From contig NZ_JAUSVL010000001.1 in assembly GCF_030814695.1 (NCBI RefSeq), positions 558,001 through 622,000 of the forward strand: a stretch of 64,000 nt of DNA. Reading direction: 5' to 3'. The notes under the pieces were generated by a model. That model ran no database searches, was not told where the DNA came from, and saw only the letters and a program-made list of their open reading frames with translations. This DNA is from Oligosphaera ethanolica. GTDB taxonomy: Bacteria > Verrucomicrobiota > Lentisphaeria > Oligosphaerales > Oligosphaeraceae. Positions 1 to 64,000 of the stretch are shown here, in pieces (within the stretch, counting starts at the first letter, position 1; the number at the start of each line of letters is the position of its first letter). A program made the position numbers and the translations under genes.

Positions 1-944
1 ATGTAGTCGTTGAATATCACCGGCAGCTGACGATTGTCGGGATTGTCCCGGCGAATGCGCCGACGATAGCGATTGAGCGCGCGGAAGGCCTCGTCCGGCC
101 CGCCAGAAACGACTGCGACGGCCGCCGGCACGGAACGAAACTCTTCGCCTGGCGCGAGCTGCTTGAACCACTGGTTCTCGGCCTCGCTTGGACCGGACGC
201 CCGCAGATAGAGCTGGCCGCCATGCTCGCCGATCTCCCACGACCACGACCCGTGGTGCTCTATCTGCCAGGCATAACACTCGCCGGTCTCGCTGTTCTCA
301 AAACAACCCAGCGGCGACTTCTCCTTGGACGAGAAGCTGCCGGTGTTGCTGGCCAGTATCCGCTGCATGGAAAAACGCACCGGGCTCATCTGCGTCATGC
401 CGAGATCCGACATGCTGTAAGACCGCCACTGCAGCTCTTCCATCCAGCTGTTGTAGGCAATGTGCACGCGCCCACAGGCGCCCCAGGGCGTCGTGCTGGC
501 CTTGCAGAGGCCGTGCAGGGCAAAACTCGACACAAACTCAATCGGTATGTCCTGGCTGCCGCGATTGCGCAGCACGGTCTCGCTGCGCAACACCGGCACG
601 CCGTCAAAAAACTGCAGCTGCGTGCTGATCTCAAGATCGCCGGCACCCTGCACCAGCGTGAGCAGCCGACCGTGTTCGTTCCGCGTATCCTCATGACGTT
701 CATACTGCGGCGCACCGACCGGCCCGCCCGGATTGGTCCCCAGCTGCTTGCCACCACGGTGCGCCCCGCGGTTCTCGCCCGAACGATGAACCTCCACCAG
801 CCGGCAGTTCTTCCTGAAGCCCTCGCTTAGCGACGCGTCGCCGGTGAATGGCGCCGCCGAACAGTGCCGCAGGTACAGCGTGCCCGTCGCCTCGTCCTTA
901 TCTATCACCACATGGAGGCCATTTTCCGTAAAATCCAACAACAT
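1..944 (-). CDS. Alpha-galactosidase, GH36-like (N-terminal part only)
   Basis: The gene runs off the left edge, and about 314 N-terminal residues are visible. The product would hydrolyse terminal alpha-galactosides from oligosaccharides. The visible part matches the beta-supersandwich N-terminal domain of GH36 (IAYNSWMEELQW in the middle, a short acidic DGVPVLRSETVLRN strand pair). It ends at LPVIFNDY, the conserved entry to the GH36 catalytic barrel. The catalytic aspartates lie outside the window. The start is the ATG at 944-942, preceded by a good AAGGAG site. There is no signal peptide, so a cytoplasmic enzyme is likely. Family placement rests on recalled motifs; sub-family and substrate are inferred. 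Confidence 0.8.
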   Translation of the reverse strand, partial: MLLDFTENGLHVVIDKDEATGTLYLRHCSAAPFTGDASLSEGFRKNCRLVEVHRSGENRGAHRGGKQLGTNPGGPVGAPQYERHEDTRNEHGRLLTLVQGAGDLEISTQLQFFDGVPVLRSETVLRNRGSQDIPIEFVSSFALHGLCKASTTPWGACGRVHIAYNSWMEELQWRSYSMSDLGMTQMSPVRFSMQRILASNTGSFSSKEKSPLGCFENSETGECYAWQIEHHGSWSWEIGEHGGQLYLRASGPSEAENQWFKQLAPGEEFRSVPAAVAVVSGGPDEAFRALNRYRRRIRRDNPDNRQLPVIFNDY

Positions 945-1121
945 GACACTACTCCTTCGCAATACGCGCGATGACTCCCAAACAACACCTCGCCCAGCCG
1001 CACAAACGCCTGTTGACGACCTTCTCACGGCGGCAAATCATCAACATATCTCCCACACGACCTCCCGCATAATCGCCAAAACACAAAACCCGGCGACGAC
1101 GTAAACTGATTGGTGCTGCGC

Positions 1122-1270
1122 TGGGGCGAGGACTCACGGACTCATGAGGCATGGTCCCATGAATTGGACCGTGGGGACTTCCGGGACCGCGGGGAATGAC
1201 GCAGTGGACGCAAGGGACTGATTGAGGACCTCTTGGACTTCAGGGACTGATTGCCAATATCTGGGACTCC
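1122..1270. repeat. Degenerate 9-bp GGAC-N5 repeat element, copy A
   Basis: GGAC occurs at 1166, 1175, 1184, 1206, 1215, 1226, 1235, 1244 and 1264, with spacings of 9, 9, 22, 9, 11, 9, 9 and 20. An inverted relative lies at 62228-62358 with the matching spacing order. It is non-coding and sits in the 830-base gap between the GH36 gene and the next gene. Bases 945-1121 show nothing recognisable. Confidence 0.75.
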
Positions 1271-1301
1271 TGAAAACGACGTTTTGCGGCAGGTTGTCGC
1301 A

Positions 1302-1410
1302 GACCAATCCGACCGATCCGACCGATCCGACCGATCAGACCGATCAGACCGATCCGACCGATCAATCAACCGGATATGTCCGATCCGTCCGATCCGTCCG
1401 ATCCGTCCGC
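1302..1410. repeat. 9-bp tandem array (GATCCGACC / GATCAGACC / GATCCGTCC units)
   Basis: About eleven imperfect 9-bp units. The left half is of GAYCNGACC type and the right half of GATCCGTCC type. The array ends in the linker CCGCGATAAAAGACA and runs directly into the hairpin element at 1432. It belongs to the same array family as 24580-25300, 28962-29150 and 39411-39604. Confidence 0.9.
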
Positions 1411-1431
1411 GATAAAAGACAGTCGATCAGA

Positions 1432-1618
1432 CAGATCGGCCAAGTTCGGCCCGAAGGGCCGGACCATGCGTAACCCCGGGTGAGGCGCCCGGAGGGCGAC
1501 GCAACCCGGGGTATGACAACAACATAGAGTTGCGCCCGGAGGGCGCCACATTGGCTAGGCACGTCCCTTCCCACCGCGCCGGAGAGAGGCATGCCTAGTA
1601 TCCAGTAGCAATCACAGA
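1432..1618 (+). repeat. Dispersed hairpin element, family 1 (degenerate copy)
   Basis: It carries the hairpins GGCCCGAAGGGCC, then ACCCCGGGT paired with ACCCGGGGT around GGCGCCCGGAGGGCG, then GCGCCCGGAGGGCGC. This is the core of the 4135-4502 element. Its right end is a decayed form of the terminal repeat seen at 4480-4502. The left half of the element is absent and replaced by the 9-bp array. Confidence 0.85.
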
Positions 1619-1634
1619 CCAATAACGTGACGAC

Positions 1635-1699
1635 GTAATCGGTCAGCCCTTGACATTGGCTACCTGACTGGCATACAGTACCCACCGCTGACCGATTAC
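1635..1699. mobile_element. 65-bp mini-element with 13-bp perfect inverted ends
   Basis: GTAATCGGTCAGC at 1635-1647 is repeated in perfect inversion at 1687-1699. The same end sequence terminates the transposable element at 4135-4502 and other dispersed repeats here. No target duplication is visible, so it may be a deletion derivative or a solo end pair. It encloses a promoter-like sequence for the gene at 1776. Confidence 0.6.
1650..1679 (+). promoter_or_regulatory. Candidate sigma70-type promoter inside the 65-bp element
   Basis: TTGACA at 1650-1655 is a perfect -35 box. TACAGT at 1674-1679 is a weak -10 box with 18-bp spacing. Transcription would start near 1686 and give a leader of about 90 bases before the gene at 1776. 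This is a prediction from hexamer matches only. Confidence 0.4.
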
Positions 1700-1775
1700 G
1701 AACTCAGCAACGACGTGGCGGATATAATTGCGGACAGACCCAACCTGATCGGATAGCTTAAAAGGAAAGTACACC

Positions 1776-2696
1776 ATGGGTGTTATGCGTTTTACGACCC
1801 TGGCGATGGAGAACATCGGCGGCGGTGCCGGCACTGCGATCGTCATCCAATGTCCCAATGGCAAGACCTACATGGTCGACACGGGTCTTGGCGGCTGGGA
1901 CAAGGATACCTGGGCGCAGCAGTACAATTGCGGTCGCGACGCCATCGCGCCCTTCCTGGCCGCGCGCGGAATCACCAAGCTGGACGGGCTCATTGTCAGC
2001 CATGCGCACGCCGACCACTTCGGCGGCTTCGTCTGGATGTGGAATCACTTCCCCATTGACGAACTCATGGACCCGGGATACACGCTGCCGGCGCGCCTCA
2101 ATGCCAACTACACTCAAGAACTGCAGTTCTACGACGAATTACGCGCCGCCTATTGCGCCGCCCCCGGACACGCCTACCGCAAAATCCTCGCGGGCGACAC
2201 CCTCGCCTGGGACGACGAGCTCAAGGTCGACATTCTCTCGCCGCCAGCAGCATACTACGACGAAATCCCGGACGAGGCCGCCCCCGGCCGGATTGCGCAG
2301 GACAAGCCCTGGCATCACCTCCTCAACGCCAACGCCACGGCCCTGCGCATCACCCATGGCAAAATCAGCGTCTTTATTGTCGGTGACATCCAGAAGGACT
2401 ATCTCCTCCACTATCTCTGGCCACGCCTGACGCCCGAGCAGAAAAAATGCAGCATCTGCGTGCTTCCTGCCCACGGCATCCACAGCTCTGCCGAGGAAGT
2501 CGCCGCCACCCGCCCGCAAGTCGCCATCGCCTCCCTCTGGATGCCCTGGGCCGCTAAAATACCGGCCAACAAACTCTACGGCGAAGCCGGCGCCTGCGTC
2601 TATGCCACCGGCGCCCACGGGAATATCGAAATCGTCTCCAACGGCGACAACTACCAAGTCGTCTGCAGTAAAACTTTTCTGCCGGAAGACAACTAA
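1776..2696 (+). CDS. Metallo-beta-lactamase-fold hydrolase (ComEC C-terminal-like)
   Basis: A 306-residue soluble protein. The signature HAHADHFGG gives the metal ligands H76, H78, D80 and H81. Further ligands are plausible at VGDIQ (D204) and PAHGIH (H233). The layout matches stand-alone relatives of the ComEC metallohydrolase domain, without the ComEC membrane part. The substrate is not known; a phosphodiester or small metabolite is possible. The ATG at 1776 follows an AAGGAAAG site at good distance. The gene is monocistronic, flanked by repeats on the left and a 240-base gap on the right. A promoter-bearing mini-element ends 76 bases upstream. Confidence 0.8.
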   Translation: MGVMRFTTLAMENIGGGAGTAIVIQCPNGKTYMVDTGLGGWDKDTWAQQYNCGRDAIAPFLAARGITKLDGLIVSHAHADHFGGFVWMWNHFPIDELMDPGYTLPARLNANYTQELQFYDELRAAYCAAPGHAYRKILAGDTLAWDDELKVDILSPPAAYYDEIPDEAAPGRIAQDKPWHHLLNANATALRITHGKISVFIVGDIQKDYLLHYLWPRLTPEQKKCSICVLPAHGIHSSAEEVAATRPQVAIASLWMPWAAKIPANKLYGEAGACVYATGAHGNIEIVSNGDNYQVVCSKTFLPEDN

Positions 2697-2935
2697 ACGC
2701 CCGGGACTCTGATGACAAAAAAACGCCGGGCGCCGCCCGCATTGGCGTAGGCCTCATGTGTGAACTCAGTGTACCTGCCCAGCGGCGACACTTGTTGTAT
2801 GCGCATTCAGGTCGCCGCGACAACACGCGGCATGACGTGATTTCCGCTGGCGTATTGACAAGCGCCGGGAGAACCCTGACAGTATCGACTGGGCAATCAC
2901 ACCTTCGTCACCATAAGCAGAAAAGGACCACGACC

Positions 2936-3934
2936 ATGCGCCAACCCGATTTTGACCAGTTGCTGAAAGTCCTGGCCCGTGAAGTGCCCGACCGACCGAC
3001 CCTCTTCGAATTTTTTCTGAACGGGCCGTTGTACGAGCATTACTGCGGTTACAAACTCACTGCCGGCAATGCCGCCCAGTCCCTGGCCGACGCTTTCGCC
3101 GCCGCCGGTTACGACTATTGCACCCTCACCGGCTATGGCATCGATTTTCCCCGTGGCGAGTTTCACCGCGAAAAATCCATTTCGTTGAATGAAGGAGCGA
3201 TGATCGGCAGCTGGGAGGACTTCGACCGCTATCCCTGGCCGGACGTCGCCGTCGCGAACTACTCGCCGCTGGCGACGACCAAGCTCCGCGACGGCATGAA
3301 GATCATCGCCCACGGCCCCTGCGGCGTGCTGGAAAATCTCATTCGCCTGGTCGGCTACGACCGGCTGTGTCTGCTGCTGGCGGATGACCCCAGTTTAGTC
3401 AAGGCCGTGACGGATCGAATCGGAGCCATTCTGCTCCTGCATTATGAACGCTGCCTGGAATTTCCGCAGGTCGGCGCCTGCATCTCGAATGACGACTGGG
3501 GTTTTCAGCAGCAGCCCATGTTGAGTCCAAACGACATGCGCGCGTACATCATCCCCTGGCACGTCAAAATTGTCAACACGATCCATGCGGCCGGGCTCCC
3601 AGCCATCCTCCATTCCTGTGGCAACGCATTCACCTGCGGCCTGATTGACGACGTCATCGATATCTGTCATTTCGACGCGCGCCATTCCTTCGAGGACAAA
3701 ATCCTGCCGGTGGAAGAAGCCTATGAACGCTACCACCAACGCATCGCCACCCTCGGCGGCATCGACCTGGATTTTCTCTGCCGAAGCTCGCCCGCGAAAA
3801 TCCGCCAGCGCTCGCTGGCCATGCTCGAACGAGCAGCAGCGCGCGGCGGCTACGCCCTGGGCTCGGGCAATAGCATCCCGGAGTACGTCCCCATGGAAAA
3901 CTACTTCGCCATGGTCGGAGCCGTGACCGGCTGA
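2936..3934 (+). CDS. Uroporphyrinogen decarboxylase (URO-D) family protein
   Basis: 332 residues with a URO-D/MtaA-type barrel. Features include an ISNDDWGFQQQPMLSP loop and ILHSCGN near residues 225-230, which resembles the zinc-site region of cobamide-dependent methyltransferases of this superfamily. No haem genes lie nearby, so a role in haem synthesis is unlikely. Divergent URO-D proteins of this kind are common in Lentisphaerota and related anaerobes, often next to glycan or methylamine genes; their substrates are mostly unknown. The ATG at 2936 is chosen because AAAAGGA lies eight bases upstream; the longer open frame to 2756 has no ribosome site. Confidence 0.75.
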   Translation: MRQPDFDQLLKVLAREVPDRPTLFEFFLNGPLYEHYCGYKLTAGNAAQSLADAFAAAGYDYCTLTGYGIDFPRGEFHREKSISLNEGAMIGSWEDFDRYPWPDVAVANYSPLATTKLRDGMKIIAHGPCGVLENLIRLVGYDRLCLLLADDPSLVKAVTDRIGAILLLHYERCLEFPQVGACISNDDWGFQQQPMLSPNDMRAYIIPWHVKIVNTIHAAGLPAILHSCGNAFTCGLIDDVIDICHFDARHSFEDKILPVEEAYERYHQRIATLGGIDLDFLCRSSPAKIRQRSLAMLERAAARGGYALGSGNSIPEYVPMENYFAMVGAVTG

Positions 3935-4134
3935 CGCCACGCCGCAACCCAACCCAGCGGCAAGTGTCCTCTGCCCCCCAAAGGCATCTCCTGTCTTCTC
4001 TGAGTCTCGGAGCAACACCCTTTTTGCGCCCTCCCAGCGGATTCTCTTTCGTCTTCCTTGGCAATGGCCCACCGCCCCCACGCGACGCGCTGAACCGCTG
4101 TCAAGTCTTCTTACCAATGCAGCGTTATCCGGCG

Positions 4135-4502
4135 GTAATCAGTCAGTGATTGATAACCAAAACTGTGGTGCCTCTACGAGGCACTGTCTGTTGACAGGCT
4201 GCGTCCCCAGGCTAAAGCCTGGGGTTAAGCATGGTTATGCGCCTACGGCGCAAATACATGGATATTGAATGATGGTTGTTTTTGGCCCAGATCGGACAAG
4301 GCAAGTCGTCAGATCGGCCAAGTTCGGCCCGGAGGGCCGCACCATGCATAGCCCCGGGTGAGGCGCCCGGAGGGCGCCGCAACCCGGGGTGTGACAGCAA
4401 CTTGGAATTGCGCCCGGAGGGCGCCACATTGGCGAGGCACGCGCGTCTCACGCGCCAGCCAGAGGCATGCCGTGCATCCGTTACCAATCACTGACCGATT
4501 AC
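4135..4502. mobile_element. 368-bp non-autonomous transposable element (MITE-like), family 1 full copy
   Basis: The left end at 4135-4157 and the right end at 4480-4502 are inverted repeats matching at 21 of 23 positions (outermost bases GTAATC). The element is flanked by a perfect 8-bp direct repeat ATCCGGCG at 4127-4134 and 4503-4510, as left by transposition. It has no transposase gene. Internally it is a chain of hairpins: GTGCCTCTACGAGGCAC, CCCAGGCTAAAGCCTGGG, GCGCCTACGGCGC, GGCCCGGAGGGCC, a CCCCGGGT/ACCCGGGGT stem and GCGCCCGGAGGGCGC. Close relatives lie at 33520-33882 and, truncated, at 1432, 29158 and 45757. Bases 3935-4126 and 4511-4636 show nothing else. Confidence 0.9.
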
Positions 4503-4636
4503 ATCCGGCGCGGTAACAGCTGGCATATTGGCGCGGCAATGGCAAATTCATGTATCGCCAAGCGGCCTTGGCCGCAATACTCCTATCTCAGCCACATTAC
4601 TCCGCTCTGCCACCCGCCATGTGAGGACTCCTTGCC

Positions 4637-6994
4637 ATGCTCAGCGTATCCCAGCTTACCACACCACCGCCGGAATGCTCGCCAGCCTATTTCTGGCAGA
4701 TCAACGGCCAGGTGGACATACCCATGCTCATTGACGAACTGCGGGCCATGCACGCCAATGGCCTCAACGCGGTCTGTCTGCATCCCTTTCCTGACGAATT
4801 TCGCCCGAAGATGATGCCCGCACGAGTGAGCATCCCCTACTTGTCTCCCGAGTGGTTGGCGATGACGCGTGCCCTCTGCGAAGAATGCCGGCGCCTGGGC
4901 ATGAACTACTGGCTGTACGACGAAGGCGGCTGGCCGTCAGGCGGCGCCGGCGGGCAAGTGTGGCAAAACGCCAAAGACAAAGAAGCCGTGCAGCAGCGCG
5001 TGTACAAGCTGGAAAATGGCCAGGCCGTCCTCAAAATCCTCGGTGCCAACCCGCAGGTCGCCGCGCCCTACCCCGACGTGCTCAACCCGGCCGTCACCCG
5101 CGAATTTCTGCGCATCACCCACGAGCAATACGCAAAGTACCTCGGCGAATTTTTCGGCCGCGAAATCACCTTTGTCTTCACCGACGAGCCCGGCACCGCC
5201 CATTGTTCGCCGGGGACGCTGGGCAGCACCGCCGACTTCATCGCGCAATTCCGCAAACTCAAGGGCTACGACGTCACGCCTTTTTTGCCCGCGTTGCTCG
5301 CCGTGGAGAAAGGCGACGAGCCCAGCGAGGTCACGACTGCGCGCATGGACTACCACGACGTGCTCTCGACCCTCTTTGCCCGGCGCTTTCTGGCGCCCAT
5401 CCGCCGCTGGTGCCGGCGCCACGGGCTCCTCTCAGGCGGCCACTTTTCCGGCGAGGACACCCCCGCCGGCAACCGCTTTGGCACCTACGGCAACATCATG
5501 CAGTCCCTGCGCATGCTCGACGTCCCCGGCGTGGACGCCATCTGGCGGCAGCTCTTTCCCGGCCAGCGGGTCCATCCCTTCCCCAAATACGCATCCAGCG
5601 CGGCGCATCAAAATGGCAATCGCTTCGCCCTCGCCGAAATTTTCGCCGTGTACGGCAATGCGCTGTCGCCGGCGGAGATGCGCTGGCTGGTGGACTACAT
5701 GCTCGTGCGCGGCATCAACCTGATAGTCCCGAGCAAGATCTCCACCTGCCATCGCGAGCATTTCATGTCGGGCATCCGTCCGCATTTTGGTCGGGTCAAC
5801 CCCCTGTGGCCCTACATGAAAGAATACCATCAGTACATTGAACGCAGCTGCCATCTCTTGTCCCTCGGCAAACCACATTGCCCCAGCGCCGTCTATTTCG
5901 ACATCCGCTCCATCTGGGCCGGCGGCACAGCCATGGCCGAGGCCATCCGCCGACACGAAGACGTCGCCAAAGCCATGAGCGAAAAACAGTGCGACTTCGA
6001 CTACCTCGACGACGACGCCCTCGCCAAGGCCCGCGTCAAAAACGGCTCGCTGCTGGTCGGCAAGATGCGCTACCGCTGCCTAGTCATCCCCACGGCAGGC
6101 CATATGAGCGATGCGGCGAAAAACACGCTTCAGGCATTCACCCAGGCCGGCGGGACCGTCCTCGACGCCGCCAGCGCCGACAAGGCCGAACGCAGCGCGA
6201 TCATCAGTCCCGACAATCCCGCCATCCGCGTCTGCAAGCGCGTCGTTGGCAGCAACGCCATCTATTTTGTGGTCAATGAAAGCGCGGAAGCCCAGTCGTT
6301 CGCCATCACGCTGCCCGAGAAAAAGGCCGTGAGCCACTACAGCCCCGAAGACAACCGCGTCACCGCGCTGACCAGCGACCAGGGCCGCTTCTCCTGGCAC
6401 TTGCCTGCGTATTCGGCGACCTTCTTCATCACCGGCGCCATCGCCGGCGTCGGCAAGCCCCGCCACCCAACACCAGCGGAAGTAGCCCCGTCTGTCTTAC
6501 AGCGCCTGGACGGCGCCTGGACCATCCAGGCCCGCCGGCGCATCTATCCTGGCACCGACGACTTTGTCTGCGAAGACCTGCACGAAGCGCCACGCCCATG
6601 CGCGCTCGGCGATTGGCGGCCTGTCCTCGGCAACGACTTCAGCGGCGAGGCGACCTATCGCTGCACCTTCACCCTCGCTCAGGCACAGCGCATTATCCTC
6701 GATCTCGGCGATGTCGGCTATGCGTGCAAGGTCGCCGTCAACGGCAAGGCCCTGCCGCCAAAATTCCTGCCGCCATACTGTTTTGATATCAGCGCCGTCG
6801 TGCGAGCGGGCCGCAACGACTTGGATGTCACCGTCGCCAATACTCTCGCCAACGCGCTCGCACCAGACGCCGTGCTCAAACAATGGGCTGAAAAATGGCC
6901 CCTCCAATACGAAGACAAACAACGGCCATTCGAAAACGAACACCACGAAAGCGGTCTCTTCGGTCCAGTGACTCTCCTGGAGGATTACGACTAA
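4637..6994 (+). CDS. Glycoside hydrolase, GH106-like (alpha-L-rhamnosidase type)
   Basis: 785 residues without a signal peptide. The N-terminal two thirds form a barrel with YDEGGWPSGG near residue 93 and an acidic FVFTDEPGT loop near 178, patterns typical of GH106 and related unclassified families. A C-terminal beta-sandwich starts at DGAWTIQARRR near residue 624 and resembles the jelly-roll sugar-binding domain fused to many such enzymes. The product probably removes rhamnose or a related sugar from oligosaccharides in the cytoplasm. The ATG at 4637 has GTGAGGA about ten bases upstream. The gene begins about 130 bases after the MITE-like element. The exact family and substrate are uncertain. 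Confidence 0.65.
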   Translation: MLSVSQLTTPPPECSPAYFWQINGQVDIPMLIDELRAMHANGLNAVCLHPFPDEFRPKMMPARVSIPYLSPEWLAMTRALCEECRRLGMNYWLYDEGGWPSGGAGGQVWQNAKDKEAVQQRVYKLENGQAVLKILGANPQVAAPYPDVLNPAVTREFLRITHEQYAKYLGEFFGREITFVFTDEPGTAHCSPGTLGSTADFIAQFRKLKGYDVTPFLPALLAVEKGDEPSEVTTARMDYHDVLSTLFARRFLAPIRRWCRRHGLLSGGHFSGEDTPAGNRFGTYGNIMQSLRMLDVPGVDAIWRQLFPGQRVHPFPKYASSAAHQNGNRFALAEIFAVYGNALSPAEMRWLVDYMLVRGINLIVPSKISTCHREHFMSGIRPHFGRVNPLWPYMKEYHQYIERSCHLLSLGKPHCPSAVYFDIRSIWAGGTAMAEAIRRHEDVAKAMSEKQCDFDYLDDDALAKARVKNGSLLVGKMRYRCLVIPTAGHMSDAAKNTLQAFTQAGGTVLDAASADKAERSAIISPDNPAIRVCKRVVGSNAIYFVVNESAEAQSFAITLPEKKAVSHYSPEDNRVTALTSDQGRFSWHLPAYSATFFITGAIAGVGKPRHPTPAEVAPSVLQRLDGAWTIQARRRIYPGTDDFVCEDLHEAPRPCALGDWRPVLGNDFSGEATYRCTFTLAQAQRIILDLGDVGYACKVAVNGKALPPKFLPPYCFDISAVVRAGRNDLDVTVANTLANALAPDAVLKQWAEKWPLQYEDKQRPFENEHHESGLFGPVTLLEDYD

Positions 6995-6999
6995 GGCAT

Positions 7000-7036
7000 G
7001 ATCCGACTGATCCGTCCGATCCGACCGCGGAAAAGA
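7000..7036. repeat. Short 9-bp array remnant
   Basis: Four GATCCGNCN-type units followed by the usual linker GCGGAAAAGAC. It lies just after the GH106-like gene. The rest of 6995-7216 shows no recognisable feature. Confidence 0.7.
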
Positions 7037-7216
7037 CAACCGCTCACCGGTGCCGCCTCCCCCCGGCGCGGACACTTTTCCCAGCAGAAGTTTTCGCATA
7101 TTGCGGCCATCGCCTTATATTACGTGTTCCTCATTGTACCTTGATCCATTCTGTGGACTGCGTGTCCCTGCCTGTATTTACACCCTGAATTGGCGACCTT
7201 AGCCAGCAACAAACGT

Positions 7217-8464
7217 ATGAACAAGCCAGACAAAGAACGCGTTGTCATCACGGGCGTCGGCCTGACTGCTCCCAACGGCAACAGCTTAGGCGAATTCCGC
7301 CAGAACCTCCTTAACGGCGTATCCGGCGTCAAGGCCTTTGAAACGCGCTATTTTGGGCCAACGATTGCCGGCATCTGCAGTTTTGACCCACTCAAATATC
7401 AAAAACGCAAAGAGTTGCGCATTGGCACTCGCGCGGGCTCCATCTCGATCTACTGCGTCCACGAGGCGCTAGCGGACGCTGGCATCCGCATTGGTCAGGA
7501 CGTCACCAGCGACCGCGCCGGTGTGTTCATCGGCCTCACCGAGCACGGCAATGTCGAGACTGAAAACGAGATCTACGAGATCAGCAAATACGGGTACCAG
7601 ACCAAGTACTGGTCGCACTACCACAATCCCCGCACGGTGGCGAACAATCCTGCCGGGGAAGTGACCGTGAACGTCGGCATCACCGGCCCACACTACACCA
7701 TCGGCGCAGCCTGCGCGGCCGGCAACCTCGGCTGCGTCAACGGCGTGCAGCAGATACTGCTCGGCGAAGTGGACGTCGCCCTCGCCGGCGGCGTGTCCGA
7801 AAGCCCCGGCACCTTCGGCATCTTCGCGGCCTTCAACAGCCAGAATGCCCTCGCTCACCATGACGACCCAACCAAGGCCAGCCGGCCTTTTGACAAAACC
7901 CGCAACGGCATCGTCGTCTCCGAAGGCGGCGCCATTTACGTGCTGGAGCGCCTCGACCGCGCCAAAGCCCGCGGCGCCAAAATCTACGGCGAAGTCACGG
8001 GCTACAGCTACAACTCCGACGCGACCGACATGGTCCTGCCCAACCCCGTACGCCAGGCCGCCTGCATGCGCCAGGCCATTGAACGCGCCGGCCTGACACC
8101 CGCCGACATCCACATCGTCAACACCCACGCCACTGGTACGCCCGCCGGCGACATCAAGGAATGCGAAGCGCTCCGCGATGTCTTCGGCGAAAACTGCCCG
8201 GATACCTATTTCAACAACACCAAGAGCTTCATCGGCCACTGCATGGGCGCCGCCGCCGCGCTGGAACTGGCCGGCAATCTGGCCAGCTTCCAAGACCACA
8301 TTGTGCACCCGACCATCAATGTCGACGAGCTCGACCCGCTCTGCATGCTGAACAACCTCGTACTCAACACGCCCGCAACCGCCGGCCGCGTGGACAGCAT
8401 CCTCAACAACTCCTTCGGCATGCTCGGCATCAACTGCGTGCTCGTCCTCAGCAAATTTGCATAA
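7217..8464 (+). CDS. Beta-ketoacyl-ACP synthase (KAS II/FabF fold)
   Basis: 415 residues from the ATG at 7217. It condenses an acyl thioester with a malonyl-ACP-type extender. The active-site cysteine is C166 in IGAACAAGN, and the two histidines are in NTHATGTPAGD (about 304) and SFIGHCMGAAAALE (about 340). All three catalytic residues of a working condensing enzyme are therefore present. It is followed after 62 bases by its likely partner ACP. No fabG, fabZ or malonyltransferase is nearby, so it looks like a dedicated accessory unit, not the housekeeping fab cluster. An in-frame TTG at 7190 is an alternative start; neither start has a clear ribosome site. Confidence 0.85.
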   Translation: MNKPDKERVVITGVGLTAPNGNSLGEFRQNLLNGVSGVKAFETRYFGPTIAGICSFDPLKYQKRKELRIGTRAGSISIYCVHEALADAGIRIGQDVTSDRAGVFIGLTEHGNVETENEIYEISKYGYQTKYWSHYHNPRTVANNPAGEVTVNVGITGPHYTIGAACAAGNLGCVNGVQQILLGEVDVALAGGVSESPGTFGIFAAFNSQNALAHHDDPTKASRPFDKTRNGIVVSEGGAIYVLERLDRAKARGAKIYGEVTGYSYNSDATDMVLPNPVRQAACMRQAIERAGLTPADIHIVNTHATGTPAGDIKECEALRDVFGENCPDTYFNNTKSFIGHCMGAAAALELAGNLASFQDHIVHPTINVDELDPLCMLNNLVLNTPATAGRVDSILNNSFGMLGINCVLVLSKFA

Positions 8465-8526
8465 ACAGGCATCATCCTGTATCAATAGCAACAAAAAAAC
8501 AGTCAACACACGGAGAAAACAGCGAC

Positions 8527-8772
8527 ATGACACGTGAAGAAATTTCCCAGGCCATCATTGACATCTTGAACGACATTGTCCCTGATGAAGACTGGTCCGC
8601 GCTGACGCCGGAGGAGAATCTGCGGGGCAAACTGGAGTCCATGGACTTCCTGGATGTCATCATGGAGTTGCGCAAGCAGTACGGCGTCGAAGTCCCCGAG
8701 AAGGACTACGGCCATTTTGCGACCCTGAAGGGCTGCGCCGACTACCTGGAGCCGTCGCTGGCAAGCAAGTAA
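8527..8772 (+). CDS. Acyl carrier protein
   Basis: 81 residues, the normal size for an ACP, and strongly acidic. The phosphopantetheine serine is S38 in ESMDFLDVIMELR, a variant of the usual DSLD motif in which leucine is replaced by methionine and the aspartate before serine by glutamate. It lies 62 bases after the ketosynthase with GGAGA upstream of the ATG, so the two are almost certainly co-transcribed. The variant motif and the pairing suggest a specialised carrier outside primary fatty-acid synthesis. Confidence 0.85.
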   Translation: MTREEISQAIIDILNDIVPDEDWSALTPEENLRGKLESMDFLDVIMELRKQYGVEVPEKDYGHFATLKGCADYLEPSLASK

Positions 8773-8849
8773 AACGTGTGACGCGGCCCGTGGCCGGCCC
8801 ATACCGCCGCGGGCACTCCGTCATCTCGGCCCGGAAAGGAAAACCACTC

Positions 8850-9536
8850 ATGGCTAACGACAATGTCAATGTGCCTCCGCCGAACCACGTGATGGTCCTC
8901 GACGGCCAAGGCTGGATTGGATTGGTTGACCAGATGGGCACCGAAACCAGCATCGTCAACGCCGCGCGCGTGTCCTTTGGCAAAATCCGCCAGGAGATGG
9001 ACCAGCGCGACGCGGTACTGGTCAAGTACCTCATCGCCAATCACCACAGCAGCCCGCTGGAGCACGTCGTCTTCACTTTCCTGGTGCACTGCCCGCTCTT
9101 CGTGCGCTCGCAATGGCACCGGCATCGCACGTGGTCCTACAACGAGATTTCTCGCCGCTACACCGAGGAAGACATCAGTTTCTTCCTGCCGGCGGAATTG
9201 CGTGAGCAGGCCGAAAGCGACCGCCAGGCGTCTCGCAAAGCCGAACACGTCGATCAAAACCGCTGCCGCGGCCTAATCCAGAAGCACCACGAGTCATCCC
9301 TGGCCCTCTACGAGGAACTCTTGGCTGCCGGCGTCTGCCGCGAGCAGGCCCGAGGCGTCCTCCCTCAGAATATGATGACGACCTTCTGGGCCACCGTCGA
9401 TCTCAATAACCTGCTCAAATTCCTCGAATTGCGCGATAGCGCGCACGCCCAGCAGGAAATCCGCGAGTACGCCATCGCCATCAAAACGCTCTTGGCGCCC
9501 AGCTTCCCACACATCGCAGAAGTCATGCACTGGTAA
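8850..9536 (+). CDS. thyX: FAD-dependent thymidylate synthase ThyX
   Basis: 228 residues. It converts dUMP to dTMP using methylene-tetrahydrofolate and reduced FAD. The ThyX motif is complete: RHRTWSYNEISRRY begins at R91 (RHR-x7-S form). FAD and dUMP contacts are also present (SSPLEHVVFTF upstream, LPQNMMTTFWATVDLNNLLKFLELR downstream). The ATG at 8850 is chosen because GGAAAGGA lies nine bases upstream; the open frame extends 24 codons further but that part is not ThyX-like. It is third in a ketosynthase-ACP-thyX run with a gap of 77 bases, and a strong terminator follows. Confidence 0.95.
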   Translation: MANDNVNVPPPNHVMVLDGQGWIGLVDQMGTETSIVNAARVSFGKIRQEMDQRDAVLVKYLIANHHSSPLEHVVFTFLVHCPLFVRSQWHRHRTWSYNEISRRYTEEDISFFLPAELREQAESDRQASRKAEHVDQNRCRGLIQKHHESSLALYEELLAAGVCREQARGVLPQNMMTTFWATVDLNNLLKFLELRDSAHAQQEIREYAIAIKTLLAPSFPHIAEVMHW

Positions 9537-9599
9537 AATGCGCCGCGCCGGCGCAGCGGCGATCGCCGCCGGCGCAGGACAGCCACGAATAACATGATG

Positions 9600-9630
9600 A
9601 GCCGGCAGGCACTCTGCCGGCTCTTTTTGT
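9600..9630 (+). terminator. Rho-independent terminator after thyX
   Basis: AGCCGGCAG and CTGCCGGCT pair as a 9-bp perfect stem around GCACT, followed by CTTTTTGTTG. It lies between convergent genes and could act in both directions, but the T-run is only on the plus side. Confidence 0.9.
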
Positions 9631-9641
9631 TGCCTGCGGGT

Positions 9642-10292
9642 TCAGAAATTTGTTCGCGGCTCAATGCAATCGCAGCGGTACCACACTTCGGGGTCTTCCC
9701 ACTTTTCCCAGCTGACGTGGCCATCGCAGAAGCCATAGACGCTGGCCTTCTGATGGCGGTTGACGACATAGTCTCTAGGTGTGTAGTCTATATTAAAAAA
9801 GCCGTCGTTGGTGGTTTTACGGGTCGACCCCTCTTCCAAGAGCAAGGGCGTTTCGCTGCTATTGCCAATCATGGTAATTGACGCTCCCTGGGTATCGGAG
9901 TTAACGCCGTAGCTGCAGAGTGAGCCGGTGTGGTCATTCGGGCACATGTACACGCGCGCATTGCCGACATAGCTGTATAGCGTCCCGCGTTTAACGTCGA
10001 AATTGCCGCTCACGGGCACGGGAAAGCCATCGTAATAGACCCAGCCGCCCTCGGCGCGCGCCCCCCAGCCGCCATCCGTGTAGAACGGAAAGAATCCCTT
10101 GTTGTCACTCATGTACATCATGAATGCCGTGTTCAGCTGCTTGACGTTGTTGACACACTCGGCCTGACGGGCTTTTTCCCGCGCCTTGCCCAATGCCGGC
10201 ATCAGCATCGCCGCCAGAATGGCAATGATGCCGATGACCACCAGCAGTTCAATCAGCGTGAAGTGAAGCCATTTCACCATAGAGTTATCCAT
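9642..10292 (-). CDS. Type II secretion-like pseudopilin with H-X9-DG C-terminus
   Basis: 216 residues. The N-terminus [24 protein letters not shown] is the class III prepilin helix with the +5 glutamate (E15). The residue before the cleavage point is His10, not the usual Gly. The C-terminus holds H180-x9-D190-G191 in a [14 protein letters not shown]-type context, the H-X9-DG signature of a large paralogous group in Lentisphaerota and Planctomycetes. The product should be an inner-membrane protein processed by prepilin peptidase; its role is not established. It lies four bases downstream of the hydrolase at 10297-12441 and is probably co-transcribed. Window content alone does not show which secretion system it serves. 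Confidence 0.85.
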
Positions 10293-10296
10293 TCCG

Positions 10297-12441
10297 CTAT
10301 TGCGTTGTTTTTGTCCTGACCACCTTCAGTGCCAGCGCCGTCAAGGCCGGCAGTTCAAACGCGCCGTTTTCGCGAAGCGCCGCCGGCGCTGACGAATGCA
10401 ACCGCCAGCCCTGCGGGCAGTGCATCACCACACGCTGTGCCTGGCGAGTGTAATTCACCAGCAGCTCCAGGCGGGCGCCGGCGCGGTTGCGCCAAGCCGA
10501 CAGCATCACCGCCGGCACTTGTTCACAGCGGCCACCTAAAAAGTATACGCTGAATTCCCCGCATTCACAATGAAGACAGGGCTTTTCCATGCGACCATGC
10601 AGGAGAAAATCGGGATAGTGCCGCCGCACCTGATTGAGATTTTTGAGCAGCGTCACGGCCGGCTCCTGTTCCGGCAAGGGCTCGTCCCAAGGCGATGCCG
10701 CGCCCCAATGCAGCAGACCGCCCGGTCCGAGATTCATGGACAGCAGATAGCCCGCCGTAAAGCCCCAGGCCGTGCGGTAGAGCAAATTGTCAGGGCAGCG
10801 CTGAAAATCGAATTGCCGATCCACACCGCATTGGTTGCCCATGAAGGTCGCCACGTATTCGTGAAAAACAAAGGAGTAGGCCGGCACGGGCATGCCGACG
10901 TTGTAGCCGTAGGTGAAGCGCGAGTCATTGAGAGCCAGCCCCGCCAGGTATGGCTCGGCGGCTTCGGCTTCCGTGCCCAATAGCATCGGCGAGGACATGC
11001 CACAAAGCGTGTCGCAACATTCTGCCTGCAAGGATTGCATCGCCTGGGTCGACCACGCACCAGGCGTCGGCGGGTGCTGGTGATGCGCCGCAAAGCAGTA
11101 ACGGGCATCGCCGCCCTGATTCTGGTCGAAGAATTGACAGAAATCCACACCGGCGTCGGCGACCTTGCGGATTTCGTCCTTAACGACCCGTCGTGGCCAG
11201 TTTTCGGCGACACACAGGTCATAGCCGAAACGAATGCTCGAACAGCAGGCGGCCTCAAGTTCGCCTTTGGGGCCGCGCACCATGTGAGACAGCAGCGCCT
11301 CATCGCAGTCTTGCTGGCGGTCGTAGCGGCCGATTTTGCTGTACTGCGTCCACGCCACGCCGGAAGCATAGACGCCCATAAGATCGCCCTCGTCATGCAC
11401 CGTCTGCGAAAACTCGGCGAAGGCCTCGGCGCAGCCAAGAGGCGGCCAGATGTAGGGCGGCGCCCAGGGCGACGTACCCTCCCAGCGCATCAGCAGGACC
11501 ATCACGCGGCTGTCCAGAAGAGCACGATAACGCCGCAGCGGCGGCAGTATCCGCGCCAGCGGGAAGAACTCGTTGGGCTCCTCGGTGATCCGGTGGTCGC
11601 CACGGACCATCGTGCACATGACAATCGGCGATGTCGCCAGCCAGGACGGGTAGTTCCGTGGCAGCACCGGCAGCGTCCGGTCCCGTTTCAGCCAGCCGCG
11701 GTACAGCGCGGCGGCATCCATCCAGTCGCCGCCGAAGGGCCGCAGTACCACGTCCCAATCCGGCGCGTAGTCTTCCCCGGCGGCGCAACCGGTAAACGCC
11801 TGCACCTGCAATTGCAGCGCCGTCGGCTCGGCGCCGCAGCCGTATTCGAGCTGCTTGGGGCCGTGCTGACGGTCTTCCGCCGCCACGTAGAGTCCCAGTC
11901 CATCGCGCATGTAGGCCATAAATTGCATGGGTGCCAAACCGGGATACTGCCCGCCGCCCTGGTTATTGGGCCAACCATAAGTCCGCATGGGCTTCTGCAA
12001 GGCTGCGCCCTTCACCAAGGTGCCGCTGGTGCGCGGCCAAAACAGCTCGCCGTCACCAGGAAGTTCCACGATCGGCGCCGCCAGCCAGCACAGCCGCGCC
12101 GTTGTTGGCACTCCCGTCACCCGCGGCCGAAAACGAAAGACGCCGCCATCGGCGCCACGCACATCGACCCGCACCCGCAGCGACGGATAGTCCGCACAGC
12201 CACCGGCTTCAATCCGTACCCCCGACGGCCGCGTTTGTACCCGCCAATCCTCGAAACGCCGGCTGTCCAATACTGTCATAACGCCATCTTCGGCGAGCAT
12301 GCCCAGGCTGAAGAGCGCCGATGCGGCCCGCAGCATCTCGCGCCCGCGCCAAGTCATTCCCAGTAAAACGCCGCTAGTCGCGGATAGCCTCAACTCGGCG
12401 CCTGCGGCTTCTTTTTTCAGCGTCTTCACGCGTCCGTCCAT
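10297..12441 (-). CDS. Large glycoside-hydrolase-like protein (DUF6259-like)
   Basis: 714 residues from the ATG at 12441, which follows AAAGGA with good spacing. The open frame continues 108 codons further, but that stretch is a dispersed hairpin repeat and is not part of the gene. The architecture is an N-terminal beta-sandwich, then a barrel with [27 protein letters not shown] and a late C-terminal sheet. The FFDQNQGGD acid is a plausible catalytic region by analogy with DUF6259 and clan GH-D proteins. There is no signal peptide. Substrate and chemistry are unknown. It precedes the pseudopilin gene by four bases. Confidence 0.55.
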
Positions 12442-12489
12442 AGGATCATCCTTTCGCGATTTGACCATCTGTGTGCCAGGCCACGCCGG

Positions 12490-12720
12490 CATGGGTTCCA
12501 TTGCCCCTTTGGCCCCAGTCAGCTTCGCCGACTGGGGCCAAAGGGGCCGAGGAACACGAGCGCAGAGGGCACGTAACCCAGGGCGGCGCACGCTTTCAGC
12601 GTGCTTGCCCTGGGCTGGTATGTGTCGCGCTTTCAGCGCTTCTGCCGCTTCGCGGCCAAAGTGGCAGACGCTCTTGGTGCAGCTTGCCGTGACTGCGAAT
12701 ATCAATGAGTAACCGATTAC
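12490..12720 (-). repeat. Dispersed hairpin element, family 2 (copy 1)
   Basis: It contains a long stem (CCTTTGGCCCCAGTC against its complement around AGCTTCGCC), then CCCAGGGC at 12577-12584 pairing with GCCCTGGG at 12607-12614 around an inner GCACGC/GCGTGC stem. Relatives lie at 39655-39848 and 62715-62905. Its right end, ATCAATGAGTAACCGATTAC, resembles the terminal repeat of the 4135-4502 element. Confidence 0.8.
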
Positions 12721-12833
12721 GAACAACGCCAGAAATATAGGCCGGCGTGCTGGCAAATGCCCCACCGCTGATGATATTTCCCAAGCTTCCGTCCCACCCG
12801 TTCATACCCGCCCGACACGCCTTGCTCCAAGCA

Positions 12834-12941
12834 GTCCACCTTGTCCACCTTGTCCACCTTGTCCACCTTGTCCACCTTGTCCACCTTGTCCACCTTGTCC
12901 ACCTTGTCCACCTTGTCCACTATGTCCACCATGTCCATCCC
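12834..12941. repeat. 9-bp tandem array GTCCACCTT
   Basis: Nine perfect GTCCACCTT units (12834-12914) are followed by GTCCACTAT, GTCCACCAT and GTCCATCCC. The last units contain the two candidate ATG starts of the next gene. Because 9 is a multiple of 3, the array stays open in every frame on both strands. Bases 12721-12833 show nothing else. Confidence 0.95.
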
Positions 12942-15387
12942 CCCCATCTCATCTCCTCTTGTCCGCCTCGCGCTGATTGGCGACCCGCAATACGCGGATC
13001 GCGATCCGTGGAACGGCCGCCAGTATCGGGAAGCGCTCACTCTGCACCAGCAGCTCATCCAGCGACTGAACGACGAAGAGCGCCTTGATTTCATCGTCAG
13101 TCTTGGCGATCTCGGCGACGGCATGCACAAATACGAAGTGCCGCTGCTGCTGGAAAGCTACGCGCAGAGCCGCTTCCCCGTCCGCTACGTCATGGGCAAT
13201 CACGACCGCGTGCAGAACTCCGAAGAGGAAGTCATGGCACTCTTCGGCCTTGACAGTCTCTACTACGACTTCGCGGTCAATGGCCTGCGCATCGTGGTCA
13301 TCAACAGCCTCGACGAAAGCCGTTTTTCTCCGCCTGACTCGCAACGCCGGCGCAACGCCGCGGCCTTCCGCGAAGCCAATCCCGGCCTGATCTTGCGCGA
13401 ATGGGACGGCATGCTCTCCCAAGACGGCAAGGCGTGGCTGCGCACCAAGCTGGCCACCGCCGTTGCCGCGCAGGAAGACGTCATCGTGCTCAGCCATGTG
13501 CCCGTCTGGCACCTGGCCAGCGGCCCCAATGTCGCCATGTGGGACCGGCAGGACGTTCTCGATATCCTCGACGGCTGCCCGCGCCTGCGCGCTTTCTTCG
13601 CCGGGCACTACCACCCCGGCGGCTGCGCTGCACGCAAAGGCGTCCTGCACAAAACAGTCCGCGCCATCTGCAACGCCACCGTGCCCACTGCCTGCATCGC
13701 CAACATCTACAGCGACCGTATTGTCCTGGAAGCGATTGGCGAAGAGCAGCCCTTTGTTCACCATTTCCGCATGGCGCCGGTCCGCGTCACCGGCCGCGCT
13801 GTTCCTGGCGCCTACGTCATGGCCAACACCGGCGAAATCACTCGCGCAAACGCCTCGGGCCACTTCCAACTGCTGCTGCCGGCGCCAGGGGTGTACTGCC
13901 TGAAGGCCGTCGCCGATGGCATGGCCGACGCCTTCGCGCCCATGCTCAGCGTCCCCAGCGAACACGCCGTCACCATGGACATGCAGCCCGAAGCCGGACG
14001 GCGCGTGATCCATGGCCGCTGCGACGGCTACCGGCATCTGCATATCCGCGACGACGGCCAGCCCGTTCGCAGCTTCGATCTGGCCGGCAATCCCATCGGC
14101 GGCATGCAACCACAACAGCCCATATGGCATCAAAAATCAGAAAATTTCTGGTGCAAGGACGAGTACGCCTTTTCTGCGCGGGGCGACGTGGTCATCAACG
14201 AGGTGCCATGGCGGCCGGAGCTGCGCGCGCGCGGCTGGTACAAGGGCGATTTTCACGCCCACATCATCCACGGCGAGAATACCTACCGGGGCAACCTGCA
14301 ATTTTCGGCGTTCATCGCCCGTGCCGAGCACTACGACTGGATCGGCCTCAGCGGCAATTTCGCCAATGACGACTACCCGGCGGACGTCCTCGGCCTCGCC
14401 GAATATCTCTCCGATGACGAATTTCTGTTGCGCCTCAACCTGGAGTATCCCAAGAACTACTTCGGCCATGTCGGCAACTTCGGCGTCGAGCCAATCTTCC
14501 AGCCCTTTGACCCGGAAATACTGAGCAATCTTGAGCAGGCAAAAGCGGCCATTGTCGACCGCGGTGGCGTCACCGTGCCGGTGCATCCGCTGTATCACGA
14601 CGTCATTCGCGAAGACCCCGTCAGCGGCCGGCCATTTTCGTGGATGACCAACAAGGAAGTGTTCCTGTGGCTGCTCTGCGCGCCCGACATGGTGCCCTGC
14701 CTGGACCTCTTCTACCACGACTCCGACACGCCCCGCGCCGAGGCCTTCTGGTTCATGCTCCTCAATCGCGGCTACCGCATCGGCTGCTGCGCCACCAGCG
14801 ACGCGGCGTTCGATGTCGGCCGCAGCCCCGGCAGCCGCCGCGGCGCCACCTACGTCAAGCTCGCACAGCTCAGCGAACAAGCCGTCGTCCAAGCCATCAA
14901 ACAAGGCCGAACCATGGTCAGCTGGCACGGCGCGGCACTGGCTTTCCACATCGACGACGCCACCTGCGGCGACACCGTTGAGCAGGCCGGGCGCCATCGC
15001 GTCGTCATCGACGCCTTCTACCAGCCGGGCGCCGCCGTACACATCCGCCTCGTTCGCAACGGCCGCGTCGTCAGCGAACGCCATGAATGCCTGCCCGGCC
15101 AGGGACCGCTCCATATCGAGGAGGACATTGACGAGCATGACAACGCCTGGTACTTGGTGATCATGACGGACGACGGCTGCCCCCGCATCAAAGCCGCCGC
15201 GTCGCCCATCTATTTCCGGCGCCCGGATTTCCAGCCGCCGCCCGTCCTACCCTACCCCAAGCCCTTCCCGGACACACTGCGCCAACGCCTCAAACTGCTC
15301 ACCCTCGATGAGCTCTGCTCCGAAGCCGTCTTCGACGAACTCCGCGACAAACTCGCCGCGCTTAGCGCATCCAACCCTCAATCCTGA
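12922..15387 (+). CDS. Metallophosphatase fused to a PHP/CehA-type metallohydrolase
   Basis: About 821 residues. The N-terminal half is a calcineurin-like phosphatase with all five motifs: IGDPQYAD, SLGDLGDG, MGNHD, LSHVPV and GHYHPGG. The DPQYAD form is typical of the ADP-ribose/CDP-alcohol diphosphatase branch. After a short beta-sandwich linker comes a PHP-type domain with GDFHAHIIHGE and later TVPVHPLYHD, as in CehA/McbA-like metal hydrolases. The start lies at the end of a 9-bp array (ATG at 12922 or 12931, no ribosome site); the domain proper begins at PLVRLALIGD. The 3' end overlaps the convergent membrane-protein gene by 26 bases. The fusion suggests sequential phosphoester cleavage of one substrate, which is inference. 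Confidence 0.7.
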   Translation: MSTMSIPPISSPLVRLALIGDPQYADRDPWNGRQYREALTLHQQLIQRLNDEERLDFIVSLGDLGDGMHKYEVPLLLESYAQSRFPVRYVMGNHDRVQNSEEEVMALFGLDSLYYDFAVNGLRIVVINSLDESRFSPPDSQRRRNAAAFREANPGLILREWDGMLSQDGKAWLRTKLATAVAAQEDVIVLSHVPVWHLASGPNVAMWDRQDVLDILDGCPRLRAFFAGHYHPGGCAARKGVLHKTVRAICNATVPTACIANIYSDRIVLEAIGEEQPFVHHFRMAPVRVTGRAVPGAYVMANTGEITRANASGHFQLLLPAPGVYCLKAVADGMADAFAPMLSVPSEHAVTMDMQPEAGRRVIHGRCDGYRHLHIRDDGQPVRSFDLAGNPIGGMQPQQPIWHQKSENFWCKDEYAFSARGDVVINEVPWRPELRARGWYKGDFHAHIIHGENTYRGNLQFSAFIARAEHYDWIGLSGNFANDDYPADVLGLAEYLSDDEFLLRLNLEYPKNYFGHVGNFGVEPIFQPFDPEILSNLEQAKAAIVDRGGVTVPVHPLYHDVIREDPVSGRPFSWMTNKEVFLWLLCAPDMVPCLDLFYHDSDTPRAEAFWFMLLNRGYRIGCCATSDAAFDVGRSPGSRRGATYVKLAQLSEQAVVQAIKQGRTMVSWHGAALAFHIDDATCGDTVEQAGRHRVVIDAFYQPGAAVHIRLVRNGRVVSERHECLPGQGPLHIEEDIDEHDNAWYLVIMTDDGCPRIKAAASPIYFRRPDFQPPPVLPYPKPFPDTLRQRLKLLTLDELCSEAVFDELRDKLAALSASNPQS

Positions 15388-16834
15388 AATGCTTCGCCAT
15401 GATCAGGCGTTCTTCGCCACCGGCGTCGGGACGGAACCACAGCTCAAAACGCGCGGCATAGTATTTGTCCCAGTCGCCCTCGTAGATGGTGAACTCCGCC
15501 GGAGCGAAAAAAAGCTCGCCAGGCTGGTCGGACCACCCCATTCGGCAGGCGCTGGCCTGGTCCAGACGCCGTGCGGAAAGGCGGGTGCCGCGACTGGCCT
15601 CGTAGGCACGCAGGTAGGTCAAGCCGGCCTCGCCGGGGTTGCACAACCAGGTTGCATGGTAAATCCCGCCTTGACTGCCTCGATACAACTGCAGGTCGGG
15701 TTCGTCGCCGGCAACCACGGCGTCCGCCGGCAACGCCTGCCGCCAGTTGTCCGGTCCCAGTGTCGCCAGCCGGGCCATTTCGTCGTCCAGCAGGGCGAGC
15801 GTCCGAGCGGTCATAGCGTAGCCCGGCACATTGCTTTCGTCGTAAATTTCCACCCGGACGGCGCCAGTCATAAACGACGTCCATTTGCGCATGACACCGT
15901 GTTTGTCGGCCCCGCGTTCCATCATTTTCCTGCCTCTTGGCCAGTAGGACTCGCCGTTCAAGCTGAGCCCAAGGCGATACTGAAAATGGCTGGGCGTCCC
16001 GGTGCCCGCCATGGCGCTGTGAAAGCGCGAGTAATAGCGATTCAGCGTCGTCATGGGCCGGCCCTTGGCCCGAAAACAACGCCAGGCAAAACGCCCCTGG
16101 GGCTCATCGATCACCAGCCATTCGGGATGCGCCGCCAAGTAGCTCCCCAGCAACTGCCGGCCAGTATCCGTGCTTGTGAGTGCTGCCAATGCCGGCACGG
16201 CCAGAGGCTGCGCTTCGTCCAGACGCCAGCCGTCCTGCGGTGCCCGCAGCACCTGCAGCTGAAATGACTCCGGCGCCTCAAAATATATGTCGTCAGCAAA
16301 AGGCCCCATGCCACTTTCCACAATGGGGTCCGCACAAACTATTCCGGCGGGAATCACCAGGTCGTCCGCAAAATGATCCTCCGAGGGCCCCAAAAAATTG
16401 TACAAGACCACTCGGGCAAGAATGAACAGGCACAAAAAAGCCGTCAGCAGCAGCGCCAGCAGCCGACCGAGCGCCAGCCAGAAGCGGCGACGGCACAGCT
16501 GCCAAAACATGGCAACCAGCAGCGCAGTGGACGACAAGACCAAGAACACAAACAGCAACCCCATAAACCAGAAATACAGCCATTCGTGCAGCCCGCCGGC
16601 GTCTGGCCCCACCTTGAAAACCACGCCGTGTAAGGCGATCTCCACGAGTGCGCCAAGGCACAGTGCCAACACGACCGGCACCAGCAGCGGCAGCCAGCGA
16701 TGGCGCAAATACCCGCGCAAGCCCCTGATGCAAGCGCACCAGCTACGCATAAGCGCACAGGCTTCGCGGCCGCAGAAAGTCCCCGTCACGTCGGCGCCAT
16801 CAGACGCATTCTGTCCCGGGCCCTTATCGTGCAT
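15362..16834 (-). CDS. Membrane protein of unknown function, coupled to the AraC gene
   Basis: 490 residues. Three hydrophobic segments lie in the first third (around LPLLVPVVLALCLGALV, LYFWFMGLLFVFLVLSSTAL and LGRLLALLLTAFLCLFILARV), followed by a large soluble part of about 330 residues without a motif I recognise. The start ATG at 16834 follows AGGAGG by six bases and shares one base with the stop of the AraC-family gene (TGATG), so the two are translationally coupled. The gene may encode the sensor partner or target of that regulator. The 3' end overlaps the convergent gene by 26 bases. Confidence 0.7.
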   Translation of the reverse strand: MHDKGPGQNASDGADVTGTFCGREACALMRSWCACIRGLRGYLRHRWLPLLVPVVLALCLGALVEIALHGVVFKVGPDAGGLHEWLYFWFMGLLFVFLVLSSTALLVAMFWQLCRRRFWLALGRLLALLLTAFLCLFILARVVLYNFLGPSEDHFADDLVIPAGIVCADPIVESGMGPFADDIYFEAPESFQLQVLRAPQDGWRLDEAQPLAVPALAALTSTDTGRQLLGSYLAAHPEWLVIDEPQGRFAWRCFRAKGRPMTTLNRYYSRFHSAMAGTGTPSHFQYRLGLSLNGESYWPRGRKMMERGADKHGVMRKWTSFMTGAVRVEIYDESNVPGYAMTARTLALLDDEMARLATLGPDNWRQALPADAVVAGDEPDLQLYRGSQGGIYHATWLCNPGEAGLTYLRAYEASRGTRLSARRLDQASACRMGWSDQPGELFFAPAEFTIYEGDWDKYYAARFELWFRPDAGGEERLIMAKHFRIEGWMR

Positions 16835-17826
16835 CACATGCCTCCTGATGACAACTCATTGTCAATTTCCGGGCGTTCATCACCGACCTTGCTTGTGCCC
16901 ATGCCCAGCTCGTCACCGCGACTTTTGCGATATGCCAGTGGCGACATGCCCGTCAGCTGCTTGAAGACCTTGCTGAAATAAAAGGCGTCATGCCAACCCA
17001 CGGCGGCGCCGACGGCGGCAACGCTATCCGCACTATGCAACAGCCGGATGGCCGCCGCTCGCACCCGCAGGCGTTGGACATAAGCTAACGGCGTACTATG
17101 CAGCTGCGCCTGAAAAATGCGAAAAAAATGCGCCCGCGAATACGGCGTCAGCGCAATCAACTTATCGACATCAATCGGCTCCGCAAAATAGTCGTTGAGA
17201 TACTGAACGACAGTCAGCAGGCGCCGCCATTGCGGCACGCTATCCTGTCGCCGAGTAGCACAACGCAACAGGGCGTCCAACAGCGCGTAACCACAGAGTT
17301 TGCGCTGGACTGCCTGCGCGGTGGCGTCGCCCACCATGGCATTCTCACTCTGCTCGAGACGCCCCATGGCCTCGCGCAGCGCCTCCTGGGCATCTTCGGG
17401 CAGGACATTGGGCACTTCGTAGAGATTAAGCAAATTGAATCCCCCACGGTATTCGAAGGAGTAGCTGACCATAAGGTAATCCAAGCCATCTGAACTATAG
17501 GTCGCGGACTGGCGCACTTCATTGGCCATAATGTAGGCAACGCTATTCTCTGCCCGCGGCACCCGCCCAAGACGCGAATCACGGTACAGAGTTTCGCCGT
17601 GGCCACGGATATTCCAAATCAGCACCGGAAATGGCTGCATAATCCACCCACGCGTTGGCGCACAAGGCAGCTGCTGGCGTACCAACACCCGAAAAACAAC
17701 ATCAATTTCTTGATCCCGAGACATATCATTGCTTGACGCCATGATGATACCATTAGACAAAAATGAACTATTTTTCACCATAGGATGTATCTGCGTGTGG
17801 TTATATAATAATGGCTGGTTGCTCAT
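16834..17826 (-). CDS. AraC-family transcriptional regulator
   Basis: Up to 330 residues. The C-terminal hundred residues hold the two helix-turn-helix motifs (DVDKLIALTPYSRAHFFRIF and VAAVGAAVGWHDAFYFSKVF, ending in TGMSPLAYRKS). The N-terminal part looks like a cupin-type sugar-sensing domain. It is divergent from the GH10 xylanase gene with 72 bases between them, so control of that gene or its operon is likely. The start is uncertain: 17826, 17781 and 17742 all lack a clear ribosome site, and a TATAAT-like box falls inside the longest version. It is coupled downstream to a membrane-protein gene. Confidence 0.85.
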   Translation of the reverse strand: MSNQPLLYNHTQIHPMVKNSSFLSNGIIMASSNDMSRDQEIDVVFRVLVRQQLPCAPTRGWIMQPFPVLIWNIRGHGETLYRDSRLGRVPRAENSVAYIMANEVRQSATYSSDGLDYLMVSYSFEYRGGFNLLNLYEVPNVLPEDAQEALREAMGRLEQSENAMVGDATAQAVQRKLCGYALLDALLRCATRRQDSVPQWRRLLTVVQYLNDYFAEPIDVDKLIALTPYSRAHFFRIFQAQLHSTPLAYVQRLRVRAAAIRLLHSADSVAAVGAAVGWHDAFYFSKVFKQLTGMSPLAYRKSRGDELGMGTSKVGDERPEIDNELSSGGM

Positions 17827-17898
17827 CGTATATCTGGACGATGAAACAAAAACACCACAGCGTTACAATTCCACGAATCCAACCCAGGAGGTATCACC

Positions 17899-19173
17899 TT
17901 GATCTCGGAAAGCTGTCACCAACAATGGTCGGACATCCAAGGCAGCTGCGCGTCAGCCATTCGCAACCACCGCCAGGGAGACGCCATTCTGCGTATCATC
18001 GACGCCGCCGGCAACCCCGTACCACAAGCGCGGGTGCGCATTGTCCAGCAACAACATGACTTCGATTTCGGCTGCAACTGCCTGTGGCTGGGACAGCTCG
18101 GCTGCAACAACACCCGCTACGAAAATAAGCTGGCCGAACTCTTTAATCTGGTTACCACGACGTTCTGCCTCAGTGACATCCAGCCCGAACCCGGCCGCTG
18201 GCGTTTTGCCGAAGGCAGCGACGAGATTTTCCGGCGGCCGCCGCCAGACCGCGTCGTCGCCTTTGGTAAAAAGCACGGCTTGCGGCTCAAAGGCCAACCA
18301 CTGCTGGCCGGCTCGTGGTTCCCCAAATGGGCCGGCCAGCTATCCCACGACCAAATCCGTGCTCTTTACGAAGACTATTTCCGTCGGGTCGCTGAACGCT
18401 ACAGCCATTCATTCGATCTTTTCGATCTGGTTAACGAGTCGCTCTGCCACACGAATTTCCCCCTGTATACCGACAAACTGGACTACGTCGAATGGGCCTT
18501 CAAATGCGCCCGGCCGCTGTTTCCGGGCCATGTTCGCCTGGAACTCAATGAAGCCACGCCCCACGTCTTCAATACAGACCCCAAAAGCGGCAATAACCGC
18601 TTCTTCAATCTCGTCCAACGACTGCTGGACAAGGGCACACCGATTGACGCCATCGGCATGCAATTCCACCTCTGGTCGCCCGTCATCGACCAGCATCTCC
18701 AGGGCATCGGCCCATACTGCCCAGAAAAAGTCCACGCGACCATCGAAGCTTTCGCCACTCTCGGCCTGCCAATCTACATCAGTGAAATCACCATGCCATC
18801 TACCATGGCACCCGCGCCGGAGGGCGAAGACATCCAGGCCGACATCCTGCGCCATTTCTACCAGCTGTTCTTCAGCATCAAGAGCGTCGACGGCATTATC
18901 TACTGGAACCTCTGCGATGGCCCCGCCTGGCGCAAGGAAGGCGATTGCAATGGCGGCCTCACTGACGAATATTTTCGCGAAAAACCCGCCTACCAGACAC
19001 TGAAACAACTCATCCGCCGGCAGTGGCTCACGGCCTGCACATTGCATGCCGACGACCAGGGCGCCGTGTCTTTCCGCGGCTTCCGCGGCAGCTATAACGC
19101 ACAGTTCAACAATCAGGAATTCATGTTCACTGTAGGAAAGGAACAAAAGCCTGTCACTCTGCAACTCGCCTGA
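17899..19173 (+). CDS. Endo-1,4-beta-xylanase, GH10 family
   Basis: 424 residues. It cleaves internal beta-1,4-xylosidic bonds with retention. The acid/base is E180 in FDLVNESLC and the nucleophile E296 in PIYISEITM, both in the usual GH10 places. LKGQPLLAGSWFPKW corresponds to the GH10 H-x-x-x-W substrate loop, although the usual histidine is replaced by Gln or Leu. A short N-terminal beta domain precedes the barrel. There is no signal peptide, so it probably acts on imported xylo-oligosaccharides. The start is a TTG, strongly supported by AGGAGG seven bases upstream. It faces the AraC regulator and is followed after 35 bases by a sugar-acid dehydratase gene. Confidence 0.88.
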   Translation: MISESCHQQWSDIQGSCASAIRNHRQGDAILRIIDAAGNPVPQARVRIVQQQHDFDFGCNCLWLGQLGCNNTRYENKLAELFNLVTTTFCLSDIQPEPGRWRFAEGSDEIFRRPPPDRVVAFGKKHGLRLKGQPLLAGSWFPKWAGQLSHDQIRALYEDYFRRVAERYSHSFDLFDLVNESLCHTNFPLYTDKLDYVEWAFKCARPLFPGHVRLELNEATPHVFNTDPKSGNNRFFNLVQRLLDKGTPIDAIGMQFHLWSPVIDQHLQGIGPYCPEKVHATIEAFATLGLPIYISEITMPSTMAPAPEGEDIQADILRHFYQLFFSIKSVDGIIYWNLCDGPAWRKEGDCNGGLTDEYFREKPAYQTLKQLIRRQWLTACTLHADDQGAVSFRGFRGSYNAQFNNQEFMFTVGKEQKPVTLQLA

Positions 19174-19208
19174 CAACTACCCCACCAAGGGCAAGAGGAC
19201 CGCACAGC

Positions 19209-20408
19209 ATGAAAATCACTGCCATCACCGCTACTGCCGTCAATGTGCCGCTGACCGCGCCTATTCGCTGGTCATGGGGCATCCGCAAGGAAACAACCCG
19301 GCTCATTATCCAAATCGATACCGACGAAGGTATCCGCGGCATCGGCGAGACCATGGGCCGCGTGGGCGCTGACAACGTTCACTACGAGTCCCGCAAACTC
19401 ATCGGCCAAAATCCCTTCAACATCGAGCGCATTCTGGCTTTTCTGCGACCACGACCGTATTTCTTCGGCTATGCCGGACACGGCCTTATTGCCGGCATTG
19501 AAATGGCCTGCTGGGACATCATCGGCAAAGCCTGTGGCAAGCCCCTGTGGGCGCTCCTTGGCGGGCGCTTCCGCGAGAAAATTGCCATATCTGGTTATGT
19601 CTTCACCCGTGCCAGAAATGAAGAGACCGGCGAAGGCGGCGAAACCACCCCCGAGCAACTACTCGCCTACAGCCGCCGGCTCGTGCAGGAACACGGTTTC
19701 AAAAACCTCAAACTGAAGGTTGGCGCCTCGCACCCCGACGTGGACATTGCGACAATCGCCATGTTCCGCGAGGCCTTCGGCCCCAACATGGGCCTGCGCA
19801 TTGACCCCAATGGCACGTGGTCCCCACAAACAGCCCTATATATCTGCAAACAACTCGCGCCATACAATCTCGAGTACATTGAAGACCCCACCTGGGGCAT
19901 TGAGGCTATGGCACGACTCCGCCGCGATATCAGCATACCGCTGTCAACCAATATGTGCGTGGTCGATTTCGATCAGATTCCCACGGCTTTCCGCCTGAAT
20001 GCCGTCGACGTCATCCTCGGCGACGTTCATAAATGGGGCGGCATCTTGGCCACCAAAAAACTTGCGGCGGTCTGTGACACGCTCATGTGGGGCATGTGCA
20101 TCCACTCCGGCGCGGAACTGGGTATTTCGGAAGTGGCCAAATTACACATGGCGACCTGCACGCCCAACCTCAGCTACGCCATCGACACCCATTACCCACA
20201 CCTCGCTGACGACATCATCGACGGCGGCAAGATGACATACCAAGACGGCACCATGATCGCTCCCGATAAGCCCGGCTTGGGTGTGGAACTCGACATGGAC
20301 CGTTTTGCACGCTACGCAGAAGCTAATCGCAAAGCTGGGCTCAGCGAAGGCTACGAGAAAGACCCAAATAGGCCGCAGGATTGGTGCCCGAAAAAGTTTC
20401 AATGGTGA
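19209..20408 (+). CDS. Enolase-superfamily sugar-acid dehydratase (glucarate dehydratase-like)
   Basis: 399 residues in two domains, a capping N-terminal domain and a modified TIM barrel. Catalytic K168-x-K170 (LKLKVG) and metal ligands D199 (RIDPNG) and E225 (YIEDPTW) are visible. LSTNMCVVDFDQIP, GDVHKWGG and CIHSGAELGIS (H299) follow the glucarate-dehydratase pattern of an Asp-His dyad. It should abstract a proton next to a carboxylate and eliminate water from an aldonic or aldaric acid. The gap of 35 bases after the xylanase suggests one operon and a role in pentose or uronic-acid oxidation. The exact substrate cannot be read from sequence. Confidence 0.8.
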   Translation: MKITAITATAVNVPLTAPIRWSWGIRKETTRLIIQIDTDEGIRGIGETMGRVGADNVHYESRKLIGQNPFNIERILAFLRPRPYFFGYAGHGLIAGIEMACWDIIGKACGKPLWALLGGRFREKIAISGYVFTRARNEETGEGGETTPEQLLAYSRRLVQEHGFKNLKLKVGASHPDVDIATIAMFREAFGPNMGLRIDPNGTWSPQTALYICKQLAPYNLEYIEDPTWGIEAMARLRRDISIPLSTNMCVVDFDQIPTAFRLNAVDVILGDVHKWGGILATKKLAAVCDTLMWGMCIHSGAELGISEVAKLHMATCTPNLSYAIDTHYPHLADDIIDGGKMTYQDGTMIAPDKPGLGVELDMDRFARYAEANRKAGLSEGYEKDPNRPQDWCPKKFQW

Positions 20409-20444
20409 CGTGCCAGAGCGTCCCCGAACGCACCCGCACCAGGC

Positions 20445-21653
20445 CTACTGCGTGCTATGGGTCTTCATGGCGAAGGCCTTGTAGGTGGGCACGACGCGCA
20501 TGCTGAGCAGTTCCTGCCACATGCGGTCGAGATTGCGGCGGCAGGTATTAAAGAGCAGCCCCACGCAGAGTAGCATGGCGATCATGCTGGAGCCGCCGTA
20601 GCTTAGGAAGGGCGCCGTCAGCCCCGTGGTCGGGCACCAGCCGCTGACCACGCTGAAGTTGGTCAGTGCCTGCGACGCAATCAGTATGCCCGTGCCCATG
20701 GTCATGAGCACGCCAACGCGATCCCGGCACATCTTGCTGATCTCCACAACGCAGACCAGCAGGCCAACATGCAGCAGCAGCACAACACAGAAACCAACGT
20801 AGCCAAATTCCTCCCCGAGCACCGCCATAATAAAATCCGTGCGGGCATCGGGCAGGTAGAATTGCTTCATGACGCTGCGGGTGAAACCGCGTCCCCACAG
20901 CCCGCCGGAGCCCAGCGTGAGTTGTGAACGCCACAGCTGGTAGCCGTCGCCCATTTTCTGCTCTTCGGCGGCTTTGTATGACGTGATGCGACTCAGCCGT
21001 TCTGGGCTGAGGTTGATCGCCGTCACCCCCAACGCCACGCCCAGAGAGGCCAGCAGCACCAGATAGCGCAAACGCACGCCCGCCAGGAAAAGGATGGAAT
21101 AGGCCGTCACGCCGGTGATCACCGTGGTGCTCAAATCACCGCCAAGCAGGATCAGCCCCAACACCACGCCAATGACCAGCACCGGCACTGCCACCCCTTC
21201 GACAAAGCGTTCAACCTGCGTCTTGCTCCGCGTGCCATAATAGGCCGCCAAAAACAGGATCAACGCAAACTTGGCGAATTCCGATGGCTGAATGGATATC
21301 GGCCCCAGCCGCAACCAACGCATTGCGCCCTTGATTTCACCCGGCACCAGCGGAAAAAACCGCAGGATATCCCTGGAAACCAAACGCGCCGCAACGTTGG
21401 CGGCGAAGAGATAGGCCAAGCTGGCGACAACCGCAACCAGGATGTACGGTGCGGCTTTGCACAGGTACTCCAGCGGACAGAATGCCACCAGGGCAAGACC
21501 GCTCAGGCCGATCAGTATCCACAGCGCCTGCCTAATCATGTACGCATTGCCGTGCAGATCGTAGGTCGTCGAATACACCATGGTCAGGCCAATACACAGC
21601 AGCGCAGTGATGATCAGCCCGACCAGGAAGGTGATGATGCGGGGGTATTTCAT
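20445..21653 (-). CDS. ftsW: SEDS-family peptidoglycan polymerase, FtsW type
   Basis: 402 residues with about ten membrane helices. WLRLGPISIQPSEFAKFALILFL is the conserved SEDS extracellular-loop and helix signature, and PTTGLTAPFLSYGGSSM closes the C-terminal part. GYQLWRSQLTLGSGGLWGRG is FtsW-like. It polymerises lipid II glycan strands with a class B PBP. The ATG at 21653 has GAGGA five bases upstream and is preferred to the ATG at 21674. No mur, fts or PBP gene is adjacent. The gene lies 60 bases downstream of the fucosidase gene. FtsW versus RodA is not fully settled from motifs. Confidence 0.85.
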   Translation of the reverse strand: MKYPRIITFLVGLIITALLCIGLTMVYSTTYDLHGNAYMIRQALWILIGLSGLALVAFCPLEYLCKAAPYILVAVVASLAYLFAANVAARLVSRDILRFFPLVPGEIKGAMRWLRLGPISIQPSEFAKFALILFLAAYYGTRSKTQVERFVEGVAVPVLVIGVVLGLILLGGDLSTTVITGVTAYSILFLAGVRLRYLVLLASLGVALGVTAINLSPERLSRITSYKAAEEQKMGDGYQLWRSQLTLGSGGLWGRGFTRSVMKQFYLPDARTDFIMAVLGEEFGYVGFCVVLLLHVGLLVCVVEISKMCRDRVGVLMTMGTGILIASQALTNFSVVSGWCPTTGLTAPFLSYGGSSMIAMLLCVGLLFNTCRRNLDRMWQELLSMRVVPTYKAFAMKTHSTQ

Positions 21654-21712
21654 GGTTGTCCTCGTTTTTCGCATACCGCACAGCCACCGTGTAGCGCGCG
21701 GATTGACACCGG

Positions 21713-22960
21713 TCAGACCTTGAATACGTCCATGGCCCGCATGGCCAGGGCACCGTCACAGTCGGTCACCCGTACGCGCAGACGACGGACAGCCAGGGGC
21801 GGGAAGGAGCAAATAGCCTTGTGGCCGATGTTCTCGCCCTGCCACAGGCGTATCCACGTCTTCAGATGATTGGGATTGCAGTCGATGCAGAAAGCCCGGG
21901 CGTGCTCGCCGGCGTTGAGGTCTTCCTGCAACACGACGTGGTCGATCAGCGTCGGTTCCGCAAAATTGAGCTCCCAGCTCAGGCCGTCGGCGCCGACCGA
22001 CCAGTCGGCCAGACTGCGCAGGGGCTGGCGGAAACGCCGGTCGCGTTCGCGGGCCCACGCCAGCAAATTGCGCACGTCCTTGTCCGGTAACAGCCCACGA
22101 CGGTCGGGACCGATGTTGATCAGAAAATTGCAGCCGCGCCCGACGCTGTAGTAGTAGAGCCCCATGAGCTCTTCGGGGCTCTTGACCGTGCGTTCATCAG
22201 CATCGCTGTAAAACCAGTTGGTCAGACGCATGCGGCAGTCGCATTCGGCCGGCAGCCAGGTCGGCACGGCCAACTCGGCACTGTCATTGCTGTCCATGGC
22301 GAACGGAGCGCGGCTGACCGTATTCCACAGTGGCACCGGCGCCAGCCCCAGCTCATTGCCGACCCAGCGAAAATCCGGGTCGCCAATGCCAAAAATCAGT
22401 ATCTCGGGCTGCATGCCACGGATCGCCCCGCAGATGCGTTCCCAGTCGTAGCGATGGCCTGCCGAGCCGCAGCCGTCAAACCACAGAATATCGATCTTGC
22501 CGTAGGGAATGAGCAGCTCACTGATCTGGTTGATGAAGTAGTCGTCATAGGCCTTTTCATTCTCGTAGTTGGGATTGCTCCAATCCCGCGGCGAGTAGTA
22601 AATACCCACCTTGAGATTATGACGGCGACAGGCATCGACGTATTCGCGCACGACATCGCCCTTGCCGCCCCGCCAACTGGAGTTGGCCACGGAGAAGTCG
22701 GTGTACTTGGATGGCCAGTTGGCAAAACCATCGTGGTGCTTGGCGGTCATAACCATGTACTTGGCACCGGCAGCTTCGGCGACGGCCGCCCACTGGTCGC
22801 AATCCAGCTCAGTAGGCAGGAACTGACTGGGCGACATAGCCTTGCCATCCCAGTCCTTATGGCCTTCGTAGAAAGTCCGAATCCCGAAATGGAGGAAAAC
22901 GCCCCATTCCCAATCCTGATAGGCCAGCTGCAACGGGGTGGGCAGAAGTGTACGTGCCAT
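21713..22960 (-). CDS. Alpha-L-fucosidase, GH29
   Basis: 415 residues. It removes terminal alpha-L-fucose. WGVFLHFGIRTF, AKYMVMTAKHHDGFANWPSKYTD-type and KVGIYYSPRDW segments are the typical GH29 barrel. The nucleophile is D162 in ILWFDGCGS. A C-terminal beta-sandwich with a discoidin-like LIDHVVLQEDLNAGEHARAF begins near residue 320. There is no signal peptide, so fucosylated oligosaccharides are probably imported first. The ribosome site is weak (AAGAGA). The upstream 430-base gap separates it from the divergent aminotransferase gene. Confidence 0.92.
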   Translation of the reverse strand: MARTLLPTPLQLAYQDWEWGVFLHFGIRTFYEGHKDWDGKAMSPSQFLPTELDCDQWAAVAEAAGAKYMVMTAKHHDGFANWPSKYTDFSVANSSWRGGKGDVVREYVDACRRHNLKVGIYYSPRDWSNPNYENEKAYDDYFINQISELLIPYGKIDILWFDGCGSAGHRYDWERICGAIRGMQPEILIFGIGDPDFRWVGNELGLAPVPLWNTVSRAPFAMDSNDSAELAVPTWLPAECDCRMRLTNWFYSDADERTVKSPEELMGLYYYSVGRGCNFLINIGPDRRGLLPDKDVRNLLAWARERDRRFRQPLRSLADWSVGADGLSWELNFAEPTLIDHVVLQEDLNAGEHARAFCIDCNPNHLKTWIRLWQGENIGHKAICSFPPLAVRRLRVRVTDCDGALAMRAMDVFKV

Positions 22961-23388
22961 GGATGTGTCTCTTTTCTGTAAGATAGCGCCTGGGTGTAGC
23001 CGGTCGAGAAGTCATTGCGGCTGCAACTATTATAACGTCATTCCCTCAGTCCGGCAGGCGTTTCGTATCATTGTCATGTAACCATAATAGTATGGCTGGC
23101 TAATGCAATGACTCTTCACCACTTTTACGCGTGCACGCGTGCGATAGGCACCCCGACGGCGACGGGATGATCGCGGCGGCAACGACAGCAACGCACGCCA
23201 AGCATACACATTTCACGTTCAGCAACGCCTCTGCGAAGCTTGCATCCACCTGAAAAGCGCCTATGGTTATGGGCGACTATGCACCACCAACGCCGCGGTG
23301 CGTCACTTGCCGCGACAAGCCCCCAGACACCTCATCTTTTTCATCGTTTTGGTAATTGCACCTTCACCCCACATCAAGGACTGACACC
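22961..23388. other. 428-base divergent intergenic region with a 14-bp palindrome
   Basis: It separates the fucosidase and aminotransferase genes and must hold both promoters, but I see no convincing hexamer pair. ACGCGTGCACGCGT at 23127-23140 is a perfect 14-bp palindrome and a candidate operator. No gene or repeat family member is present. Confidence 0.4.
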
Positions 23389-24579
23389 ATGATGACCCAA
23401 GCCGAAATCCAGCAGGCATTGCAGAAACGCCCCGCACTTCCCTGGCGCGCCGAGCCGTTGCTCGGCAGCATCTACGGCCAGGAGGAAATTGACGCGGCCG
23501 TTGCCGCCATCCGCGAGGCCATGGATGTCAGCAAGGGCTTCGGCTTCTCCGCATCGCCCATTCCCGAGTTTGAACGCGCTTTCGCCGATTACACCGGCAC
23601 AGCCGACGCCGTCGCCGTCAACAGCGCCGGCCCGGGCATTGACATCGTCATGCGGGCACTCAAGCTGCAACCGGGCGACGAAGTCATCGTGCCCTCCATC
23701 AACTACCAGGCCGCGCCGCTGGCCGTGCTGGGCGCCGGTGGCAAAGTCGTCTGGGGCGAAGCCGACCCCGTCACGTACATGCTCGACCCCGCCGACGTCG
23801 AACGCAAAATCACCAATCGCACCCGCGCCATCTTCCCCGTGCACATCCACGGGCTCTGCGCACCGATGGACGACTATCTGGCCATCGCCGCAAAACATCC
23901 CCACCCCGTCTACGGCCCGCCAAAAGTCATCGGCGACGCCGCCCGTGCCTGTGGTGGCTCCTATCGCGGCACCAAGATCGGCAAAAAAGGCTGGGCGACC
24001 ATCTACTCCTTCCACACCATGAAGAACATGACCACCCTCGGCGAGGGCGGCATGATTGCCACCGATGATCTCGAACTGGCCGCCTACGCCCGCTCGGTAC
24101 GCATGTACGGCAGTGGCGTCGAAGCCTGGGGCACCTCCAATGTCATGACCAAAGTGCAGGCCGCCGTCGGGCTCGTCCAGCTGAGCAAACTCGACAGCTT
24201 CATCGCCGGTCGCCGCCGCGTCGCCCAGGAGCGCAATCGCCTCCTGCAGGGCCTGCCCGGCGTCACCCTGCCTCACGAACCCGCCGACTGCGAGCACAGC
24301 TACTACCTTTACACCCTCACTCTCAAGGACGACTGGGCCGGCGAAAAACGCAACCAACTCATCAAGATGATGGACCAGGACTACGGCGTCGGCTGCGTCG
24401 TCGCTAACCCACCAGCATACTTGGCGCGGCGTATCCTCGCCGAAAACTTCGGCAAGACCACGCCACTCTCTGAAGCATACGCCGCAAAAATGATCAGCAT
24501 TTCCCTCCACCCCAGCATGACCAGCGATGACAATAAGTACATCGCCGCCGCCTTCATCACCTGCACCCAAAAACTCTGA
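23389..24579 (+). CDS. DegT/DnrJ/EryC1/StrS-family aminotransferase
   Basis: 396 residues. PLP-dependent transamination of a keto-sugar is the usual role in this family. The PLP lysine is K212 in YSFHTMKNMTTLGEGGMI, and IGDAARACGGSYRG matches the DAAxxxG PLP-phosphate loop. The ATG at 23389 has AAGGA eight bases upstream. No nucleotide-sugar or LPS gene lies next to it, so the pathway is open. Similar isolated members occur in cyclitol and amino-sugar metabolism. A 9-bp satellite begins right after the stop codon. Confidence 0.85.
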   Translation: MMTQAEIQQALQKRPALPWRAEPLLGSIYGQEEIDAAVAAIREAMDVSKGFGFSASPIPEFERAFADYTGTADAVAVNSAGPGIDIVMRALKLQPGDEVIVPSINYQAAPLAVLGAGGKVVWGEADPVTYMLDPADVERKITNRTRAIFPVHIHGLCAPMDDYLAIAAKHPHPVYGPPKVIGDAARACGGSYRGTKIGKKGWATIYSFHTMKNMTTLGEGGMIATDDLELAAYARSVRMYGSGVEAWGTSNVMTKVQAAVGLVQLSKLDSFIAGRRRVAQERNRLLQGLPGVTLPHEPADCEHSYYLYTLTLKDDWAGEKRNQLIKMMDQDYGVGCVVANPPAYLARRILAENFGKTTPLSEAYAAKMISISLHPSMTSDDNKYIAAAFITCTQKL

Positions 24580-25300
24580 TCAGACCAATCATCCGACGGA
24601 TTGTCTGACGGATCATCCGACCGATCAGACCGATCAGACCGATCAAATCGACGATCCGACGGATCAGACCGATCCGACCGATCAAATCGACGATCCGTCC
24701 GATCCGTCCGATCCGTCCGATCAGTCCGCGAAGAAGACAGAAGACAAAAGACAGACGATCCGACCGATCCGACCGATCCGACCGATCAAATCGACGATCC
24801 GTCCGATCCGTCCGATCCGTCCGATCAGTCCGCGAAGAAGACAGAAGACAAAAGACAGACGATCCGACCGATCCGACCGATCCGACCGATCAAATCGACG
24901 ATCCGTCCGATCCGTCCGATCCGTCCGATCCGTCCGCGAAGAAGACAGAAGACAAAAGACAGACGATCCGACCGATCCGACCGATCCGACCGATCAAATC
25001 GACGATCCGTCCGATCCGTCCGATCCGTCCGATCAGTCCGCGAAGAAGACAGAAGACAAAAGACAGACGATCCGACCGATCCGACCGATCCGACCGATCA
25101 AATCGACGATCCGTCCGATCCGTCCGATCCGTCCGATCCGTCCGCGAAGAAGACAGAAGACAAAAGACAGACGATCCGACCGATCCGACCGATCCGACCG
25201 ATCCGTCCGATCAAATCGACGATCCGTCCGATCCGTCCGATCCGTCCGATCCGTCCGCGAAGAAAACAGAAGACAGACGATCCGACGGATCAGACCGCTC
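24580..25300. repeat. 720-bp satellite: 9-bp units in a 104-bp higher-order repeat
   Basis: Nine-base units (GATCCGACC, GATCAGACC, GATCCGTCC) are arranged in a larger block: linker GAAGAAGACAGAAGACAAAA, then GATCCGACC units, then GATCAAATCGAC, then GATCCGTCC units. The linker recurs at 24730, 24834, 24938, 25042 and 25146 (exact 104-bp steps) and at 25259 (113 = 104 + one extra 9-bp unit). All frames are largely open, so long low-complexity reading frames here are not evidence of a gene. The array fills the gap between the aminotransferase and the sugar-acid dehydratase genes. Confidence 0.97.
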
Positions 25301-25353
25301 CGCCTACAAAAACACCACCCCTGCCTCTCCCCCTGCCACTCTCTGGAGAAACC

Positions 25354-27033
25354 ATGAAGAATTCCTGTTCGCAAGCCTGGCTCAAGCCCGGCAGCCGCCA
25401 ATGCCTACTGCGTCGCGCCCTGGTCAAAAGTATGGGCTACACCGACGCCGATTTGGCGCGGCCCATCGTCGGCGTCATCAACACCTGGGCAGAAACCAAC
25501 CCCGGCCACTACAACTTCCGGCAGTTGGCCGACGCCGTCAAGCGCGGCGTCTGGGCCGCCGGCGGCTTCCCCCTCGAAGTCAACACCATGTCCATCTGCG
25601 AGGTCTTCTTTGACATCTCCAGCATGATCTTCCGCAATCTGCTGGCCATGACCACCGAGGAGCTCATCAGCCGGCATCCCTTCGACGGCGTGATCCTCCT
25701 GGGCTCCTGCGACAAAAATGTCCCGGCCCAGCTCATGGCGGCGGTTTCCGCCAACAAGCCCATGCTATTCCTCCCCGGCGGCCCCATGCTTCCCGGCAAC
25801 TACAAGGGCGAAAGCCTCGCCTGCGGCACCGACAGCTTCAAGCTGTGGACCCAATACCAGGCCGGTGAAATCGACGAGGAGGAGCTCAAGAACGTCGAAG
25901 GCTGCCTCTATGGCAGCGTCGGCGCCTGTCCCATCATGGGCACCGCCAACAGCATGCAGTGCGCGTCGGAATCCCTCGGGCTGGCCCTGCCCGGCAGCGC
26001 CTCGGCGCTGGCCGTGTCCGCGGAAAAAATGCGCTACGCCGAAGAAAGCGGCCGGCAGATCATGACCCTCATCGAGCGCAGCATCACCCCCAGGGACATC
26101 GTCACCCGCGAGGCCATTGAGAACGCCATCACCGTCCTCATGTCTTCGGGCGGCTCCACCAACCTCATCATTCACCTTACCGCCATCGCGCGCCGCGCCG
26201 GCATCGACCTGCCCCTGAGCGAATTCCAGCGCCTCAGCGACCGCACCCGCGTGCTCGTTGACGTCAAGCCGTCCGGCAAAGGCACCGTCGGCATTGAATT
26301 CCACCAGGCCGGCGGCGTGCCCGTGCTGATGAAGGAGCTCGAAGCGCTACTGCACACCGATGTCATGACGGTCACCGGCAAGACCCTCAAGGAAAATCTC
26401 GCCGCCGTGCCGCCGCCCTACCGGCCGGACGTGATCGTGCCTTTCGACAAGCCCTTCCGCCCCAACGGTGGCATCGCCGTCCTCCACGGCAATCTCGCCC
26501 CGCGCGGCGCAGTCATCAAGCGCTCCGCCTCGTCCATCACCCGCTTCCGTGGCGAAGCACGGGTCTTCGACACCCTCGCCGAGGCGGAAAAGTACCTCCT
26601 CGACGACGACTCCGACATGGACGAGAACAAGGCGATCATTCTCCGCGGCTACGGCCCCAAAGGCGCGCCCGGCATGCCCGAGTTCGGCAATTACCTGCCC
26701 ATACCCCCCAAGATGTACAAACGCGGCGTCACCGACTTCGTCCGCATCACCGACGCGCGCATGAGCGGCGGCGCCTTCGGCACCGTCGTCCTCCACGTCT
26801 GCCCGGAGGCCTGCGCTGGCGGGCCCCTCGGCGCCATCCGCAACGGCGATATCATCAGCATGGACGTCGACGCCGGCACCCTCAATGTCAATCTCAGCGA
26901 CGACGAAATACAGCGGCGCCTGCAAGCCATGACCTTCGCGCCCAAAGAAGAATTCAAGCGCGGTTTCATCCGCCACTATATCGACTCGGTGCAGCAAGCC
27001 GATCTCGGCTGCGATTTCGATTACCTGCAGTAG
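25354..27033 (+). CDS. IlvD/Edd-family dehydratase, sugar-acid type
   Basis: 559 residues. It dehydrates an aldonic acid (for example arabinonate, xylonate or gluconate) using an Fe-S cluster. Visible motifs are LLGSCDKNVPAQLM (near residue 119), VGACPIMGTANSM, SSGGSTNLIIHL and TDARMSGGAFGTVVLH. The TMSICEVF region resembles L-arabinonate/D-xylonate dehydratases more than IlvD of valine synthesis, and no ilv gene is near. The start is the ATG at 25354 with GGAGA upstream. The frame stays open upstream through the satellite, but that extension is low-complexity and unlikely to be translated. It is followed after 60 bases by the gene at 27094. Confidence 0.85.
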   Translation: MKNSCSQAWLKPGSRQCLLRRALVKSMGYTDADLARPIVGVINTWAETNPGHYNFRQLADAVKRGVWAAGGFPLEVNTMSICEVFFDISSMIFRNLLAMTTEELISRHPFDGVILLGSCDKNVPAQLMAAVSANKPMLFLPGGPMLPGNYKGESLACGTDSFKLWTQYQAGEIDEEELKNVEGCLYGSVGACPIMGTANSMQCASESLGLALPGSASALAVSAEKMRYAEESGRQIMTLIERSITPRDIVTREAIENAITVLMSSGGSTNLIIHLTAIARRAGIDLPLSEFQRLSDRTRVLVDVKPSGKGTVGIEFHQAGGVPVLMKELEALLHTDVMTVTGKTLKENLAAVPPPYRPDVIVPFDKPFRPNGGIAVLHGNLAPRGAVIKRSASSITRFRGEARVFDTLAEAEKYLLDDDSDMDENKAIILRGYGPKGAPGMPEFGNYLPIPPKMYKRGVTDFVRITDARMSGGAFGTVVLHVCPEACAGGPLGAIRNGDIISMDVDAGTLNVNLSDDEIQRRLQAMTFAPKEEFKRGFIRHYIDSVQQADLGCDFDYLQ

Positions 27034-27093
27034 CCACCAGCGACACCCGTTCACCAGTATATGCTCACCAGCGACCGTCCACAGGAGAAGACG

Positions 27094-28926
27094 ATGTTCC
27101 ATATCGACAACCAGCAGCTGCGGATTTCCTTCAGCGCCGAGGCCGGCATCAGCGTCAGCGACAAGGCCAGCGGCGCCGTCTTTACACAAGTGCCCTGCCC
27201 CTACACGATCAGCGACGCCGCCGCAGACGAACAGTCCATCAGCTACACGGTCCATGCCGGCGGCCTGCCCATCAGGGCCCGTCTGGCCTTCGCCGGCGAA
27301 GGCGAAATCACCCTCGACCTCGAGGCCGCAGGCCCCATGACCGGTGACATCGCCTACCCACCCGCGTGGCAGATGGCCGCCAATGACGCCGGCGTCTACC
27401 CCATCGGCACCGGCTTCGCCTTCCCCGTCAACGACCCGTCCATTCGCGTCCCACCCGAAATGCCCTTCTTTTCCGGCTCCACCGGCCTGGCGCTCTTCGG
27501 CTTCATCCGCGATGGCCACCACGTCTTCACCGGCATCGAAAAGGGCTTCGACGCCGTCATGAAACACGAGCGCAAAGACGACGGGCTACTCTACACCCAA
27601 GTCCACTGGCGCAACGAAAAAGGCCAGTTCGGCTACCCACGCCAAAGCCGCTGGTTCTTCGCCAGCAGTCTCGACGATGTCGCCGCCGCCTACCGCCGCT
27701 GGCGCGAAAACATGGGCTGGGTCGTTACCCTCAAGGACAAAATCCGCCACACGCCCAGCGTCGCCAGGCTCATCGGCGCCGCCGACATCTGGCTCTGGGA
27801 CGACAACAACATGAACCGCCTCTACGGCCGCCCGGAGGTCAGCGACGTCACCCCCCGCGATGTCCACCGCGTCGCCAGCGAGATGATCGGCCTCGGCATG
27901 ACCCGCGTCCTCTGGCAGTCCTTCGAAGGCGAAAACGCCGACGACTGCGCTTGGTTAAAAAGCCGGGGCTTCCTTGTCGGCAAATACGAAGTGTACCGCG
28001 ATGTGCTCCCCAAGCCCATCGCCGACCTGGTCATCCCCTACCGCAAAAAGCGCAGCGTCAACACCCGGCACTGGCCGGACATCGTCCGCACCACCGCTGA
28101 TGGCGACTACGCCAAGGCCTGGGCCATCCACGGCACGGACGGCCAAATGCACTACCAGCATGCCGTCTGCGATATCTGCGCCTTGCGCCTCACCATGGAA
28201 AATGTGCCGCCGGACATCGCTGCCATCGGCTACGACTCGCGCTTCATCGACGTCCAGGCCGGCGCGGCCCTGACGGAGTGCTACCACCCGCTGCATCCCC
28301 AGACCCGCACCACCGCCCAGCGCTACATCAACGCCCAGCTCGACTTCCTGGCTGACATCGGTCTGACCGCCGGCGTCGAAGTCGGCAGCGAAGCGGCCGG
28401 CCGCGCCTTCCATTTCTCCGAAGGACTACTCAGCCCGGGCTGCTACCGCGCCGAAGACGCCGGCCGTCGCATGAACACGCTCTACTACGGCGACGACATC
28501 CCCGCGCAGATTCACCGATATATGCTCAACCCCTTCTACCGGGTGCCCCTCTGGGACTTGATCTACCACGACTGCACCGTCAGCACCTGGTACTGGGGCG
28601 ACAGCTCAAACTGCTGCCCCGAACTCATGCCCGTCCGCGATCTCTTCAACGCCCTCTACGGCCTGCCACCACTCTATAGCCTCAACATGAGCCAGTGGGA
28701 CACGCTCAAAAAAGACATCGCCAAGTCGTACCACCGGGCCACCGCCACCGCCCGCAAAACCGCCCTCAGCCGAATGACGTCATTCGCATGGATTAGCCCA
28801 GACGGCATGATCCAACAAACACGCTTCGCCAACGGCGTCACCGTCATCGCCAATTTCTCCGCTGAGCCATACACCCTCGACGACAAAACCGTCATCCCAC
28901 CCAAAGACTACCTCTGCCGCGAATGA
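27094..28926 (+). CDS. Putative glycoside hydrolase, family not identified
   Basis: 610 residues. The N-terminal 200 are beta-rich (RISFSAEAGISVSDKASG, then GDIAYPPAW) like the supersandwich of many hydrolases. The remainder is barrel-like, with aromatic and acidic loops such as IWLWDDNNMNRLYG, AAIGYDSRFIDVQAG and VEVGSEAAGRAFHFSEG. Asp and Glu in the last two are plausible catalytic acids. It may belong near the DUF5696/GH101-type hydrolases, but I cannot confirm that. The ATG at 27094 has AGGAG six bases upstream. It sits 60 bases after the IlvD-type gene, so it is probably in that operon and linked to sugar-acid or glycan use. No signal peptide. Confidence 0.5.
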   Translation: MFHIDNQQLRISFSAEAGISVSDKASGAVFTQVPCPYTISDAAADEQSISYTVHAGGLPIRARLAFAGEGEITLDLEAAGPMTGDIAYPPAWQMAANDAGVYPIGTGFAFPVNDPSIRVPPEMPFFSGSTGLALFGFIRDGHHVFTGIEKGFDAVMKHERKDDGLLYTQVHWRNEKGQFGYPRQSRWFFASSLDDVAAAYRRWRENMGWVVTLKDKIRHTPSVARLIGAADIWLWDDNNMNRLYGRPEVSDVTPRDVHRVASEMIGLGMTRVLWQSFEGENADDCAWLKSRGFLVGKYEVYRDVLPKPIADLVIPYRKKRSVNTRHWPDIVRTTADGDYAKAWAIHGTDGQMHYQHAVCDICALRLTMENVPPDIAAIGYDSRFIDVQAGAALTECYHPLHPQTRTTAQRYINAQLDFLADIGLTAGVEVGSEAAGRAFHFSEGLLSPGCYRAEDAGRRMNTLYYGDDIPAQIHRYMLNPFYRVPLWDLIYHDCTVSTWYWGDSSNCCPELMPVRDLFNALYGLPPLYSLNMSQWDTLKKDIAKSYHRATATARKTALSRMTSFAWISPDGMIQQTRFANGVTVIANFSAEPYTLDDKTVIPPKDYLCRE

Positions 28927-28961
28927 CAGCACGGCGACAAGACCGATCTTGGGACTAATCA

Positions 28962-29150
28962 TCGGACGGATCGGACCGATCAGACCGATCAGACCGATCA
29001 AGTCGACGATCGGTCTGATCCGTCCGATCCGTCCGATCCGTCCGCGATAACAAGAAAGACGATCAGACCGATCAGACCGCGTAGGGGCGGACCTATGTGT
29101 CCGCCCAAATCCGATCGGTCCGATCCGTCCGATCCGTCCGATCCGTCCGC
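28962..29150. repeat. 9-bp tandem arrays with linkers
   Basis: Two consecutive arrays of GATCAGACC and GATCCGTCC units with GATCAAGTCGAC in the middle. They are separated by CGCGATAACAAGAAAGAC and end with CGCGATATAAGATAGCC. The layout is that of the 24580-25300 array. The second array runs straight into the hairpin element at 29158. Confidence 0.9.
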
Positions 29151-29157
29151 GATATAA

Positions 29158-29350
29158 GATAGCCAAATTCGGCCCGAAGGGCCGCACCATGCATAACCCT
29201 GGGTGAGGCGCCCGGAGGGCGCCGCAACCCAGGGTATAACAGCAACCAAGAATAGCGCCCGGAGGGCGCCACATTGGCCTGGCACGTCGCGTCCCACCGC
29301 GCCAGCCAGAGGCATGTCGCGCATCCAGTATCAATAGCTGACCGATTTCC
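29158..29350 (+). repeat. Dispersed hairpin element, family 1 (truncated copy)
   Basis: It has the hairpins GGCCCGAAGGGCC, ACCCTGGGT pairing with ACCCAGGGT around GGCGCCCGGAGGGCGCC, and GCGCCCGGAGGGCGC. The outer stem differs from the 4135 copy by a compensatory pair change. The right end is decayed (TATCAATAGCTGACCGATTT). The left end is replaced by the 9-bp array. Confidence 0.85.
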
Positions 29351-29484
29351 AATAATTTCCTTCTCGCGGGGGCTATGCAAAACAGTAACTATTAGTACAT
29401 TATTGGGGTCTTAGACACGGGCGGCAATCCGGATCTGCCGGGGCGGGCCGACCCAGCGAGAAACCCCATTCAATGGAGAGCTTC

Positions 29485-30336
29485 ATGGAGACCAAGACAT
29501 TTCCTAGGACGACAGTTGCCGGCGTGTCCCTGCCCCGAATGCTCGCGGGCACAAACTGGGTCCTCGGATACTCCCATACTGGCGGCGCCGCTGACAAGCT
29601 GATCCGCTCCCTCCACACTGGCCCCGAGTCCATCGCCACCGTCATGGAGGCGTTCCTCTTTGAAGGCATTGATGCCGTCATGGGCCCTTTCACTGGCAAC
29701 GCCCTCATGCAGGACGCCGTCAAGATCGCCGAAGACCGCGTTGGCAAGAAGATGATCATCATCGACACGCCGCCCATGAATGTCAATGACAGCGCCGATG
29801 CTCGCCGTGAAGCCGAGCAAATCATCAAGGCCTCGCGCAAATTGGGTGCGACCTTCTGCCTGATTCACCATGCATCCGCCGAGCAGCTGGTCAACAAGAA
29901 CCTCCGCGCTATGCCGCGCTTGCCGGACTACCTGTCCATGATCCGCAGCGAAGGTCTGCTGCCGGGACTGTCCGCGCATATGCCCGAACTGATCATCTAC
30001 AGCGACGCCAACAACTACGACGTCGAAACCTACATCCAGATTTTCAACTGCATGGGCTTCCTCATGCAAATTGAAGTCGAGTCGGTTTATCGAACCATCC
30101 GCGCCGCCAAAAAGCCCGTGATGACCATCAAGCCCATGGCCGCCGGCCGCTGCACGCCCTTTGTCGGCCTGTCCTTCAATTTTTCCGTTCTCCGCGACAT
30201 CGACATGGTCACCTGCGGCTGCCTCACCCCCGATGAAGTCCACGAAGACGCCGAAATCGCCCGCGCCGCCATCGAACGCCGCCAGCCCGTCCTCCAGGGC
30301 CGCAGCAGCCCCGCCAAAACCGATATCATTAAATAA
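29485..30336 (+). CDS. Uncharacterised TIM-barrel-like protein
   Basis: 283 residues, soluble. The order of segments (MLAGTNWVLGYSHTGG, GIDAVMGPFTG, MIIIDTPP, ATFCLIHHASAEQL, MTIKPMAAGRCTP, DMVTCGCLTPDEV) suggests a beta/alpha barrel. The end resembles the C-terminal part of aldo-keto reductase-like proteins, without their catalytic Tyr-Lys-His set. I do not recognise a function. The ATG at 29485 is preferred because GGAG lies six bases upstream; an in-frame ATG at 29473 also exists. It stands alone, with repeats upstream and a convergent TPR gene downstream. Confidence 0.6.
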   Translation: METKTFPRTTVAGVSLPRMLAGTNWVLGYSHTGGAADKLIRSLHTGPESIATVMEAFLFEGIDAVMGPFTGNALMQDAVKIAEDRVGKKMIIIDTPPMNVNDSADARREAEQIIKASRKLGATFCLIHHASAEQLVNKNLRAMPRLPDYLSMIRSEGLLPGLSAHMPELIIYSDANNYDVETYIQIFNCMGFLMQIEVESVYRTIRAAKKPVMTIKPMAAGRCTPFVGLSFNFSVLRDIDMVTCGCLTPDEVHEDAEIARAAIERRQPVLQGRSSPAKTDIIK

Positions 30337-30354
30337 CCCCCGTACCGACTTCTC

Positions 30355-30382
30355 GTCGCCCCACGGCACGCCGTGGGGCGAC
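30355..30382. terminator. Perfect 12-bp hairpin between convergent genes
   Basis: GTCGCCCCACGG and CCGTGGGGCGAC pair around CACG. There is no T-run, so function as an intrinsic terminator is uncertain. It lies between convergent stop codons, where a bidirectional terminator is expected. Confidence 0.45.
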
Positions 30383-30477
30383 AGAGGAAGTCATGGGGTT
30401 GCAGAACCCGCAGGGGGAAAGACGCCGCAGCCTGCGGCGCATGATGCTATAGTGGCCCAACGGCGTAACGTGGCCCC

Positions 30478-33144
30478 TTAGCGGTCCAGGCCATAGCTGG
30501 CGCGGATGCCTTCCGCGCGCTGTTTGGCTTCGGCTGATGCCGGCAGGCCAGCGCGAGCCAGGCCCTCGTAGAGCCTCGCGGCTTGTCGCATATCGTCGAC
30601 ACCGCCACGCATTTCGAGGATTCTGGCGGCGTCATAGACACTGCGCACAAAGTACACCCAGTTGCGCTGGCGGCCATTGGCCTGGTCGGCGGTAAACGCG
30701 AAGTACAGGCGCAGGTACAAATCCAGCGCCTCGTCGTTCTTCTGCTGCCGTTCCAAGCTTTTTGCCAGCCGGTAACTGGCCATTTCCCGCATGACCATGG
30801 CGGCCTGCGGCACGGCCAGAATGGCCTGGAAGCACTGACTGGCCTCATCAAGCATAGTGGGATTCTCGCTGGCCAGAGCCAGGCACATCTCGCCTTGCCG
30901 GCCAAGCGCCTGCAGGCCCAAATCGCTATCTTCGCCCCAGTTCCGAGCCCGTACAAAACACGCGCGCGCCTCAGCGTAGCGTTCCTGCTCGCTAAGTATG
31001 TCCCCCTTGAGCAATTCGGCCTTCGCCAGAGCCTGGCGCACATCGGCCGCCACGAGCACTGCTTCATCCGTCTTCTTGAAGCGCTCCAGCAGCTGATCCA
31101 GCAGCGCCATCGCGCTGTCAAACTGCTGAAGATGATACGCGCAGTAAGCAGCCTCATAGAGGGCCAGGGGCACCAACGGCGACGAGTCGTGGTTGTTCAC
31201 CAGACGCAAGTAAAAATCCTTGGCCAATTCGCCATTCTGCTGATTGGCATGGTAGTCGCCAACCAGGATGTACAACTCGGCGGCCTGCGGCAATAGCGGA
31301 AAACTCTCAAAGAAACTCGCCGCGTCGCGCAGAGCCTCCTCATTGCGCTTTTGATGGAAACGCGTCAGCACTCGATGATACAGCGCCAACGCGACGCTGT
31401 CCGTCCCGGGATAGCCGTTGATGATTGCCGTCAGATACGACACGGCCTGATCGTAGGCGCTGGCGGCCCGGGCAGACTGAAAAGCCTCCAGGTAAGCAGC
31501 AACAGCCGTAGTCTCGTTTTTGCATGTCCGGGCAAAGTCTGCCAGTATCGTGGCCGCCGCCAAAGCGTCCTGGGGCGTGCGAGCGCCCATACGCAGAGCG
31601 ATGCCACGCTGCAGCAGCGCGGTCTCGAACTGTTCGTGAGCGGGATGTTCTTCCGCAAACAACTCGTAGGCCTTCGCAGCTTCGACATAACGGGCGAGGC
31701 CAAAGAGCACTGCCGCCTGCCGCAAGCGCGCGTCCGGCCCCAGAGCACTTTTGCCGTAGCGTTCGGCGACTTTCCGGTACAGCCCTTCGGCCTGCTCAAA
31801 GCGTTTGGCGTCGTTGGCGGTAACGGCCGCCCAAAAGAGCGACTGCGACTGTTCCTCCTCGTTGCTGCCGAATTGCTCGCCAGCCAGATAGGCATCAATA
31901 GCCAGGTCGAGCTGCCCGGCCAAAACCAGACTGCGAGCGCGGCCAATCCACGCCTGATAGCGCATTTCCGGCGTCGCCTTGGCATTGTTCACCAGCTCGG
32001 CAAAGAGCTCAGCCGCCGTCAAGTAATTGCCCATGTCATGCTGGAGTTGCGCCAGCCGCATAGTCACTGTCGGCAACTCTGGACAATCCGGGTAGGTCTT
32101 GCGAATGCCCTCCAGGGTATCGCGAGCAAGAGTCACGCGCTGCAACGCCAGTTGCACATCGGCCAGCTGCAGGAGCGCCTGGATCTTCTGCTCCGTCGTC
32201 GTCGCGACCTGCAGGACCAAAGGGAAGAGCCGCAGTGCTTCTTCGTTGTTGCCGGCAGACTTCTCGGCTACCGCCAGTTGGGTCAGCGTCAGCCACCAGT
32301 CATTATCGGCCGTCGCCGGACAACGCGGCTGTATCGCCTGAAACACCGCGCGGGCGCCCGGCAGATCGCCATGCTGTACCATGGCGACAATGCGCAGCAA
32401 GTCCAAGGCGAGGTCGCGGGCGGGGTCGTCCAGACGACCGATATTGCCCAGCAACGCAATCGCCGCTCCCTGCCGGCCAGTGAGCAAATATGCGTTCGCC
32501 AGCCGCCGCTGTATCTCGTAGTTGTCAGTGCCGGAAGGACGGCGGACCAGATAGTCCACCCCCACGCGAATCACCTCTGACCACGTTTCCTGCCGGGCGT
32601 GGATATCCATCAGCAAAATCACCGCCCGGCCCTGGTAGCTCTCGGCAGCATCCGCGCTGGTGAGAGGCTCGACCCATTTCTGGCTGTCAGCCACTCGCCC
32701 CTGTTTGAAATAAATCTGGGCGCGTAGGTAAGCCAACCGCGCCTGCTGTTCGCGATCACGTAAACCCGGCGAACGCCGTTCATGATCCAGTAGCACCGCC
32801 TCGGCTTCGGCAAGCTGCGCCATGCCCACATGGGCCTCCGCCAAGTAGGCACTGGCGTCGGCAAAATCCGGCTCGCGAGTGCCAACGCTCTCCCGATAGC
32901 GCTCAAAAAAGGCCTTCGCCACCGAAAAAACGCCCTCGGCCATGGCGTGTACGCCACGCGAACGACTGACTTGCCCCCCCTCGGCCGCCGACGCGCCGTC
33001 TTCAAACTGAAAAAAGACCGGATCGTCAGCCGTCGGCGACACCGTGCCAGCGGCGTTTCCTGCCGGCGCCTGAGCCCATAGGGCCGCTGCCACCTGCAGA
33101 GCCACCAGCGCCCATAGCGCCCTCGTTATGCCTGTTGTCACCAC
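30478..33144 (-). CDS. Exported TPR-repeat protein
   Basis: 888 residues. The N-terminus has a signal peptide (hydrophobic ALWALVALQVAAALWAQAPA). The rest is almost wholly helical, with many degenerate TPR units (for example AYLAEAHVGMAQLAEAEAVLL, ADVQLALQRVTLARDTLEGI, EAAYCAYHLQQFDSAMALLDQLLERF). It probably acts as a periplasmic scaffold, comparable to BamD- or YbgF-like TPR proteins but far longer. The start codon is GTG at 33144 with no good ribosome site. No partner genes are adjacent. Confidence 0.75.
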   Translation of the reverse strand: MVTTGITRALWALVALQVAAALWAQAPAGNAAGTVSPTADDPVFFQFEDGASAAEGGQVSRSRGVHAMAEGVFSVAKAFFERYRESVGTREPDFADASAYLAEAHVGMAQLAEAEAVLLDHERRSPGLRDREQQARLAYLRAQIYFKQGRVADSQKWVEPLTSADAAESYQGRAVILLMDIHARQETWSEVIRVGVDYLVRRPSGTDNYEIQRRLANAYLLTGRQGAAIALLGNIGRLDDPARDLALDLLRIVAMVQHGDLPGARAVFQAIQPRCPATADNDWWLTLTQLAVAEKSAGNNEEALRLFPLVLQVATTTEQKIQALLQLADVQLALQRVTLARDTLEGIRKTYPDCPELPTVTMRLAQLQHDMGNYLTAAELFAELVNNAKATPEMRYQAWIGRARSLVLAGQLDLAIDAYLAGEQFGSNEEEQSQSLFWAAVTANDAKRFEQAEGLYRKVAERYGKSALGPDARLRQAAVLFGLARYVEAAKAYELFAEEHPAHEQFETALLQRGIALRMGARTPQDALAAATILADFARTCKNETTAVAAYLEAFQSARAASAYDQAVSYLTAIINGYPGTDSVALALYHRVLTRFHQKRNEEALRDAASFFESFPLLPQAAELYILVGDYHANQQNGELAKDFYLRLVNNHDSSPLVPLALYEAAYCAYHLQQFDSAMALLDQLLERFKKTDEAVLVAADVRQALAKAELLKGDILSEQERYAEARACFVRARNWGEDSDLGLQALGRQGEMCLALASENPTMLDEASQCFQAILAVPQAAMVMREMASYRLAKSLERQQKNDEALDLYLRLYFAFTADQANGRQRNWVYFVRSVYDAARILEMRGGVDDMRQAARLYEGLARAGLPASAEAKQRAEGIRASYGLDR

Positions 33145-33292
33145 TGATACACCCGCGATCTGGGGGAAAAAATACCTGCCGGGCCAACACCTCGTCAGCG
33201 CGTCGCGCCCTCAGGCAGGACTGTATTATGCATAAACAAACCGATAATGTAGTTCATGTTCCGACTCAGACCAACACTCAGCGCCAGAGATG

Positions 33293-33528
33293 GTAATGGG
33301 TCAGTGTACACCCCGGCGCTTCGCTGGGACAATTTGCAGGAAACCCACGGCCCGCCGCCGCCCAGCCATTCGACCTTGATTTCCGCCGACCTTTGCGGCA
33401 GCGTGTTTCATAGGAGTAACCACCCCGTGGGGAAAACACCGGGGACAATTTGCAGGAAACCCACGGCCCGCCGCCGCCCAGCCATTGCACATAGGTAGCT
33501 AACCAGGCAGCGGATTTCATAGGAGTCA
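33293..33528 (+). repeat. Dispersed element, family 3, in two partial copies
   Basis: The first copy begins GTAATGGGTCAGTG, close to the MITE end, and continues with CCCCGGCGCTTCGCTGGG. The block GGGACAATTTGCAGGAAACC followed by CCACGGCCCGCCGCCGCCCA occurs near 33328 and again near 33432. The block from 33487 to 33528 matches the far end of the inverted copy at 40010-40205. Bases 33145-33292 show nothing else. Confidence 0.8.
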
Positions 33529-33882
33529 TTGATAACCAAAACTGTGGTGCCTCTACGAGGCACTGCCTGTTGGCAGGCTACGTCCCCAGGCTAAAGCCTG
33601 GGGTTAAGCATGGTTAAGCGCCTACGGCGCAAAAACATGGATATTGAATGATGGTGGTTTTGGGCCCGAACCTGACCAAGCAAGTCGTCAGATCGGCCAA
33701 GTTCGGCCCGGAGGGCCGTACCATGCATAGCCCCGGATGAGGCGCCCGGAGGGCGCCGCAACCCGGGGTATGATAGCACGTTAGAATTGCGCCCGGAGGG
33801 CGCCACATTGGCGAGGCACGCCGCGTCCCACGCGCCAGCCAGAGGCATGCCGTGCATCTGTTATCAATGGCTAACCGATTAC
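33520..33882 (+). mobile_element. Family 1 element, near-full copy of the 4135-4502 MITE
   Basis: It is co-linear with 4146-4502 over its whole length, including all six hairpins. The right terminal repeat is at 33860-33882. The left end lacks the outermost bases and is fused to a family 3 sequence, so the 8-bp target duplication cannot be recovered. The comparison suggests nested insertion or recombination between elements. Confidence 0.88.
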
Positions 33883-33970
33883 CCAACGACTCGCTTAGCC
33901 ACCCGCCCGGTCATTGACAGAGCCTGCACAGTCATTACATTAGGCGCTTTCGCGCCAACATAACTCAGCG

Positions 33971-34116
33971 ATATCTGCGGATAGAATATTGCCCTTATAA
34001 TGATCTGCGTCCATCGGCGCCATCTGCGGATAGCCCTCCCCAAAAAACAATCTGCGGCAATCGGCGCCATCTGCGGATAGAATTTTCCCCTCCCCAAAAA
34101 AGCAATCTGCGGATAC
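33971..34116. repeat. 47-bp direct repeats containing ATCTGCGGATA
   Basis: ATCGGCGCCATCTGCGGATAG occurs at 34013-34033 and 34060-34080 (period 47). Further ATCTGCGGATA copies lie near 33972 and 34104. They end just before the ATG of the MATE gene at 34124 and so occupy its promoter region. Confidence 0.8.
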
Positions 34117-34123
34117 GTTCTAT

Positions 34124-35473
34124 ATGCCCCCCACCAAAGTGAATCTGACCTCCGGGCACCTCTTGCGTGCCCTCTTCAGCCTGGCGACGCCGATGCTCGT
34201 CCAGGCTTTTTTGCAGAATCTGCAAAATATGATCGACCTCTATTTTGTGGGCAAGTTGGGCAGCCCGGCAGTCGCGGCGGTCAGTGCCTCCGGCAATATT
34301 CTCTTTGTGTTGACGCCGGTGCTCATGGGTGCCTCCATGGGCACGATCGCGCTGGTATCGCGCTTCACGGGCGAAGGCAATCACCGCCTGGCGGCGCAGA
34401 CTGCCGGACAAAGCGTGCCCATCGCCATCATCTTCGGCATCATCATCGGCATCATCGGGCAGTTTTTCGCGCCGGACTTTTTCCGCTGGATGAGCATCCC
34501 AGACGACGTCACCGCGCTTGGCCTGCCCTACCTGCGCATTCTGCTCTTCACTAGTTTCACCATGTTCGTGCTTTTCCTGGGCAACGCCGCCATGCAGGGC
34601 GCCGGCGACGCTTGGACGCCCATGAAGATCATGGCGCTAGCCAACGTGCTCAACGCCGTACTGGATCCGCTGCTCATCTACGGCATCGGCCCGTTCCCGA
34701 CAATGGGCGTCAACGGCGCCGCCTGGGCGACGGCGATCTCCCAGGCCGTCGCCGCCGTAACCTCTCTGCATCTGCTGGTCAGCGGCAAAGTCCACTTGAA
34801 CATCCGCTTTCGCGACTGGCTTCCTGATCCCCATCTGTGCTGGCGTATTACCCGCATTGGCGTACCCAGCTCCGGTCAGATGCTCTTGCGCAGCCTCATG
34901 AATGCGACCCTCTACAGCATTGTCGCGCCCTTTGGCACCTCCGTGCTCGCAGGCTACAGTGTCGGCACGCGCATCAACATGATGATCCTCATGCCGGCTT
35001 TTGCCTTCGGTAATGCCGCCGCAGCCATGGTCGGGCAAAATCTCGGCGCTCAGAAGCCCGACCGGGCCGTCAAGGCCGCGTGGCTGGCCGTGGGCGTCGA
35101 AGCGATCATCATGGTTGTCGCCAGTCTGCTACTGGTCTTCTTCGCACCGCAGTTCATCGCCTTCTTCGCCTCGGAAGACCCCGAAGCCATCCGGATCGGT
35201 GCCGAATACTTCCGCATCGAGGCGCCATTTTACATCTGTAGTGCGCTCAGCATCATCCTCAGCCGCGCGCTGGGCGGCGCCGGTGCCAGCGTCGCGCCCT
35301 TTGTCATCAACGCCTTCACGCTCTGGGGCGTGCAGGTTCCCGCCGCGGTTTTCCTCTCCCAGCGCTATGGTACCATCGGCATTTGGTCCGCCATGGCTGG
35401 CACGCAGGTCATCCACGCCATCATCGTCGGCTGGTGGTTCAACCTGGGCCGCTGGAAGCACAAAAAGGTCTGA
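34124..35473 (+). CDS. MATE-family efflux transporter
   Basis: 449 residues with about twelve membrane helices in two homologous halves. The first-helix motif (ALFSLATPMLVQAFLQNLQNMIDLYFVGKLG) and the repeats NVLNAVLDPLLIYG and INMMILMPAFAFGNAAAAMVGQNLGAQ are typical of MATE/DinF/NorM proteins. It exports cationic drugs or metabolites by Na+ or H+ antiport. The start ATG at 34124 has no ribosome site and follows directly after direct repeats. No regulator is adjacent. Its substrate is unknown. Confidence 0.92.
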   Translation: MPPTKVNLTSGHLLRALFSLATPMLVQAFLQNLQNMIDLYFVGKLGSPAVAAVSASGNILFVLTPVLMGASMGTIALVSRFTGEGNHRLAAQTAGQSVPIAIIFGIIIGIIGQFFAPDFFRWMSIPDDVTALGLPYLRILLFTSFTMFVLFLGNAAMQGAGDAWTPMKIMALANVLNAVLDPLLIYGIGPFPTMGVNGAAWATAISQAVAAVTSLHLLVSGKVHLNIRFRDWLPDPHLCWRITRIGVPSSGQMLLRSLMNATLYSIVAPFGTSVLAGYSVGTRINMMILMPAFAFGNAAAAMVGQNLGAQKPDRAVKAAWLAVGVEAIIMVVASLLLVFFAPQFIAFFASEDPEAIRIGAEYFRIEAPFYICSALSIILSRALGGAGASVAPFVINAFTLWGVQVPAAVFLSQRYGTIGIWSAMAGTQVIHAIIVGWWFNLGRWKHKKV

Positions 35474-35592
35474 CCTGCAGCCCCGGCAGCCGCACATACA
35501 AGAGGGCTGCCTCGCCGATGGCTCATCCCGCTTCAGCGCCCGCGCGTGATATTGCCCGCGTAGTAGCGTACGAAATAAACTGACAGCGTGGC

Positions 35593-36006
35593 TTAATGGT
35601 GAATATCCCAGTACTCTCGCGGAGTAATAATTGGCAGGTAATGATGCGAAAAGTGCGATGGATTGCGAGTCACAATGCATTGCGCTTTGGCATGCACTGC
35701 CGAGAAAGTCTGAATAGCGTCTTCAAAGTCTTTACATGGCATATCGACTGCCAATCGGAGAATCGTATCGTCAAGCGGTTCAACGGCAAAGACATTCAGA
35801 GCATGACGCACATAATCAAGTGCCTTGATGCTGCCAACCCGTTTTCGCATTATGAAATGCATATTGTTCAGCGTGATGGCTGAAATCACGCCTCGAATCC
35901 GCCCCTCCTCACAGTCGGCCCAAAGGCGTACCGCATCGGGCAAAAATTCTTCCCGATGCAACATCACATCAAGCAGAATATTCGTGTCAAGAAAAACTAT
36001 TTTCAT
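35593..36006 (-). CDS. PIN-domain toxin (VapC-like ribonuclease)
   Basis: 137 residues. VFLDTNILLDVML holds the first PIN aspartate, and CKDFEDAIQTFSAV and CIVTRNPSHF hold the later acidic cluster and helix expected for a Mg-dependent RNase. It overlaps the upstream antitoxin gene by four bases (ATGA), the classical toxin-antitoxin coupling. The pair is flanked by convergent and unrelated genes. The RNA target is unknown. Confidence 0.85.
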   Translation of the reverse strand: MKIVFLDTNILLDVMLHREEFLPDAVRLWADCEEGRIRGVISAITLNNMHFIMRKRVGSIKALDYVRHALNVFAVEPLDDTILRLAVDMPCKDFEDAIQTFSAVHAKAQCIVTRNPSHFSHHYLPIITPREYWDIHH

Positions 36007-36266
36007 TTGACACCGTATTTCTCACCCATGCCATCTGTGAGTTCATCGTGGTAATCCCAATCTTTCGGGGTCACCGGCAAGGCCGCGCCCATTTCAAGAA
36101 CGCGGCGCGTTATCGGTGGCAGGTCCGGCATAGGCGGCTCGATGTCGTTCAGTGCCGAAATGAAGTTCGCAACCATTGCCGAAACGCTGGTTTTGCGATA
36201 CTTGGATATTCGGCGAGCCTTGGCAATGACAGCCGCATCCATACTCAATGTCAGTTTGCTTGTCAT
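36003..36266 (-). CDS. Antitoxin, ribbon-helix-helix (DUF6364-like)
   Basis: 87 residues. The N-terminus TSKLTLSMDAAVIAKARRIS followed by KYRKTSVSAMVANFISAL is a ribbon-helix-helix DNA-binding fold. The C-terminal tail (PPITRRVLEMGAALPVTPKDWDYHDELTDG) likely wraps the toxin. The ATG at 36266 has AGGAGG at ideal distance, and the longer frame to 36329 has none. It precedes and overlaps the PIN toxin gene and should autoregulate the operon. Confidence 0.82.
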   Translation of the reverse strand: MTSKLTLSMDAAVIAKARRISKYRKTSVSAMVANFISALNDIEPPMPDLPPITRRVLEMGAALPVTPKDWDYHDELTDGMGEKYGVK

Positions 36267-36386
36267 ATGTACCTCCTTACGTATACCTTTTCTCAAGATT
36301 ATACGTCTTAGCCGGAAAAAATCAAACAAAGAAGGTACGAAATAGTATCAACTTTTCTTTTTTTGCCTTACTTTACTGACACGCGT

Positions 36387-36417
36387 CCCGTGCGGCGACC
36401 AGCCGTCGTCGCACGGG
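36387..36417 (-). terminator. 13-bp hairpin after the CE7 esterase gene
   Basis: CCCGTGCGGCGAC and GTCGTCGCACGGG pair with one mismatch around a 5-base loop. It lies 44 bases beyond the esterase stop codon. No T-run follows, so only a weak call is possible. Confidence 0.35.
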
Positions 36418-36460
36418 GTGCGCTGCAAGCGCCTTCGAGCGCGCTAAAAACCGTCGCGTT

Positions 36461-37426
36461 TCAGAGCAGTCCCAGCATGAATTGGAAGACCCGGTCGCTG
36501 TGGCCGGGCAGGCCCTCGTGGCCGAAGTCGGGGTAGGACACGAAGCTCTTGGGCGAGCTGATCTTGTTGTAGGCAGCAAACTGGGTAGACGGCGGGCACA
36601 CCGTGTCGGCGAAGCCGACGCCCAGCATCACCTCGGCGCGGATGCGCGGGCAGAGGTGCTGGATATCGATATAGCCCAACTTGGTGAAGGTCTCGGCCTG
36701 CCGTTCGTGGGTGGGATCCGTATGGCGAAAATACTCGCGTAGTTCGGCGTAGGCGGCCTTGTCCTGCTCCATTTCCCAGATGCGCTGATAGTCGCTGAGG
36801 AAGGGATAGCTCGGCGCGGCCTTCTTGATGCGCGGCACCAGCGATGCGCAGGCCAGCGTCAGTCCACCGCCCTGGCTACCCCCCGTGCAGCCCACCCGAT
36901 CGGGATCGACCTCCGGCATGGCCATCACAATCTTCGCCAGTTGCGCGCAGTCGAGGAAAATCCGCCGGAAGAGCAATTTCTCGGGCGCATCGTCAAGACC
37001 GCGGATGATATGGCCATGAAGAGTGTTGCCCGTAGTGCCGCCGACGTCTTCGGAGAGGCCGCCCTGCCCCCGGCAATCCAGCGCCGCGACCACAAAGCCC
37101 GCTGCAGCGTAGGCCAGCTTGTCCTGCCACTGGCCGCAATCGCCGGAATAGCCGTGAAACTGCAGCAGTGCCGGTCGTTTGCCGCTGACGCCGCGCGGCT
37201 TGAGCAGCTTGGCATAAATGCGTGCGCCGCCGACGCCCGTAAAGCGCAGGTCATAACACTCCGCGTAGGGCGCCTGGAAGGCCGCCGGCGTCAGCTCGAC
37301 CTGGCTATCAATGGCGTCCATCTCGGCAAGGCTACGGTCCCAAAACGGGTCAAAATCCGCCGGTTTCGGATTCCGTCCCTGGTATTGCAGCAGGCGTTCC
37401 AGGGGCATGTCGAACATCAAAGCCAT
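36461..37426 (-). CDS. Acetyl-xylan esterase / cephalosporin-C deacetylase family (CE7)
   Basis: 321 residues. It deacetylates acetylated xylo-oligosaccharides or similar sugars in the cytoplasm. The catalytic triad is visible as Ser in GGSQGGG, Asp in GFADTVCPPST and His in YPDFGHEGLPG, with RGQGG for the oxyanion region; all are CE7 hallmarks. The length is right for the family, which forms hexamers. The start at 37426 is supported by AAGGAGAA ten bases upstream. It lies downstream of the HAD/kinase pair by 77 bases on the same strand. Confidence 0.92.
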   Translation of the reverse strand: MALMFDMPLERLLQYQGRNPKPADFDPFWDRSLAEMDAIDSQVELTPAAFQAPYAECYDLRFTGVGGARIYAKLLKPRGVSGKRPALLQFHGYSGDCGQWQDKLAYAAAGFVVAALDCRGQGGLSEDVGGTTGNTLHGHIIRGLDDAPEKLLFRRIFLDCAQLAKIVMAMPEVDPDRVGCTGGSQGGGLTLACASLVPRIKKAAPSYPFLSDYQRIWEMEQDKAAYAELREYFRHTDPTHERQAETFTKLGYIDIQHLCPRIRAEVMLGVGFADTVCPPSTQFAAYNKISSPKSFVSYPDFGHEGLPGHSDRVFQFMLGLL

Positions 37427-37503
37427 GGCTCGTTCTCCTTTTGTACGCAAAACAAGACTTAACACCAACGCCACGCCGGACTATAGCCGGCGCGATGAGA
37501 AGA

Positions 37504-38277
37504 TCAGTCAGTTACGCCGCCATTGCGACGCATGGGTTTCTTGCGCAGGAAGTCTATCGCCGTCGGCAGCTCCGCGAAGTCGTAGATGATATAATCGGGC
37601 TCCACGCCGTCACGGCTTTGCTCGCCCTGGTTGCTGCGGAAAAAGACAGTCTGCATGCCCATTTTCTGCGCGCCATAGACATCGCGATACATGTCATTGC
37701 CCACGAAGATCACGTTCTCCGGCGGCAGCTGCATCGCGTCCAGAGCGACTTGGTACAAGCGCGGATCGGGTTTGCGGAAGCCGTGGCTTTCCGAGATGAC
37801 AATAGGCGAAAAGAAACGCTCCAGCTTCACCGCGCGCAGCTCCGGCAGCGCCCAGACACTCTGGCCATCGGACACTGCCGCCATGGGATACTTGCCATGC
37901 AGGCGTTCCAGAACAGACTGCACGCCCGGATAGAGCTCCAGCCGGAAACGCGACGCCGCGCGAAACAACTCCGCCAGCACCTGCGGCAGGCAGGCCCGCT
38001 TCTCCTCCGGCAACGCCGGGAGCGCCCGCCGACCGTGGGCGCGCAATATGGCCCGAAACACCGCCACGACGTCGATCTCGGGATACGCCTCGGGGCTGTT
38101 GCGGCGCTGATCACGGCAACGCTCGAAAAACTCCCGCTTTAATTCCTCGGCCGGCAACTGCACGCCCTGGTAGCTGAGGAAGTTGCTCAGGGTGCGATAG
38201 ACGTCGTCATTACCCTCGTCGGTGAGGATGTCAATCAAGGTCCCGTTGAGGTCAAAAATAAGGCCCTGCACATCCAT
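37504..38277 (-). CDS. HAD-superfamily hydrolase with Asn in motif I
   Basis: 257 residues. Motif I is FDLNGTLID: the nucleophile aspartate is present but the usual second aspartate is asparagine. Motif II is AVSDGQ, motif III is the lysine in GFRKPDPRLY, and motif IV is FVGNDMYRDVYGAQ. An alpha-helical C1 cap lies between. The asparagine may change the chemistry or lower phosphatase activity. Its ATG begins immediately after the stop of the upstream kinase gene, so the two are coupled. The substrate is probably a small phosphorylated metabolite made by that kinase, which is inference. Confidence 0.85.
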   Translation of the reverse strand: MDVQGLIFDLNGTLIDILTDEGNDDVYRTLSNFLSYQGVQLPAEELKREFFERCRDQRRNSPEAYPEIDVVAVFRAILRAHGRRALPALPEEKRACLPQVLAELFRAASRFRLELYPGVQSVLERLHGKYPMAAVSDGQSVWALPELRAVKLERFFSPIVISESHGFRKPDPRLYQVALDAMQLPPENVIFVGNDMYRDVYGAQKMGMQTVFFRSNQGEQSRDGVEPDYIIYDFAELPTAIDFLRKKPMRRNGGVTD

Positions 38278-39288
38278 TCAGAAGCTCCTCAAGCATTGCT
38301 TGGCCTCAGCAATCAGCCACGCTTTGAAGTCTGGCGCGATCCATTCATTGCGCGCAATCCGCAGGAAGGTAATGCCCATGTAGAAGGGCACGCGAGCATT
38401 CATGGTCGCAAACGCCCGTTCGCGATCCGGAAAATGGCAGGCGTACTCCCAGAGGAAATGGCCGATGAAACGCTCGGCGGCGGTCTTGTTGCCACGATGG
38501 CGCATGTAAAAATAACTCAGCTCGCCGGCTATCCGCCCGGTATCAAAAATGCGGTCGGCGTAATGCAACCGTTCCAGGTCGAAGGAGATGACATTGAGGC
38601 CATCACCGAACAGAAAATTGCCAGGCGTGGCATCGCCATGAACATAGACCTGCCGGTCCGCCCACATGCGCGGCTGGTCACGCCAGCGATCGCGCAGCCA
38701 GTTCAGTTCATTGAGCTCGTCAGCGTTGATCGCGTTGATTTCCCGCAGCCGCGCCGTCAGGCGATCCATGTACGCGCAGGTCACCGCGAAATCCACCGTG
38801 CCGTCAGAAACCGTGCGGTTGTGAAATTCCGCCAGAAAAAACGCCAGTGCGCCCAGCTTGTCGTACAGCAGCTGCTCGTCATTCTGCTCCATCGCGCGCA
38901 AAATCACGGCACTGAGCTGCTCGCCATAACAGAACTCCACCACCAGCAGGCAATTGAGCAGATAATTCGCCCCGAGCGGCCGCGCGATATAATGCGGCGA
39001 ATGATCAAAGCCATGTTCCCGCATTAAAGCCAAATTGCGGAACTCGCGCCCAAGTCGCCGCGCCGCGCGCTCGTAATCCGGTTGCCGCGGCGACAGAAAG
39101 AACTTCCCGACCACCCGCCGGCCGCTGCTGGCATCCTCGTAGACATAGACGTCGTTCGACCCCGGCATCATGTACACGCGGTAGTCGATGTCCTCCGTCC
39201 CCCCTGCGAGTAGTGGCTGAATATCGTTACGCAGATAGCCATACAAGGGATCATTTTTGGGCAAATGCCCCAGATAATGCTTTTCCAT
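38278..39288 (-). CDS. APH/choline-kinase-fold small-molecule kinase
   Basis: 336 residues. VYVHGDATPGNFLF contains the catalytic HGDxxxxN loop and VISFDLERLHYADRIFD the metal-binding D. VVGKFFLSPRQ holds the ATP lysine. It phosphorylates a hydroxyl group on a small molecule; aminoglycoside resistance is only one role of this fold, and the genomic context argues for a metabolic substrate. The ATG at 39288 is preferred to an upstream TTG at 39318. It is directly abutted by the HAD gene. A 9-bp array lies about 120 bases upstream. Confidence 0.8.
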   Translation of the reverse strand: MEKHYLGHLPKNDPLYGYLRNDIQPLLAGGTEDIDYRVYMMPGSNDVYVYEDASSGRRVVGKFFLSPRQPDYERAARRLGREFRNLALMREHGFDHSPHYIARPLGANYLLNCLLVVEFCYGEQLSAVILRAMEQNDEQLLYDKLGALAFFLAEFHNRTVSDGTVDFAVTCAYMDRLTARLREINAINADELNELNWLRDRWRDQPRMWADRQVYVHGDATPGNFLFGDGLNVISFDLERLHYADRIFDTGRIAGELSYFYMRHRGNKTAAERFIGHFLWEYACHFPDRERAFATMNARVPFYMGITFLRIARNEWIAPDFKAWLIAEAKQCLRSF

Positions 39289-39410
39289 GCCGTCCCGTCT
39301 TTTCCTGCTGCCACGCAACAGAGCGCAACGTCCTCAGTCTTTTCCATCAAGTAACAACGCAGTGGATGAATTTAGCATCGGCGACGCCATTCTGCCGGCA
39401 TAGCATAAAA

Positions 39411-39604
39411 TAATCAGACCGATCAGACCGATCAAATCGACGATCCGTCCGATCCGTCCGATCCGTCCGATCAGACCGATCCGTCCGATCAGACCGATCA
39501 GACCGATCAGACCGATCAGACCGATCAGACCGATCAAATCGACGATCCGTCCGATCCGTCCGATCCGTCCGATCCGTCCGATCCGTCCGATCCGTCCGAT
39601 GATC
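39411..39604. repeat. 9-bp tandem arrays in two blocks
   Basis: GATCAGACC units, GATCAAATCGAC and GATCCGTCC units occur twice in succession (with GATCAAATCGAC near 39430 and 39534). The second block is longer. The layout matches the satellite at 24580-25300, but the GAAGAAGACAG linker is missing. Confidence 0.95.
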
Positions 39605-39654
39605 TTCACTTAACGATTTCCCTGGCGCGAGTTGTTTCAACCAAGCAGCCTTTT

Positions 39655-39848
39655 CTCGTCGTGCATTTCCGCCGCGAAGCGGCAGAAGCGCTGAAAGCGC
39701 GAACTAAGATAGCCCAGGGCAAGCGACGCCGAAGGCGGAGCGACGCCCTGGGTAGCGCGCCATATTGGTCCGTGTTCCTCAGCCTCTTTGGCTTCAGTCG
39801 GCGAAGCTGACTGAAGCCAAAGAGGCAATGGAACTCATTGATTGCTGC
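39655..39848 (+). repeat. Dispersed hairpin element, family 2 (copy 2)
   Basis: The opposite orientation of the 12490 copy. CCCAGGGC at 39713-39720 pairs with GCCCTGGG at 39745-39752, and the inner stem is GACGCCGAAGGCG-like, unlike the other copies. A long stem follows (CTCTTTGGCTTCAGTC against its complement). It ends in AATGGAACTCATTGATTGCT. Confidence 0.8.
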
Positions 39849-39920
39849 GGCAATTTTGCGCTGTGACCCTTCATCGCAGGTCTTTTAGGTCGCCCTTTCA
39901 TGGCTCTTTTCGGGTGGGGG

Positions 39921-39990
39921 GCTCTACCCAGGGCGGCGCGCCCTGCGGGCGCTTGCCCTGGGCTATCTTAGGCCGCGCCTTTGGCGCTGA
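39921..39990 (+). repeat. Palindromic repeat, family 2 core with GCGCCC inner stem
   Basis: CCCAGGGC at 39927-39934 pairs with GCCCTGGG at 39955-39962 around GCGCCCTGCGGGCGC. It is followed by TTAGGCCGCGCCTTTGGCGC. The same run recurs at 62515-62590. Confidence 0.85.
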
Positions 39991-40009
39991 AAACAAAAGG
40001 CCGCAGGGC

Positions 40010-40205
40010 CGGCTGGCATCAATCACTCCTGTGAAACCCGCTGCCTGGTTAGCCTCCCATATGTATGGTTCACCACCACCCCAAAAACGTTCATTTTTTG
40101 GGCAAAGGTCGGCGGAAATCAAGGTCGGATGGCTGGGCGGCGGCGGGCCGTGGGTTTGCTGCAAATTGTCCCAGCGAAGCGCCGGGGTGTACACTGACCG
40201 ATTAC
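40010..40205 (-). repeat. Dispersed element, family 3 (inverted copy)
   Basis: Read on the minus strand it begins GTAATCGGTCAGTG at 40205, the same end as the MITE. It then runs through CCCCGGCGCTTCGCTGGG and the GC-rich block to GCTAACCAGGCAGCGG. It is the inverted relative of 33293-33528. No target duplication is visible. Confidence 0.8.
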
Positions 40206-40330
40206 TAGTCGCCAGCGGCACCCGGCCCGGACCATGTGTCACACGCCGCTGGACACGCTACAGTACTGCCCGAAAAGCGGACCACACCGCCCACCATGAA
40301 TGTTACGCCATCCAGAGGAGCGACACGATC

Positions 40331-40624
40331 ATGCACGACAGCGAGAAAATTCTGCGGCGACTGCATACTCTCGGCATCCCGGAGCTGACGACGGTGCAGG
40401 CCCTCAATGCTCTGCCCGGCAGCTACATCAACTTGGCATGCCGCCTGCCCAATGGCCAGACGGCGAAAATCCTCGACGACAGCAAGTCCTACAGCGCCAC
40501 CCAGGTGGAACGAACGGACAACGAGCGCTGCTACGGCGTCGCCGCCGATGATGAGCAGCTCGCCGTCTACGAATACGGCTGCAATGGCGCCGACGCCGTA
40601 CTCGTCGCCTGGATCAAACTGTGA
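40331..40624 (+). CDS. Small protein of unknown function
   Basis: 97 residues, acidic, no signal peptide or membrane segment. The first half is helical (HDSEKILRRLHTLGIPELTT) and the second looks like a small beta-sheet (NLACRLPNGQTAKILDD, QLAVYEYGCNGADAVLVAWIKL). I recognise no family. Support for a real gene is the AGAGGAG site ten bases upstream, composition like its neighbours and the absence of repeat sequence. It is isolated between repeats and the sulfatase operon. Confidence 0.55.
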   Translation: MHDSEKILRRLHTLGIPELTTVQALNALPGSYINLACRLPNGQTAKILDDSKSYSATQVERTDNERCYGVAADDEQLAVYEYGCNGADAVLVAWIKL

Positions 40625-40733
40625 CCAACGTCACAGACAAGCCCAGCGCCCGCTTTTGGCCCTGCATCTAACGATCTCCCGTGCTGACTGAGAACGACCC
40701 GCCCGAACTGCCCGCCGACTGGCGTGACGCCGA

Positions 40734-42284
40734 CTATGCCGGAGCGATACGCGGCATGGGCATCGCTTCGATTTCCATGTCGGCCTGCATGAATTCGAGC
40801 AGCAGGCGCATTTTGAGGTCCCGAGAGTCGGCGTGGTCCCAGAGATTGACGATTTCGCCCGGGTCGGCCTGAAGATCGAAGAGCTCGCCGTGGTCCGCAT
40901 TGCGATACACGGTGATCTTATAGCGGTCAGTAATCAAGCTGCGGAGGTGAAAAGTGGTAGGATTGTGGTGATTTTCCACCACGACATGCCGCCGTGCGGC
41001 CGCGTGGTCGCCGCACCAGTTGCGGCCCTGATCGCGGCCAGTCATGTAGCGCGGAATGTCCAGCCCCATGAAGCCCAGCATGGTCGGCGCCAGGTCCACC
41101 GTGCACTGCAGGTCAGCGCAGTCCTTGCCAGCCGGAATCACCCCAGGCAGAGCGACAATCAGCGGCACGCGCAGGAGGTCCTCGTAGTGATGCAGCGCTT
41201 TCATGGTCAAGCCGTGCTGTCCCCAGAAATCACCGTGGTCGGAAGTAAACACTACCAGCGTGTCGTCGGTAAGCCCGAGTTCGTCAAGGTGGTCGAGGAT
41301 CTTGCCGATGTAAGCGTCCATCATGGTGACCATGCCGTACATGGTGGCGATGTGTTTGGCCTTGACCTCCCGGCTGAGCAGATGCGACCCGGCGCCGTGG
41401 AGGACGTTGCAGCCCTCGTCCGTGCGATAGGCCGAAAAGTCGGGTTTCAGCTGCTGCGTCAGGGCGAAATGCGGCGGCTTGTCAGCAAACTCGCCGGGCG
41501 TGAACTCGGGCACCGTGACTTTCGCCGGATCGTACATACTCGCGTAGGGCTCGGGCACCATGTACTGCGGATGCGGATCGAAAAAGCTCGCCCAGAGGAA
41601 GAAACGCTCGCCCTTGGCGTGAAAGCCGTCCATCAGCGCGTTGGTCCGCTCGGCGATCCACGCGTCGTAATGGATTTCCTCGGGTATCTCCCACGCCTGG
41701 CCGGCCTGGCGCTGCGCATGCTCCGAACTGGTGTAGCGATCACCAGGCAGACAGCGATGCGGGTCGTTAGGCAGGAAGTACTCCCGCCAGTTCGCGTAGC
41801 CCTTCTCTTCCATCCACAGGGCGTAATGCTGGCCGACGTGGCTCTCGTCAGTGTGATTGCGCGCCAGCTCCACGTGGTCAAAACCGTAAAAACGGCCCTG
41901 GTAGTTCCGCCAGAATTCCATGTCATGCAGAACGGGGTAGGCTTCCAGCGACGGGAACTCCGGCGTCGTCACCAGCGGCTGGAAATGGGCCTTGCCCACC
42001 AGTGCCGTGCGGACATTCGCCTCGCGGTACTCGTCATTCGCCGTCGGCGTGTCTTCCGCCAGCTTGGTGCCCAGGCTGTAGGCGCCATGCTGGCTGGGGT
42101 AGTTGCCTGTGAGCCAACTGCAACGCGTCGGCGTGCAAGTCGGATTGACCGTGTAGGCCCGGCTGAAATTCGTCCCCCGCGCCGCCAGGCGGTCGAGGTT
42201 GGGCGTGTATACTTCTGGGTTCAGATAACCCAGCGTGCACCAGTGCTGCTGGTCAGAGGTAATGAAAAGGACGTTCTTGGCCAT
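40734..42284 (-). CDS. Sulfatase (type I, formylglycine-dependent)
   Basis: 516 residues. It hydrolyses sulfate esters on glycans. The modification motif is C50-T-P-T-R54, the Cys form converted to formylglycine by an anaerobic or aerobic maturase. ITSDQQHW near the N-terminus and VVFTSDHGDFWGQHG supply the metal-binding aspartates, and KAHFQP the lysine and histidine. No signal peptide is seen, so the protein may act on imported sulfated oligosaccharides. It is third in an operon after an SDR gene and a beta-helix gene, 52 bases after the latter. No maturase gene is in the window. Confidence 0.93.
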   Translation of the reverse strand: MAKNVLFITSDQQHWCTLGYLNPEVYTPNLDRLAARGTNFSRAYTVNPTCTPTRCSWLTGNYPSQHGAYSLGTKLAEDTPTANDEYREANVRTALVGKAHFQPLVTTPEFPSLEAYPVLHDMEFWRNYQGRFYGFDHVELARNHTDESHVGQHYALWMEEKGYANWREYFLPNDPHRCLPGDRYTSSEHAQRQAGQAWEIPEEIHYDAWIAERTNALMDGFHAKGERFFLWASFFDPHPQYMVPEPYASMYDPAKVTVPEFTPGEFADKPPHFALTQQLKPDFSAYRTDEGCNVLHGAGSHLLSREVKAKHIATMYGMVTMMDAYIGKILDHLDELGLTDDTLVVFTSDHGDFWGQHGLTMKALHHYEDLLRVPLIVALPGVIPAGKDCADLQCTVDLAPTMLGFMGLDIPRYMTGRDQGRNWCGDHAAARRHVVVENHHNPTTFHLRSLITDRYKITVYRNADHGELFDLQADPGEIVNLWDHADSRDLKMRLLLEFMQADMEIEAMPMPRIAPA

Positions 42285-42336
42285 ATGTTTTTCTTGCTCC
42301 GATCTTGGTTCTGTCCCTCCACCACTACCGCCGGCG

Positions 42337-44670
42337 TCACTCCACGAATTTCAGACTGCCCATCTGCGCTTCCCAGCCGCGCCACTCGCCGGTTTCCGAT
42401 ATAAATAAACGGATATTGAACGGCAGTTCGCGGCCGATGTCCGGGCTGATGCCCAATGCCGCGAAGGGTATGGCCCATTCGCCCTTCCAGCCCATGGCCG
42501 CGCCCCAGCTGGTACGACTCACCTTGCCGCTGAAGACCACGCCACGCTGCAGGGCCTTAGCCATGGCAGCGCCAGCGCTGTCGTCCGCAACGCAACTGAC
42601 CGCCCCGCCGGCGAAGCCGCGAATGCGCAGCAGCACTGCGCGCCCATCTGGCATCTGCCCCTGGATGACAATTTCCGCGCCGTCGTCTTTCTCCCACGCG
42701 TCGCCTTCGCTGATGGCCGTGCCGCGGAAGCGACTCACCTGCAGGTTCACATAGAGATTGGTGGCGTCGAAACCAACCTGGGCGCGGCTCGGCGGCCCGC
42801 CCGGCACAAAGGACGTGTCGTCGCGGTCAAGAGTAATGGCCGGCACCGGCCATTCTTCGGCCGTCACAGAAGCGTCAAGAGCCGGTGCGCTCATGGCCTT
42901 GGCATAGACCGGACGGTCCTTGGGCGCTTCCGGCGGCGTCAGCGGCACCCACGACTCGATGCGGAAGCCGTCCTTGCCGTCGCCGCTGAAAATGCGGTTG
43001 TCTTCCCAGACTTTCGCGGCATTGCGGTCCGCCACGCGCAATGTGCCCTTGACGTAGAGCGTGTTGCCGCTGAAAGTCATGTTTTCCGAACGCTGAAAGG
43101 ACACCGTCATGTCCTCCTCGGAGATGAAGACGTTGTTGCGCACGATCGTCCCGCGCGTGATGTGGTTATGCGTCGGCCGGGCGACATTGTACGACACGTT
43201 GTTTTCAATGACGCAGTCGTAAGACCCCTCGTCCAGATAATAGCCCGAGGCGCCAAAGCCCGCGCCATTCGGCCGGATATCCCGCACCACATTGCCACGG
43301 ATGACACTCTGGCGAAGATTGCCGTAGATGGCCGCGCCGTCATGCATGACCATCATGGCGTGGTACACCAGATTGTCCTCAATGAGGCACTCTTTGCCGC
43401 CGCCACCGATGACGCCCGAATACGGCACGTCGTGGATCACGTTGCGCACGAGTTCGATGCCGTCGCCGCCCATGAGCAGCCCGGCCGCGCCTGGATAGTA
43501 CTGCCCAAGGTGGTGGATGTGGTTGTTTTCCACCCTCATGCCATTGGCACCAATCCTAACGCCACAGGCGCCAGTCTGCCCCACCTCGCTATCGCGCAAA
43601 GCGCCGCCACGGCTGTTTCTCACCGACACGCCAAGGCCGCCGACTTGAGTCACGCGCAGCTTGTCCAGCACGCAATCATGTGCGTAGCGCAGTTCCACGG
43701 CGCCATCAAGGTCCGACGAGCCAAAACCCGGCGATTTGAGCGCGCTGGAGCTGCAATGAATGCTCAGATTCTGCAGCGTCACGTCCTTGACCGGCTGATC
43801 CTTGTCGCCCTCGACGACGACGATGCGGTCCATCAGTGGCGCAATGACCTCGATGCTGGCCATGTCCTCGTCCGGCAGCGGCCAGTACACGAGTCGGCCG
43901 TTGCTGCGGTCAAGATACCACTGCCCCGGCTCGGTCATGCCCTCACGTATATTGTATATAACGTACTTGCGGCGATTGCAGGCACCCATCGGCCACACCG
44001 CCGGCGATGACATCACCAGCACGCGCTTCTCTATATCGTGGCTTTCCACGCCAACCAACGACTCGGCCCACATGTGATAAAGCCGCACTTCGGCGTTGTT
44101 GACGTCGATATCAGCTGGGACATCGCCCTCTTTGTAGGGCATGACCGTAAGTTCCTCGCGGGTCGGCTGGCGGGCCCAGAACCCGGCGAGCATCGGCAAC
44201 AGCGGCAAGTCCCACTGGCCCAGATGTTCAAGCGTGTCCGTGCTGTTCGGCCATGTCGCCTTGGTCGCCAGACGGCCATTTACCAGCAAGGCGCGAAAGT
44301 CCCACTCGCGTTCCTTCACGCCCGGCAGGGGCACCTGCCAGAAATGCTCGCCATCCCGCGTCCAGCCCGTCAGCTTCCGGCCACCGAAAATGCGCACCGC
44401 GTCACGATCTTCACCGACGATGCTCAGGCCCTTGTCGCGCGCGTCGAGGACCAGCGGCTCATCCAGGAAATAATCGCCGGTGTGAACGACGATGCGATGC
44501 GGCCCCGCCGGCGCCTGCCGCGCAGCGTCACGCGCGGCCGCCAGCGTGGCAAAGGGCTGGTCAGCGCTCCCGGCGTTAGCGTCGTTACCCGTACTGGCAA
44601 CATGAAATTCAGCAGCCAACACCACCAAGGGCAGCGCCAGCGTGCAGATACTGAGCAGTCCAATCTTCAT
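42337..44670 (-). CDS. Secreted right-handed beta-helix protein with C-terminal CBM9-like domain
   Basis: 777 residues. An N-terminal signal peptide (KIGLLSICTLALPLVVLAA) is followed by FHVASTGNDANAGSADQPFATLAAAR, the usual opening of pectate-lyase-like beta-helix enzymes. Many helix coils (RVENNHIHHLGQYY, LIEDNLVYHAMMVMHDGAAIYG, VIENNVSYNVARPTHNH) follow. From about residue 600 a CBM9/DOMON-like beta-sandwich is present. Many related proteins are polysaccharide lyases or hydrolases; the activity here is unknown. It lies in one operon with the SDR and sulfatase genes. The ATG at 44670 has AAGGAG ten bases upstream. Confidence 0.78.
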   Translation of the reverse strand: MKIGLLSICTLALPLVVLAAEFHVASTGNDANAGSADQPFATLAAARDAARQAPAGPHRIVVHTGDYFLDEPLVLDARDKGLSIVGEDRDAVRIFGGRKLTGWTRDGEHFWQVPLPGVKEREWDFRALLVNGRLATKATWPNSTDTLEHLGQWDLPLLPMLAGFWARQPTREELTVMPYKEGDVPADIDVNNAEVRLYHMWAESLVGVESHDIEKRVLVMSSPAVWPMGACNRRKYVIYNIREGMTEPGQWYLDRSNGRLVYWPLPDEDMASIEVIAPLMDRIVVVEGDKDQPVKDVTLQNLSIHCSSSALKSPGFGSSDLDGAVELRYAHDCVLDKLRVTQVGGLGVSVRNSRGGALRDSEVGQTGACGVRIGANGMRVENNHIHHLGQYYPGAAGLLMGGDGIELVRNVIHDVPYSGVIGGGGKECLIEDNLVYHAMMVMHDGAAIYGNLRQSVIRGNVVRDIRPNGAGFGASGYYLDEGSYDCVIENNVSYNVARPTHNHITRGTIVRNNVFISEEDMTVSFQRSENMTFSGNTLYVKGTLRVADRNAAKVWEDNRIFSGDGKDGFRIESWVPLTPPEAPKDRPVYAKAMSAPALDASVTAEEWPVPAITLDRDDTSFVPGGPPSRAQVGFDATNLYVNLQVSRFRGTAISEGDAWEKDDGAEIVIQGQMPDGRAVLLRIRGFAGGAVSCVADDSAGAAMAKALQRGVVFSGKVSRTSWGAAMGWKGEWAIPFAALGISPDIGRELPFNIRLFISETGEWRGWEAQMGSLKFVE

Positions 44671-44802
44671 CAAGGAAATTCTCCTTCACTGATTGTTTCG
44701 AGCCGAGTGGCGCTGGCGCGTGCCGCTGCCGATCCAGCCGGGAACCGACGTGCTGCGCGGCGCGTCGGCTTCCAATTCTGACGACATCAGACTGTAAGCG
44801 GT

Positions 44803-45561
44803 CTACGCCTTATAGCCGCCGCTGCTGCGACCGCCGTCAACCACAAAGTTGCTGCCGGTGGTAAATGCCGCCTTGTCCGAGCAGAGGAAGACAATCATGT
44901 CGACGAGTTCCTGTGGCTCGGCAGCGCGGCCAAGGCGCGTAGGCATATTCGCCATGCTGGCGCGAGTCAACACCGGCCCTGGCGACACGCAGCAGGCGCG
45001 CACGCCGTAGGGTGAAGCATAGACTGCCAGCGACTTGGTCAGGCTGATCATCCCGCCCTTCGCCGCACTGTATTCCATGGAACTGCTGCCGGTGACGCCG
45101 TCCACCGACCCAAGATTGATGATCACGCCGCTCTTTTGCGCAAACATCTGATTGAGCACCGCCCGGCAAAAATAGATCGGGCCCTTGAAATTGACATCCA
45201 TACCCCAGTCTAGCACCTCCAACGGCATGTCCTTGAAACTCTCTTTGCGCTGGAAGATGCGCCCGGCAAAACCACCGGCACAGTTGATGAGGATGTCGAT
45301 GCGGCCGTAGTGCTCGACGGTGAACGTCGCGGCGGCCTCGACTTGGCTGTAGTCACGCACGTCGACCAGCTGGCCAACCGCCTCGCCACCCTTGGCGCAG
45401 ATGCCCGCCACCGCCGCCTGCAGTGCCTCGTTATTGACGTCCGTCAACACCACCTTGGCACCGCCAACAGCCAGATTCTGCGCCGTTAACAGGCCCATGC
45501 CCGATGCCGCACCCGTGACGATGGCCACTTTGCCCGTGAAATCCAGTTTTAGATTCAACAT
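44803..45561 (-). CDS. Short-chain dehydrogenase/reductase (SDR)
   Basis: 252 residues of the classical SDR type. The NAD(P) motif is T16-G-x3-G-x-G (VTGAASGMG) with the acidic end at LTDVNN, which suggests NAD. The catalytic residues are Y154 and K158 (MEYSAAKGG), and GSNFVVDGG is the usual end. It oxidises or reduces a sugar or polyol hydroxyl. The ATG at 45561 has AGGAG at good distance; the longer frame to 45630 has none. It is the first gene of the SDR, beta-helix, sulfatase operon and may process a released sugar. Confidence 0.88.
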   Translation of the reverse strand: MLNLKLDFTGKVAIVTGAASGMGLLTAQNLAVGGAKVVLTDVNNEALQAAVAGICAKGGEAVGQLVDVRDYSQVEAAATFTVEHYGRIDILINCAGGFAGRIFQRKESFKDMPLEVLDWGMDVNFKGPIYFCRAVLNQMFAQKSGVIINLGSVDGVTGSSSMEYSAAKGGMISLTKSLAVYASPYGVRACCVSPGPVLTRASMANMPTRLGRAAEPQELVDMIVFLCSDKAAFTTGSNFVVDGGRSSGGYKA

Positions 45562-45701
45562 GATAATACTCCTAGAATGTTCTCCTAAACCCGACAAATA
45601 GTGCCGGGTAACACAAACAAAAATGATCACCAGAAAACAAAAACAATGGTCGAAAAGCTACCCCGCAAGCTCGCATTTACAACCGCCAGCCAACCGAATT
45701 T

Positions 45702-45871
45702 ACGATCCGTCCGATCAGACCGATCAGCTGTCTCTTGCCTTATTTCGCGGACCGATCAGCCAGATTCGGCCCAGAGGGCCGCACCATGCATAACCCTGGG
45801 TGAGGTGCCCGAAGGGCGCCGCAACCCAGGGTGGAAGAAACATAAAAGGCCAGCGCCCGGAGGGCGCCACA
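45702..45871 (+). repeat. Short 9-bp array plus truncated family 1 hairpin element
   Basis: Three 9-bp units (45702-45728) precede a truncated family 1 hairpin string (45757-45871) with stems ACCCTGGGT/ACCCAGGGT and GCGCCCGGAGGGCGC. The GGTGCCC to GGGCGCC inner stem keeps a G-T pair. Another small array remnant with the linker CGCGATAAAAAGAC lies near 45950. Nothing else is seen in 45562-45991. Confidence 0.8.
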
Positions 45872-45991
45872 TGAACACAAGGTCAGAGCAACCAACACCG
45901 GACTGCTGTAACTTTGAGTGCTGAACACGCGACCAAAGACCGATCAGCAATACGATCCGTCCGCGATAAAAAGACCGTCATTGCGCATTGC

Positions 45992-46978
45992 TTACGCCTG
46001 CTGTGCCTCCCGCGCCACCGCCAATGCCGCGAGGATGTTCCGTGCCATGACGGCCGACCCGGCGTCATTGGGGTGAATGCCGTCGGCCAGCAGGCGTTCC
46101 TCGGCGGGCAGCACGGCCGGGCCGTCCAGGACTATCAGCGCGGGGAACTGACCTTGGAGCGCCTTGGCGACCTGGCGGTAGTCATCGAGAGTCAGGCCAA
46201 TGGCGTTCGGTTTGCCCTCCTGAGCCGGACGCGGCACCGTCGTCAACAGGCAGAGTTTGCCGCGGCCGTGGCGATGCAGTGCGCCGAAGATGGCGGCTAG
46301 GCCGGCCACATACTCCGCCAACGGACGGTTTTGGGAACAGTCGTTGGTCCCAAAGGAGACCAGCGCCATGTCCCAGTCGCTGTAGCCACTCAGGCATTCT
46401 CCCAAGCCAGCCACCGCCGTGGCGCCGCCGACGCTGATATTGACGTAGTCACAGGACAAACCACGGGCCACGATGTCGAAATAACTGCGGCAGAGCGCCT
46501 CGGTCGTCATGCCCTGCATGATCGAATCGCCCACGAAAAGCATGCGGCCGCCGGCCGCCGGTACGGGCTCGGCATGTGCACCGTCAACAATGTCGACACT
46601 CTCCACGAAGGTCTCCACCAAATGCGGCAGACCAATCTCCACCCGGTGGCGCCCCGCCGGCAGGCCAATGCGAAAATCACCAGACGCCGCGCGCGGCTGC
46701 GCCGGCGCGCAGAGCCAGGCGCTGTCGTCATCAATGCGAATGGACAATGCAAACTTTTCCCGCGCCGCCCGGCCGTACGCGACACGGATGCGCACGCTCG
46801 GTGAGTCCGTCATCATGGCAATGCGCACGCCCGTGGGGCTGTTGGCGCGGATCACCCGCGCTTCGGTATCGCCATAGAACGCCCGCATGGCCGGCGTGAA
46901 GCGGCTGGGCAGAAGCCCGCGCGGGTCGTCCAGAACATCCACGGCGCCGAGAAAAAAACGTTTGCAATCCACCTGCAT
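45992..46978 (-). CDS. SGNH/GDSL-family esterase, CE2-like layout
   Basis: 328 residues. An N-terminal beta-sandwich of about 130 residues is followed by an SGNH hydrolase domain: FVGDSIMQG (Ser), SVGGATAVAG (Gly), FGTNDCSQN (Asn) and DGIHPNDAGS (Asp-His). All four blocks of the fold are intact. The layout resembles CE2-type carbohydrate deacetylases. No signal peptide is seen. The ATG at 46978 has AGGA about eight bases upstream. It is divergent from the beta-helix gene at 47187. Confidence 0.88.
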   Translation of the reverse strand: MQVDCKRFFLGAVDVLDDPRGLLPSRFTPAMRAFYGDTEARVIRANSPTGVRIAMMTDSPSVRIRVAYGRAAREKFALSIRIDDDSAWLCAPAQPRAASGDFRIGLPAGRHRVEIGLPHLVETFVESVDIVDGAHAEPVPAAGGRMLFVGDSIMQGMTTEALCRSYFDIVARGLSCDYVNISVGGATAVAGLGECLSGYSDWDMALVSFGTNDCSQNRPLAEYVAGLAAIFGALHRHGRGKLCLLTTVPRPAQEGKPNAIGLTLDDYRQVAKALQGQFPALIVLDGPAVLPAEERLLADGIHPNDAGSAVMARNILAALAVAREAQQA

Positions 46979-47186
46979 GGTCAGTCCTGCCTGCTGTAAA
47001 TGTTGTATTACGGAATATGGTGCGCGCACCACAACGGCAAAATTCCGCTTGTAACCAATAATGCCTTGGTTGCGAGGCGTTATTTAGCGTAACCACTGGC
47101 GCCTCACGACCTGCAATACTATAGGCGCCACTGCTTTATTTGGCCGTCATCAACACAGAAATCAGCCCCGTAAAGGACCGTTTCTC

Positions 47187-48962
47187 ATGAGTCATTGGAG
47201 CAAAGCTGCAACCATCGGAGTCGTCATGTCCATCACCAACGCCTGCGCCGCCGAGTACTTTGTCGATGCCAGCAATGGCCGTGACAGCAATTCTGGTTTG
47301 TCGCCTGCCGAAGCCTGGCAGAGCGTCAGGCAGGTCAACAGCACCGCACTCAAGCCCGGAGACGTCGTCCGTTTCAAGGCCGGCGAAATCTGGCGCGAGT
47401 CTCTCCAAGCCAAAAGCGGCGCGCCCGGCCAGCCCATCACTTTTACCAGCTACGGCGAAGGCCCCAAACCCGCCCTGTACGCCAGCGTCGACCTGGCCGC
47501 GCCCGACATCTGGACCGACCTGGGCAACAACATCTGGGCGACCAAGGCTGACAGCTGGGATAATTATCGCCCGCACGCCACCTTCGCTCCCGGCGACTGG
47601 AATATCTTCTGCGATGGCGACGCCCGCGCCACTCTCGCGGCCTCCAAACATGGTGAGCCGCCAAAAGTCTTCACTATCGACTGCATCAAGCCCGGCAAAG
47701 TCGCCACGAATATCCAGCTGAATTATTTCGGCATTCCCCTCGCGCCCGACCAGAACATCCGCTTCCGTTTCCGCGCCCGCGCTAGCAAGCCCTTCAGCAT
47801 CAAAAACATCGCCCTCATGCGCTCGCACACACCATGGGGTGACTACGGCAAAGTCATCGCCCGCAACACCGACATCGGCACGGAATGGCAGGAGCACGAG
47901 GTGCTCATGACCACCACCATCCCGGATAACAAGGCCGACGGCCGCCTGTCCTTCTTCATCGGTGACGCCATCCCCGAAGGCTGCTCCTTCGAATTTGTGC
48001 CACTGGGCGCCGAACTCTTCGACCTCCACGGCCTCGACCTAAAGCAAGACGTCGGCAATATCGTGCTCACCCCCATCGGCGAGACCAATCAAATCGCCGC
48101 CTGGAAACGCTGGAACACCGAAAGCCTCAAAAAACAAGGCGATTTCTACCACGATCTCAGCGACTCACGAGTCTATTTCTACTCGGAAAAAGAGCCGACC
48201 ACGCTCTACTCGGCCATGGAAGCCGCCCGCCGCCGCAACATTGTCGCCCTCGGCAAAAACAAGCACTTCATCGTCGACGGCTTCACCATCGCCTACACTG
48301 GCGCCCACGGCGCCAATGGCGCCCCGGAAGACTGCGTCATCCGCAACTGCGATTTCCGCTGGATTGGCGGTAGTCTCCTCTACACCCGCAACGGCCGCCC
48401 CACCCGCTACGGCAACGGCGTCGAATTCTGGTCCAGCTGCAAAAACATCGTCGTCGAGCACAACACCTTCGAAGACGTTTACGACACGGCCATGACCAAC
48501 CAGGGGCCCGACGCCGGCCGCATCGTCAATGTCGTCTGGCAGAACAACAAGACTGTCCGTTGCGAGCAGGCATACGAAATATGGCTCAGCCACGAAGAGA
48601 TGACCGTCGAGAGCATCATCGTCAGAAACAGCACTTTCATTGACTCCGGCTTCGGCTGGAGCCACGAACAACGCCCCGATATCCGCGGCTGTCATCTGCT
48701 CTCCTACGGCATGAAATGCAAAATCGTCGACCTCCGCTACGAAAACAACGTCATGATCAACGCCAAAGACGCCATCCTCTGGTTCTCAAATGACCGCGTC
48801 GCCGAATTCAAGATCAATAACAACCGCTATATCCAACCCGGCGAAAACCCCGCCGAAGCCAAACTCTTCCGCTGGCCCGGCATCGACAAGGGCGGCATCA
48901 CCTTCGCCGAATACCAGCGCATCACCGGCCTTGACAGCGACTCGACCCTCAGCAATAAGTAA
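47187..48962 (+). CDS. Secreted right-handed beta-helix protein with inserted sandwich domain
   Basis: 591 residues. A signal peptide ends near ACAA, followed by EYFVDASNGRDSNSGLSPAEAW, the opening common to secreted parallel beta-helix carbohydrate enzymes. Residues of about 110 to 240 look like an inserted carbohydrate-binding beta-sandwich (NIQLNYFGIPLAPDQNIRFRFRARASK-type strands). The rest is beta-helix with many Asn turns (VVEHNTFEDVYDTAM, VVWQNNKTVRCEQAYEIW). It probably binds or cleaves a polysaccharide outside the cell. No catalytic motif is certain. It is monocistronic. Confidence 0.75.
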   Translation: MSHWSKAATIGVVMSITNACAAEYFVDASNGRDSNSGLSPAEAWQSVRQVNSTALKPGDVVRFKAGEIWRESLQAKSGAPGQPITFTSYGEGPKPALYASVDLAAPDIWTDLGNNIWATKADSWDNYRPHATFAPGDWNIFCDGDARATLAASKHGEPPKVFTIDCIKPGKVATNIQLNYFGIPLAPDQNIRFRFRARASKPFSIKNIALMRSHTPWGDYGKVIARNTDIGTEWQEHEVLMTTTIPDNKADGRLSFFIGDAIPEGCSFEFVPLGAELFDLHGLDLKQDVGNIVLTPIGETNQIAAWKRWNTESLKKQGDFYHDLSDSRVYFYSEKEPTTLYSAMEAARRRNIVALGKNKHFIVDGFTIAYTGAHGANGAPEDCVIRNCDFRWIGGSLLYTRNGRPTRYGNGVEFWSSCKNIVVEHNTFEDVYDTAMTNQGPDAGRIVNVVWQNNKTVRCEQAYEIWLSHEEMTVESIIVRNSTFIDSGFGWSHEQRPDIRGCHLLSYGMKCKIVDLRYENNVMINAKDAILWFSNDRVAEFKINNNRYIQPGENPAEAKLFRWPGIDKGGITFAEYQRITGLDSDSTLSNK

Positions 48963-49145
48963 ACCTCCCTTCTTTTTCAGCCGCACGGCATGCCGCACGG
49001 CTACCGATGTTGCACACGACCTTGCACAAACACGATTCCGGCCTATTTTCGTCTTCAGCAGTCGGCGGTAGCAAGCACGAACGCCCCGCCGCCGAAACGA
49101 CACCCACGTTATTCCACAGTCACTCTCATCAGGAAAGGACTCACT

Positions 49146-49502
49146 ATGCCAGAATTCGGATCACCCTTCTCAGGAATGGCCAGCGACAAAAAACTCAGCC
49201 ACGCCGAACTGGTGCGAGCCATTCGTTTCATGGTCGCCGCCGAGTACGAAGCCATCCAGCTCTATATGCAGCTGGCTGAATCCACCGACAACAAACTGGC
49301 CATCGATGTCCTCAAAGACATCGCCGACGAAGAACGCGTCCACGCCGGCGAATTCCTCCGACTCCTCCATGAACTCGAACCCGACGAACAAAAATTCTAC
49401 GCCAAGGGCGAGGAAGAAGTGGCTGAGGAAATCGAAAAAATGAACGCCAAGGCCGGCAAAGCCGGCAAAGGCAGCAAGGGCACAAAAAAAGCCAAGAAGT
49501 AA
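49146..49502 (+). CDS. Demi-ferritin-like protein (encapsulin-cargo type)
   Basis: 118 residues, short and helical. AIRFMVAAEYEAIQLYMQLAES and IADEERVHAGEFLRLLHELEPDE give the E-x-x-x-Y and E-x-x-H metal pattern of short ferritin-like proteins, which build their diiron site only on dimerisation and are often encapsulin cargo or fused to encapsulin. The C-terminus is a Lys/Gly-rich tail (KAGKAGKGSKGTKKAKK) without a recognisable encapsulin-targeting peptide. A good AGGAAAGGA site precedes the ATG at 49146. No encapsulin gene is in the window. It likely stores iron or scavenges peroxide. Confidence 0.75.
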   Translation: MPEFGSPFSGMASDKKLSHAELVRAIRFMVAAEYEAIQLYMQLAESTDNKLAIDVLKDIADEERVHAGEFLRLLHELEPDEQKFYAKGEEEVAEEIEKMNAKAGKAGKGSKGTKKAKK

Positions 49503-50039
49503 CACCGGGCGCACAAACACCCGGTCCAGCAGGCCCGCCAGATCGCCAGGCGTCAACAGCGCTTCTTGATCAATGGTGGGCCTTGCCGTGTCTGATCTCA
49601 CCACGGGACCGCCGCCAACAACAACGCCATGGCGCCCGCCAGCACCAACCCCGATGCCACAACCGAGACACCGGCGAAACAAAAAGACACTACTATTTTT
49701 TAGCTTCTTTTTTATTGGCATTCTTCGGTAGAAAAATACCCATCTGCTGTTTCCCCACGATGCTCCAGAGGGTTATGACGACACTGAGAGACGGCTCTTG
49801 TTTTTTGCCCATTTTGTGCTTTTCCAACCAGCCTCTGCCCCGCTTTTTTTTCTTTGCTTTTTTATCGATGGGCAAAATCAGCCACTTAGGTCGTTTGGCC
49901 TTGTCACCGGCGATTATTTTTGGGGAATGTGGCTTGCCAAGTCCTGCAAGGTCATTAAGCTATCTAGCGAGAACAAAAATACCCCGGAGAGAACGAGAAA
50001 TTGACTGCACAGGTCCATTTTGCCTTGGACCCTTGAAAT
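49503..50039. other. 537-base region upstream of dnaA, partly AT-rich
   Basis: From 49680 to 50039 the composition shifts to AT-rich with poly-T runs (for example CGCTTTTTTTTCTTTGC), unlike the rest of the window. This is the usual place for oriC, but no TTATCCACA-type DnaA box can be found here, and the nearest match (TTATTCCACA at 49110) has an extra base. No gene is supported. Confidence 0.45.
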
Positions 50040-51455
50040 ATGGATACCATGTCAGACGTAAGCACTATCAATGATATTTGGGAGAAAACCTCCCTTGCCT
50101 TGCGCCAAAGATTGAATGCGGACACCTATGAGCGCTGGATAGCGAACATCGTCCCCGTGCGGATTGAAGCCAAGAACATCATCCTTGGTGTGTCCAACGA
50201 CCTGTTCAATCTGTGGCTGAGTGCCAACTACAAGGACTTGATTGCCGAATGCATGCTGCAAAGTTGCGGCTGCAAACTTAAGATCGTCTTTGAGAGTGGC
50301 CATGAAGCCGCAGCGCCAGAGCCAGTGGCCGCTGGCCCTGGCACAGTGCCGGCAACAAACGAGCAGCTGTCGGTCATGCCGAGCACTGAGCACCATGGCC
50401 ACCACAACGCCGGCGCCGATCAGCGCGGCACTTACGGTCAGCCCTTCAATGGCCGGTTTATCTTCGACTCCTTCGTGGTCGGCGAGAACAACCGTTTCGC
50501 CCACGGCGCCTGCCGGGCCGTGGCGTCGGCGCCGGGCACTGCTTACAACCCGCTCTTTGTCCACAGCCCCACTGGCCTAGGCAAGACTCACCTCCTCCAA
50601 GCCGTTGCTCAGGAAGTCCTTAAGGTCAATCGCCGAGCGAAGGTCGAGTATCTCTACAGCGAGGATTTCTGCAATCAGTACATCGACGCCTTGTCCCGCA
50701 AGGCTCTTCCGGCCTTCCGTAACCGCTTCCGCACCGTCGACGTGCTCTTGATTGACGACGTGCACTTCTTCGGCGGTAAGGAAGGCCTGCAGGAAGAGTT
50801 CTTCCACACCTTCAACGCCCTCTACAACGGCCACAAGCAGATCGTCCTGGCATCTGATCGCCCGCCGCATGAGATCGGTGGACTGGAAAAACGCCTGGTT
50901 TCGCGCTTCGAATGGGGCTTGATCACCGACATTCAGCCGCCGGACTTGGAAACCCGCATCGCCATTCTCCACCGCAAGCAGGACGAACACCAGATCAAAC
51001 TCGACGAAGACGTGCTGCAGTACCTCGCCGCCCGCCTCAAATCAAACGTCCGCCGCCTCGAAGGCGCGCTGGTGCACCTGGTGTCCTACTCATCCGTCAC
51101 CGGTAAAAAAATCACCATTGAAACCACCGAGGACCTCCTCAGCACGCTTTTCAACGAGGAAGCCAGCGCCCAGGTCACTATCGAGCACATCCAACGGACC
51201 ATCGCCGACTACTACGACATCCGTTTCTCCGACATGACCAGCAAGCGCCGACCCGCAAACATCGCCTTCCCGCGTCAGGTCGCCATGTTCTTCTGCCGCC
51301 GCCTGACGGAGCTGTCCCTGCCATCCATCGCCGAGCAATTCAACCGCAATCACGCCACCGTACTCCATGCCATCAGCACCGTCGAAAGCAAACTGGAACG
51401 CAATCCGGACTTCCGCCGGGAAATAGCGCAACTCGAGCGCAAATTGAAAGCCTAA
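50040..51455 (+). CDS. dnaA: Chromosomal replication initiator DnaA, divergent recognition loop
   Basis: 471 residues with the four DnaA domains. Domain I starts at INDIWEKTSLALRQRLN. A variable domain II follows (His/Pro-rich, 100-140). Domain III is an AAA+ ATPase with Walker A SPTGLGKTHL (about 176-185), Walker B LLIDDVHFF and sensor and box VII parts. Domain IV (SDMTSKRRPANIAFPRQVAMFFCRRL) ends at FNRNHATVLHAI. That loop normally reads FGGRDHTTVLHA, so one residue is missing and two base-contacting residues are changed (Asp to Asn, Thr to Ala). Walker A also lacks the usual GxxGxGKT spacing glycine. It probably initiates replication, possibly at unusual boxes. Confidence 0.93.
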   Translation: MDTMSDVSTINDIWEKTSLALRQRLNADTYERWIANIVPVRIEAKNIILGVSNDLFNLWLSANYKDLIAECMLQSCGCKLKIVFESGHEAAAPEPVAAGPGTVPATNEQLSVMPSTEHHGHHNAGADQRGTYGQPFNGRFIFDSFVVGENNRFAHGACRAVASAPGTAYNPLFVHSPTGLGKTHLLQAVAQEVLKVNRRAKVEYLYSEDFCNQYIDALSRKALPAFRNRFRTVDVLLIDDVHFFGGKEGLQEEFFHTFNALYNGHKQIVLASDRPPHEIGGLEKRLVSRFEWGLITDIQPPDLETRIAILHRKQDEHQIKLDEDVLQYLAARLKSNVRRLEGALVHLVSYSSVTGKKITIETTEDLLSTLFNEEASAQVTIEHIQRTIADYYDIRFSDMTSKRRPANIAFPRQVAMFFCRRLTELSLPSIAEQFNRNHATVLHAISTVESKLERNPDFRREIAQLERKLKA

Positions 51456-51499
51456 TGACCCATGGCGGTTCTTCCCCCGCAAAATACCACGTGATCTTC

Positions 51500-51546
51500 A
51501 GCCCCCTCACCTGCCCGCAATGGCCGGCTCTGGGGGCTTTTCTTTA
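51500..51546 (+). terminator. Intrinsic terminator after dnaA
   Basis: AGCCCCC at 51500-51506 pairs with GGGGGCT at 51532-51538 across a 25-base GC-rich loop, followed by TTTTCTTT. It lies 44 bases after the dnaA stop. Confidence 0.7.
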
Positions 51547-51607
51547 CCTGGCCCAAAACCAATCAGCGGCATCACCGCCACCGCCACCAGCATAGAAAAA
51601 ACCATCC

Positions 51608-52801
51608 ATGCAACTCATCAGTGACCGCGAAGATATCATCTACCGCTCGCCCTGGCCTCAGGACCTCTACTGCTACACCCCCAGCCTCGCCGAGGGCTTC
51701 GCTGACCGCTTGCTCCTTAGCTTCGACCTCGCCGGCCCCGGCCTCAAAAATCTCCCCGGCCCCAAGACCGACATCGGCGACTACGGCTCCAACCAACTAC
51801 ACATCTACGTCTCCGACGACCGCGGCCACAGCTGGCGCCCAAGTGCCACCATGGCCATGCTCCACGCCCGCATCTTCAAGGCCGGCAAGGCCCTCTACAG
51901 CATCGGCCACAGCGGCCGGCTCATCATCTCCCGTAGCGACGACAACGGCGAAACCTGGAGTAATCCGGTCGTCCTCAATGAAGGCCCACTCAACTGGCAC
52001 CAGAGCGCCGGCAGCATCGACTATCGCCACGGCAAAGTCTATGTCAGCATGGAACACAGCCCATTCAAAGACCGCTGGGGCGGCGGCGACCCCATCCTCA
52101 TGGCCGCCCGCGAAAACGACGATCTCTGCCAACTGGCAAGCTGGACATTCTCCAACAAGGCCGAATTCCTCGCCTTGACGCCCCGCAGCAAAGACGTCTG
52201 CGGCGCCAATCCGACCTGCTGGCTGGAGTCAAACGTCGTCCGCATCTACGATCAGAACCACCTGCTCTACGATCCTGACGACCGCACGGTCCTCCTCTTC
52301 CTCCGCCTCAACAGCATGCTCGACAACTACGCCGCTCTCCTCAAAGGCTACGAAGCGGCCGACGGCAGCCTCACCCTCGATACCGTCAAGCAGCCCGATG
52401 GCACGCCCCTCCTCTACGTGCCCTTCCCCGGCGGCGGCATGAAATTCCAGCTCACCTACGACCCGCAGGACAAACTGTACTGGCTGATCGCCACCCAGTC
52501 GGCCTACACCGGCATGAGCAAAAAAAATGTGCCTTTCCGCGAACGCCGCCGACTCGAACTCTACTACTCCCAGAACCTCTTCGACTGGGGCTCCGCCGGC
52601 ATGGTCGCCATCGGCCCCGCCGAACACGCGTCGCGGCACTACGCGTCACTGCTCATCGTCGCTGACGACATGCTCGTGCTCAGTCGCTCCGGCGACCTCG
52701 ATGCCAAAAACTGCCACGACACCAATCTCATCACCCTTCATCGCATCCCCAACTTCCGCCACTTGGCGCCACCCCCTTTTAACCCCGCCGACAAACACTA
52801 A
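51608..52801 (+). CDS. Sialidase-like beta-propeller protein (BNR repeats)
   Basis: 397 residues. Two Asp-box motifs are clear, SDDRGHSW and SRSDDNGETW (S-x-D-x-G-x-T/S-W), in a repeated four-strand pattern of a six-bladed propeller. The usual exo-sialidase arginine triad and Tyr-Glu nucleophile pair cannot be assigned with confidence. No signal peptide is seen, so it may act on imported oligosaccharides. It could equally be a rhamnogalacturonan- or other glycan-active propeller. No ribosome site is visible before the ATG. Confidence 0.6.
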   Translation: MQLISDREDIIYRSPWPQDLYCYTPSLAEGFADRLLLSFDLAGPGLKNLPGPKTDIGDYGSNQLHIYVSDDRGHSWRPSATMAMLHARIFKAGKALYSIGHSGRLIISRSDDNGETWSNPVVLNEGPLNWHQSAGSIDYRHGKVYVSMEHSPFKDRWGGGDPILMAARENDDLCQLASWTFSNKAEFLALTPRSKDVCGANPTCWLESNVVRIYDQNHLLYDPDDRTVLLFLRLNSMLDNYAALLKGYEAADGSLTLDTVKQPDGTPLLYVPFPGGGMKFQLTYDPQDKLYWLIATQSAYTGMSKKNVPFRERRRLELYYSQNLFDWGSAGMVAIGPAEHASRHYASLLIVADDMLVLSRSGDLDAKNCHDTNLITLHRIPNFRHLAPPPFNPADKH

Positions 52802-53045
52802 GACAGACCAGCAAAAAGCAGCGTTTTTCAGTTATTGTCATGACAAATCAGGTCACCTACGGAAAACTCTTCCACAAAAAACGCGCTGACACCTTGTTTT
52901 TTCCACCCGTTCCAATACATTATTTTCTCGGCCTACGCAGTTCGCCAGCGCCTGCCGCCGACCAGCCAAGCCAATGATTTCTGTAGTGCTGAGGGGGATT
53001 GCCCTCTCAGCCTTCTTTATGCCCATCAGCCACGAGGAGAACGCA

Positions 53046-56000
53046 ATGCCGAAACGCAACGACATTCATAAAGTGATGATCATAGGCTCGGGACCGATTA
53101 TTATTGGCCAGGCCTGCGAGTTCGACTACTCCGGCACCCAGGCCTGCAAGGCCCTGCGCAGCCTTGGCTACTCCATCGTGCTGGTCAATTCCAACCCCGC
53201 CACCATCATGACCGACCCCGGCATCGCTGATGCCACCTACATCGAGCCCCTCAATGTCGCCCGCATGGAAGAAATCATTGATAAAGAACGGCCCGACGCC
53301 CTCCTGCCCAACCTCGGCGGCCAGTCCGCCCTGAACCTGGCCTCCGAACTGGCCAAAAACGGCGTGTTCGAGAAATACAACGTCAAGGTCATCGGCGTCC
53401 AGATCGACGCCATTGAGCGCGGCGAAGACCGCACCGCCTTCAAAAATACCATGGACGCCCTCGGCATTGACATGGCCCGCAGCCAGGCCGTCAACACCGT
53501 CGAAGACGCCGAAGCCGTCGCCAAAAACATCGGCTTCCCCGTCGTCGTCCGCCCGGCCTACACCATGGGCGGCACTGGCGGCGGCTTCTGCTACAACGTC
53601 GATGAACTGCGCACTATCGCCGCTCGCGGCCTCCAGGCCAGCATGGTCCATCAGATCCTCATCGAAGAATCCCTCCTGGGCTGGGAAGAACTCGAACTCG
53701 AAGTGGTCCGCGATACCACCGGCCACATGATCACCGTCTGCTTCATCGAAAACGTCGACGCCGTCGGCGTACACACCGGCGATTCCTTCTGCACGGCGCC
53801 CATGCTGACCATCAGCCAGGAGCTGCAGGCCAAAATGCAGGAATGGTCCTACCGTATCGTCGAAGGCATCGGCGTCATCGGCGGCACCAACGTCCAATTC
53901 GCCCACAACCCAAAAACTGACCGCACCGTGGTCATCGAAATCAACCCCCGGACTTCGCGGTCCTCGGCACTGGCCTCCAAGGCCACCGGCTTCCCCATCG
54001 CCTACGTGTCGGCGCTGCTCGCCGCCGGCATCACCCTCGACGAACTGCCCTACTGGCGCGACGGTAGCCTCGACAAGTACACCCCCTCCGGCGACTACGT
54101 CGTGGTCAAATTCGCCCGCTGGGCCTTCGAAAAATTCAAGGGCGTGCAGGACAAACTCGGCACCCAGATGCGCGCCGTCGGCGAAGTCATGAGCATCGGC
54201 AAGACCTACAAAGAGGCCTTCCTCAAGGCTATCCGCTCACTGGAAAGTGGCAATCCCGGCCTGGGCTTCGTCAAAAATTTCAACCAGCTCAGCCTTGATG
54301 AGATCATGGACCGCCTCAACGAGCCCAGCAGTGTCCGCCATTTCCTGATTTACGAAGCGCTACGCAAGGGCGCTACCATCGCTGACATCAATGCCAAGAC
54401 CTACATCAAAGCGTGGTTCTTGGAACAAATGCAGGAGCTCGTCGAACTCGAAACCCAGATTCTGGCCTACCGCGATCAAGTCCTGCCGGACGAACTGCTG
54501 GTCCGCGCCAAGAAGGACGGCTTCTCCGACCTCTATCTGGCCAAATTGCTCAAGACGCCTGAGGCTGTGATCCGCAAGCAACGCTTGGCCCTCGGTCTCT
54601 GCCAGGCCTGGGACAAGGTGCCCGTCAGCGGCGTCGAAAATGCCTATTACTGCTACTCGACCTACAACGGCGAAAACAAGGTCGCAGTAACCAGCAATCC
54701 CAAGAAAGTCATGGTCCTTGGTGGCGGCCCCAACCGCATCGGCCAGGGCATTGAATTCGACTACTGCTGCGTCCACGCCGCCTTCGCCATGCGCGAAATG
54801 GGTTACGAGACCATCATCGTCAACTGTAATCCCGAAACCGTCTCTACCGACTACGATACCTCCGACCGGCTCTACTTCGAACCGCTGACTCTCGAAGATG
54901 TCCTCAGCATCTACCAGCAGGAAAAGCCCCTCGGCGTCATCGTCCAGTTCGGCGGTCAGACGCCTCTGAACCTCGCCGCCGACCTCGAACGCAACGGCGT
55001 CAACATCCTCGGCACCCCCCCCGCCGTCATCGACATGGCCGAAGACCGCGATCTCTTCCGCAAGATGATGGACAAGCTCGCCATCCCCATGCCGACCTCC
55101 GACATGGCCAGCACCACCGAAGAAGCCATGGCCATCGCCCCCCGCATCGGCTACCCCCTGATGGTCCGCCCCTCATTCGTCCTCGGTGGCCGCGGCATGG
55201 AAGTGGTCCGGGACGACAGCTCCCTCCGCCAGTACATGGCCGCCGCCGTCGATGTCACCCCCGAACGCCCCATCCTCATTGACAAGTTCCTCGAAAACGC
55301 CCTCGAATGCGAGGCCGACGCCATCGCCGATGGCCACGAGGCCTTCGTGCCCTCCGTCATGGAGCACATCGAGCTGGCCGGCATCCACTCCGGCGACTCC
55401 GCCTGCGTGATCCCGCCCATCAGCATCACCCCCGCGCACCTGGCCACCATCCGTGATTACACGGCCCGCATCGCCCGCGAAATGGGCGTCGTCGGCCTCA
55501 TGAACATCCAGTACGCCATCTGCCAGGACACCGTGTACGTCCTCGAAGCCAACCCCCGCGCGTCCCGGACGGTCCCCCTGGTCTCCAAGGTCTGCGGCAT
55601 CTCCATGGCTAAACTGGCAACGCAGGCCATGATGGGAACCAAAATCGCCGACATGAAACTGACCCTCAAGCACTTCCCGCACTTCGGCGTCAAAGAAGCC
55701 GTCTTCCCCTTCGCCATGCTCCCGGAAGTCGACCCGATCCTCGGCCCCGAAATGCGCTCCACCGGCGAAGTACTCGGCCTGGCCTCATCCTTCGGTCTGG
55801 CCTTCTATAAGGCCGAAGAGGCCGCCAAACCGCCGCTGCCCAGCTCCGGAACCGTCCTCATCACCGTCCATCCCGCTGACCGCGAAGGCGTCCTGGCGCC
55901 CGCACGCCAATTCGCCGAACTCGGCTTCCGTATCCTCGCTACCGATGGCACCTGCAAATACCTCAACGGCCACGGCGTCAAAGCCGAAACCATCGCCAAG

Positions 56001-56249
56001 ATCACCGAAGGCCGCCCTAATATCGTCGATGTCATCAAAAACGGCGAAATCCAATTGGTGATCAATACCCCCATCGGCAAGGAAAGCGCCACTGACGACT
56101 CGTACATCCGCAAGACCGCCATCCGCCACGGCGTGCCCTACATCACCACCGTCGCCGCCGCCAACGCCGCCGCTTATGGCATCGCCGCCTTCCGCAACGG
56201 CGACGGCGGCGTCATGTCCCTCCAGGAATACCACGCCAATATCCACTGA
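53046..56249 (+). CDS. carB: Carbamoyl-phosphate synthase large subunit
   Basis: 1067 residues, essentially the length of the E. coli protein. It makes carbamoyl phosphate from glutamine-derived ammonia, bicarbonate and two ATP for pyrimidines and arginine. Two homologous ATP-grasp halves are seen: [20 protein letters not shown] at the start, [19 protein letters not shown] at the middle, then the allosteric MGS domain at the C-terminus ([14 protein letters not shown]). The ATG at 53046 has GAGGAGA eight bases upstream. carA is not adjacent. Bases 52802-53045 show no other feature. Confidence 0.97.
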   Translation: [1067 protein letters not shown]

Positions 56250-56306
56250 GCCGTCGCCATAAAAAACGCCGACTGACACGACGCAAACCACGAAAGCCGG
56301 CCAACC

Positions 56307-56341
56307 CACGAAAGCCGGGACAAACACTCCCGGCTTTCGTG
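56307..56341 (+). terminator. Terminator hairpin after carB
   Basis: CACGAAAGCCGGGA and TCCCGGCTTTCGTG form a perfect 14-bp stem around a 7-base loop, then AATTTTC. The left arm is duplicated at 56288-56300. It lies 58 bases after the stop codon. Confidence 0.85.
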
Positions 56342-56353
56342 AATTTTCACCCC

Positions 56354-56578
56354 GTCCACGCTATCCACCCCGTCCACGCTGTCCACGCTGTCCACCCCGT
56401 CCACGCTGTCCACGCTGTCCACGCTGTCCACGCTGTCCACGCTGTCCACGCTGTCCACGCTGTCCACGCTGTCCACCCCGTCCACGCTGTCCACGCTGTC
56501 CACGCTGTCCACGCTGTCCACGCTGTCCACGCTGTCCACCCCGTCCACGCTGTCCACGCTGTCCACCCCGTCCACGAG
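56354..56578. repeat. 9-bp tandem array GTCCACGCT / GTCCACCCC, 25 units
   Basis: Exactly 25 units of 9 bp. Most are GTCCACGCT, interrupted at irregular intervals by GTCCACCCC, and one begins ATCC. It lies between the carB terminator and the rex promoter. It is a homologue of the array at 12834-12941. Confidence 0.97.
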
Positions 56579-56640
56579 GCTTCTCCCCGCCTTCCCGCGT
56601 TTTAATCAAGAAAAAAAGTCTTATTTTGTCATAACCTGCG

Positions 56641-56668
56641 TTGCAAGCTGGCTGAGAGGAGTTATCTT
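56641..56668 (+). promoter_or_regulatory. Candidate promoter of rex
   Basis: TTGCAA at 56641-56646 and TATCTT at 56663-56668 with a 16-bp spacer. Transcription would begin within the palindrome at 56671-56692, a position where a bound repressor would block initiation. Prediction only. Confidence 0.45.
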
Positions 56669-56670
56669 AC

Positions 56671-56692
56671 AATCAAGAAAAATTTCTTGATT
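56671..56692. promoter_or_regulatory. 22-bp perfect palindrome, candidate Rex operator
   Basis: AATCAAGAAA, two A bases, then TTTCTTGATT form a perfect inverted repeat 40 bases before the rex start. The same 10-base half-site occurs alone at 56604-56613. The half-site shares T1, G5 and AAA with the usual Rex box TTGTGAAA but differs at three positions, so it is a divergent candidate. It may also form a leader hairpin. Confidence 0.6.
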
Positions 56693-56731
56693 CATCATCC
56701 CCCCTGCTTTTCTTTCAGCGTTGAGGATGCC

Positions 56732-57394
56732 ATGGCCAGCCAGCGAGACGACAACACCGCGTTATGCATTCCGAAGCCCGCTCTGCGGCGTCTTCCGGGG
56801 TATTTGCGTTGCCTGCACGCCTTGCACAAGGAGCATGAAACCTGGGTCTCCTGCACGTACTTGGCGGACTATCTGAAGATGGAATCCAGCCTGGTACGCA
56901 AGGACTTGGCCTACACCGGCGTCAGCGGCCGCCCGAAAGTCGGTTACGAGATCGGGCTGTTGACCCAGGCGATAGAGCGCCTCATCGGTTGGGACAATCG
57001 GCAGGACGCCTTCCTGGTGGGCGTCGGCAATCTCGGTCGGGCCCTGCTCGGCCACCTCGAACCGTCCCTCCATGGTCTTAACATCATCTGCGGCTTTGAT
57101 ATTGATCCCGATAAGCTGTCAACGGAAGTGCGCGGCAAGATGATCCTGCCGCTGAACAAGTTGCCGGACCTCGCCCGGCGCATGCACATCGACATCGGCG
57201 TGATCACCTGCCCGGCCGCCGCCGCCCAAAGCGTCGCCGAACTGATGGTCAACAGCGGCATGCGCGCCATTTGGAACTTCACGCAGACGCACCTGCAGGT
57301 GCCGGAAGGCATCATCGTTGAAAATGTCGACTTGGCTTCGTCCATCGCCGTGCTGCTGACTCGCTTCGCCGAACTCAAACAACACGACGACTAA
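56732..57394 (+). CDS. rex: Redox-sensing transcriptional repressor Rex
   Basis: 220 residues. An N-terminal winged helix (RLPGYLRCLHALHKEHETWVSCTYLADYLKMESSLVRKDLAYTG) is followed by a Rossmann domain with VGVGNLGRALLGH and a C-terminal swapped helix, as in known Rex dimers. It binds DNA when the NAD+ to NADH ratio is high and releases it when NADH rises. It lies 79 bases before the hydC-hydB-hydA genes on the same strand and so probably controls them. The ATG at 56732 has GAGGA upstream; a longer frame from 56687 is not favoured. Confidence 0.93.
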   Translation: MASQRDDNTALCIPKPALRRLPGYLRCLHALHKEHETWVSCTYLADYLKMESSLVRKDLAYTGVSGRPKVGYEIGLLTQAIERLIGWDNRQDAFLVGVGNLGRALLGHLEPSLHGLNIICGFDIDPDKLSTEVRGKMILPLNKLPDLARRMHIDIGVITCPAAAAQSVAELMVNSGMRAIWNFTQTHLQVPEGIIVENVDLASSIAVLLTRFAELKQHDD

Positions 57395-57473
57395 TAATCC
57401 TCAGTGCCAATTTTGTCTTTCCCGATATCGTCCCCCCCCAATGTCTTCACGCTAAGCAAAGGATTGCAGAACA

Positions 57474-57965
57474 ATGGAAAAAGAACTCTCCAGCGCGACG
57501 CAGTTTGGCAAGGTCTGTGAAATCCTTGACCGCTACGATCGCGACCCGGCCAAGCTGATTCCCATCCTCCAAGCTGTACAGGAAGAATACCGCTACCTGC
57601 CCGAGGAAATCCTCACCCTGGTGGCAACGTCGCTGAATCTGCCGCCAGCCAAGGTCTACGGCGTGGCGACCTTCTATTCCCATTTTACCCTGACTCCCAA
57701 GGGCAAGCACATCATCCGTCTCTGCGATGGCACGGCCTGCCACGTCAAAGGCTCCACCGCACTGCTTGACGCCATCCGCAAGCGCCTCGGTCTTACTGGC
57801 AAACAGCAGTCCACCCCGGACCTGCTCTTCACCGTCGAAACCGTGTCCTGCCTGGGTGCCTGCGGGCTGGCCCCGGCAGTCGTCATTGACGACAAGGTGC
57901 ACGGTCAGGTTACCCCTGAAAAAGCTGTCGCCCTGGTGGAAGAACTGATCAACGCGGAGGCATGA
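57474..57965 (+). CDS. hydC: Electron-bifurcating hydrogenase subunit HydC (NuoE-like)
   Basis: 163 residues. A thioredoxin-fold [2Fe-2S] protein with ligands in CDGTAC (C-x4-C) and CLGAC (C-x3-C), preceded by the helical N-terminus of NuoE (ILDRYDRDPAKLIPILQAVQEEYRYLPEEIL). It relays electrons between the flavin subunit HydB and the catalytic subunit. AAAGGA precedes the ATG. The stop overlaps or abuts the hydB start. Order C-B-A is typical of trimeric bifurcating hydrogenases of anaerobes. Confidence 0.93.
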   Translation: MEKELSSATQFGKVCEILDRYDRDPAKLIPILQAVQEEYRYLPEEILTLVATSLNLPPAKVYGVATFYSHFTLTPKGKHIIRLCDGTACHVKGSTALLDAIRKRLGLTGKQQSTPDLLFTVETVSCLGACGLAPAVVIDDKVHGQVTPEKAVALVEELINAEA

Positions 57966-57970
57966 AAATA

Positions 57971-59839
57971 ATGAGCAACATCAGCGAACTGAGCAAAGAC
58001 CTGGGCCACCGCGTCATCATCTGCGCCGGCACCGGCTGCGTGGCCAACGGCTCTCTCGAAGTCTACAAGGCCTTCCAAGACGAAATGACCAAGGCCGGCA
58101 TCCATCTCATCGACACCCCCGATCACCGCACCCCCCTCGACGGCGACCAGCAGGGCCTGCACCTCACCAAAAGCGGCTGCCAGGGCTTCTGCCAAATGGG
58201 ACCGCTGGTCACCATCCTGCCCCAAAATATCCTCTACTGCAAGGTCCAAGCCGTCGACGTGCCCGAAATCGTCGCCGAAACGCTCGTCAAAGGCAATATC
58301 CTCGAAAAATATCTCTACCTCGACAAAAGCACCGGCAAACACTGCCACGGCACCGACGATATTCCCTTCTACACCCGCCAAAAACGTACCGTCCTGGCCA
58401 ACTGCGGCCTGATCGACCCCGAAAGCCTCCCCGAATACCTCAAGGAAAACGGCTACGATGCCGCCCGCAAGGCGTTCTGCGACATGACCCCCGCCGAGGT
58501 CTGCAAGCAAATGCTCGAATCCGGCCTCCGCGGCCGCGGCGGCGGGGGCTTCCCCACCGGCCGCAAATGGGAAATGGCCCGCATTCAGCCCGGACCGAAA
58601 AAATTCGTCATCTGCAATGGTGACGAGGGCGATCCCGGAGCCTTTATGGACCGCAGTCTCATGGAAGGCAACCCCCACTGTGTCATCGAAGGCCTGATGA
58701 TCGCCGCCCGCGCCATCGGCGCCGACGAAGGCTACTTCTACGTCCGCACCGAATATCCCCTGGCCGTCAAACGCCTGCGCAAAGCCGTCGAAGACGCCAT
58801 GGCCAAGGGCATCCTCGGCAAGAACATCTTCGGCACCGAACACTGCCTGACCCTCCATGTGATGGAAGGCGCCGGCGCCTTCGTCTGCGGCGAAGAAACC
58901 GCCTTGATCGCCTCCATCGAAGGCAAGCGCGGCATGCCCACGCCCAAACCGCCGTTCCCGGCGCAGTCCGGCCTCTGGGGCAAACCCACCATCATCAACA
59001 ACGTCGAAACACTGGCCACCGTCCCGCTGGTCATTCGCGACGGCGTCGCGGCCTTCCGCGCCGACGGCACCGAACAGGCCCCCGGCACCAAGACCTTCGC
59101 TCTCACCGGCCACGTGCTCAACACCGGCCTCATCGAAGTGCCCATGGGCACCACCCTCCGCCATGTGGTCGAAAGCGTCGGCGGCGGCGTCACCCACGAC
59201 AACGGCGACCCCGGCGGCACCTTCAAGGCCGTGCAGATTGGCGGCCCCTCCGGTGGCTGCCTCACCGCTGAAATGCTCGACACGCCCTTGGACTACGAGT
59301 CGCTGCGCAAAGTCGGCGCGATGGTCGGCTCCGGCGGCCTGGTCGTCATGAACGACCACACCTGCATGGTCCGTATCGCCCACTTCTTCATGCAGTTCAC
59401 CCAGAACGAATCCTGCGGCAAATGCGTGCTCTGCCGCGAAGGCACCAAACAGATGCTCGCACTGCTCGATGATATCATCGAAGGCAATGCCACCGCCGAA
59501 ACCCTCACCCTGCTCGAAGACCTCGCCCACGCCGTCAGCGTCGGCTCGCTCTGCGCCCTCGGCAAGACCGCCCCGAGCCCCGTGCTCTCAACCCTCAAAT
59601 ACTTCCGCGATGAATACGAAGCCCACGTCTTCCATAAGACCTGCCCGGCTAAACAGTGCAAAAATCTGCTCAAGCCCACCATCGACGCCAAAAAATGCGT
59701 CGGCTGCGGCGCCTGCGCCCGCAAATGCCCCGTCGGCGCCATCAGCGGCGAACGCAAAAAACCGCACGTCATCAACGAAGCACTCTGCATCAAATGCGGC
59801 GCCTGCGCCGAAGCCTGCAAATTCAACGCCGTGATCTAA
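57971..59839 (+). CDS. hydB: Electron-bifurcating hydrogenase subunit HydB (NuoF-like)
   Basis: 622 residues from ATG 57971, which has GGAGG ten bases upstream; the ATG at 57962 overlaps the hydC stop and is too close to it. The order is an N-terminal [2Fe-2S] thioredoxin-like domain; NuoF core with FMN site GRGGGGFPTGRKW and NADH loop NGDEGDPGAFMDR; [4Fe-4S] site ESCGKCVLCREGTKQM; and two ferredoxin clusters, CVGCGACARKCPVGAI and CIKCGACAEACKFNAV. It carries NAD(H) and ferredoxin chemistry and is probably the bifurcation subunit. No nuo membrane genes are present, so this is not complex I. Confidence 0.95.
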   Translation: MSNISELSKDLGHRVIICAGTGCVANGSLEVYKAFQDEMTKAGIHLIDTPDHRTPLDGDQQGLHLTKSGCQGFCQMGPLVTILPQNILYCKVQAVDVPEIVAETLVKGNILEKYLYLDKSTGKHCHGTDDIPFYTRQKRTVLANCGLIDPESLPEYLKENGYDAARKAFCDMTPAEVCKQMLESGLRGRGGGGFPTGRKWEMARIQPGPKKFVICNGDEGDPGAFMDRSLMEGNPHCVIEGLMIAARAIGADEGYFYVRTEYPLAVKRLRKAVEDAMAKGILGKNIFGTEHCLTLHVMEGAGAFVCGEETALIASIEGKRGMPTPKPPFPAQSGLWGKPTIINNVETLATVPLVIRDGVAAFRADGTEQAPGTKTFALTGHVLNTGLIEVPMGTTLRHVVESVGGGVTHDNGDPGGTFKAVQIGGPSGGCLTAEMLDTPLDYESLRKVGAMVGSGGLVVMNDHTCMVRIAHFFMQFTQNESCGKCVLCREGTKQMLALLDDIIEGNATAETLTLLEDLAHAVSVGSLCALGKTAPSPVLSTLKYFRDEYEAHVFHKTCPAKQCKNLLKPTIDAKKCVGCGACARKCPVGAISGERKKPHVINEALCIKCGACAEACKFNAVI

Positions 59840-59868
59840 GCTGACGACCAACTCGGAGGAATTTACCC

Positions 59869-61887
59869 ATGGATGAGAAAAAATACCTGACCATCGACGG
59901 CCGTCAGATCGCCATCGAAGGCGAACGCAACGTCCTTGAAGTCGCCCGCAAGGCCGGCATCGAAATCCCCACTTTCTGCTATCATTCGGACCTCAGTGTC
60001 TACGGCGCCTGCCGTCTCTGCCTGGTCGACATCGCGGGCCGCGGCGGCGTCGCCAGCTGCTCAACCGCACCTGAACCCGGCATGGTCGTCAAGACCTCCA
60101 CCAAGCAGATCCGCGCCATGCGCAAGATCGCGGTCGAGCTCCTGCTGGCCGCCCACGACCAGTCCTGCACCACCTGCTACAAGAGTACGTCCTGCAAACT
60201 GCTCGACCTGGCCAACAAGCTCGGCGTCACCAAGGTGCGCTTCAAACCCGGCTTCGAACGCATGCCGCTGGACAACAGCAACCCGTCCCTCCAACGCGAC
60301 AACAATAAATGCATCCTCTGCGGCGATTGCGTACGCATGTGCCAGGAAGTACAGGGCATCGGCGTACTCGATTTTGCCGGCCGCGGCTCGCACTCCCGCG
60401 TCGTCCCGGCCTTCGGCAAAGACCTCAAAAACGTCGAGTGCATCTACTGCGGCCAATGCGCCCGCATCTGCCCCACCGGCGCCATCATTCCCAAGAATGA
60501 AGTGAGCAAGGCTTGGGAGCTGCTGGATAATCCCGAGTACAAAACTGTCGCCACCATCGCCCCAGCCGTCCGCGTCGGCTTCGGCGAGGCTTTCGGCATG
60601 CCCGTCGGCACCGACGTCACCGGCAAGATCACGGCCGCCCTCAAGCAGCTCGGCTTCGTCGCAGTCTTCGACACGACCTTCGCCGCCGACCTCACTGTCG
60701 TCGAGGAGGCCGAGGAATTCCTGCGTCGCGTCACCGCCGGCGGCACCCTGCCCCAGTTCACCTCATGCTGCCCCGCGTGGGTCAAATACGCAGAGCAGTT
60801 CTATCCCGAACTGCTGCCCAATCTGTCATCCTGCCGCTCGCCCCAGGCAATGTTCGGCGCCATGGCCAAAGAAATGCTGCCCAAGCTCTTCGATGTGCCC
60901 CGCGAAAAGGTCAAGATCGTCTCCATCATGCCCTGCACCGCCAAGAAATTCGAAGCCCAGCGCCCCGAATTCAGCCGCGACGGCGACCGCGAAACCGAAG
61001 TGGTCCTCACCACCCAGGAGCTCATCCAGATGATCAAGGGCGCCGGCATCGACTTCAATGCCATTGAGCCCGAGGCCATGGACCTGCCCCTCGGCTTCAA
61101 AACCGGCGCCGGCGTCATCTTCGGCGTCACCGGCGGCGTCAGCGAAGCCGCCCTCCGCTACGCTTACAAGAAGCTCACCGGCAAAAACCTCGCCAACGTC
61201 GAGTTCAAGGAAGTCCGCGGCGACGACGGCTACCGCCGCGCCGAAATCACCATCGGCGACAACAAGGTCCGCGTTGTCGTTGTCCACAGTCTCAGCAACG
61301 CCCACAAGATCTGCGAAGAGGTCAAGGCCGGCAAAGCCGATGTCGATCTGATCGAGGTCATGGCCTGCCCCGGCGGTTGCGTCGGTGGCGCCGGCCAGCC
61401 CGTCTATGTCGGCATGGAAACCCGCAAACAGCGCGCCGCCGGCCTCTACCGCGTCGACCGCAACATGCAGCTGCACAGCTCGGAAGACAACCCCTACGTC
61501 AAAGAGGCCTACCAGAACATCCTCGGCACTCCCAACAGCCACAAGGCCCACGAGCTGCTCCACACCCATTACCAGAGCCGCAAACGCATCCAGGACGAAG
61601 ACGTCCTGGTCAGCGGCAGCGACGAAGCGCAGGAGAAACTGCCCGTCACCATCTGCGTCGGCACCAGCTGCTTCAAACGCGGCTCGCAGCAACTCCTCCA
61701 GGAACTCACTGACTTCCTCAAGGAAAACAACCTGCAGGACCAAGTCGCCATCAAAGCGACCTTCTGCCATGAACGCTGCGACCGCGGACCTACCGCCAAC
61801 GTCGATGGCACCATCATGGAAAAATGCAGCTTCGAAGCCCTCCGCGCCGAAGTCGTCAAACGCCTCCGCAGCGCCGTCGCAAAATAA
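59869..61887 (+). CDS. hydA: Electron-bifurcating [FeFe]-hydrogenase catalytic subunit HydA
   Basis: 672 residues. N-terminal plant-type [2Fe-2S] (YGACRLCLVD); His-Cys [4Fe-4S] (H-x3-C-x2-C-x5-C in HDQSCTTCYKSTSC); two [4Fe-4S] (CILCGDCVRMC, CIYCGQCARIC); H-cluster motifs L1 TSCCPAW, L2 MPCTAKKFE and L3 EVMACPGGC. The second Cys of L1 is the proton-relay residue. A C-terminal thioredoxin-like [2Fe-2S] domain (CVGTSC and CHERC) completes the long form. It evolves H2 from reduced ferredoxin plus NADH. GGAGGA precedes the ATG. Maturases HydE, F and G are not in the window. Confidence 0.97.
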   Translation: MDEKKYLTIDGRQIAIEGERNVLEVARKAGIEIPTFCYHSDLSVYGACRLCLVDIAGRGGVASCSTAPEPGMVVKTSTKQIRAMRKIAVELLLAAHDQSCTTCYKSTSCKLLDLANKLGVTKVRFKPGFERMPLDNSNPSLQRDNNKCILCGDCVRMCQEVQGIGVLDFAGRGSHSRVVPAFGKDLKNVECIYCGQCARICPTGAIIPKNEVSKAWELLDNPEYKTVATIAPAVRVGFGEAFGMPVGTDVTGKITAALKQLGFVAVFDTTFAADLTVVEEAEEFLRRVTAGGTLPQFTSCCPAWVKYAEQFYPELLPNLSSCRSPQAMFGAMAKEMLPKLFDVPREKVKIVSIMPCTAKKFEAQRPEFSRDGDRETEVVLTTQELIQMIKGAGIDFNAIEPEAMDLPLGFKTGAGVIFGVTGGVSEAALRYAYKKLTGKNLANVEFKEVRGDDGYRRAEITIGDNKVRVVVVHSLSNAHKICEEVKAGKADVDLIEVMACPGGCVGGAGQPVYVGMETRKQRAAGLYRVDRNMQLHSSEDNPYVKEAYQNILGTPNSHKAHELLHTHYQSRKRIQDEDVLVSGSDEAQEKLPVTICVGTSCFKRGSQQLLQELTDFLKENNLQDQVAIKATFCHERCDRGPTANVDGTIMEKCSFEALRAEVVKRLRSAVAK

Positions 61888-61985
61888 CCGCAGCGCGCTC
61901 AACACGGCGTGACGCCAATGTCGCCGCGGCGGCACCAACGAAGCACGCCGCGCTCAACGCGTAACGCGGCAAACGCCCCCAACCA

Positions 61986-62032
61986 AGCCGGGCCTACGTC
62001 GGACTCTCCACCCCGACCGGGCCCGGCTTTTT
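61986..62032 (+). terminator. Intrinsic terminator after hydA
   Basis: AGCCGGGC at 61986-61993 pairs with GCCCGGCT at 62021-62028 with a GTCGG/CCGAC inner stem, followed by TTTTT. It ends the hyd transcript. Confidence 0.85.
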
Positions 62033-62100
62033 GCCGCCCCAACACAAATGCTCCCCATCGCCAACCAGGCACCATTGCTCGTGCGCATGACTGGCGCCAG

Positions 62101-62220
62101 CTCTCGACTGCTCTCGACTGCTCTCGACTGCAATCGACCGCTCTCGACTGCTCTCGACTGCTCTCGACTGCTCTCGACTGCAATCGACCGCTCTCGACTG
62201 CTCTCGACTGCTCTCGACTG
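62101..62220. repeat. 10-bp tandem array CTCTCGACTG with 50-bp higher-order repeat
   Basis: Twelve 10-bp units: ten CTCTCGACTG and two CAATCGACCG at units 4 and 9, giving a 50-bp higher-order step. It lies just after the hydA terminator. Unlike the other arrays the period is 10, and there is no GTCC core. Confidence 0.97.
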
Positions 62221-62227
62221 CCGCCGG

Positions 62228-62358
62228 GACGGCGGCGCTCCCAGGAGTCCAAGAAGTCCCCAATCAGTCCCCTAAGTCCAATGCGTCAATCCCCACGGTC
62301 CAGAAAGTCCCCACGGTCCAATCCATGGGATCATGCCTCATGAGTCAGTGAGTCCTCG
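62228..62358. repeat. Degenerate 9-bp GTCC-N5 repeat element, copy B (inverted)
   Basis: GTCC occurs at 62247, 62256, 62267, 62276, 62298, 62307 and 62316 with spacings 9, 11, 9, 22, 9 and 9. This is the inverted counterpart of 1122-1270 and contains the matching runs (CCCACGGTCCAATCCATGGG, CATGCCTCATGAGTC). Confidence 0.8.
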
Positions 62359-62419
62359 TCCCAACGCCGCCGTCAAGCAGTCCCCGGCGTCCAAGCGGTC
62401 CTCAATCACCAGCTGTCTT

Positions 62420-62590
62420 AGGCCGCGCCTTTGGCGCTCAATGCAGGTCGCCCCTACAGGCCGCGCCTTTGGCGCTCAATGCAGGTCGCCCCTACAGGGC
62501 TCCTGGCGGATGGGACTCCTACCCAGGGCGACGCGCCCTGCGGGCGCTTGCCCTGGGCTGTCTTAGGCCGCGCCTTTGACGCTGAAATGC
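62420..62590. repeat. 38-bp direct duplication followed by a family 2 palindrome
   Basis: A 38-bp unit starting AGGCCGCGCCTTTGGCGC occurs at 62420-62457 and 62458-62495. The palindrome CCCAGGGC (62522-62529) and GCCCTGGG (62550-62557) around GCGCCCTGCGGGCGC follows, as at 39921-39990, and then a third copy of the unit's start. Confidence 0.85.
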
Positions 62591-62638
62591 TGCCGGGACG
62601 GCGGCGCTCCTAGGGCCGGGACACTCGGTGCATGCTTA

Positions 62639-62675
62639 TGTCCATATTGTCCATATTGTCCATATTGTCCATAGA
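62639..62675. repeat. Short 9-bp array GTCCATATT, four units
   Basis: GTCCATATT occurs three times, then GTCCATAGA. It is a third sequence variant of the GTCCA-type arrays. Confidence 0.9.
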
Positions 62676-62714
62676 AATGCCTGGCCCCCGCCAGGACGCC
62701 CACACCCGCGCGCG

Positions 62715-62905
62715 CCAGTTTCCCTCGCCGCGAAGCGGCAGCAGCGCTGAAAGCGCGAAACATACCAGCCCAGGGCAAGCAGCGCTGAAAGCGCGCGCCG
62801 CCCTGGGTAGCGCGCCCATTATGCCCGTGTTCCTCGGCCCATTCGGCCCCAGTCGGCGCAGCTGACTGGAGCCGAATGGGCAATGGAACCCATTGATTGC
62901 TGCGG
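62715..62905 (+). repeat. Dispersed hairpin element, family 2 (copy 3)
   Basis: CCCAGGGC at 62769-62776 pairs with GCCCTGGG at 62800-62807 around an AGCGCTGAAAGCGC inner stem. A long stem (CATTCGGCCCCAGTC against its complement) follows. The end CAATGGAACCCATTGATTGC matches 39655-39848. Bases 62906-63131 hold only a GTGCGGGCGGGACGCCCGCAC hairpin and no gene. Confidence 0.8.
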
Positions 62906-63131
62906 CGGGCACGTTTGCGTGTGGCTGTTTGGAGGTCGGGTAAGGTCATGATCCCAGGCGACGGTGCGGGCGGGACGCCCGCACCACGGCCAGGAGACGG
63001 GCGCGCGACGCATACCAGCCCAGGGATAGAGCCCACGACGCAGACAAAGGGTTCGGAACTACTGTGTCAAGTCTCTCTTTCTATCACAAGATTTCGCACA
63101 TTACCAAATTATCTGGCAACTGACACCTTGC

Positions 63132-64000
63132 CTATTCACTGGCGAACTGAACACGCACCTCGCCCTGGCTGCAAAAGACCCAATAGCCCCTGCCCTCCTG
63201 CAAGACCATGCCCGTTCGCAGCTGCATATATCCGGCGTTATCGCCCTGCCATGTCGTTGCACTCGCCCCGACTGGCAACTGCAGTTTGCACTCGTTGACG
63301 GGGCTTACCAGATTCCAGCCCAGCTTGAGCAGCACCACGCCATCAGCGCGCACACCACGAATCGGCCCAAGCTCGGTGTCAACGGCCGAATACAGCCAGT
63401 AACCCCGTTCAGGACTAACAGCCGCGACGCGACGCTGCAGCCTGTAACGCCCGTTTTCCCAATACCAGATTCCGTTAGCGCCCGCCACCTCCAGAGCCTT
63501 TGCCAATTCTTCAGCATCGGCAGCCGTACTCATCATCGGCATTCCCACTAGGTTCCACCCAGATTTGCAGCGCAGGAAATACCCCGCCTCAGCCACGGCT
63601 GCAGAGACTATCTCCCATTCGCTGTTGGCCGAAACAGTCAAGACGCCGTTTTCCAACTCGCGCAGATCGTACATGGTTCCAACCGGCTGCTCGTCAACGA
63701 TCTGCTGAACAAACACCCCTCGCCCCACATCGGCCACCCTGATGTCCCACGTCAAGTCAACAGCAGCGCCGCCCGCACCGGCCTCGGCGCCGCCACCGCC
63801 AATCTGTACACGCCAACGGCTGATGCCATCAGCAGGCACAGACCGGAAGTCGCGCTGAAGGACACGCGGCGGATTCACCAAGTCATCGTAGCAAAGCAAA
63901 TGGGCGCTCAGTCCGGGCTCAGCGAATTCATCCCACGCATCCAACCCGTTCGCAGCGGTCGCAATTTCACCAAATACCAGCAAGTCCGGCGCGGCAGCGC
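63132..64000 (-). CDS. C-terminal part of a large protein with GWNLV modules
   Basis: The frame is open to the right window edge, so only the last 289 residues are seen. Two modules of about 80 residues each follow a pattern GWNLVGMPM...GIWYWENGRYRLQRR...ERGYWLYS and GWNLVSPV...WQGDNAGYMQLR...GRGYWVFCS. Such repeats are found in large secreted, Asp/Trp-rich proteins of PVC bacteria, although I cannot name the family. The region before them has a lower-complexity Gly/Ala stretch. The start and signal lie outside. It is followed downstream by the repeat-rich gap. Confidence 0.6.
   Translation of the reverse strand, partial: AAAPDLLVFGEIATAANGLDAWDEFAEPGLSAHLLCYDDLVNPPRVLQRDFRSVPADGISRWRVQIGGGGAEAGAGGAAVDLTWDIRVADVGRGVFVQQIVDEQPVGTMYDLRELENGVLTVSANSEWEIVSAAVAEAGYFLRCKSGWNLVGMPMMSTAADAEELAKALEVAGANGIWYWENGRYRLQRRVAAVSPERGYWLYSAVDTELGPIRGVRADGVVLLKLGWNLVSPVNECKLQLPVGASATTWQGDNAGYMQLRTGMVLQEGRGYWVFCSQGEVRVQFASE

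Follow-up and report, generated by a model that had tools for sequence, protein, structure and literature searches.

The intergenic GTCC arrays of Oligosphaera ethanolica are best explained, with a probability of about 0.45, as several dispersed and partly mobile repeat families, in which units have been expanded by slippage and the GTCC core is held by constraint, perhaps through recognition by a protein. The arrays probably belong to small elements of a selfish or dispersed kind, and part of one family is carried by transposable elements. The window is the whole 64,000-nucleotide stretch analysed (genome positions 558001–622000), lying on a single contig of 5,729,305 bp. Sampling of the genome covered 2.844 Mb of 5.73 Mb, taken in 20-kb blocks (about half, hereafter the half genome).

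Repeats with a 9-bp period are confirmed, by TRF and by direct reading, at all the places where the original prediction had listed them (Table 1). Against shuffled sequence, GTCC-N5-GTCC-N5-GTCC stands far above expectation in the window (59 matches versus 0.01). Across the whole genome, four GTCC spaced at 9 bp match 761 times (54 for the reversed pattern) and GATCCGTCCGATCCGTCC matches 362 times (against 0). Chains of at least four GTCC number 141 at spacing 9 and zero at every other spacing between 5 and 15 (2.84-Mb sample); the same sample holds 233 tandem arrays of period 9. Relaxing the chain to at least three GTCC gives 335 chains, grouped into 211 loci, with 199 judged intergenic by a simple codon-usage gene finder built for the analysis. 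Of the 12 exceptions, some (for example, 12834–12937) resemble false ORF calls made over an array. Loci are denser in the window than in the genome on average: nine, against a mean of 4.7 per 64 kb. Assembly error is an unlikely source of the arrays, given a one-contig genome and the same kind of array in independently assembled relatives.

The uniformity first ascribed to the arrays needs narrowing. The GTCC core is not shared by all of them: 7000–7036, 45702–45728 and several left arms consist mostly of GATC-M-GACC units. The strict 9-bp period holds for chains of at least four GTCC; the degenerate stretches 1122–1270 and 62228–62358 are instead copies of an element, B1, with consensus spacings of 8, 9, 11 and more. 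The array at 24580–25300 does have 9-bp units but is mainly a 104-bp higher-order repeat (TRF). Missed altogether were the division into three families, a foldback arrangement, B1 and elements with inverted ends.

Table 1 Arrays and related features of the window (window coordinates).
Feature	Position	Strand	Evidence or remark
B1 copy, degenerate GTCC-N5 array (GGAC on + strand)	1100..1270	-	nhmmer member of 80-copy alignment
Family A array with arms of (GATCMGACC)n (left) and (GATCCGTCC)n (right)	1302..1410	+	TRF, sequence
Dispersed module M (GGCCAAGTTCGGCCC...)	1438..1600	+	located 3' to family A arrays
Possible decayed terminal repeat GTAGCAATCACAGACCAATAAC	1603..1626	-	resembles TATCAATCGCTGACCGATTAC, by eye only
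Element lacking GTCC arrays; inverted ends of 21 bp, duplication ATCCGGCG of 8 bp	4135..4502	.	end scan
Short family A array: one GTCC, others GACC/GACT	7000..7036	+	TRF, sequence
Family B array (GTCCACCTT)n	12834..12937	+	TRF, 11.6 copies, 96%
Family A array, ~six 104-bp higher-order copies	24580..25302	+	TRF, period 104, score 1130
Two family A arrays, the first a foldback pair	28961..29149	+	TRF, pair scan
Family A array, GACC and GTCC units mixed	39413..39600	+	TRF
Short family A array	45702..45728	+	sequence
Family B array of (GTCCACGCT)n, including GTCCACCCC variants	56354..56576	+	TRF, 24.8 copies
B1 copy	62239..62363	+	nhmmer; blastn 92% to B1 consensus
GTCC triplet 3' of B1 copy, absent from the original list	62380..62401	+	pattern count
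Family B array (GTCCATATT)n	62639..62673	+	TRF, pattern count

Other repeats and motifs lie near these features. An Acido-Lenti-1 RNA (RF01687, 40.3 bits) occupies 62743–62807 (- strand) and is separated from the (GTCCATATT)n array by ~70 bp. A 10-bp tandem array of GCTCTCGACT at 62100–62221 is identical over 50-bp periods, its family recurring in the genome, and 62420–62498 is an exact 38-bp tandem duplication of AGGCCGCGCCTTTGGCGCTCAATGCAGGTCGCCCCTAC. Further dispersed short repeats, AATCTGCGG/T (9–10 bp) and AAGGCGCG (8 bp), are found genome-wide, with AAGGCGCG almost confined to intergenic DNA, and CRISPR-like arrays elsewhere in the genome have period 61 and repeat GAAACACCCCCACATGCGTGGGGAAGAC.

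A rough rule based on unit sequence sorts the loci of the half genome into three families: A (GTCCGATCN), with 81 loci; B (GTCC-[A/C]-variable), with 109; and C (GTCCCATAC-like, GTCC-CATAC-like), with 21. The word shared within family A is GATC-N-GWCC; left arms carry GACC, and GTCC is found mainly in right arms. Left arms of the GACC type, with most units GATC-M-GACC, are seen in the arrays at 24580–25300, 28962–29150, 39411–39604 and 1302–1410. Nearly every position of the family A unit is constant except the ninth; in family B (with C), identity between neighbouring units drops from 0.80 to 0.58 along N5. The families have a common layout, in which a GGAC array is followed by a GTCC array as an inverted pair, occurring in A, B and C and also in other genera. 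Among opposed arrays less than 50 bp apart, this order is found 34 times and the reverse order once (p 2e-9). Module M lies 3' of family A in the same orientation at 14 loci and in the opposite one at 1.

B1 is a dispersed element of ~130 bp inside family B, represented by a 127-bp consensus from 80 aligned copies of the half genome. The consensus has nine GTCC, most of them 9 apart, and a conserved tail (CCATGGGACCATGCCTCATGAGTCC...). Copies diverge from it by 3.4% in GTCC, 28% in N5 and 5.9% in the tail domain. Changes in N5 are transversion-rich and those in the tail transition-rich, so some N5 variation may derive from unit exchange or old subfamilies instead of point mutation. Mixing of this kind is small in the 18 disjoint close pairs compared, which show 7 differences per 28 sites in GTCC, 40 per 35 in N5 and 36 per 41 in the tail (p 5e-5 overall and p 9e-4 for GTCC versus tail alone; 83 differences, with sites treated as independent). 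These alignments provide good but not conclusive evidence that GTCC in B1 is under constraint. In a search of 60 genomes, B1 turned up in 3, all from the genus.

Comparison of loci within the genus brought to light element ends of the form GTAATCGGTCA-NN-CATTGATA. An end scan yields 63 pairs, and 25 of the 57 tested (<1.2 kb) have exact duplications of 7–9 bp at GTAATCGGTCAGCCATTGATA terminal repeats (18 of 8 bp, 5 of 9 bp and 2 of 7 bp). Four elements bearing arrays combine 21-bp inverted ends with exact duplications (genome 1663682, 3403581, 4473986 and 548995). In the last, 849 bp long (548995–549844), there is module M in addition to a family A array, and their order is that seen at 1100–1600 of the window. 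Both ends lie within 700 bp of 16 of 74 B1 copies, 18 of 109 family B loci, 1 of 81 in A and 0 of 21 in C, against 3.75% of random intergenic points; the association is significant for B1 and family B, although the ends are absent at about half of B loci. In families A and C, the terminal repeats are no commoner than in controls matched for length (A, 18.6% versus 22.5%; C, 0% versus 16%), and a single mobile element for all arrays is rejected on this basis. Duplications of transposition were also considered as the origin of the 9-bp step and rejected, being mostly 8 bp.

The GTAA-starting ends and 8-bp duplications of the array-bearing elements are reminiscent of the IS66 family. Nine IS66 transposase matches occur in the genome. 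One such element, examined here, has ends GTAAGCGCTCGCCCAGCCCAT, a GTAAGCG end and a repeated flank; the likeness is in the first bases only and the inner end sequence differs. No autonomous copy with the ends of the array-bearing elements was found, with 1 of the 9 matches examined. Two B1-bearing elements with ends GTAATGCCTCACTCATTGATA encode an IS110-like transposase (379 aa; identified by eye); they lie at genome 58641–60853 and 4384889–4387089 and are 96% identical over 2.2 kb. At the four orthologous sites usable for comparison, three arrays of relative G001 (L174, L178 and L188) are missing from the O. ethanolica genome, and a site with B1 and (GTCCACGGY)n in G002 has a family C array, (GTCCYCTAC)n, in O. 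ethanolica.

Of 99 relatives, 48 have GTCC arrays, as do 84 of 388 members of the phylum, with some of the distant cases possibly coding. Across 27 relatives of the genus and family, hand sums give ~2,400 GTCC matches versus ~72 for GCTC, ~16 for CTCG and ~67 for TGCC. These GTCC matches use other N5 and exceed uncontaminated cores of the same composition at least 30-fold; CCTG and CCGT, the cores of the reverse pattern, are contaminated by GTCC units (GTCCTG, CCGTCC) and are unusable as controls. Some relatives do have 9-bp arrays of another core, (GCTCTAGAA)n, from which it follows that the 9-bp step does not belong to GTCC alone. Both the sharing of period and core and a constraint on the latter gain support from the excess of GTCC over control cores and from its change in B1, several times slower than at neighbouring sites. 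Family A is patchy, in 13 of 289 phylum members, with 54 matches in a single genome of another class. In other phyla, among the matches listed, most are single and often within long ORFs; degenerate GTCCAYNNN-type arrays, coding or non-coding, were seen in Sumerlaeota, Desulfobacterales and Hydrogenedentota (L210, L235, L256, L272). Plasmid and phage records gave no matching array and viral contigs only five short look-alikes, versus one for a shuffled word; a phage or plasmid source was discarded accordingly.

The cyanobacterial STRR form intergenic families across the genome and combine a core that is constant with a base that varies. Their defining trait, a short unit (5–11 nt) at many intergenic places, is shared by the 233 period-9 arrays and 199 of 211 intergenic loci described above; the heptamer unit is not, chains of at least four GTCC being absent at spacing 7 and all at 9 in the 2.84-Mb sample. 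The nearest known kinds are the heptamer repeat families of cyanobacteria, Xanthomonas and Beggiatoaceae. Direct repeats of TAACTGA are described from Beggiatoaceae, Cyanobacteria and Bacteroidetes (MacGregor 2015, PMC4679880), and one proposal for heptamers invokes slippage matched to the contact length of the polymerase (Mrazek 2007, summarised in PMC4679880). The TAACTGA repeats too are intergenic arrays of one word, many per genome, patchy over distant lineages and beside functionally unrelated genes, but they have 7 nt and a fixed sequence and are mostly direct and near start codons. GTCC arrays differ in that their units have 9 nt, GTCC stays constant while N5 varies, arrays often occur as inverted pairs and part of them lie in elements with inverted ends. 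The GGGNATC-type heptamers of Xanthomonas and Nostoc (Rehm 2015, PMC4692102) are likewise families spread between genes throughout the genome, in which the core is fixed and one base varies; they form quadruplexes, prefer four units and are under-represented between divergent genes, whereas the GTCC units of 9 nt have a core free of GGG runs, their arrays show no four-unit preference and B1 is enriched between divergent genes. A 9-nt step, free N5, inverted pairs and element ends are not described for heptamer repeats in the available portions of PMC4679880 and PMC4692102, and a literature search with the literal array sequence returned nothing relevant among the matches listed.

Mobile and structured repeats offer partial parallels. 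Some B1 copies resemble MITEs in that the elements around them end in inverted repeats of 21 bp and are bordered by exact duplications of 8 bp; such ends are missing from most arrays and from families A and C. Eukaryotic foldback elements have inverted arms built of short tandem repeats, a likeness in layout only, with no known link to GTCC arrays. A RAYT/REP link was rejected, none of the five Y1 genes being flanked by intergenic arrays within 1.5 kb. At one of them (L170), where the GGAC pairs look coding, a long 9-bp GCTCCGTCN/GGAC array at genome 2709708–2710377 lies upstream of the Y1 transposase domain gene and is probably coding and collagen-like. CRISPR was excluded by the 9-nt unit, as against a constant 24–48-nt repeat with spacers of similar length.

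Neutral slippage could by itself produce minisatellites if polymerase or repair in this lineage favoured 9-nt steps, with GTCC coming from a few ancestral sequences and the arrays functionless. We consider this possible, though doubtful. Intergenic tandem repeats do cluster at periods 8, 9 and 10 with unrelated units (AAGGCGCG, AATCTGCGG, ACTGCTCTCG), and the (GCTCTAGAA)n arrays of relatives and the heptamer precedent for a polymerase-matched step (PMC4679880) agree with it. So does the no more than modest excess of GTCC pairs spaced 9 bp apart (50, against ~11 for most other spacings) that is left once arrays and B1 are masked. Left unexplained are the slow change of GTCC in B1, the 34:1 layout of inverted pairs and the family-wide excess of GTCC. 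The scarcity of GTCC pairing outside arrays and B1 also weighs against selection by the host, in which a nucleoid or regulatory protein would bind GTCC in 9-bp register and arrays would be kept where useful; this we hold to be unlikely. Constraint on GTCC in B1 is what such selection would predict, and it could account for the location of B1 between divergently oriented genes in 40 of 71 cases (29% expected by length) and for the bias of family A to the lagging strand (64:17 in the half genome, with the origin at ~2.0–2.1 Mb and the terminus at ~5.05 Mb, placed by GC skew). That bias, however, may follow GC skew, and families B and C together lack it (69:61); it is even from origin to terminus, and a KOPS-like polarity was discounted. 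Arrays, moreover, differ or are missing at orthologous sites. B1 copies adjoin unrelated genes, and no Pfam family beyond background is common to the genes with their 5' end towards B1; the absence of a shared flanking family counts against host selection and led us to reject regulation of one gene family.

Inverted pairs could also form stems, and several N5 are complementary between arms, which would suit transcribed RNA hairpins. This is very improbable: N5 are mismatched between arms in several pairs, RNAalifold on the GTCC strand of B1 gives only two four-pair stems with essentially no covariation, and the sole Rfam match in the window is outside the arrays. Collagen-like Gly-X-Y coding (GGA-CNN-NNN) seems to explain a number of the matches from other phyla and is probable at the Y1-associated locus above. 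As an account of the O. ethanolica arrays we give it scarcely any credence: 199 of 211 loci are intergenic instead of lying in a long ORF, and the array-spanning ORF at 24527–25357 has no Pfam match.

Under the preferred reading, of dispersed families with a constrained core, units would grow locally by replication slippage, leaving N5 uniform inside an array and different between arrays. Non-autonomous transposable elements, with ends resembling those of IS66 elements, would carry B1-type copies to new sites through a transposase acting in trans. GTCC would be kept by a trans-acting DNA-binding protein that recognises it, a protein of the host or else the recombinase that mobilises the elements. 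A protein that reads GTCC, one of two mechanisms in the original prediction, is possible, and no candidate was found in this analysis; the other, a copying process with a 9-base step, was not borne out, slippage with dispersal being sufficient. More tentatively, and at less than even odds, the 9-bp GTCC shared by unrelated families of Lentisphaeria may reflect one lineage-specific protein, perhaps a recombinase, reading it in tandem, the arrays serving as a multimeric platform in which N5 is free.

Simple repeats with long units have been described in bacteria mainly for 7-nt units, and an accepted mechanism is lacking. The present account is apparently the first description of the main intergenic repeats in a poorly studied group. 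Hundreds of loci and homologous copies in one genome permit a direct comparison of core and spacer rates, in which the core is seen to resist change. The choice between a slippage product and a binding platform thereby becomes testable.

What the first reader, a model, noticed from the sequence alone, without database searches (positions are those of the whole stretch)
4127..4510. Intact non-autonomous transposon with 23-bp inverted ends and a perfect 8-bp target duplication
The ends at 4135-4157 and 4480-4502 match in inversion at 21 of 23 positions, and ATCCGGCG flanks both sides exactly. This is direct evidence for cut-and-paste insertion of a 368-bp element with no gene. An 8-bp duplication fits families such as IS66, IS1595 or ISL3, but no transposase with these ends is in the window. 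The parent element should exist elsewhere in the genome.
Basis: seen in the sequence. Interest (0 to 1): 0.7.

Follow-up and report, generated by a model that had tools for sequence, protein, structure and literature searches.

The report
IS66-driven hairpin-rich mini-transposon family
The 368-base element is a real gene-less jumping DNA piece, one of dozens of scattered copies, probably moved by an IS66-type transposase that is missing from this genome but was found, still carrying near-identical ends, in a related Lentisphaerae bacterium.

Summary
It is not a singleton. The genome (a Lentisphaeria-type bacterium) holds at least 41 related copies and 122 end sequences, against none for a reversed control. 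Many end pairs carry 8-9 bp duplications (8 of 74 in one contiguous region; about 0.1 expected). A congener lacks the element at the orthologous site. At a second locus the two species differ by one clean 299-bp insertion with its own 8-bp duplication. The parent type was identified: a 2,566-bp element in a same-family genome (ADurb.Bin082) with near-identical ends, an 8-bp duplication, an IS66 transposase and a DUF6788 protein. Its right end shares further subterminal sequence with some MITEs here. No such transposase exists in the window's own genome, so here the family is orphaned. Unexpected: the elements are mosaics of strongly conserved hairpins, and a second, roughly 110-bp cassette sits only inside these inverted ends or in tandem with itself (64 of 64 sites). 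Verdict: a new, unusually elaborate family of IS66-type MITEs. The class is known; the mosaic and the TIR-seated cassette are the interesting parts.

The parts
4127..4134 (.). left 8-bp target-site duplication ATCCGGCG
   Evidence: identical to 4503-4510; element absent at the orthologous site of congener G002
4135..4502 (+). 368-bp non-autonomous IS66-type element (module M1), no gene
   Evidence: >=41 genomic copies at 84-94% identity; no credible ORF
4135..4157 (+). left 23-bp terminal inverted repeat GTAATCAGTCAGTGATTGATAAC
   Evidence: family consensus GTAATCGGTCAGTGATTGATAAC differs by 2-3 bases from the ends of the autonomous IS66 element L108:1326-3891
4168..4184 (.). hairpin h1 GTGCCTCTACGAGGCAC
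4205..4224 (.). hairpin h2 CCCCAGGCTAAAGCCTGGGG
   Evidence: h2-h3 segment 95-98% identical in other genera
4239..4251 (.). hairpin h3 GCGCCTACGGCGC
4325..4339 (.). hairpin h4 CGGCCCGGAGGGCCG
4352..4389 (.). nested hairpin h5 CCCCGGG..GGCGCCC GGA GGGCGCC..CCCGGGG
   Evidence: one compensatory pair change (G-C to T-A in 10 of 31 copies)
4410..4424 (.). hairpin h6 GCGCCCGGAGGGCGC
4480..4502 (-). right 23-bp terminal inverted repeat
4503..4510 (.). right 8-bp target-site duplication ATCCGGCG
33524..33882 (+). second copy of the 368-bp module in the window, right TIR at 33860-33882, left TIR interrupted by two tandem M4 cassettes (about 33293-33523)
   Evidence: 92% identical; cassettes
1432..1626 (+). 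right-half fragment of the same module
   Evidence: 86% identical
29162..29347 (+). right-half fragment of the same module
   Evidence: 88% identical
45754..45872 (+). fragment of the same module
   Evidence: 83% identical

Best explanation
A MITE (miniature inverted-repeat transposable element) of the IS66 family. An IS66 transposase of the subgroup represented by L108 (IS66-type transposase plus DUF6788 protein, ends GTAATCGGTCA..ATTGATAA) recognised the 23-bp ends in trans and inserted the 368-bp gene-less element at ATCCGGCG, duplicating 8 bp. The family spread to dozens of sites before or while its source transposase was lost from this lineage. SHOWN: ends, TSDs, copy family, orthologous sites without the element, an autonomous IS66 element with near-identical ends in a relative, and absence of its transposase here. 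INFERRED: that this transposase type did the work, and that it acted by cut-and-paste. Inside, the element is a mosaic of short GC-rich hairpins that recur in other elements with the same ends. Their strong conservation suggests a role of their own (transcript protection, protein binding or insertion target), which is not shown.
For: Ends and TSD exact. >=41 copies; 122 end sequences vs 0 control. TSD excess 8/74 vs 0.125, and 33 TSD-bounded elements among 147 pairs in a second sample with 0 in the control. Empty allele: G002 lacks the element at the orthologous site, flank score 28 vs shuffled -18 +/- 8.6, maximum 9 of 500. Polymorphic insertion: own GTTTATTCG[368]GTTTATTCG vs G002 GTTTATTTG[299-bp MITE]TTTATTCG[368]GTTTATTTG. 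Parent: L108:1326-3891, 2,566 bp, 8/8 TSD TTTTTCGC, its two ends 22/23 alike and 2-3 bases from the family consensus here, PF03050 E=8e-24 and NF033517 transpos_IS66 above cut-off. A relative of that transposase in G012 (49% id) is flanked by GTAATGCCTCACCGATTGATATTG on both sides. Parent right end matches own-genome MITEs for 40 of 46 bases including subterminal sequence beyond the TIR; 0 matches in shuffled controls.
Against: The parent lies in another genus of the same family, with 2-3 differences in the TIR; no transposase with these ends was found in the window's genome or its two congeners. The internal 320 bp of the 368-bp module is not derived from the parent, so it is not a simple deletion derivative. 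Only one TIR-matched autonomous copy with a readable TSD was found, so an IS66 gene pair that came to lie between borrowed ends is not wholly excluded, although no second pair of IS66 ends is seen inside it.
Confidence: 0.88

Rival explanations
1. The MITEs are mobilised by another 8-bp-duplicating family (IS1595, ISL3, IS256 or a DDE_Tnp_1 group), and the similarity of ends to L108 is borrowed.
For: The genome carries 40 DDE_Tnp_1 matches; families other than IS66, DDE_Tnp_1 and IS110 were not searched by profile here.
Against: No own-genome transposase locus examined has these ends apart from one IS nested inside a composite MITE (L073); the IS66 element L108 has near-identical ends, the same TSD length and matching subterminal sequence.
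Confidence: 0.07
2. The hairpin modules are the true replicating units (REP/BIME-like, moved by another enzyme or kept by selection) and only became bounded by IS66 ends by capture.
For: Hairpins recur without nearby TIRs (h9: 15 of 33, h8: 15 of 31 further than 500 bp from a TIR-like end); hairpin stems are about 5 times less diverse than linkers (0.026 vs 0.142); h2-h3 is up to 98% identical between genera.
Against: It does not replace the IS66 explanation for the ends and TSDs; the full 368-bp unit moves as one block with TSDs at its outer ends. No REP tag or RAYT was tested.
Confidence: 0.3
3. The inverted ends and the duplication are a chance coincidence in a GC-rich intergenic region.
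For: None found.
Against: Copy number, controls, TSD excess and orthologous empty sites.
Confidence: 0.003

Closest known systems
IS66 family insertion sequences (for example ISPpa5a and ISPpa7 of Paracoccus, 8-bp TSD; PMC3281130)
   Same: 8-bp target duplication; ends beginning GTAA (as in the IS66 copies of this genome); IS66 transposase (PF03050 / NF033517) in the autonomous relative.
   Different: This element has no gene; the autonomous relative has a DUF6788 partner gene and no other listed ORF recognised as TnpA/TnpB; ends GTAATCGG... rather than the GTAAGCG... of the IS66 copies of the same genome.
Bacterial MITEs in general (for example MITEAba12, PMC6382973; Coxiella MITEs, PMC5896051)
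   Same: Short, no gene, TIRs, TSDs, several to many copies.
   Different: IS66 origin, which the literature searches here did not turn up as a described MITE class, and a combinatorial hairpin interior.
BIME/REP mosaics and REPINs (PMC2817692, PMC3116915, PMC3733652)
   Same: High-copy conserved hairpins arranged in mosaics.
   Different: Bounded by IS66-type TIRs and 8-bp TSDs; REP tags and a RAYT partner were not tested.
IS4321/IS5075 (IS1111 group) insertions in Tn21-type terminal inverted repeats (from own knowledge; background in PMC11187229)
   Same: A second element with a fixed insertion point inside the terminal repeat of a transposon, like the M4 cassette here.
   Different: M4 is about 110 bp, has no gene, forms tandem arrays, and its enzyme is unknown; the IS110 elements of this genome do not have its ends.

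Membership tests
MITE (non-autonomous DNA transposon) | short, no transposase gene | tested here: met
   368 bp; ORFs only spurious
MITE (non-autonomous DNA transposon) | terminal inverted repeats | tested here: met
   21/23
MITE (non-autonomous DNA transposon) | target-site duplication | tested here: met
   8/8; excess over control across the family
MITE (non-autonomous DNA transposon) | multiple copies and empty sites | tested here: met
IS66 family (by origin of ends) | ends match an element coding for an IS66 transposase | tested here: met
   L108:1326-3891 in G005, 2-3 differences in 23; shared subterminal sequence
IS66 family (by origin of ends) | 8-bp TSD and ends beginning GTAA | tested here: met
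   own-genome IS66 copies also start GTAA
IS66 family (by origin of ends) | source element in the same genome | tested here: not met
IS66 family (by origin of ends) | mobilised in trans by an IS66 transposase | not testable with these tools
   needs a mobility assay
REP/BIME | tagged hairpins with a RAYT (Y1) partner | not tested
   hairpins present, but tags and PF01797 were not searched

The most novel reading that the evidence does not exclude
The IS66-type inverted end serves as a docking site for a second gene-less mobile cassette (M4, about 110 bp, with forms up to about 400 bp), which always enters after position 12-14 of the TIR between AGT/AGC repeats and stacks in tandem. The elements thus grow by serial, site-specific acquisition of hairpin modules: a cassette-collecting system built on a MITE.
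Probability: 0.35. Interest if true: 0.65.

Novelty: new variant of a known kind. Interest (0 to 1): 0.45.

Why it matters
It gives a well-documented case of an IS66-derived MITE family, with its probable autonomous source, in an uncultured clade, and with species-level empty-site alleles. Conserved hairpins shared between separate elements, and a cassette seated only in the transposon's own ends, make a testable model for how bacterial mini-transposons become modular.

Tried and rejected
Searching the own genome for an IS66 or DDE_Tnp_1 transposase with these ends: none (20 of 40 DDE_Tnp_1 loci were read). L073 looked like a 2.8-kb autonomous element but is a multicopy IS (ends CTAGCCCATCTTTCTCACTT) nested in a composite MITE. 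IS110 as mobiliser of the M4 cassette: the IS110 copies lack M4 ends and sit in hairpin modules instead. RNA family search of the window: no match to the element, only Acido-Lenti-1 at 62743-62807. Covariation as proof of selected hairpin structure: weak, since the stems hardly vary and only one internal pair shows double changes.

Full report
OBSERVATION. The window element runs 4135-4502 (368 bp) between two exact copies of ATCCGGCG; its 23-bp ends agree at 21 positions. It lies between a URO-D-like gene (ending 3934) and a GH106-like gene (starting 4637). The ORFs inside are spurious.

COPY FAMILY. The window is bases 558001-622000 of a 5.73-Mb single contig. A search of that contig with the element gave 46 matches, at least 41 of them substantial, at 84-94% identity; only 40 of 292 candidates were scored, so this is a lower bound. 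The end pattern with up to 3 mismatches occurs 122 times against 0 for the reversed pattern. Several copies carry their own 8-9 bp duplications: TCTTCCAG, ACAATTTTG, CTGGCAGG, GTTTATTCG and ATGGACAC among others. In a 464-kb contiguous sample, 8 of 74 end pairs have a duplication against 0.125 with displaced flanks. In a second sample, mostly relatives, 33 elements with duplications were found and the control gave none. Sizes run from 124 to about 1,170 bp.

HOST AND RANGE. Matches with named records come from Lentisphaerae/Lentisphaeria MAGs (one labelled Verrucomicrobia), and the window carries an Acido-Lenti-1 RNA. The end pattern is in 7 of 41 genomes searched, in three genera of one family.

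EMPTY SITES. In the congener G002 the sequences on both sides are orthologous (88% and 92% identity) and no element lies between them. Joining the own flanks with one ATCCGGCG gives a colinear alignment across the site, with global score 28 against -18 +/- 8.6 for shuffles, maximum 9 of 500. The intergenic flank is diverged, so the site is recognisable rather than identical. A cleaner case is L037 against G002 L084: the two species share one 368-bp element, and G002 has an additional 299-bp element inserted in its duplication, with the 8-bp repeat TTTATTYG. Two other insertions are shared (L018/L266 and L032/L272, 97-98% identity). Insertions therefore occurred both before and after the split.

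THE SOURCE. It codes for a 591-aa protein matching DDE_Tnp_IS66 over nearly the full profile and NF033517 above its cut-off, and for a 140-aa DUF6788 protein. A homologue in G012 (49%) is flanked by perfect repeats GTAATGCCTCACCGATTGATATTG (the contig ends there, so its TSD cannot be read), and a more distant one next to L108 by GTAATGCGTCAGTGAAGCTG without a clear TSD. The ends thus co-vary with this transposase subgroup. The right end of L108 also matches MITEs of the window's genome beyond the TIR (GTAATCGGTCAGCCATTGATAATTGAGCCATAGAGCAAC..., 40 of 46 bases; none in shuffled controls). No homologue of this transposase exists in the own genome or its two congeners; among 29 family genomes only G005 and G012 have one. 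The own-genome IS66 copies have different ends. The family here is orphaned or depends on an unrecognised helper.

INTERIOR. The 368-bp module contains six hairpins (window 4168-4184, 4205-4224, 4239-4251, 4325-4339, 4352-4389, 4410-4424). Its folding energy is far below shuffles (z -7.3 as DNA, -7.2 as RNA). In 31 aligned copies the stems have a diversity of 0.026 and the loops 0.035, against 0.142 for linkers and 0.151 for the TIRs. The conservation is of sequence, not just of pairing; only one internal pair shows repeated double changes (G-C to T-A in 10 copies). A 50-bp segment with two hairpins is up to 98% identical in other genera. The same hairpins recur in other combinations in other elements with these ends, and also away from any TIR.

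A SECOND MODULE IN THE ENDS. About 20 of the roughly 40 copies inspected have one end interrupted by a unit of about 110 bp (M4..ACACCCCGG..ACAATTTGCAGGAAACCCACGG..GCGGCAGCGTGTTTCATAGG). Of 64 sampled M4 units, 44 follow the first 12 bases of the TIR, 20 follow another M4, and none lies elsewhere. Its right-end pattern occurs 168 times in the genome. At one orthologous pair, G002 has an uninterrupted TIR (GTAATCAATCAGCGATTGATAACC) and the own genome has GTAATTGGTTAG - about 400 bp of M4-type sequence - AGCGATTGATAACC. This fits site-specific insertion between AGT/AGC repeats. The sample was partly chosen through copies of the element, but the 26 units in the unbiased 464-kb stretch are also all within 500 bp of a TIR-like end. 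No enzyme was found; the mechanism is inference.

LITERATURE. Searches for IS66 with MITE terms, for Lentisphaerae repeats, and for TIR-targeting elements gave no description of an IS66-derived MITE family of this kind. The library lacks most subscription papers, so this is weak evidence of novelty.

VERDICT. The finding is real. It belongs to a known class (MITE), with IS66 as the source family at high confidence. The mosaic of conserved hairpins and the cassette inside the ends lift it above routine.

Noticed in passing
window 33293-33523 and about 40030-40205; L154:16974-17440: M4 cassette (about 110 bp) found only inside IS66-type TIRs or in tandem with itself, five in a row in L154; 64 of 64 sampled sites.
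   Followed up: partly
L296, L297, L298, L301 (positions 350-355 and 1994); uninterrupted copy in the L143/L144 element (genome 641082-642177): Near-identical IS110 copies (379 aa) sit at the apex of the same hairpin, GGCCGCCCCTT^CAGGGCTC, of these repeats; both junctions seen in four copies, the right one in six. This suits bridge-RNA/seekRNA-guided targeting of a repeat hairpin.
   Followed up: partly
L108:3268-3690; L059:2852-3157: A small DUF6788 gene accompanies the IS66 transposase in the relative; a 50%-identical DUF6788 gene in the own genome lies near a DDE_Tnp_1 transposase, so it may be an accessory used by several IS families.
   Followed up: no
window 62743-62807 (-): Acido-Lenti-1 RNA (RF01687), 40.3 bits.
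   Followed up: no
L116:9357-9759; L291: TSD-bounded 403-bp element whose interior is a tandem array of GTCGATTGCT units; similar CAGTCGAT arrays lie in the G002 intergenic region orthologous to the window element.
   Followed up: no
L073:624-3449: A 629-aa DDE transposase IS nested in a composite MITE that still has its outer 8-bp TSD TCGCTCAC.
   Followed up: partly
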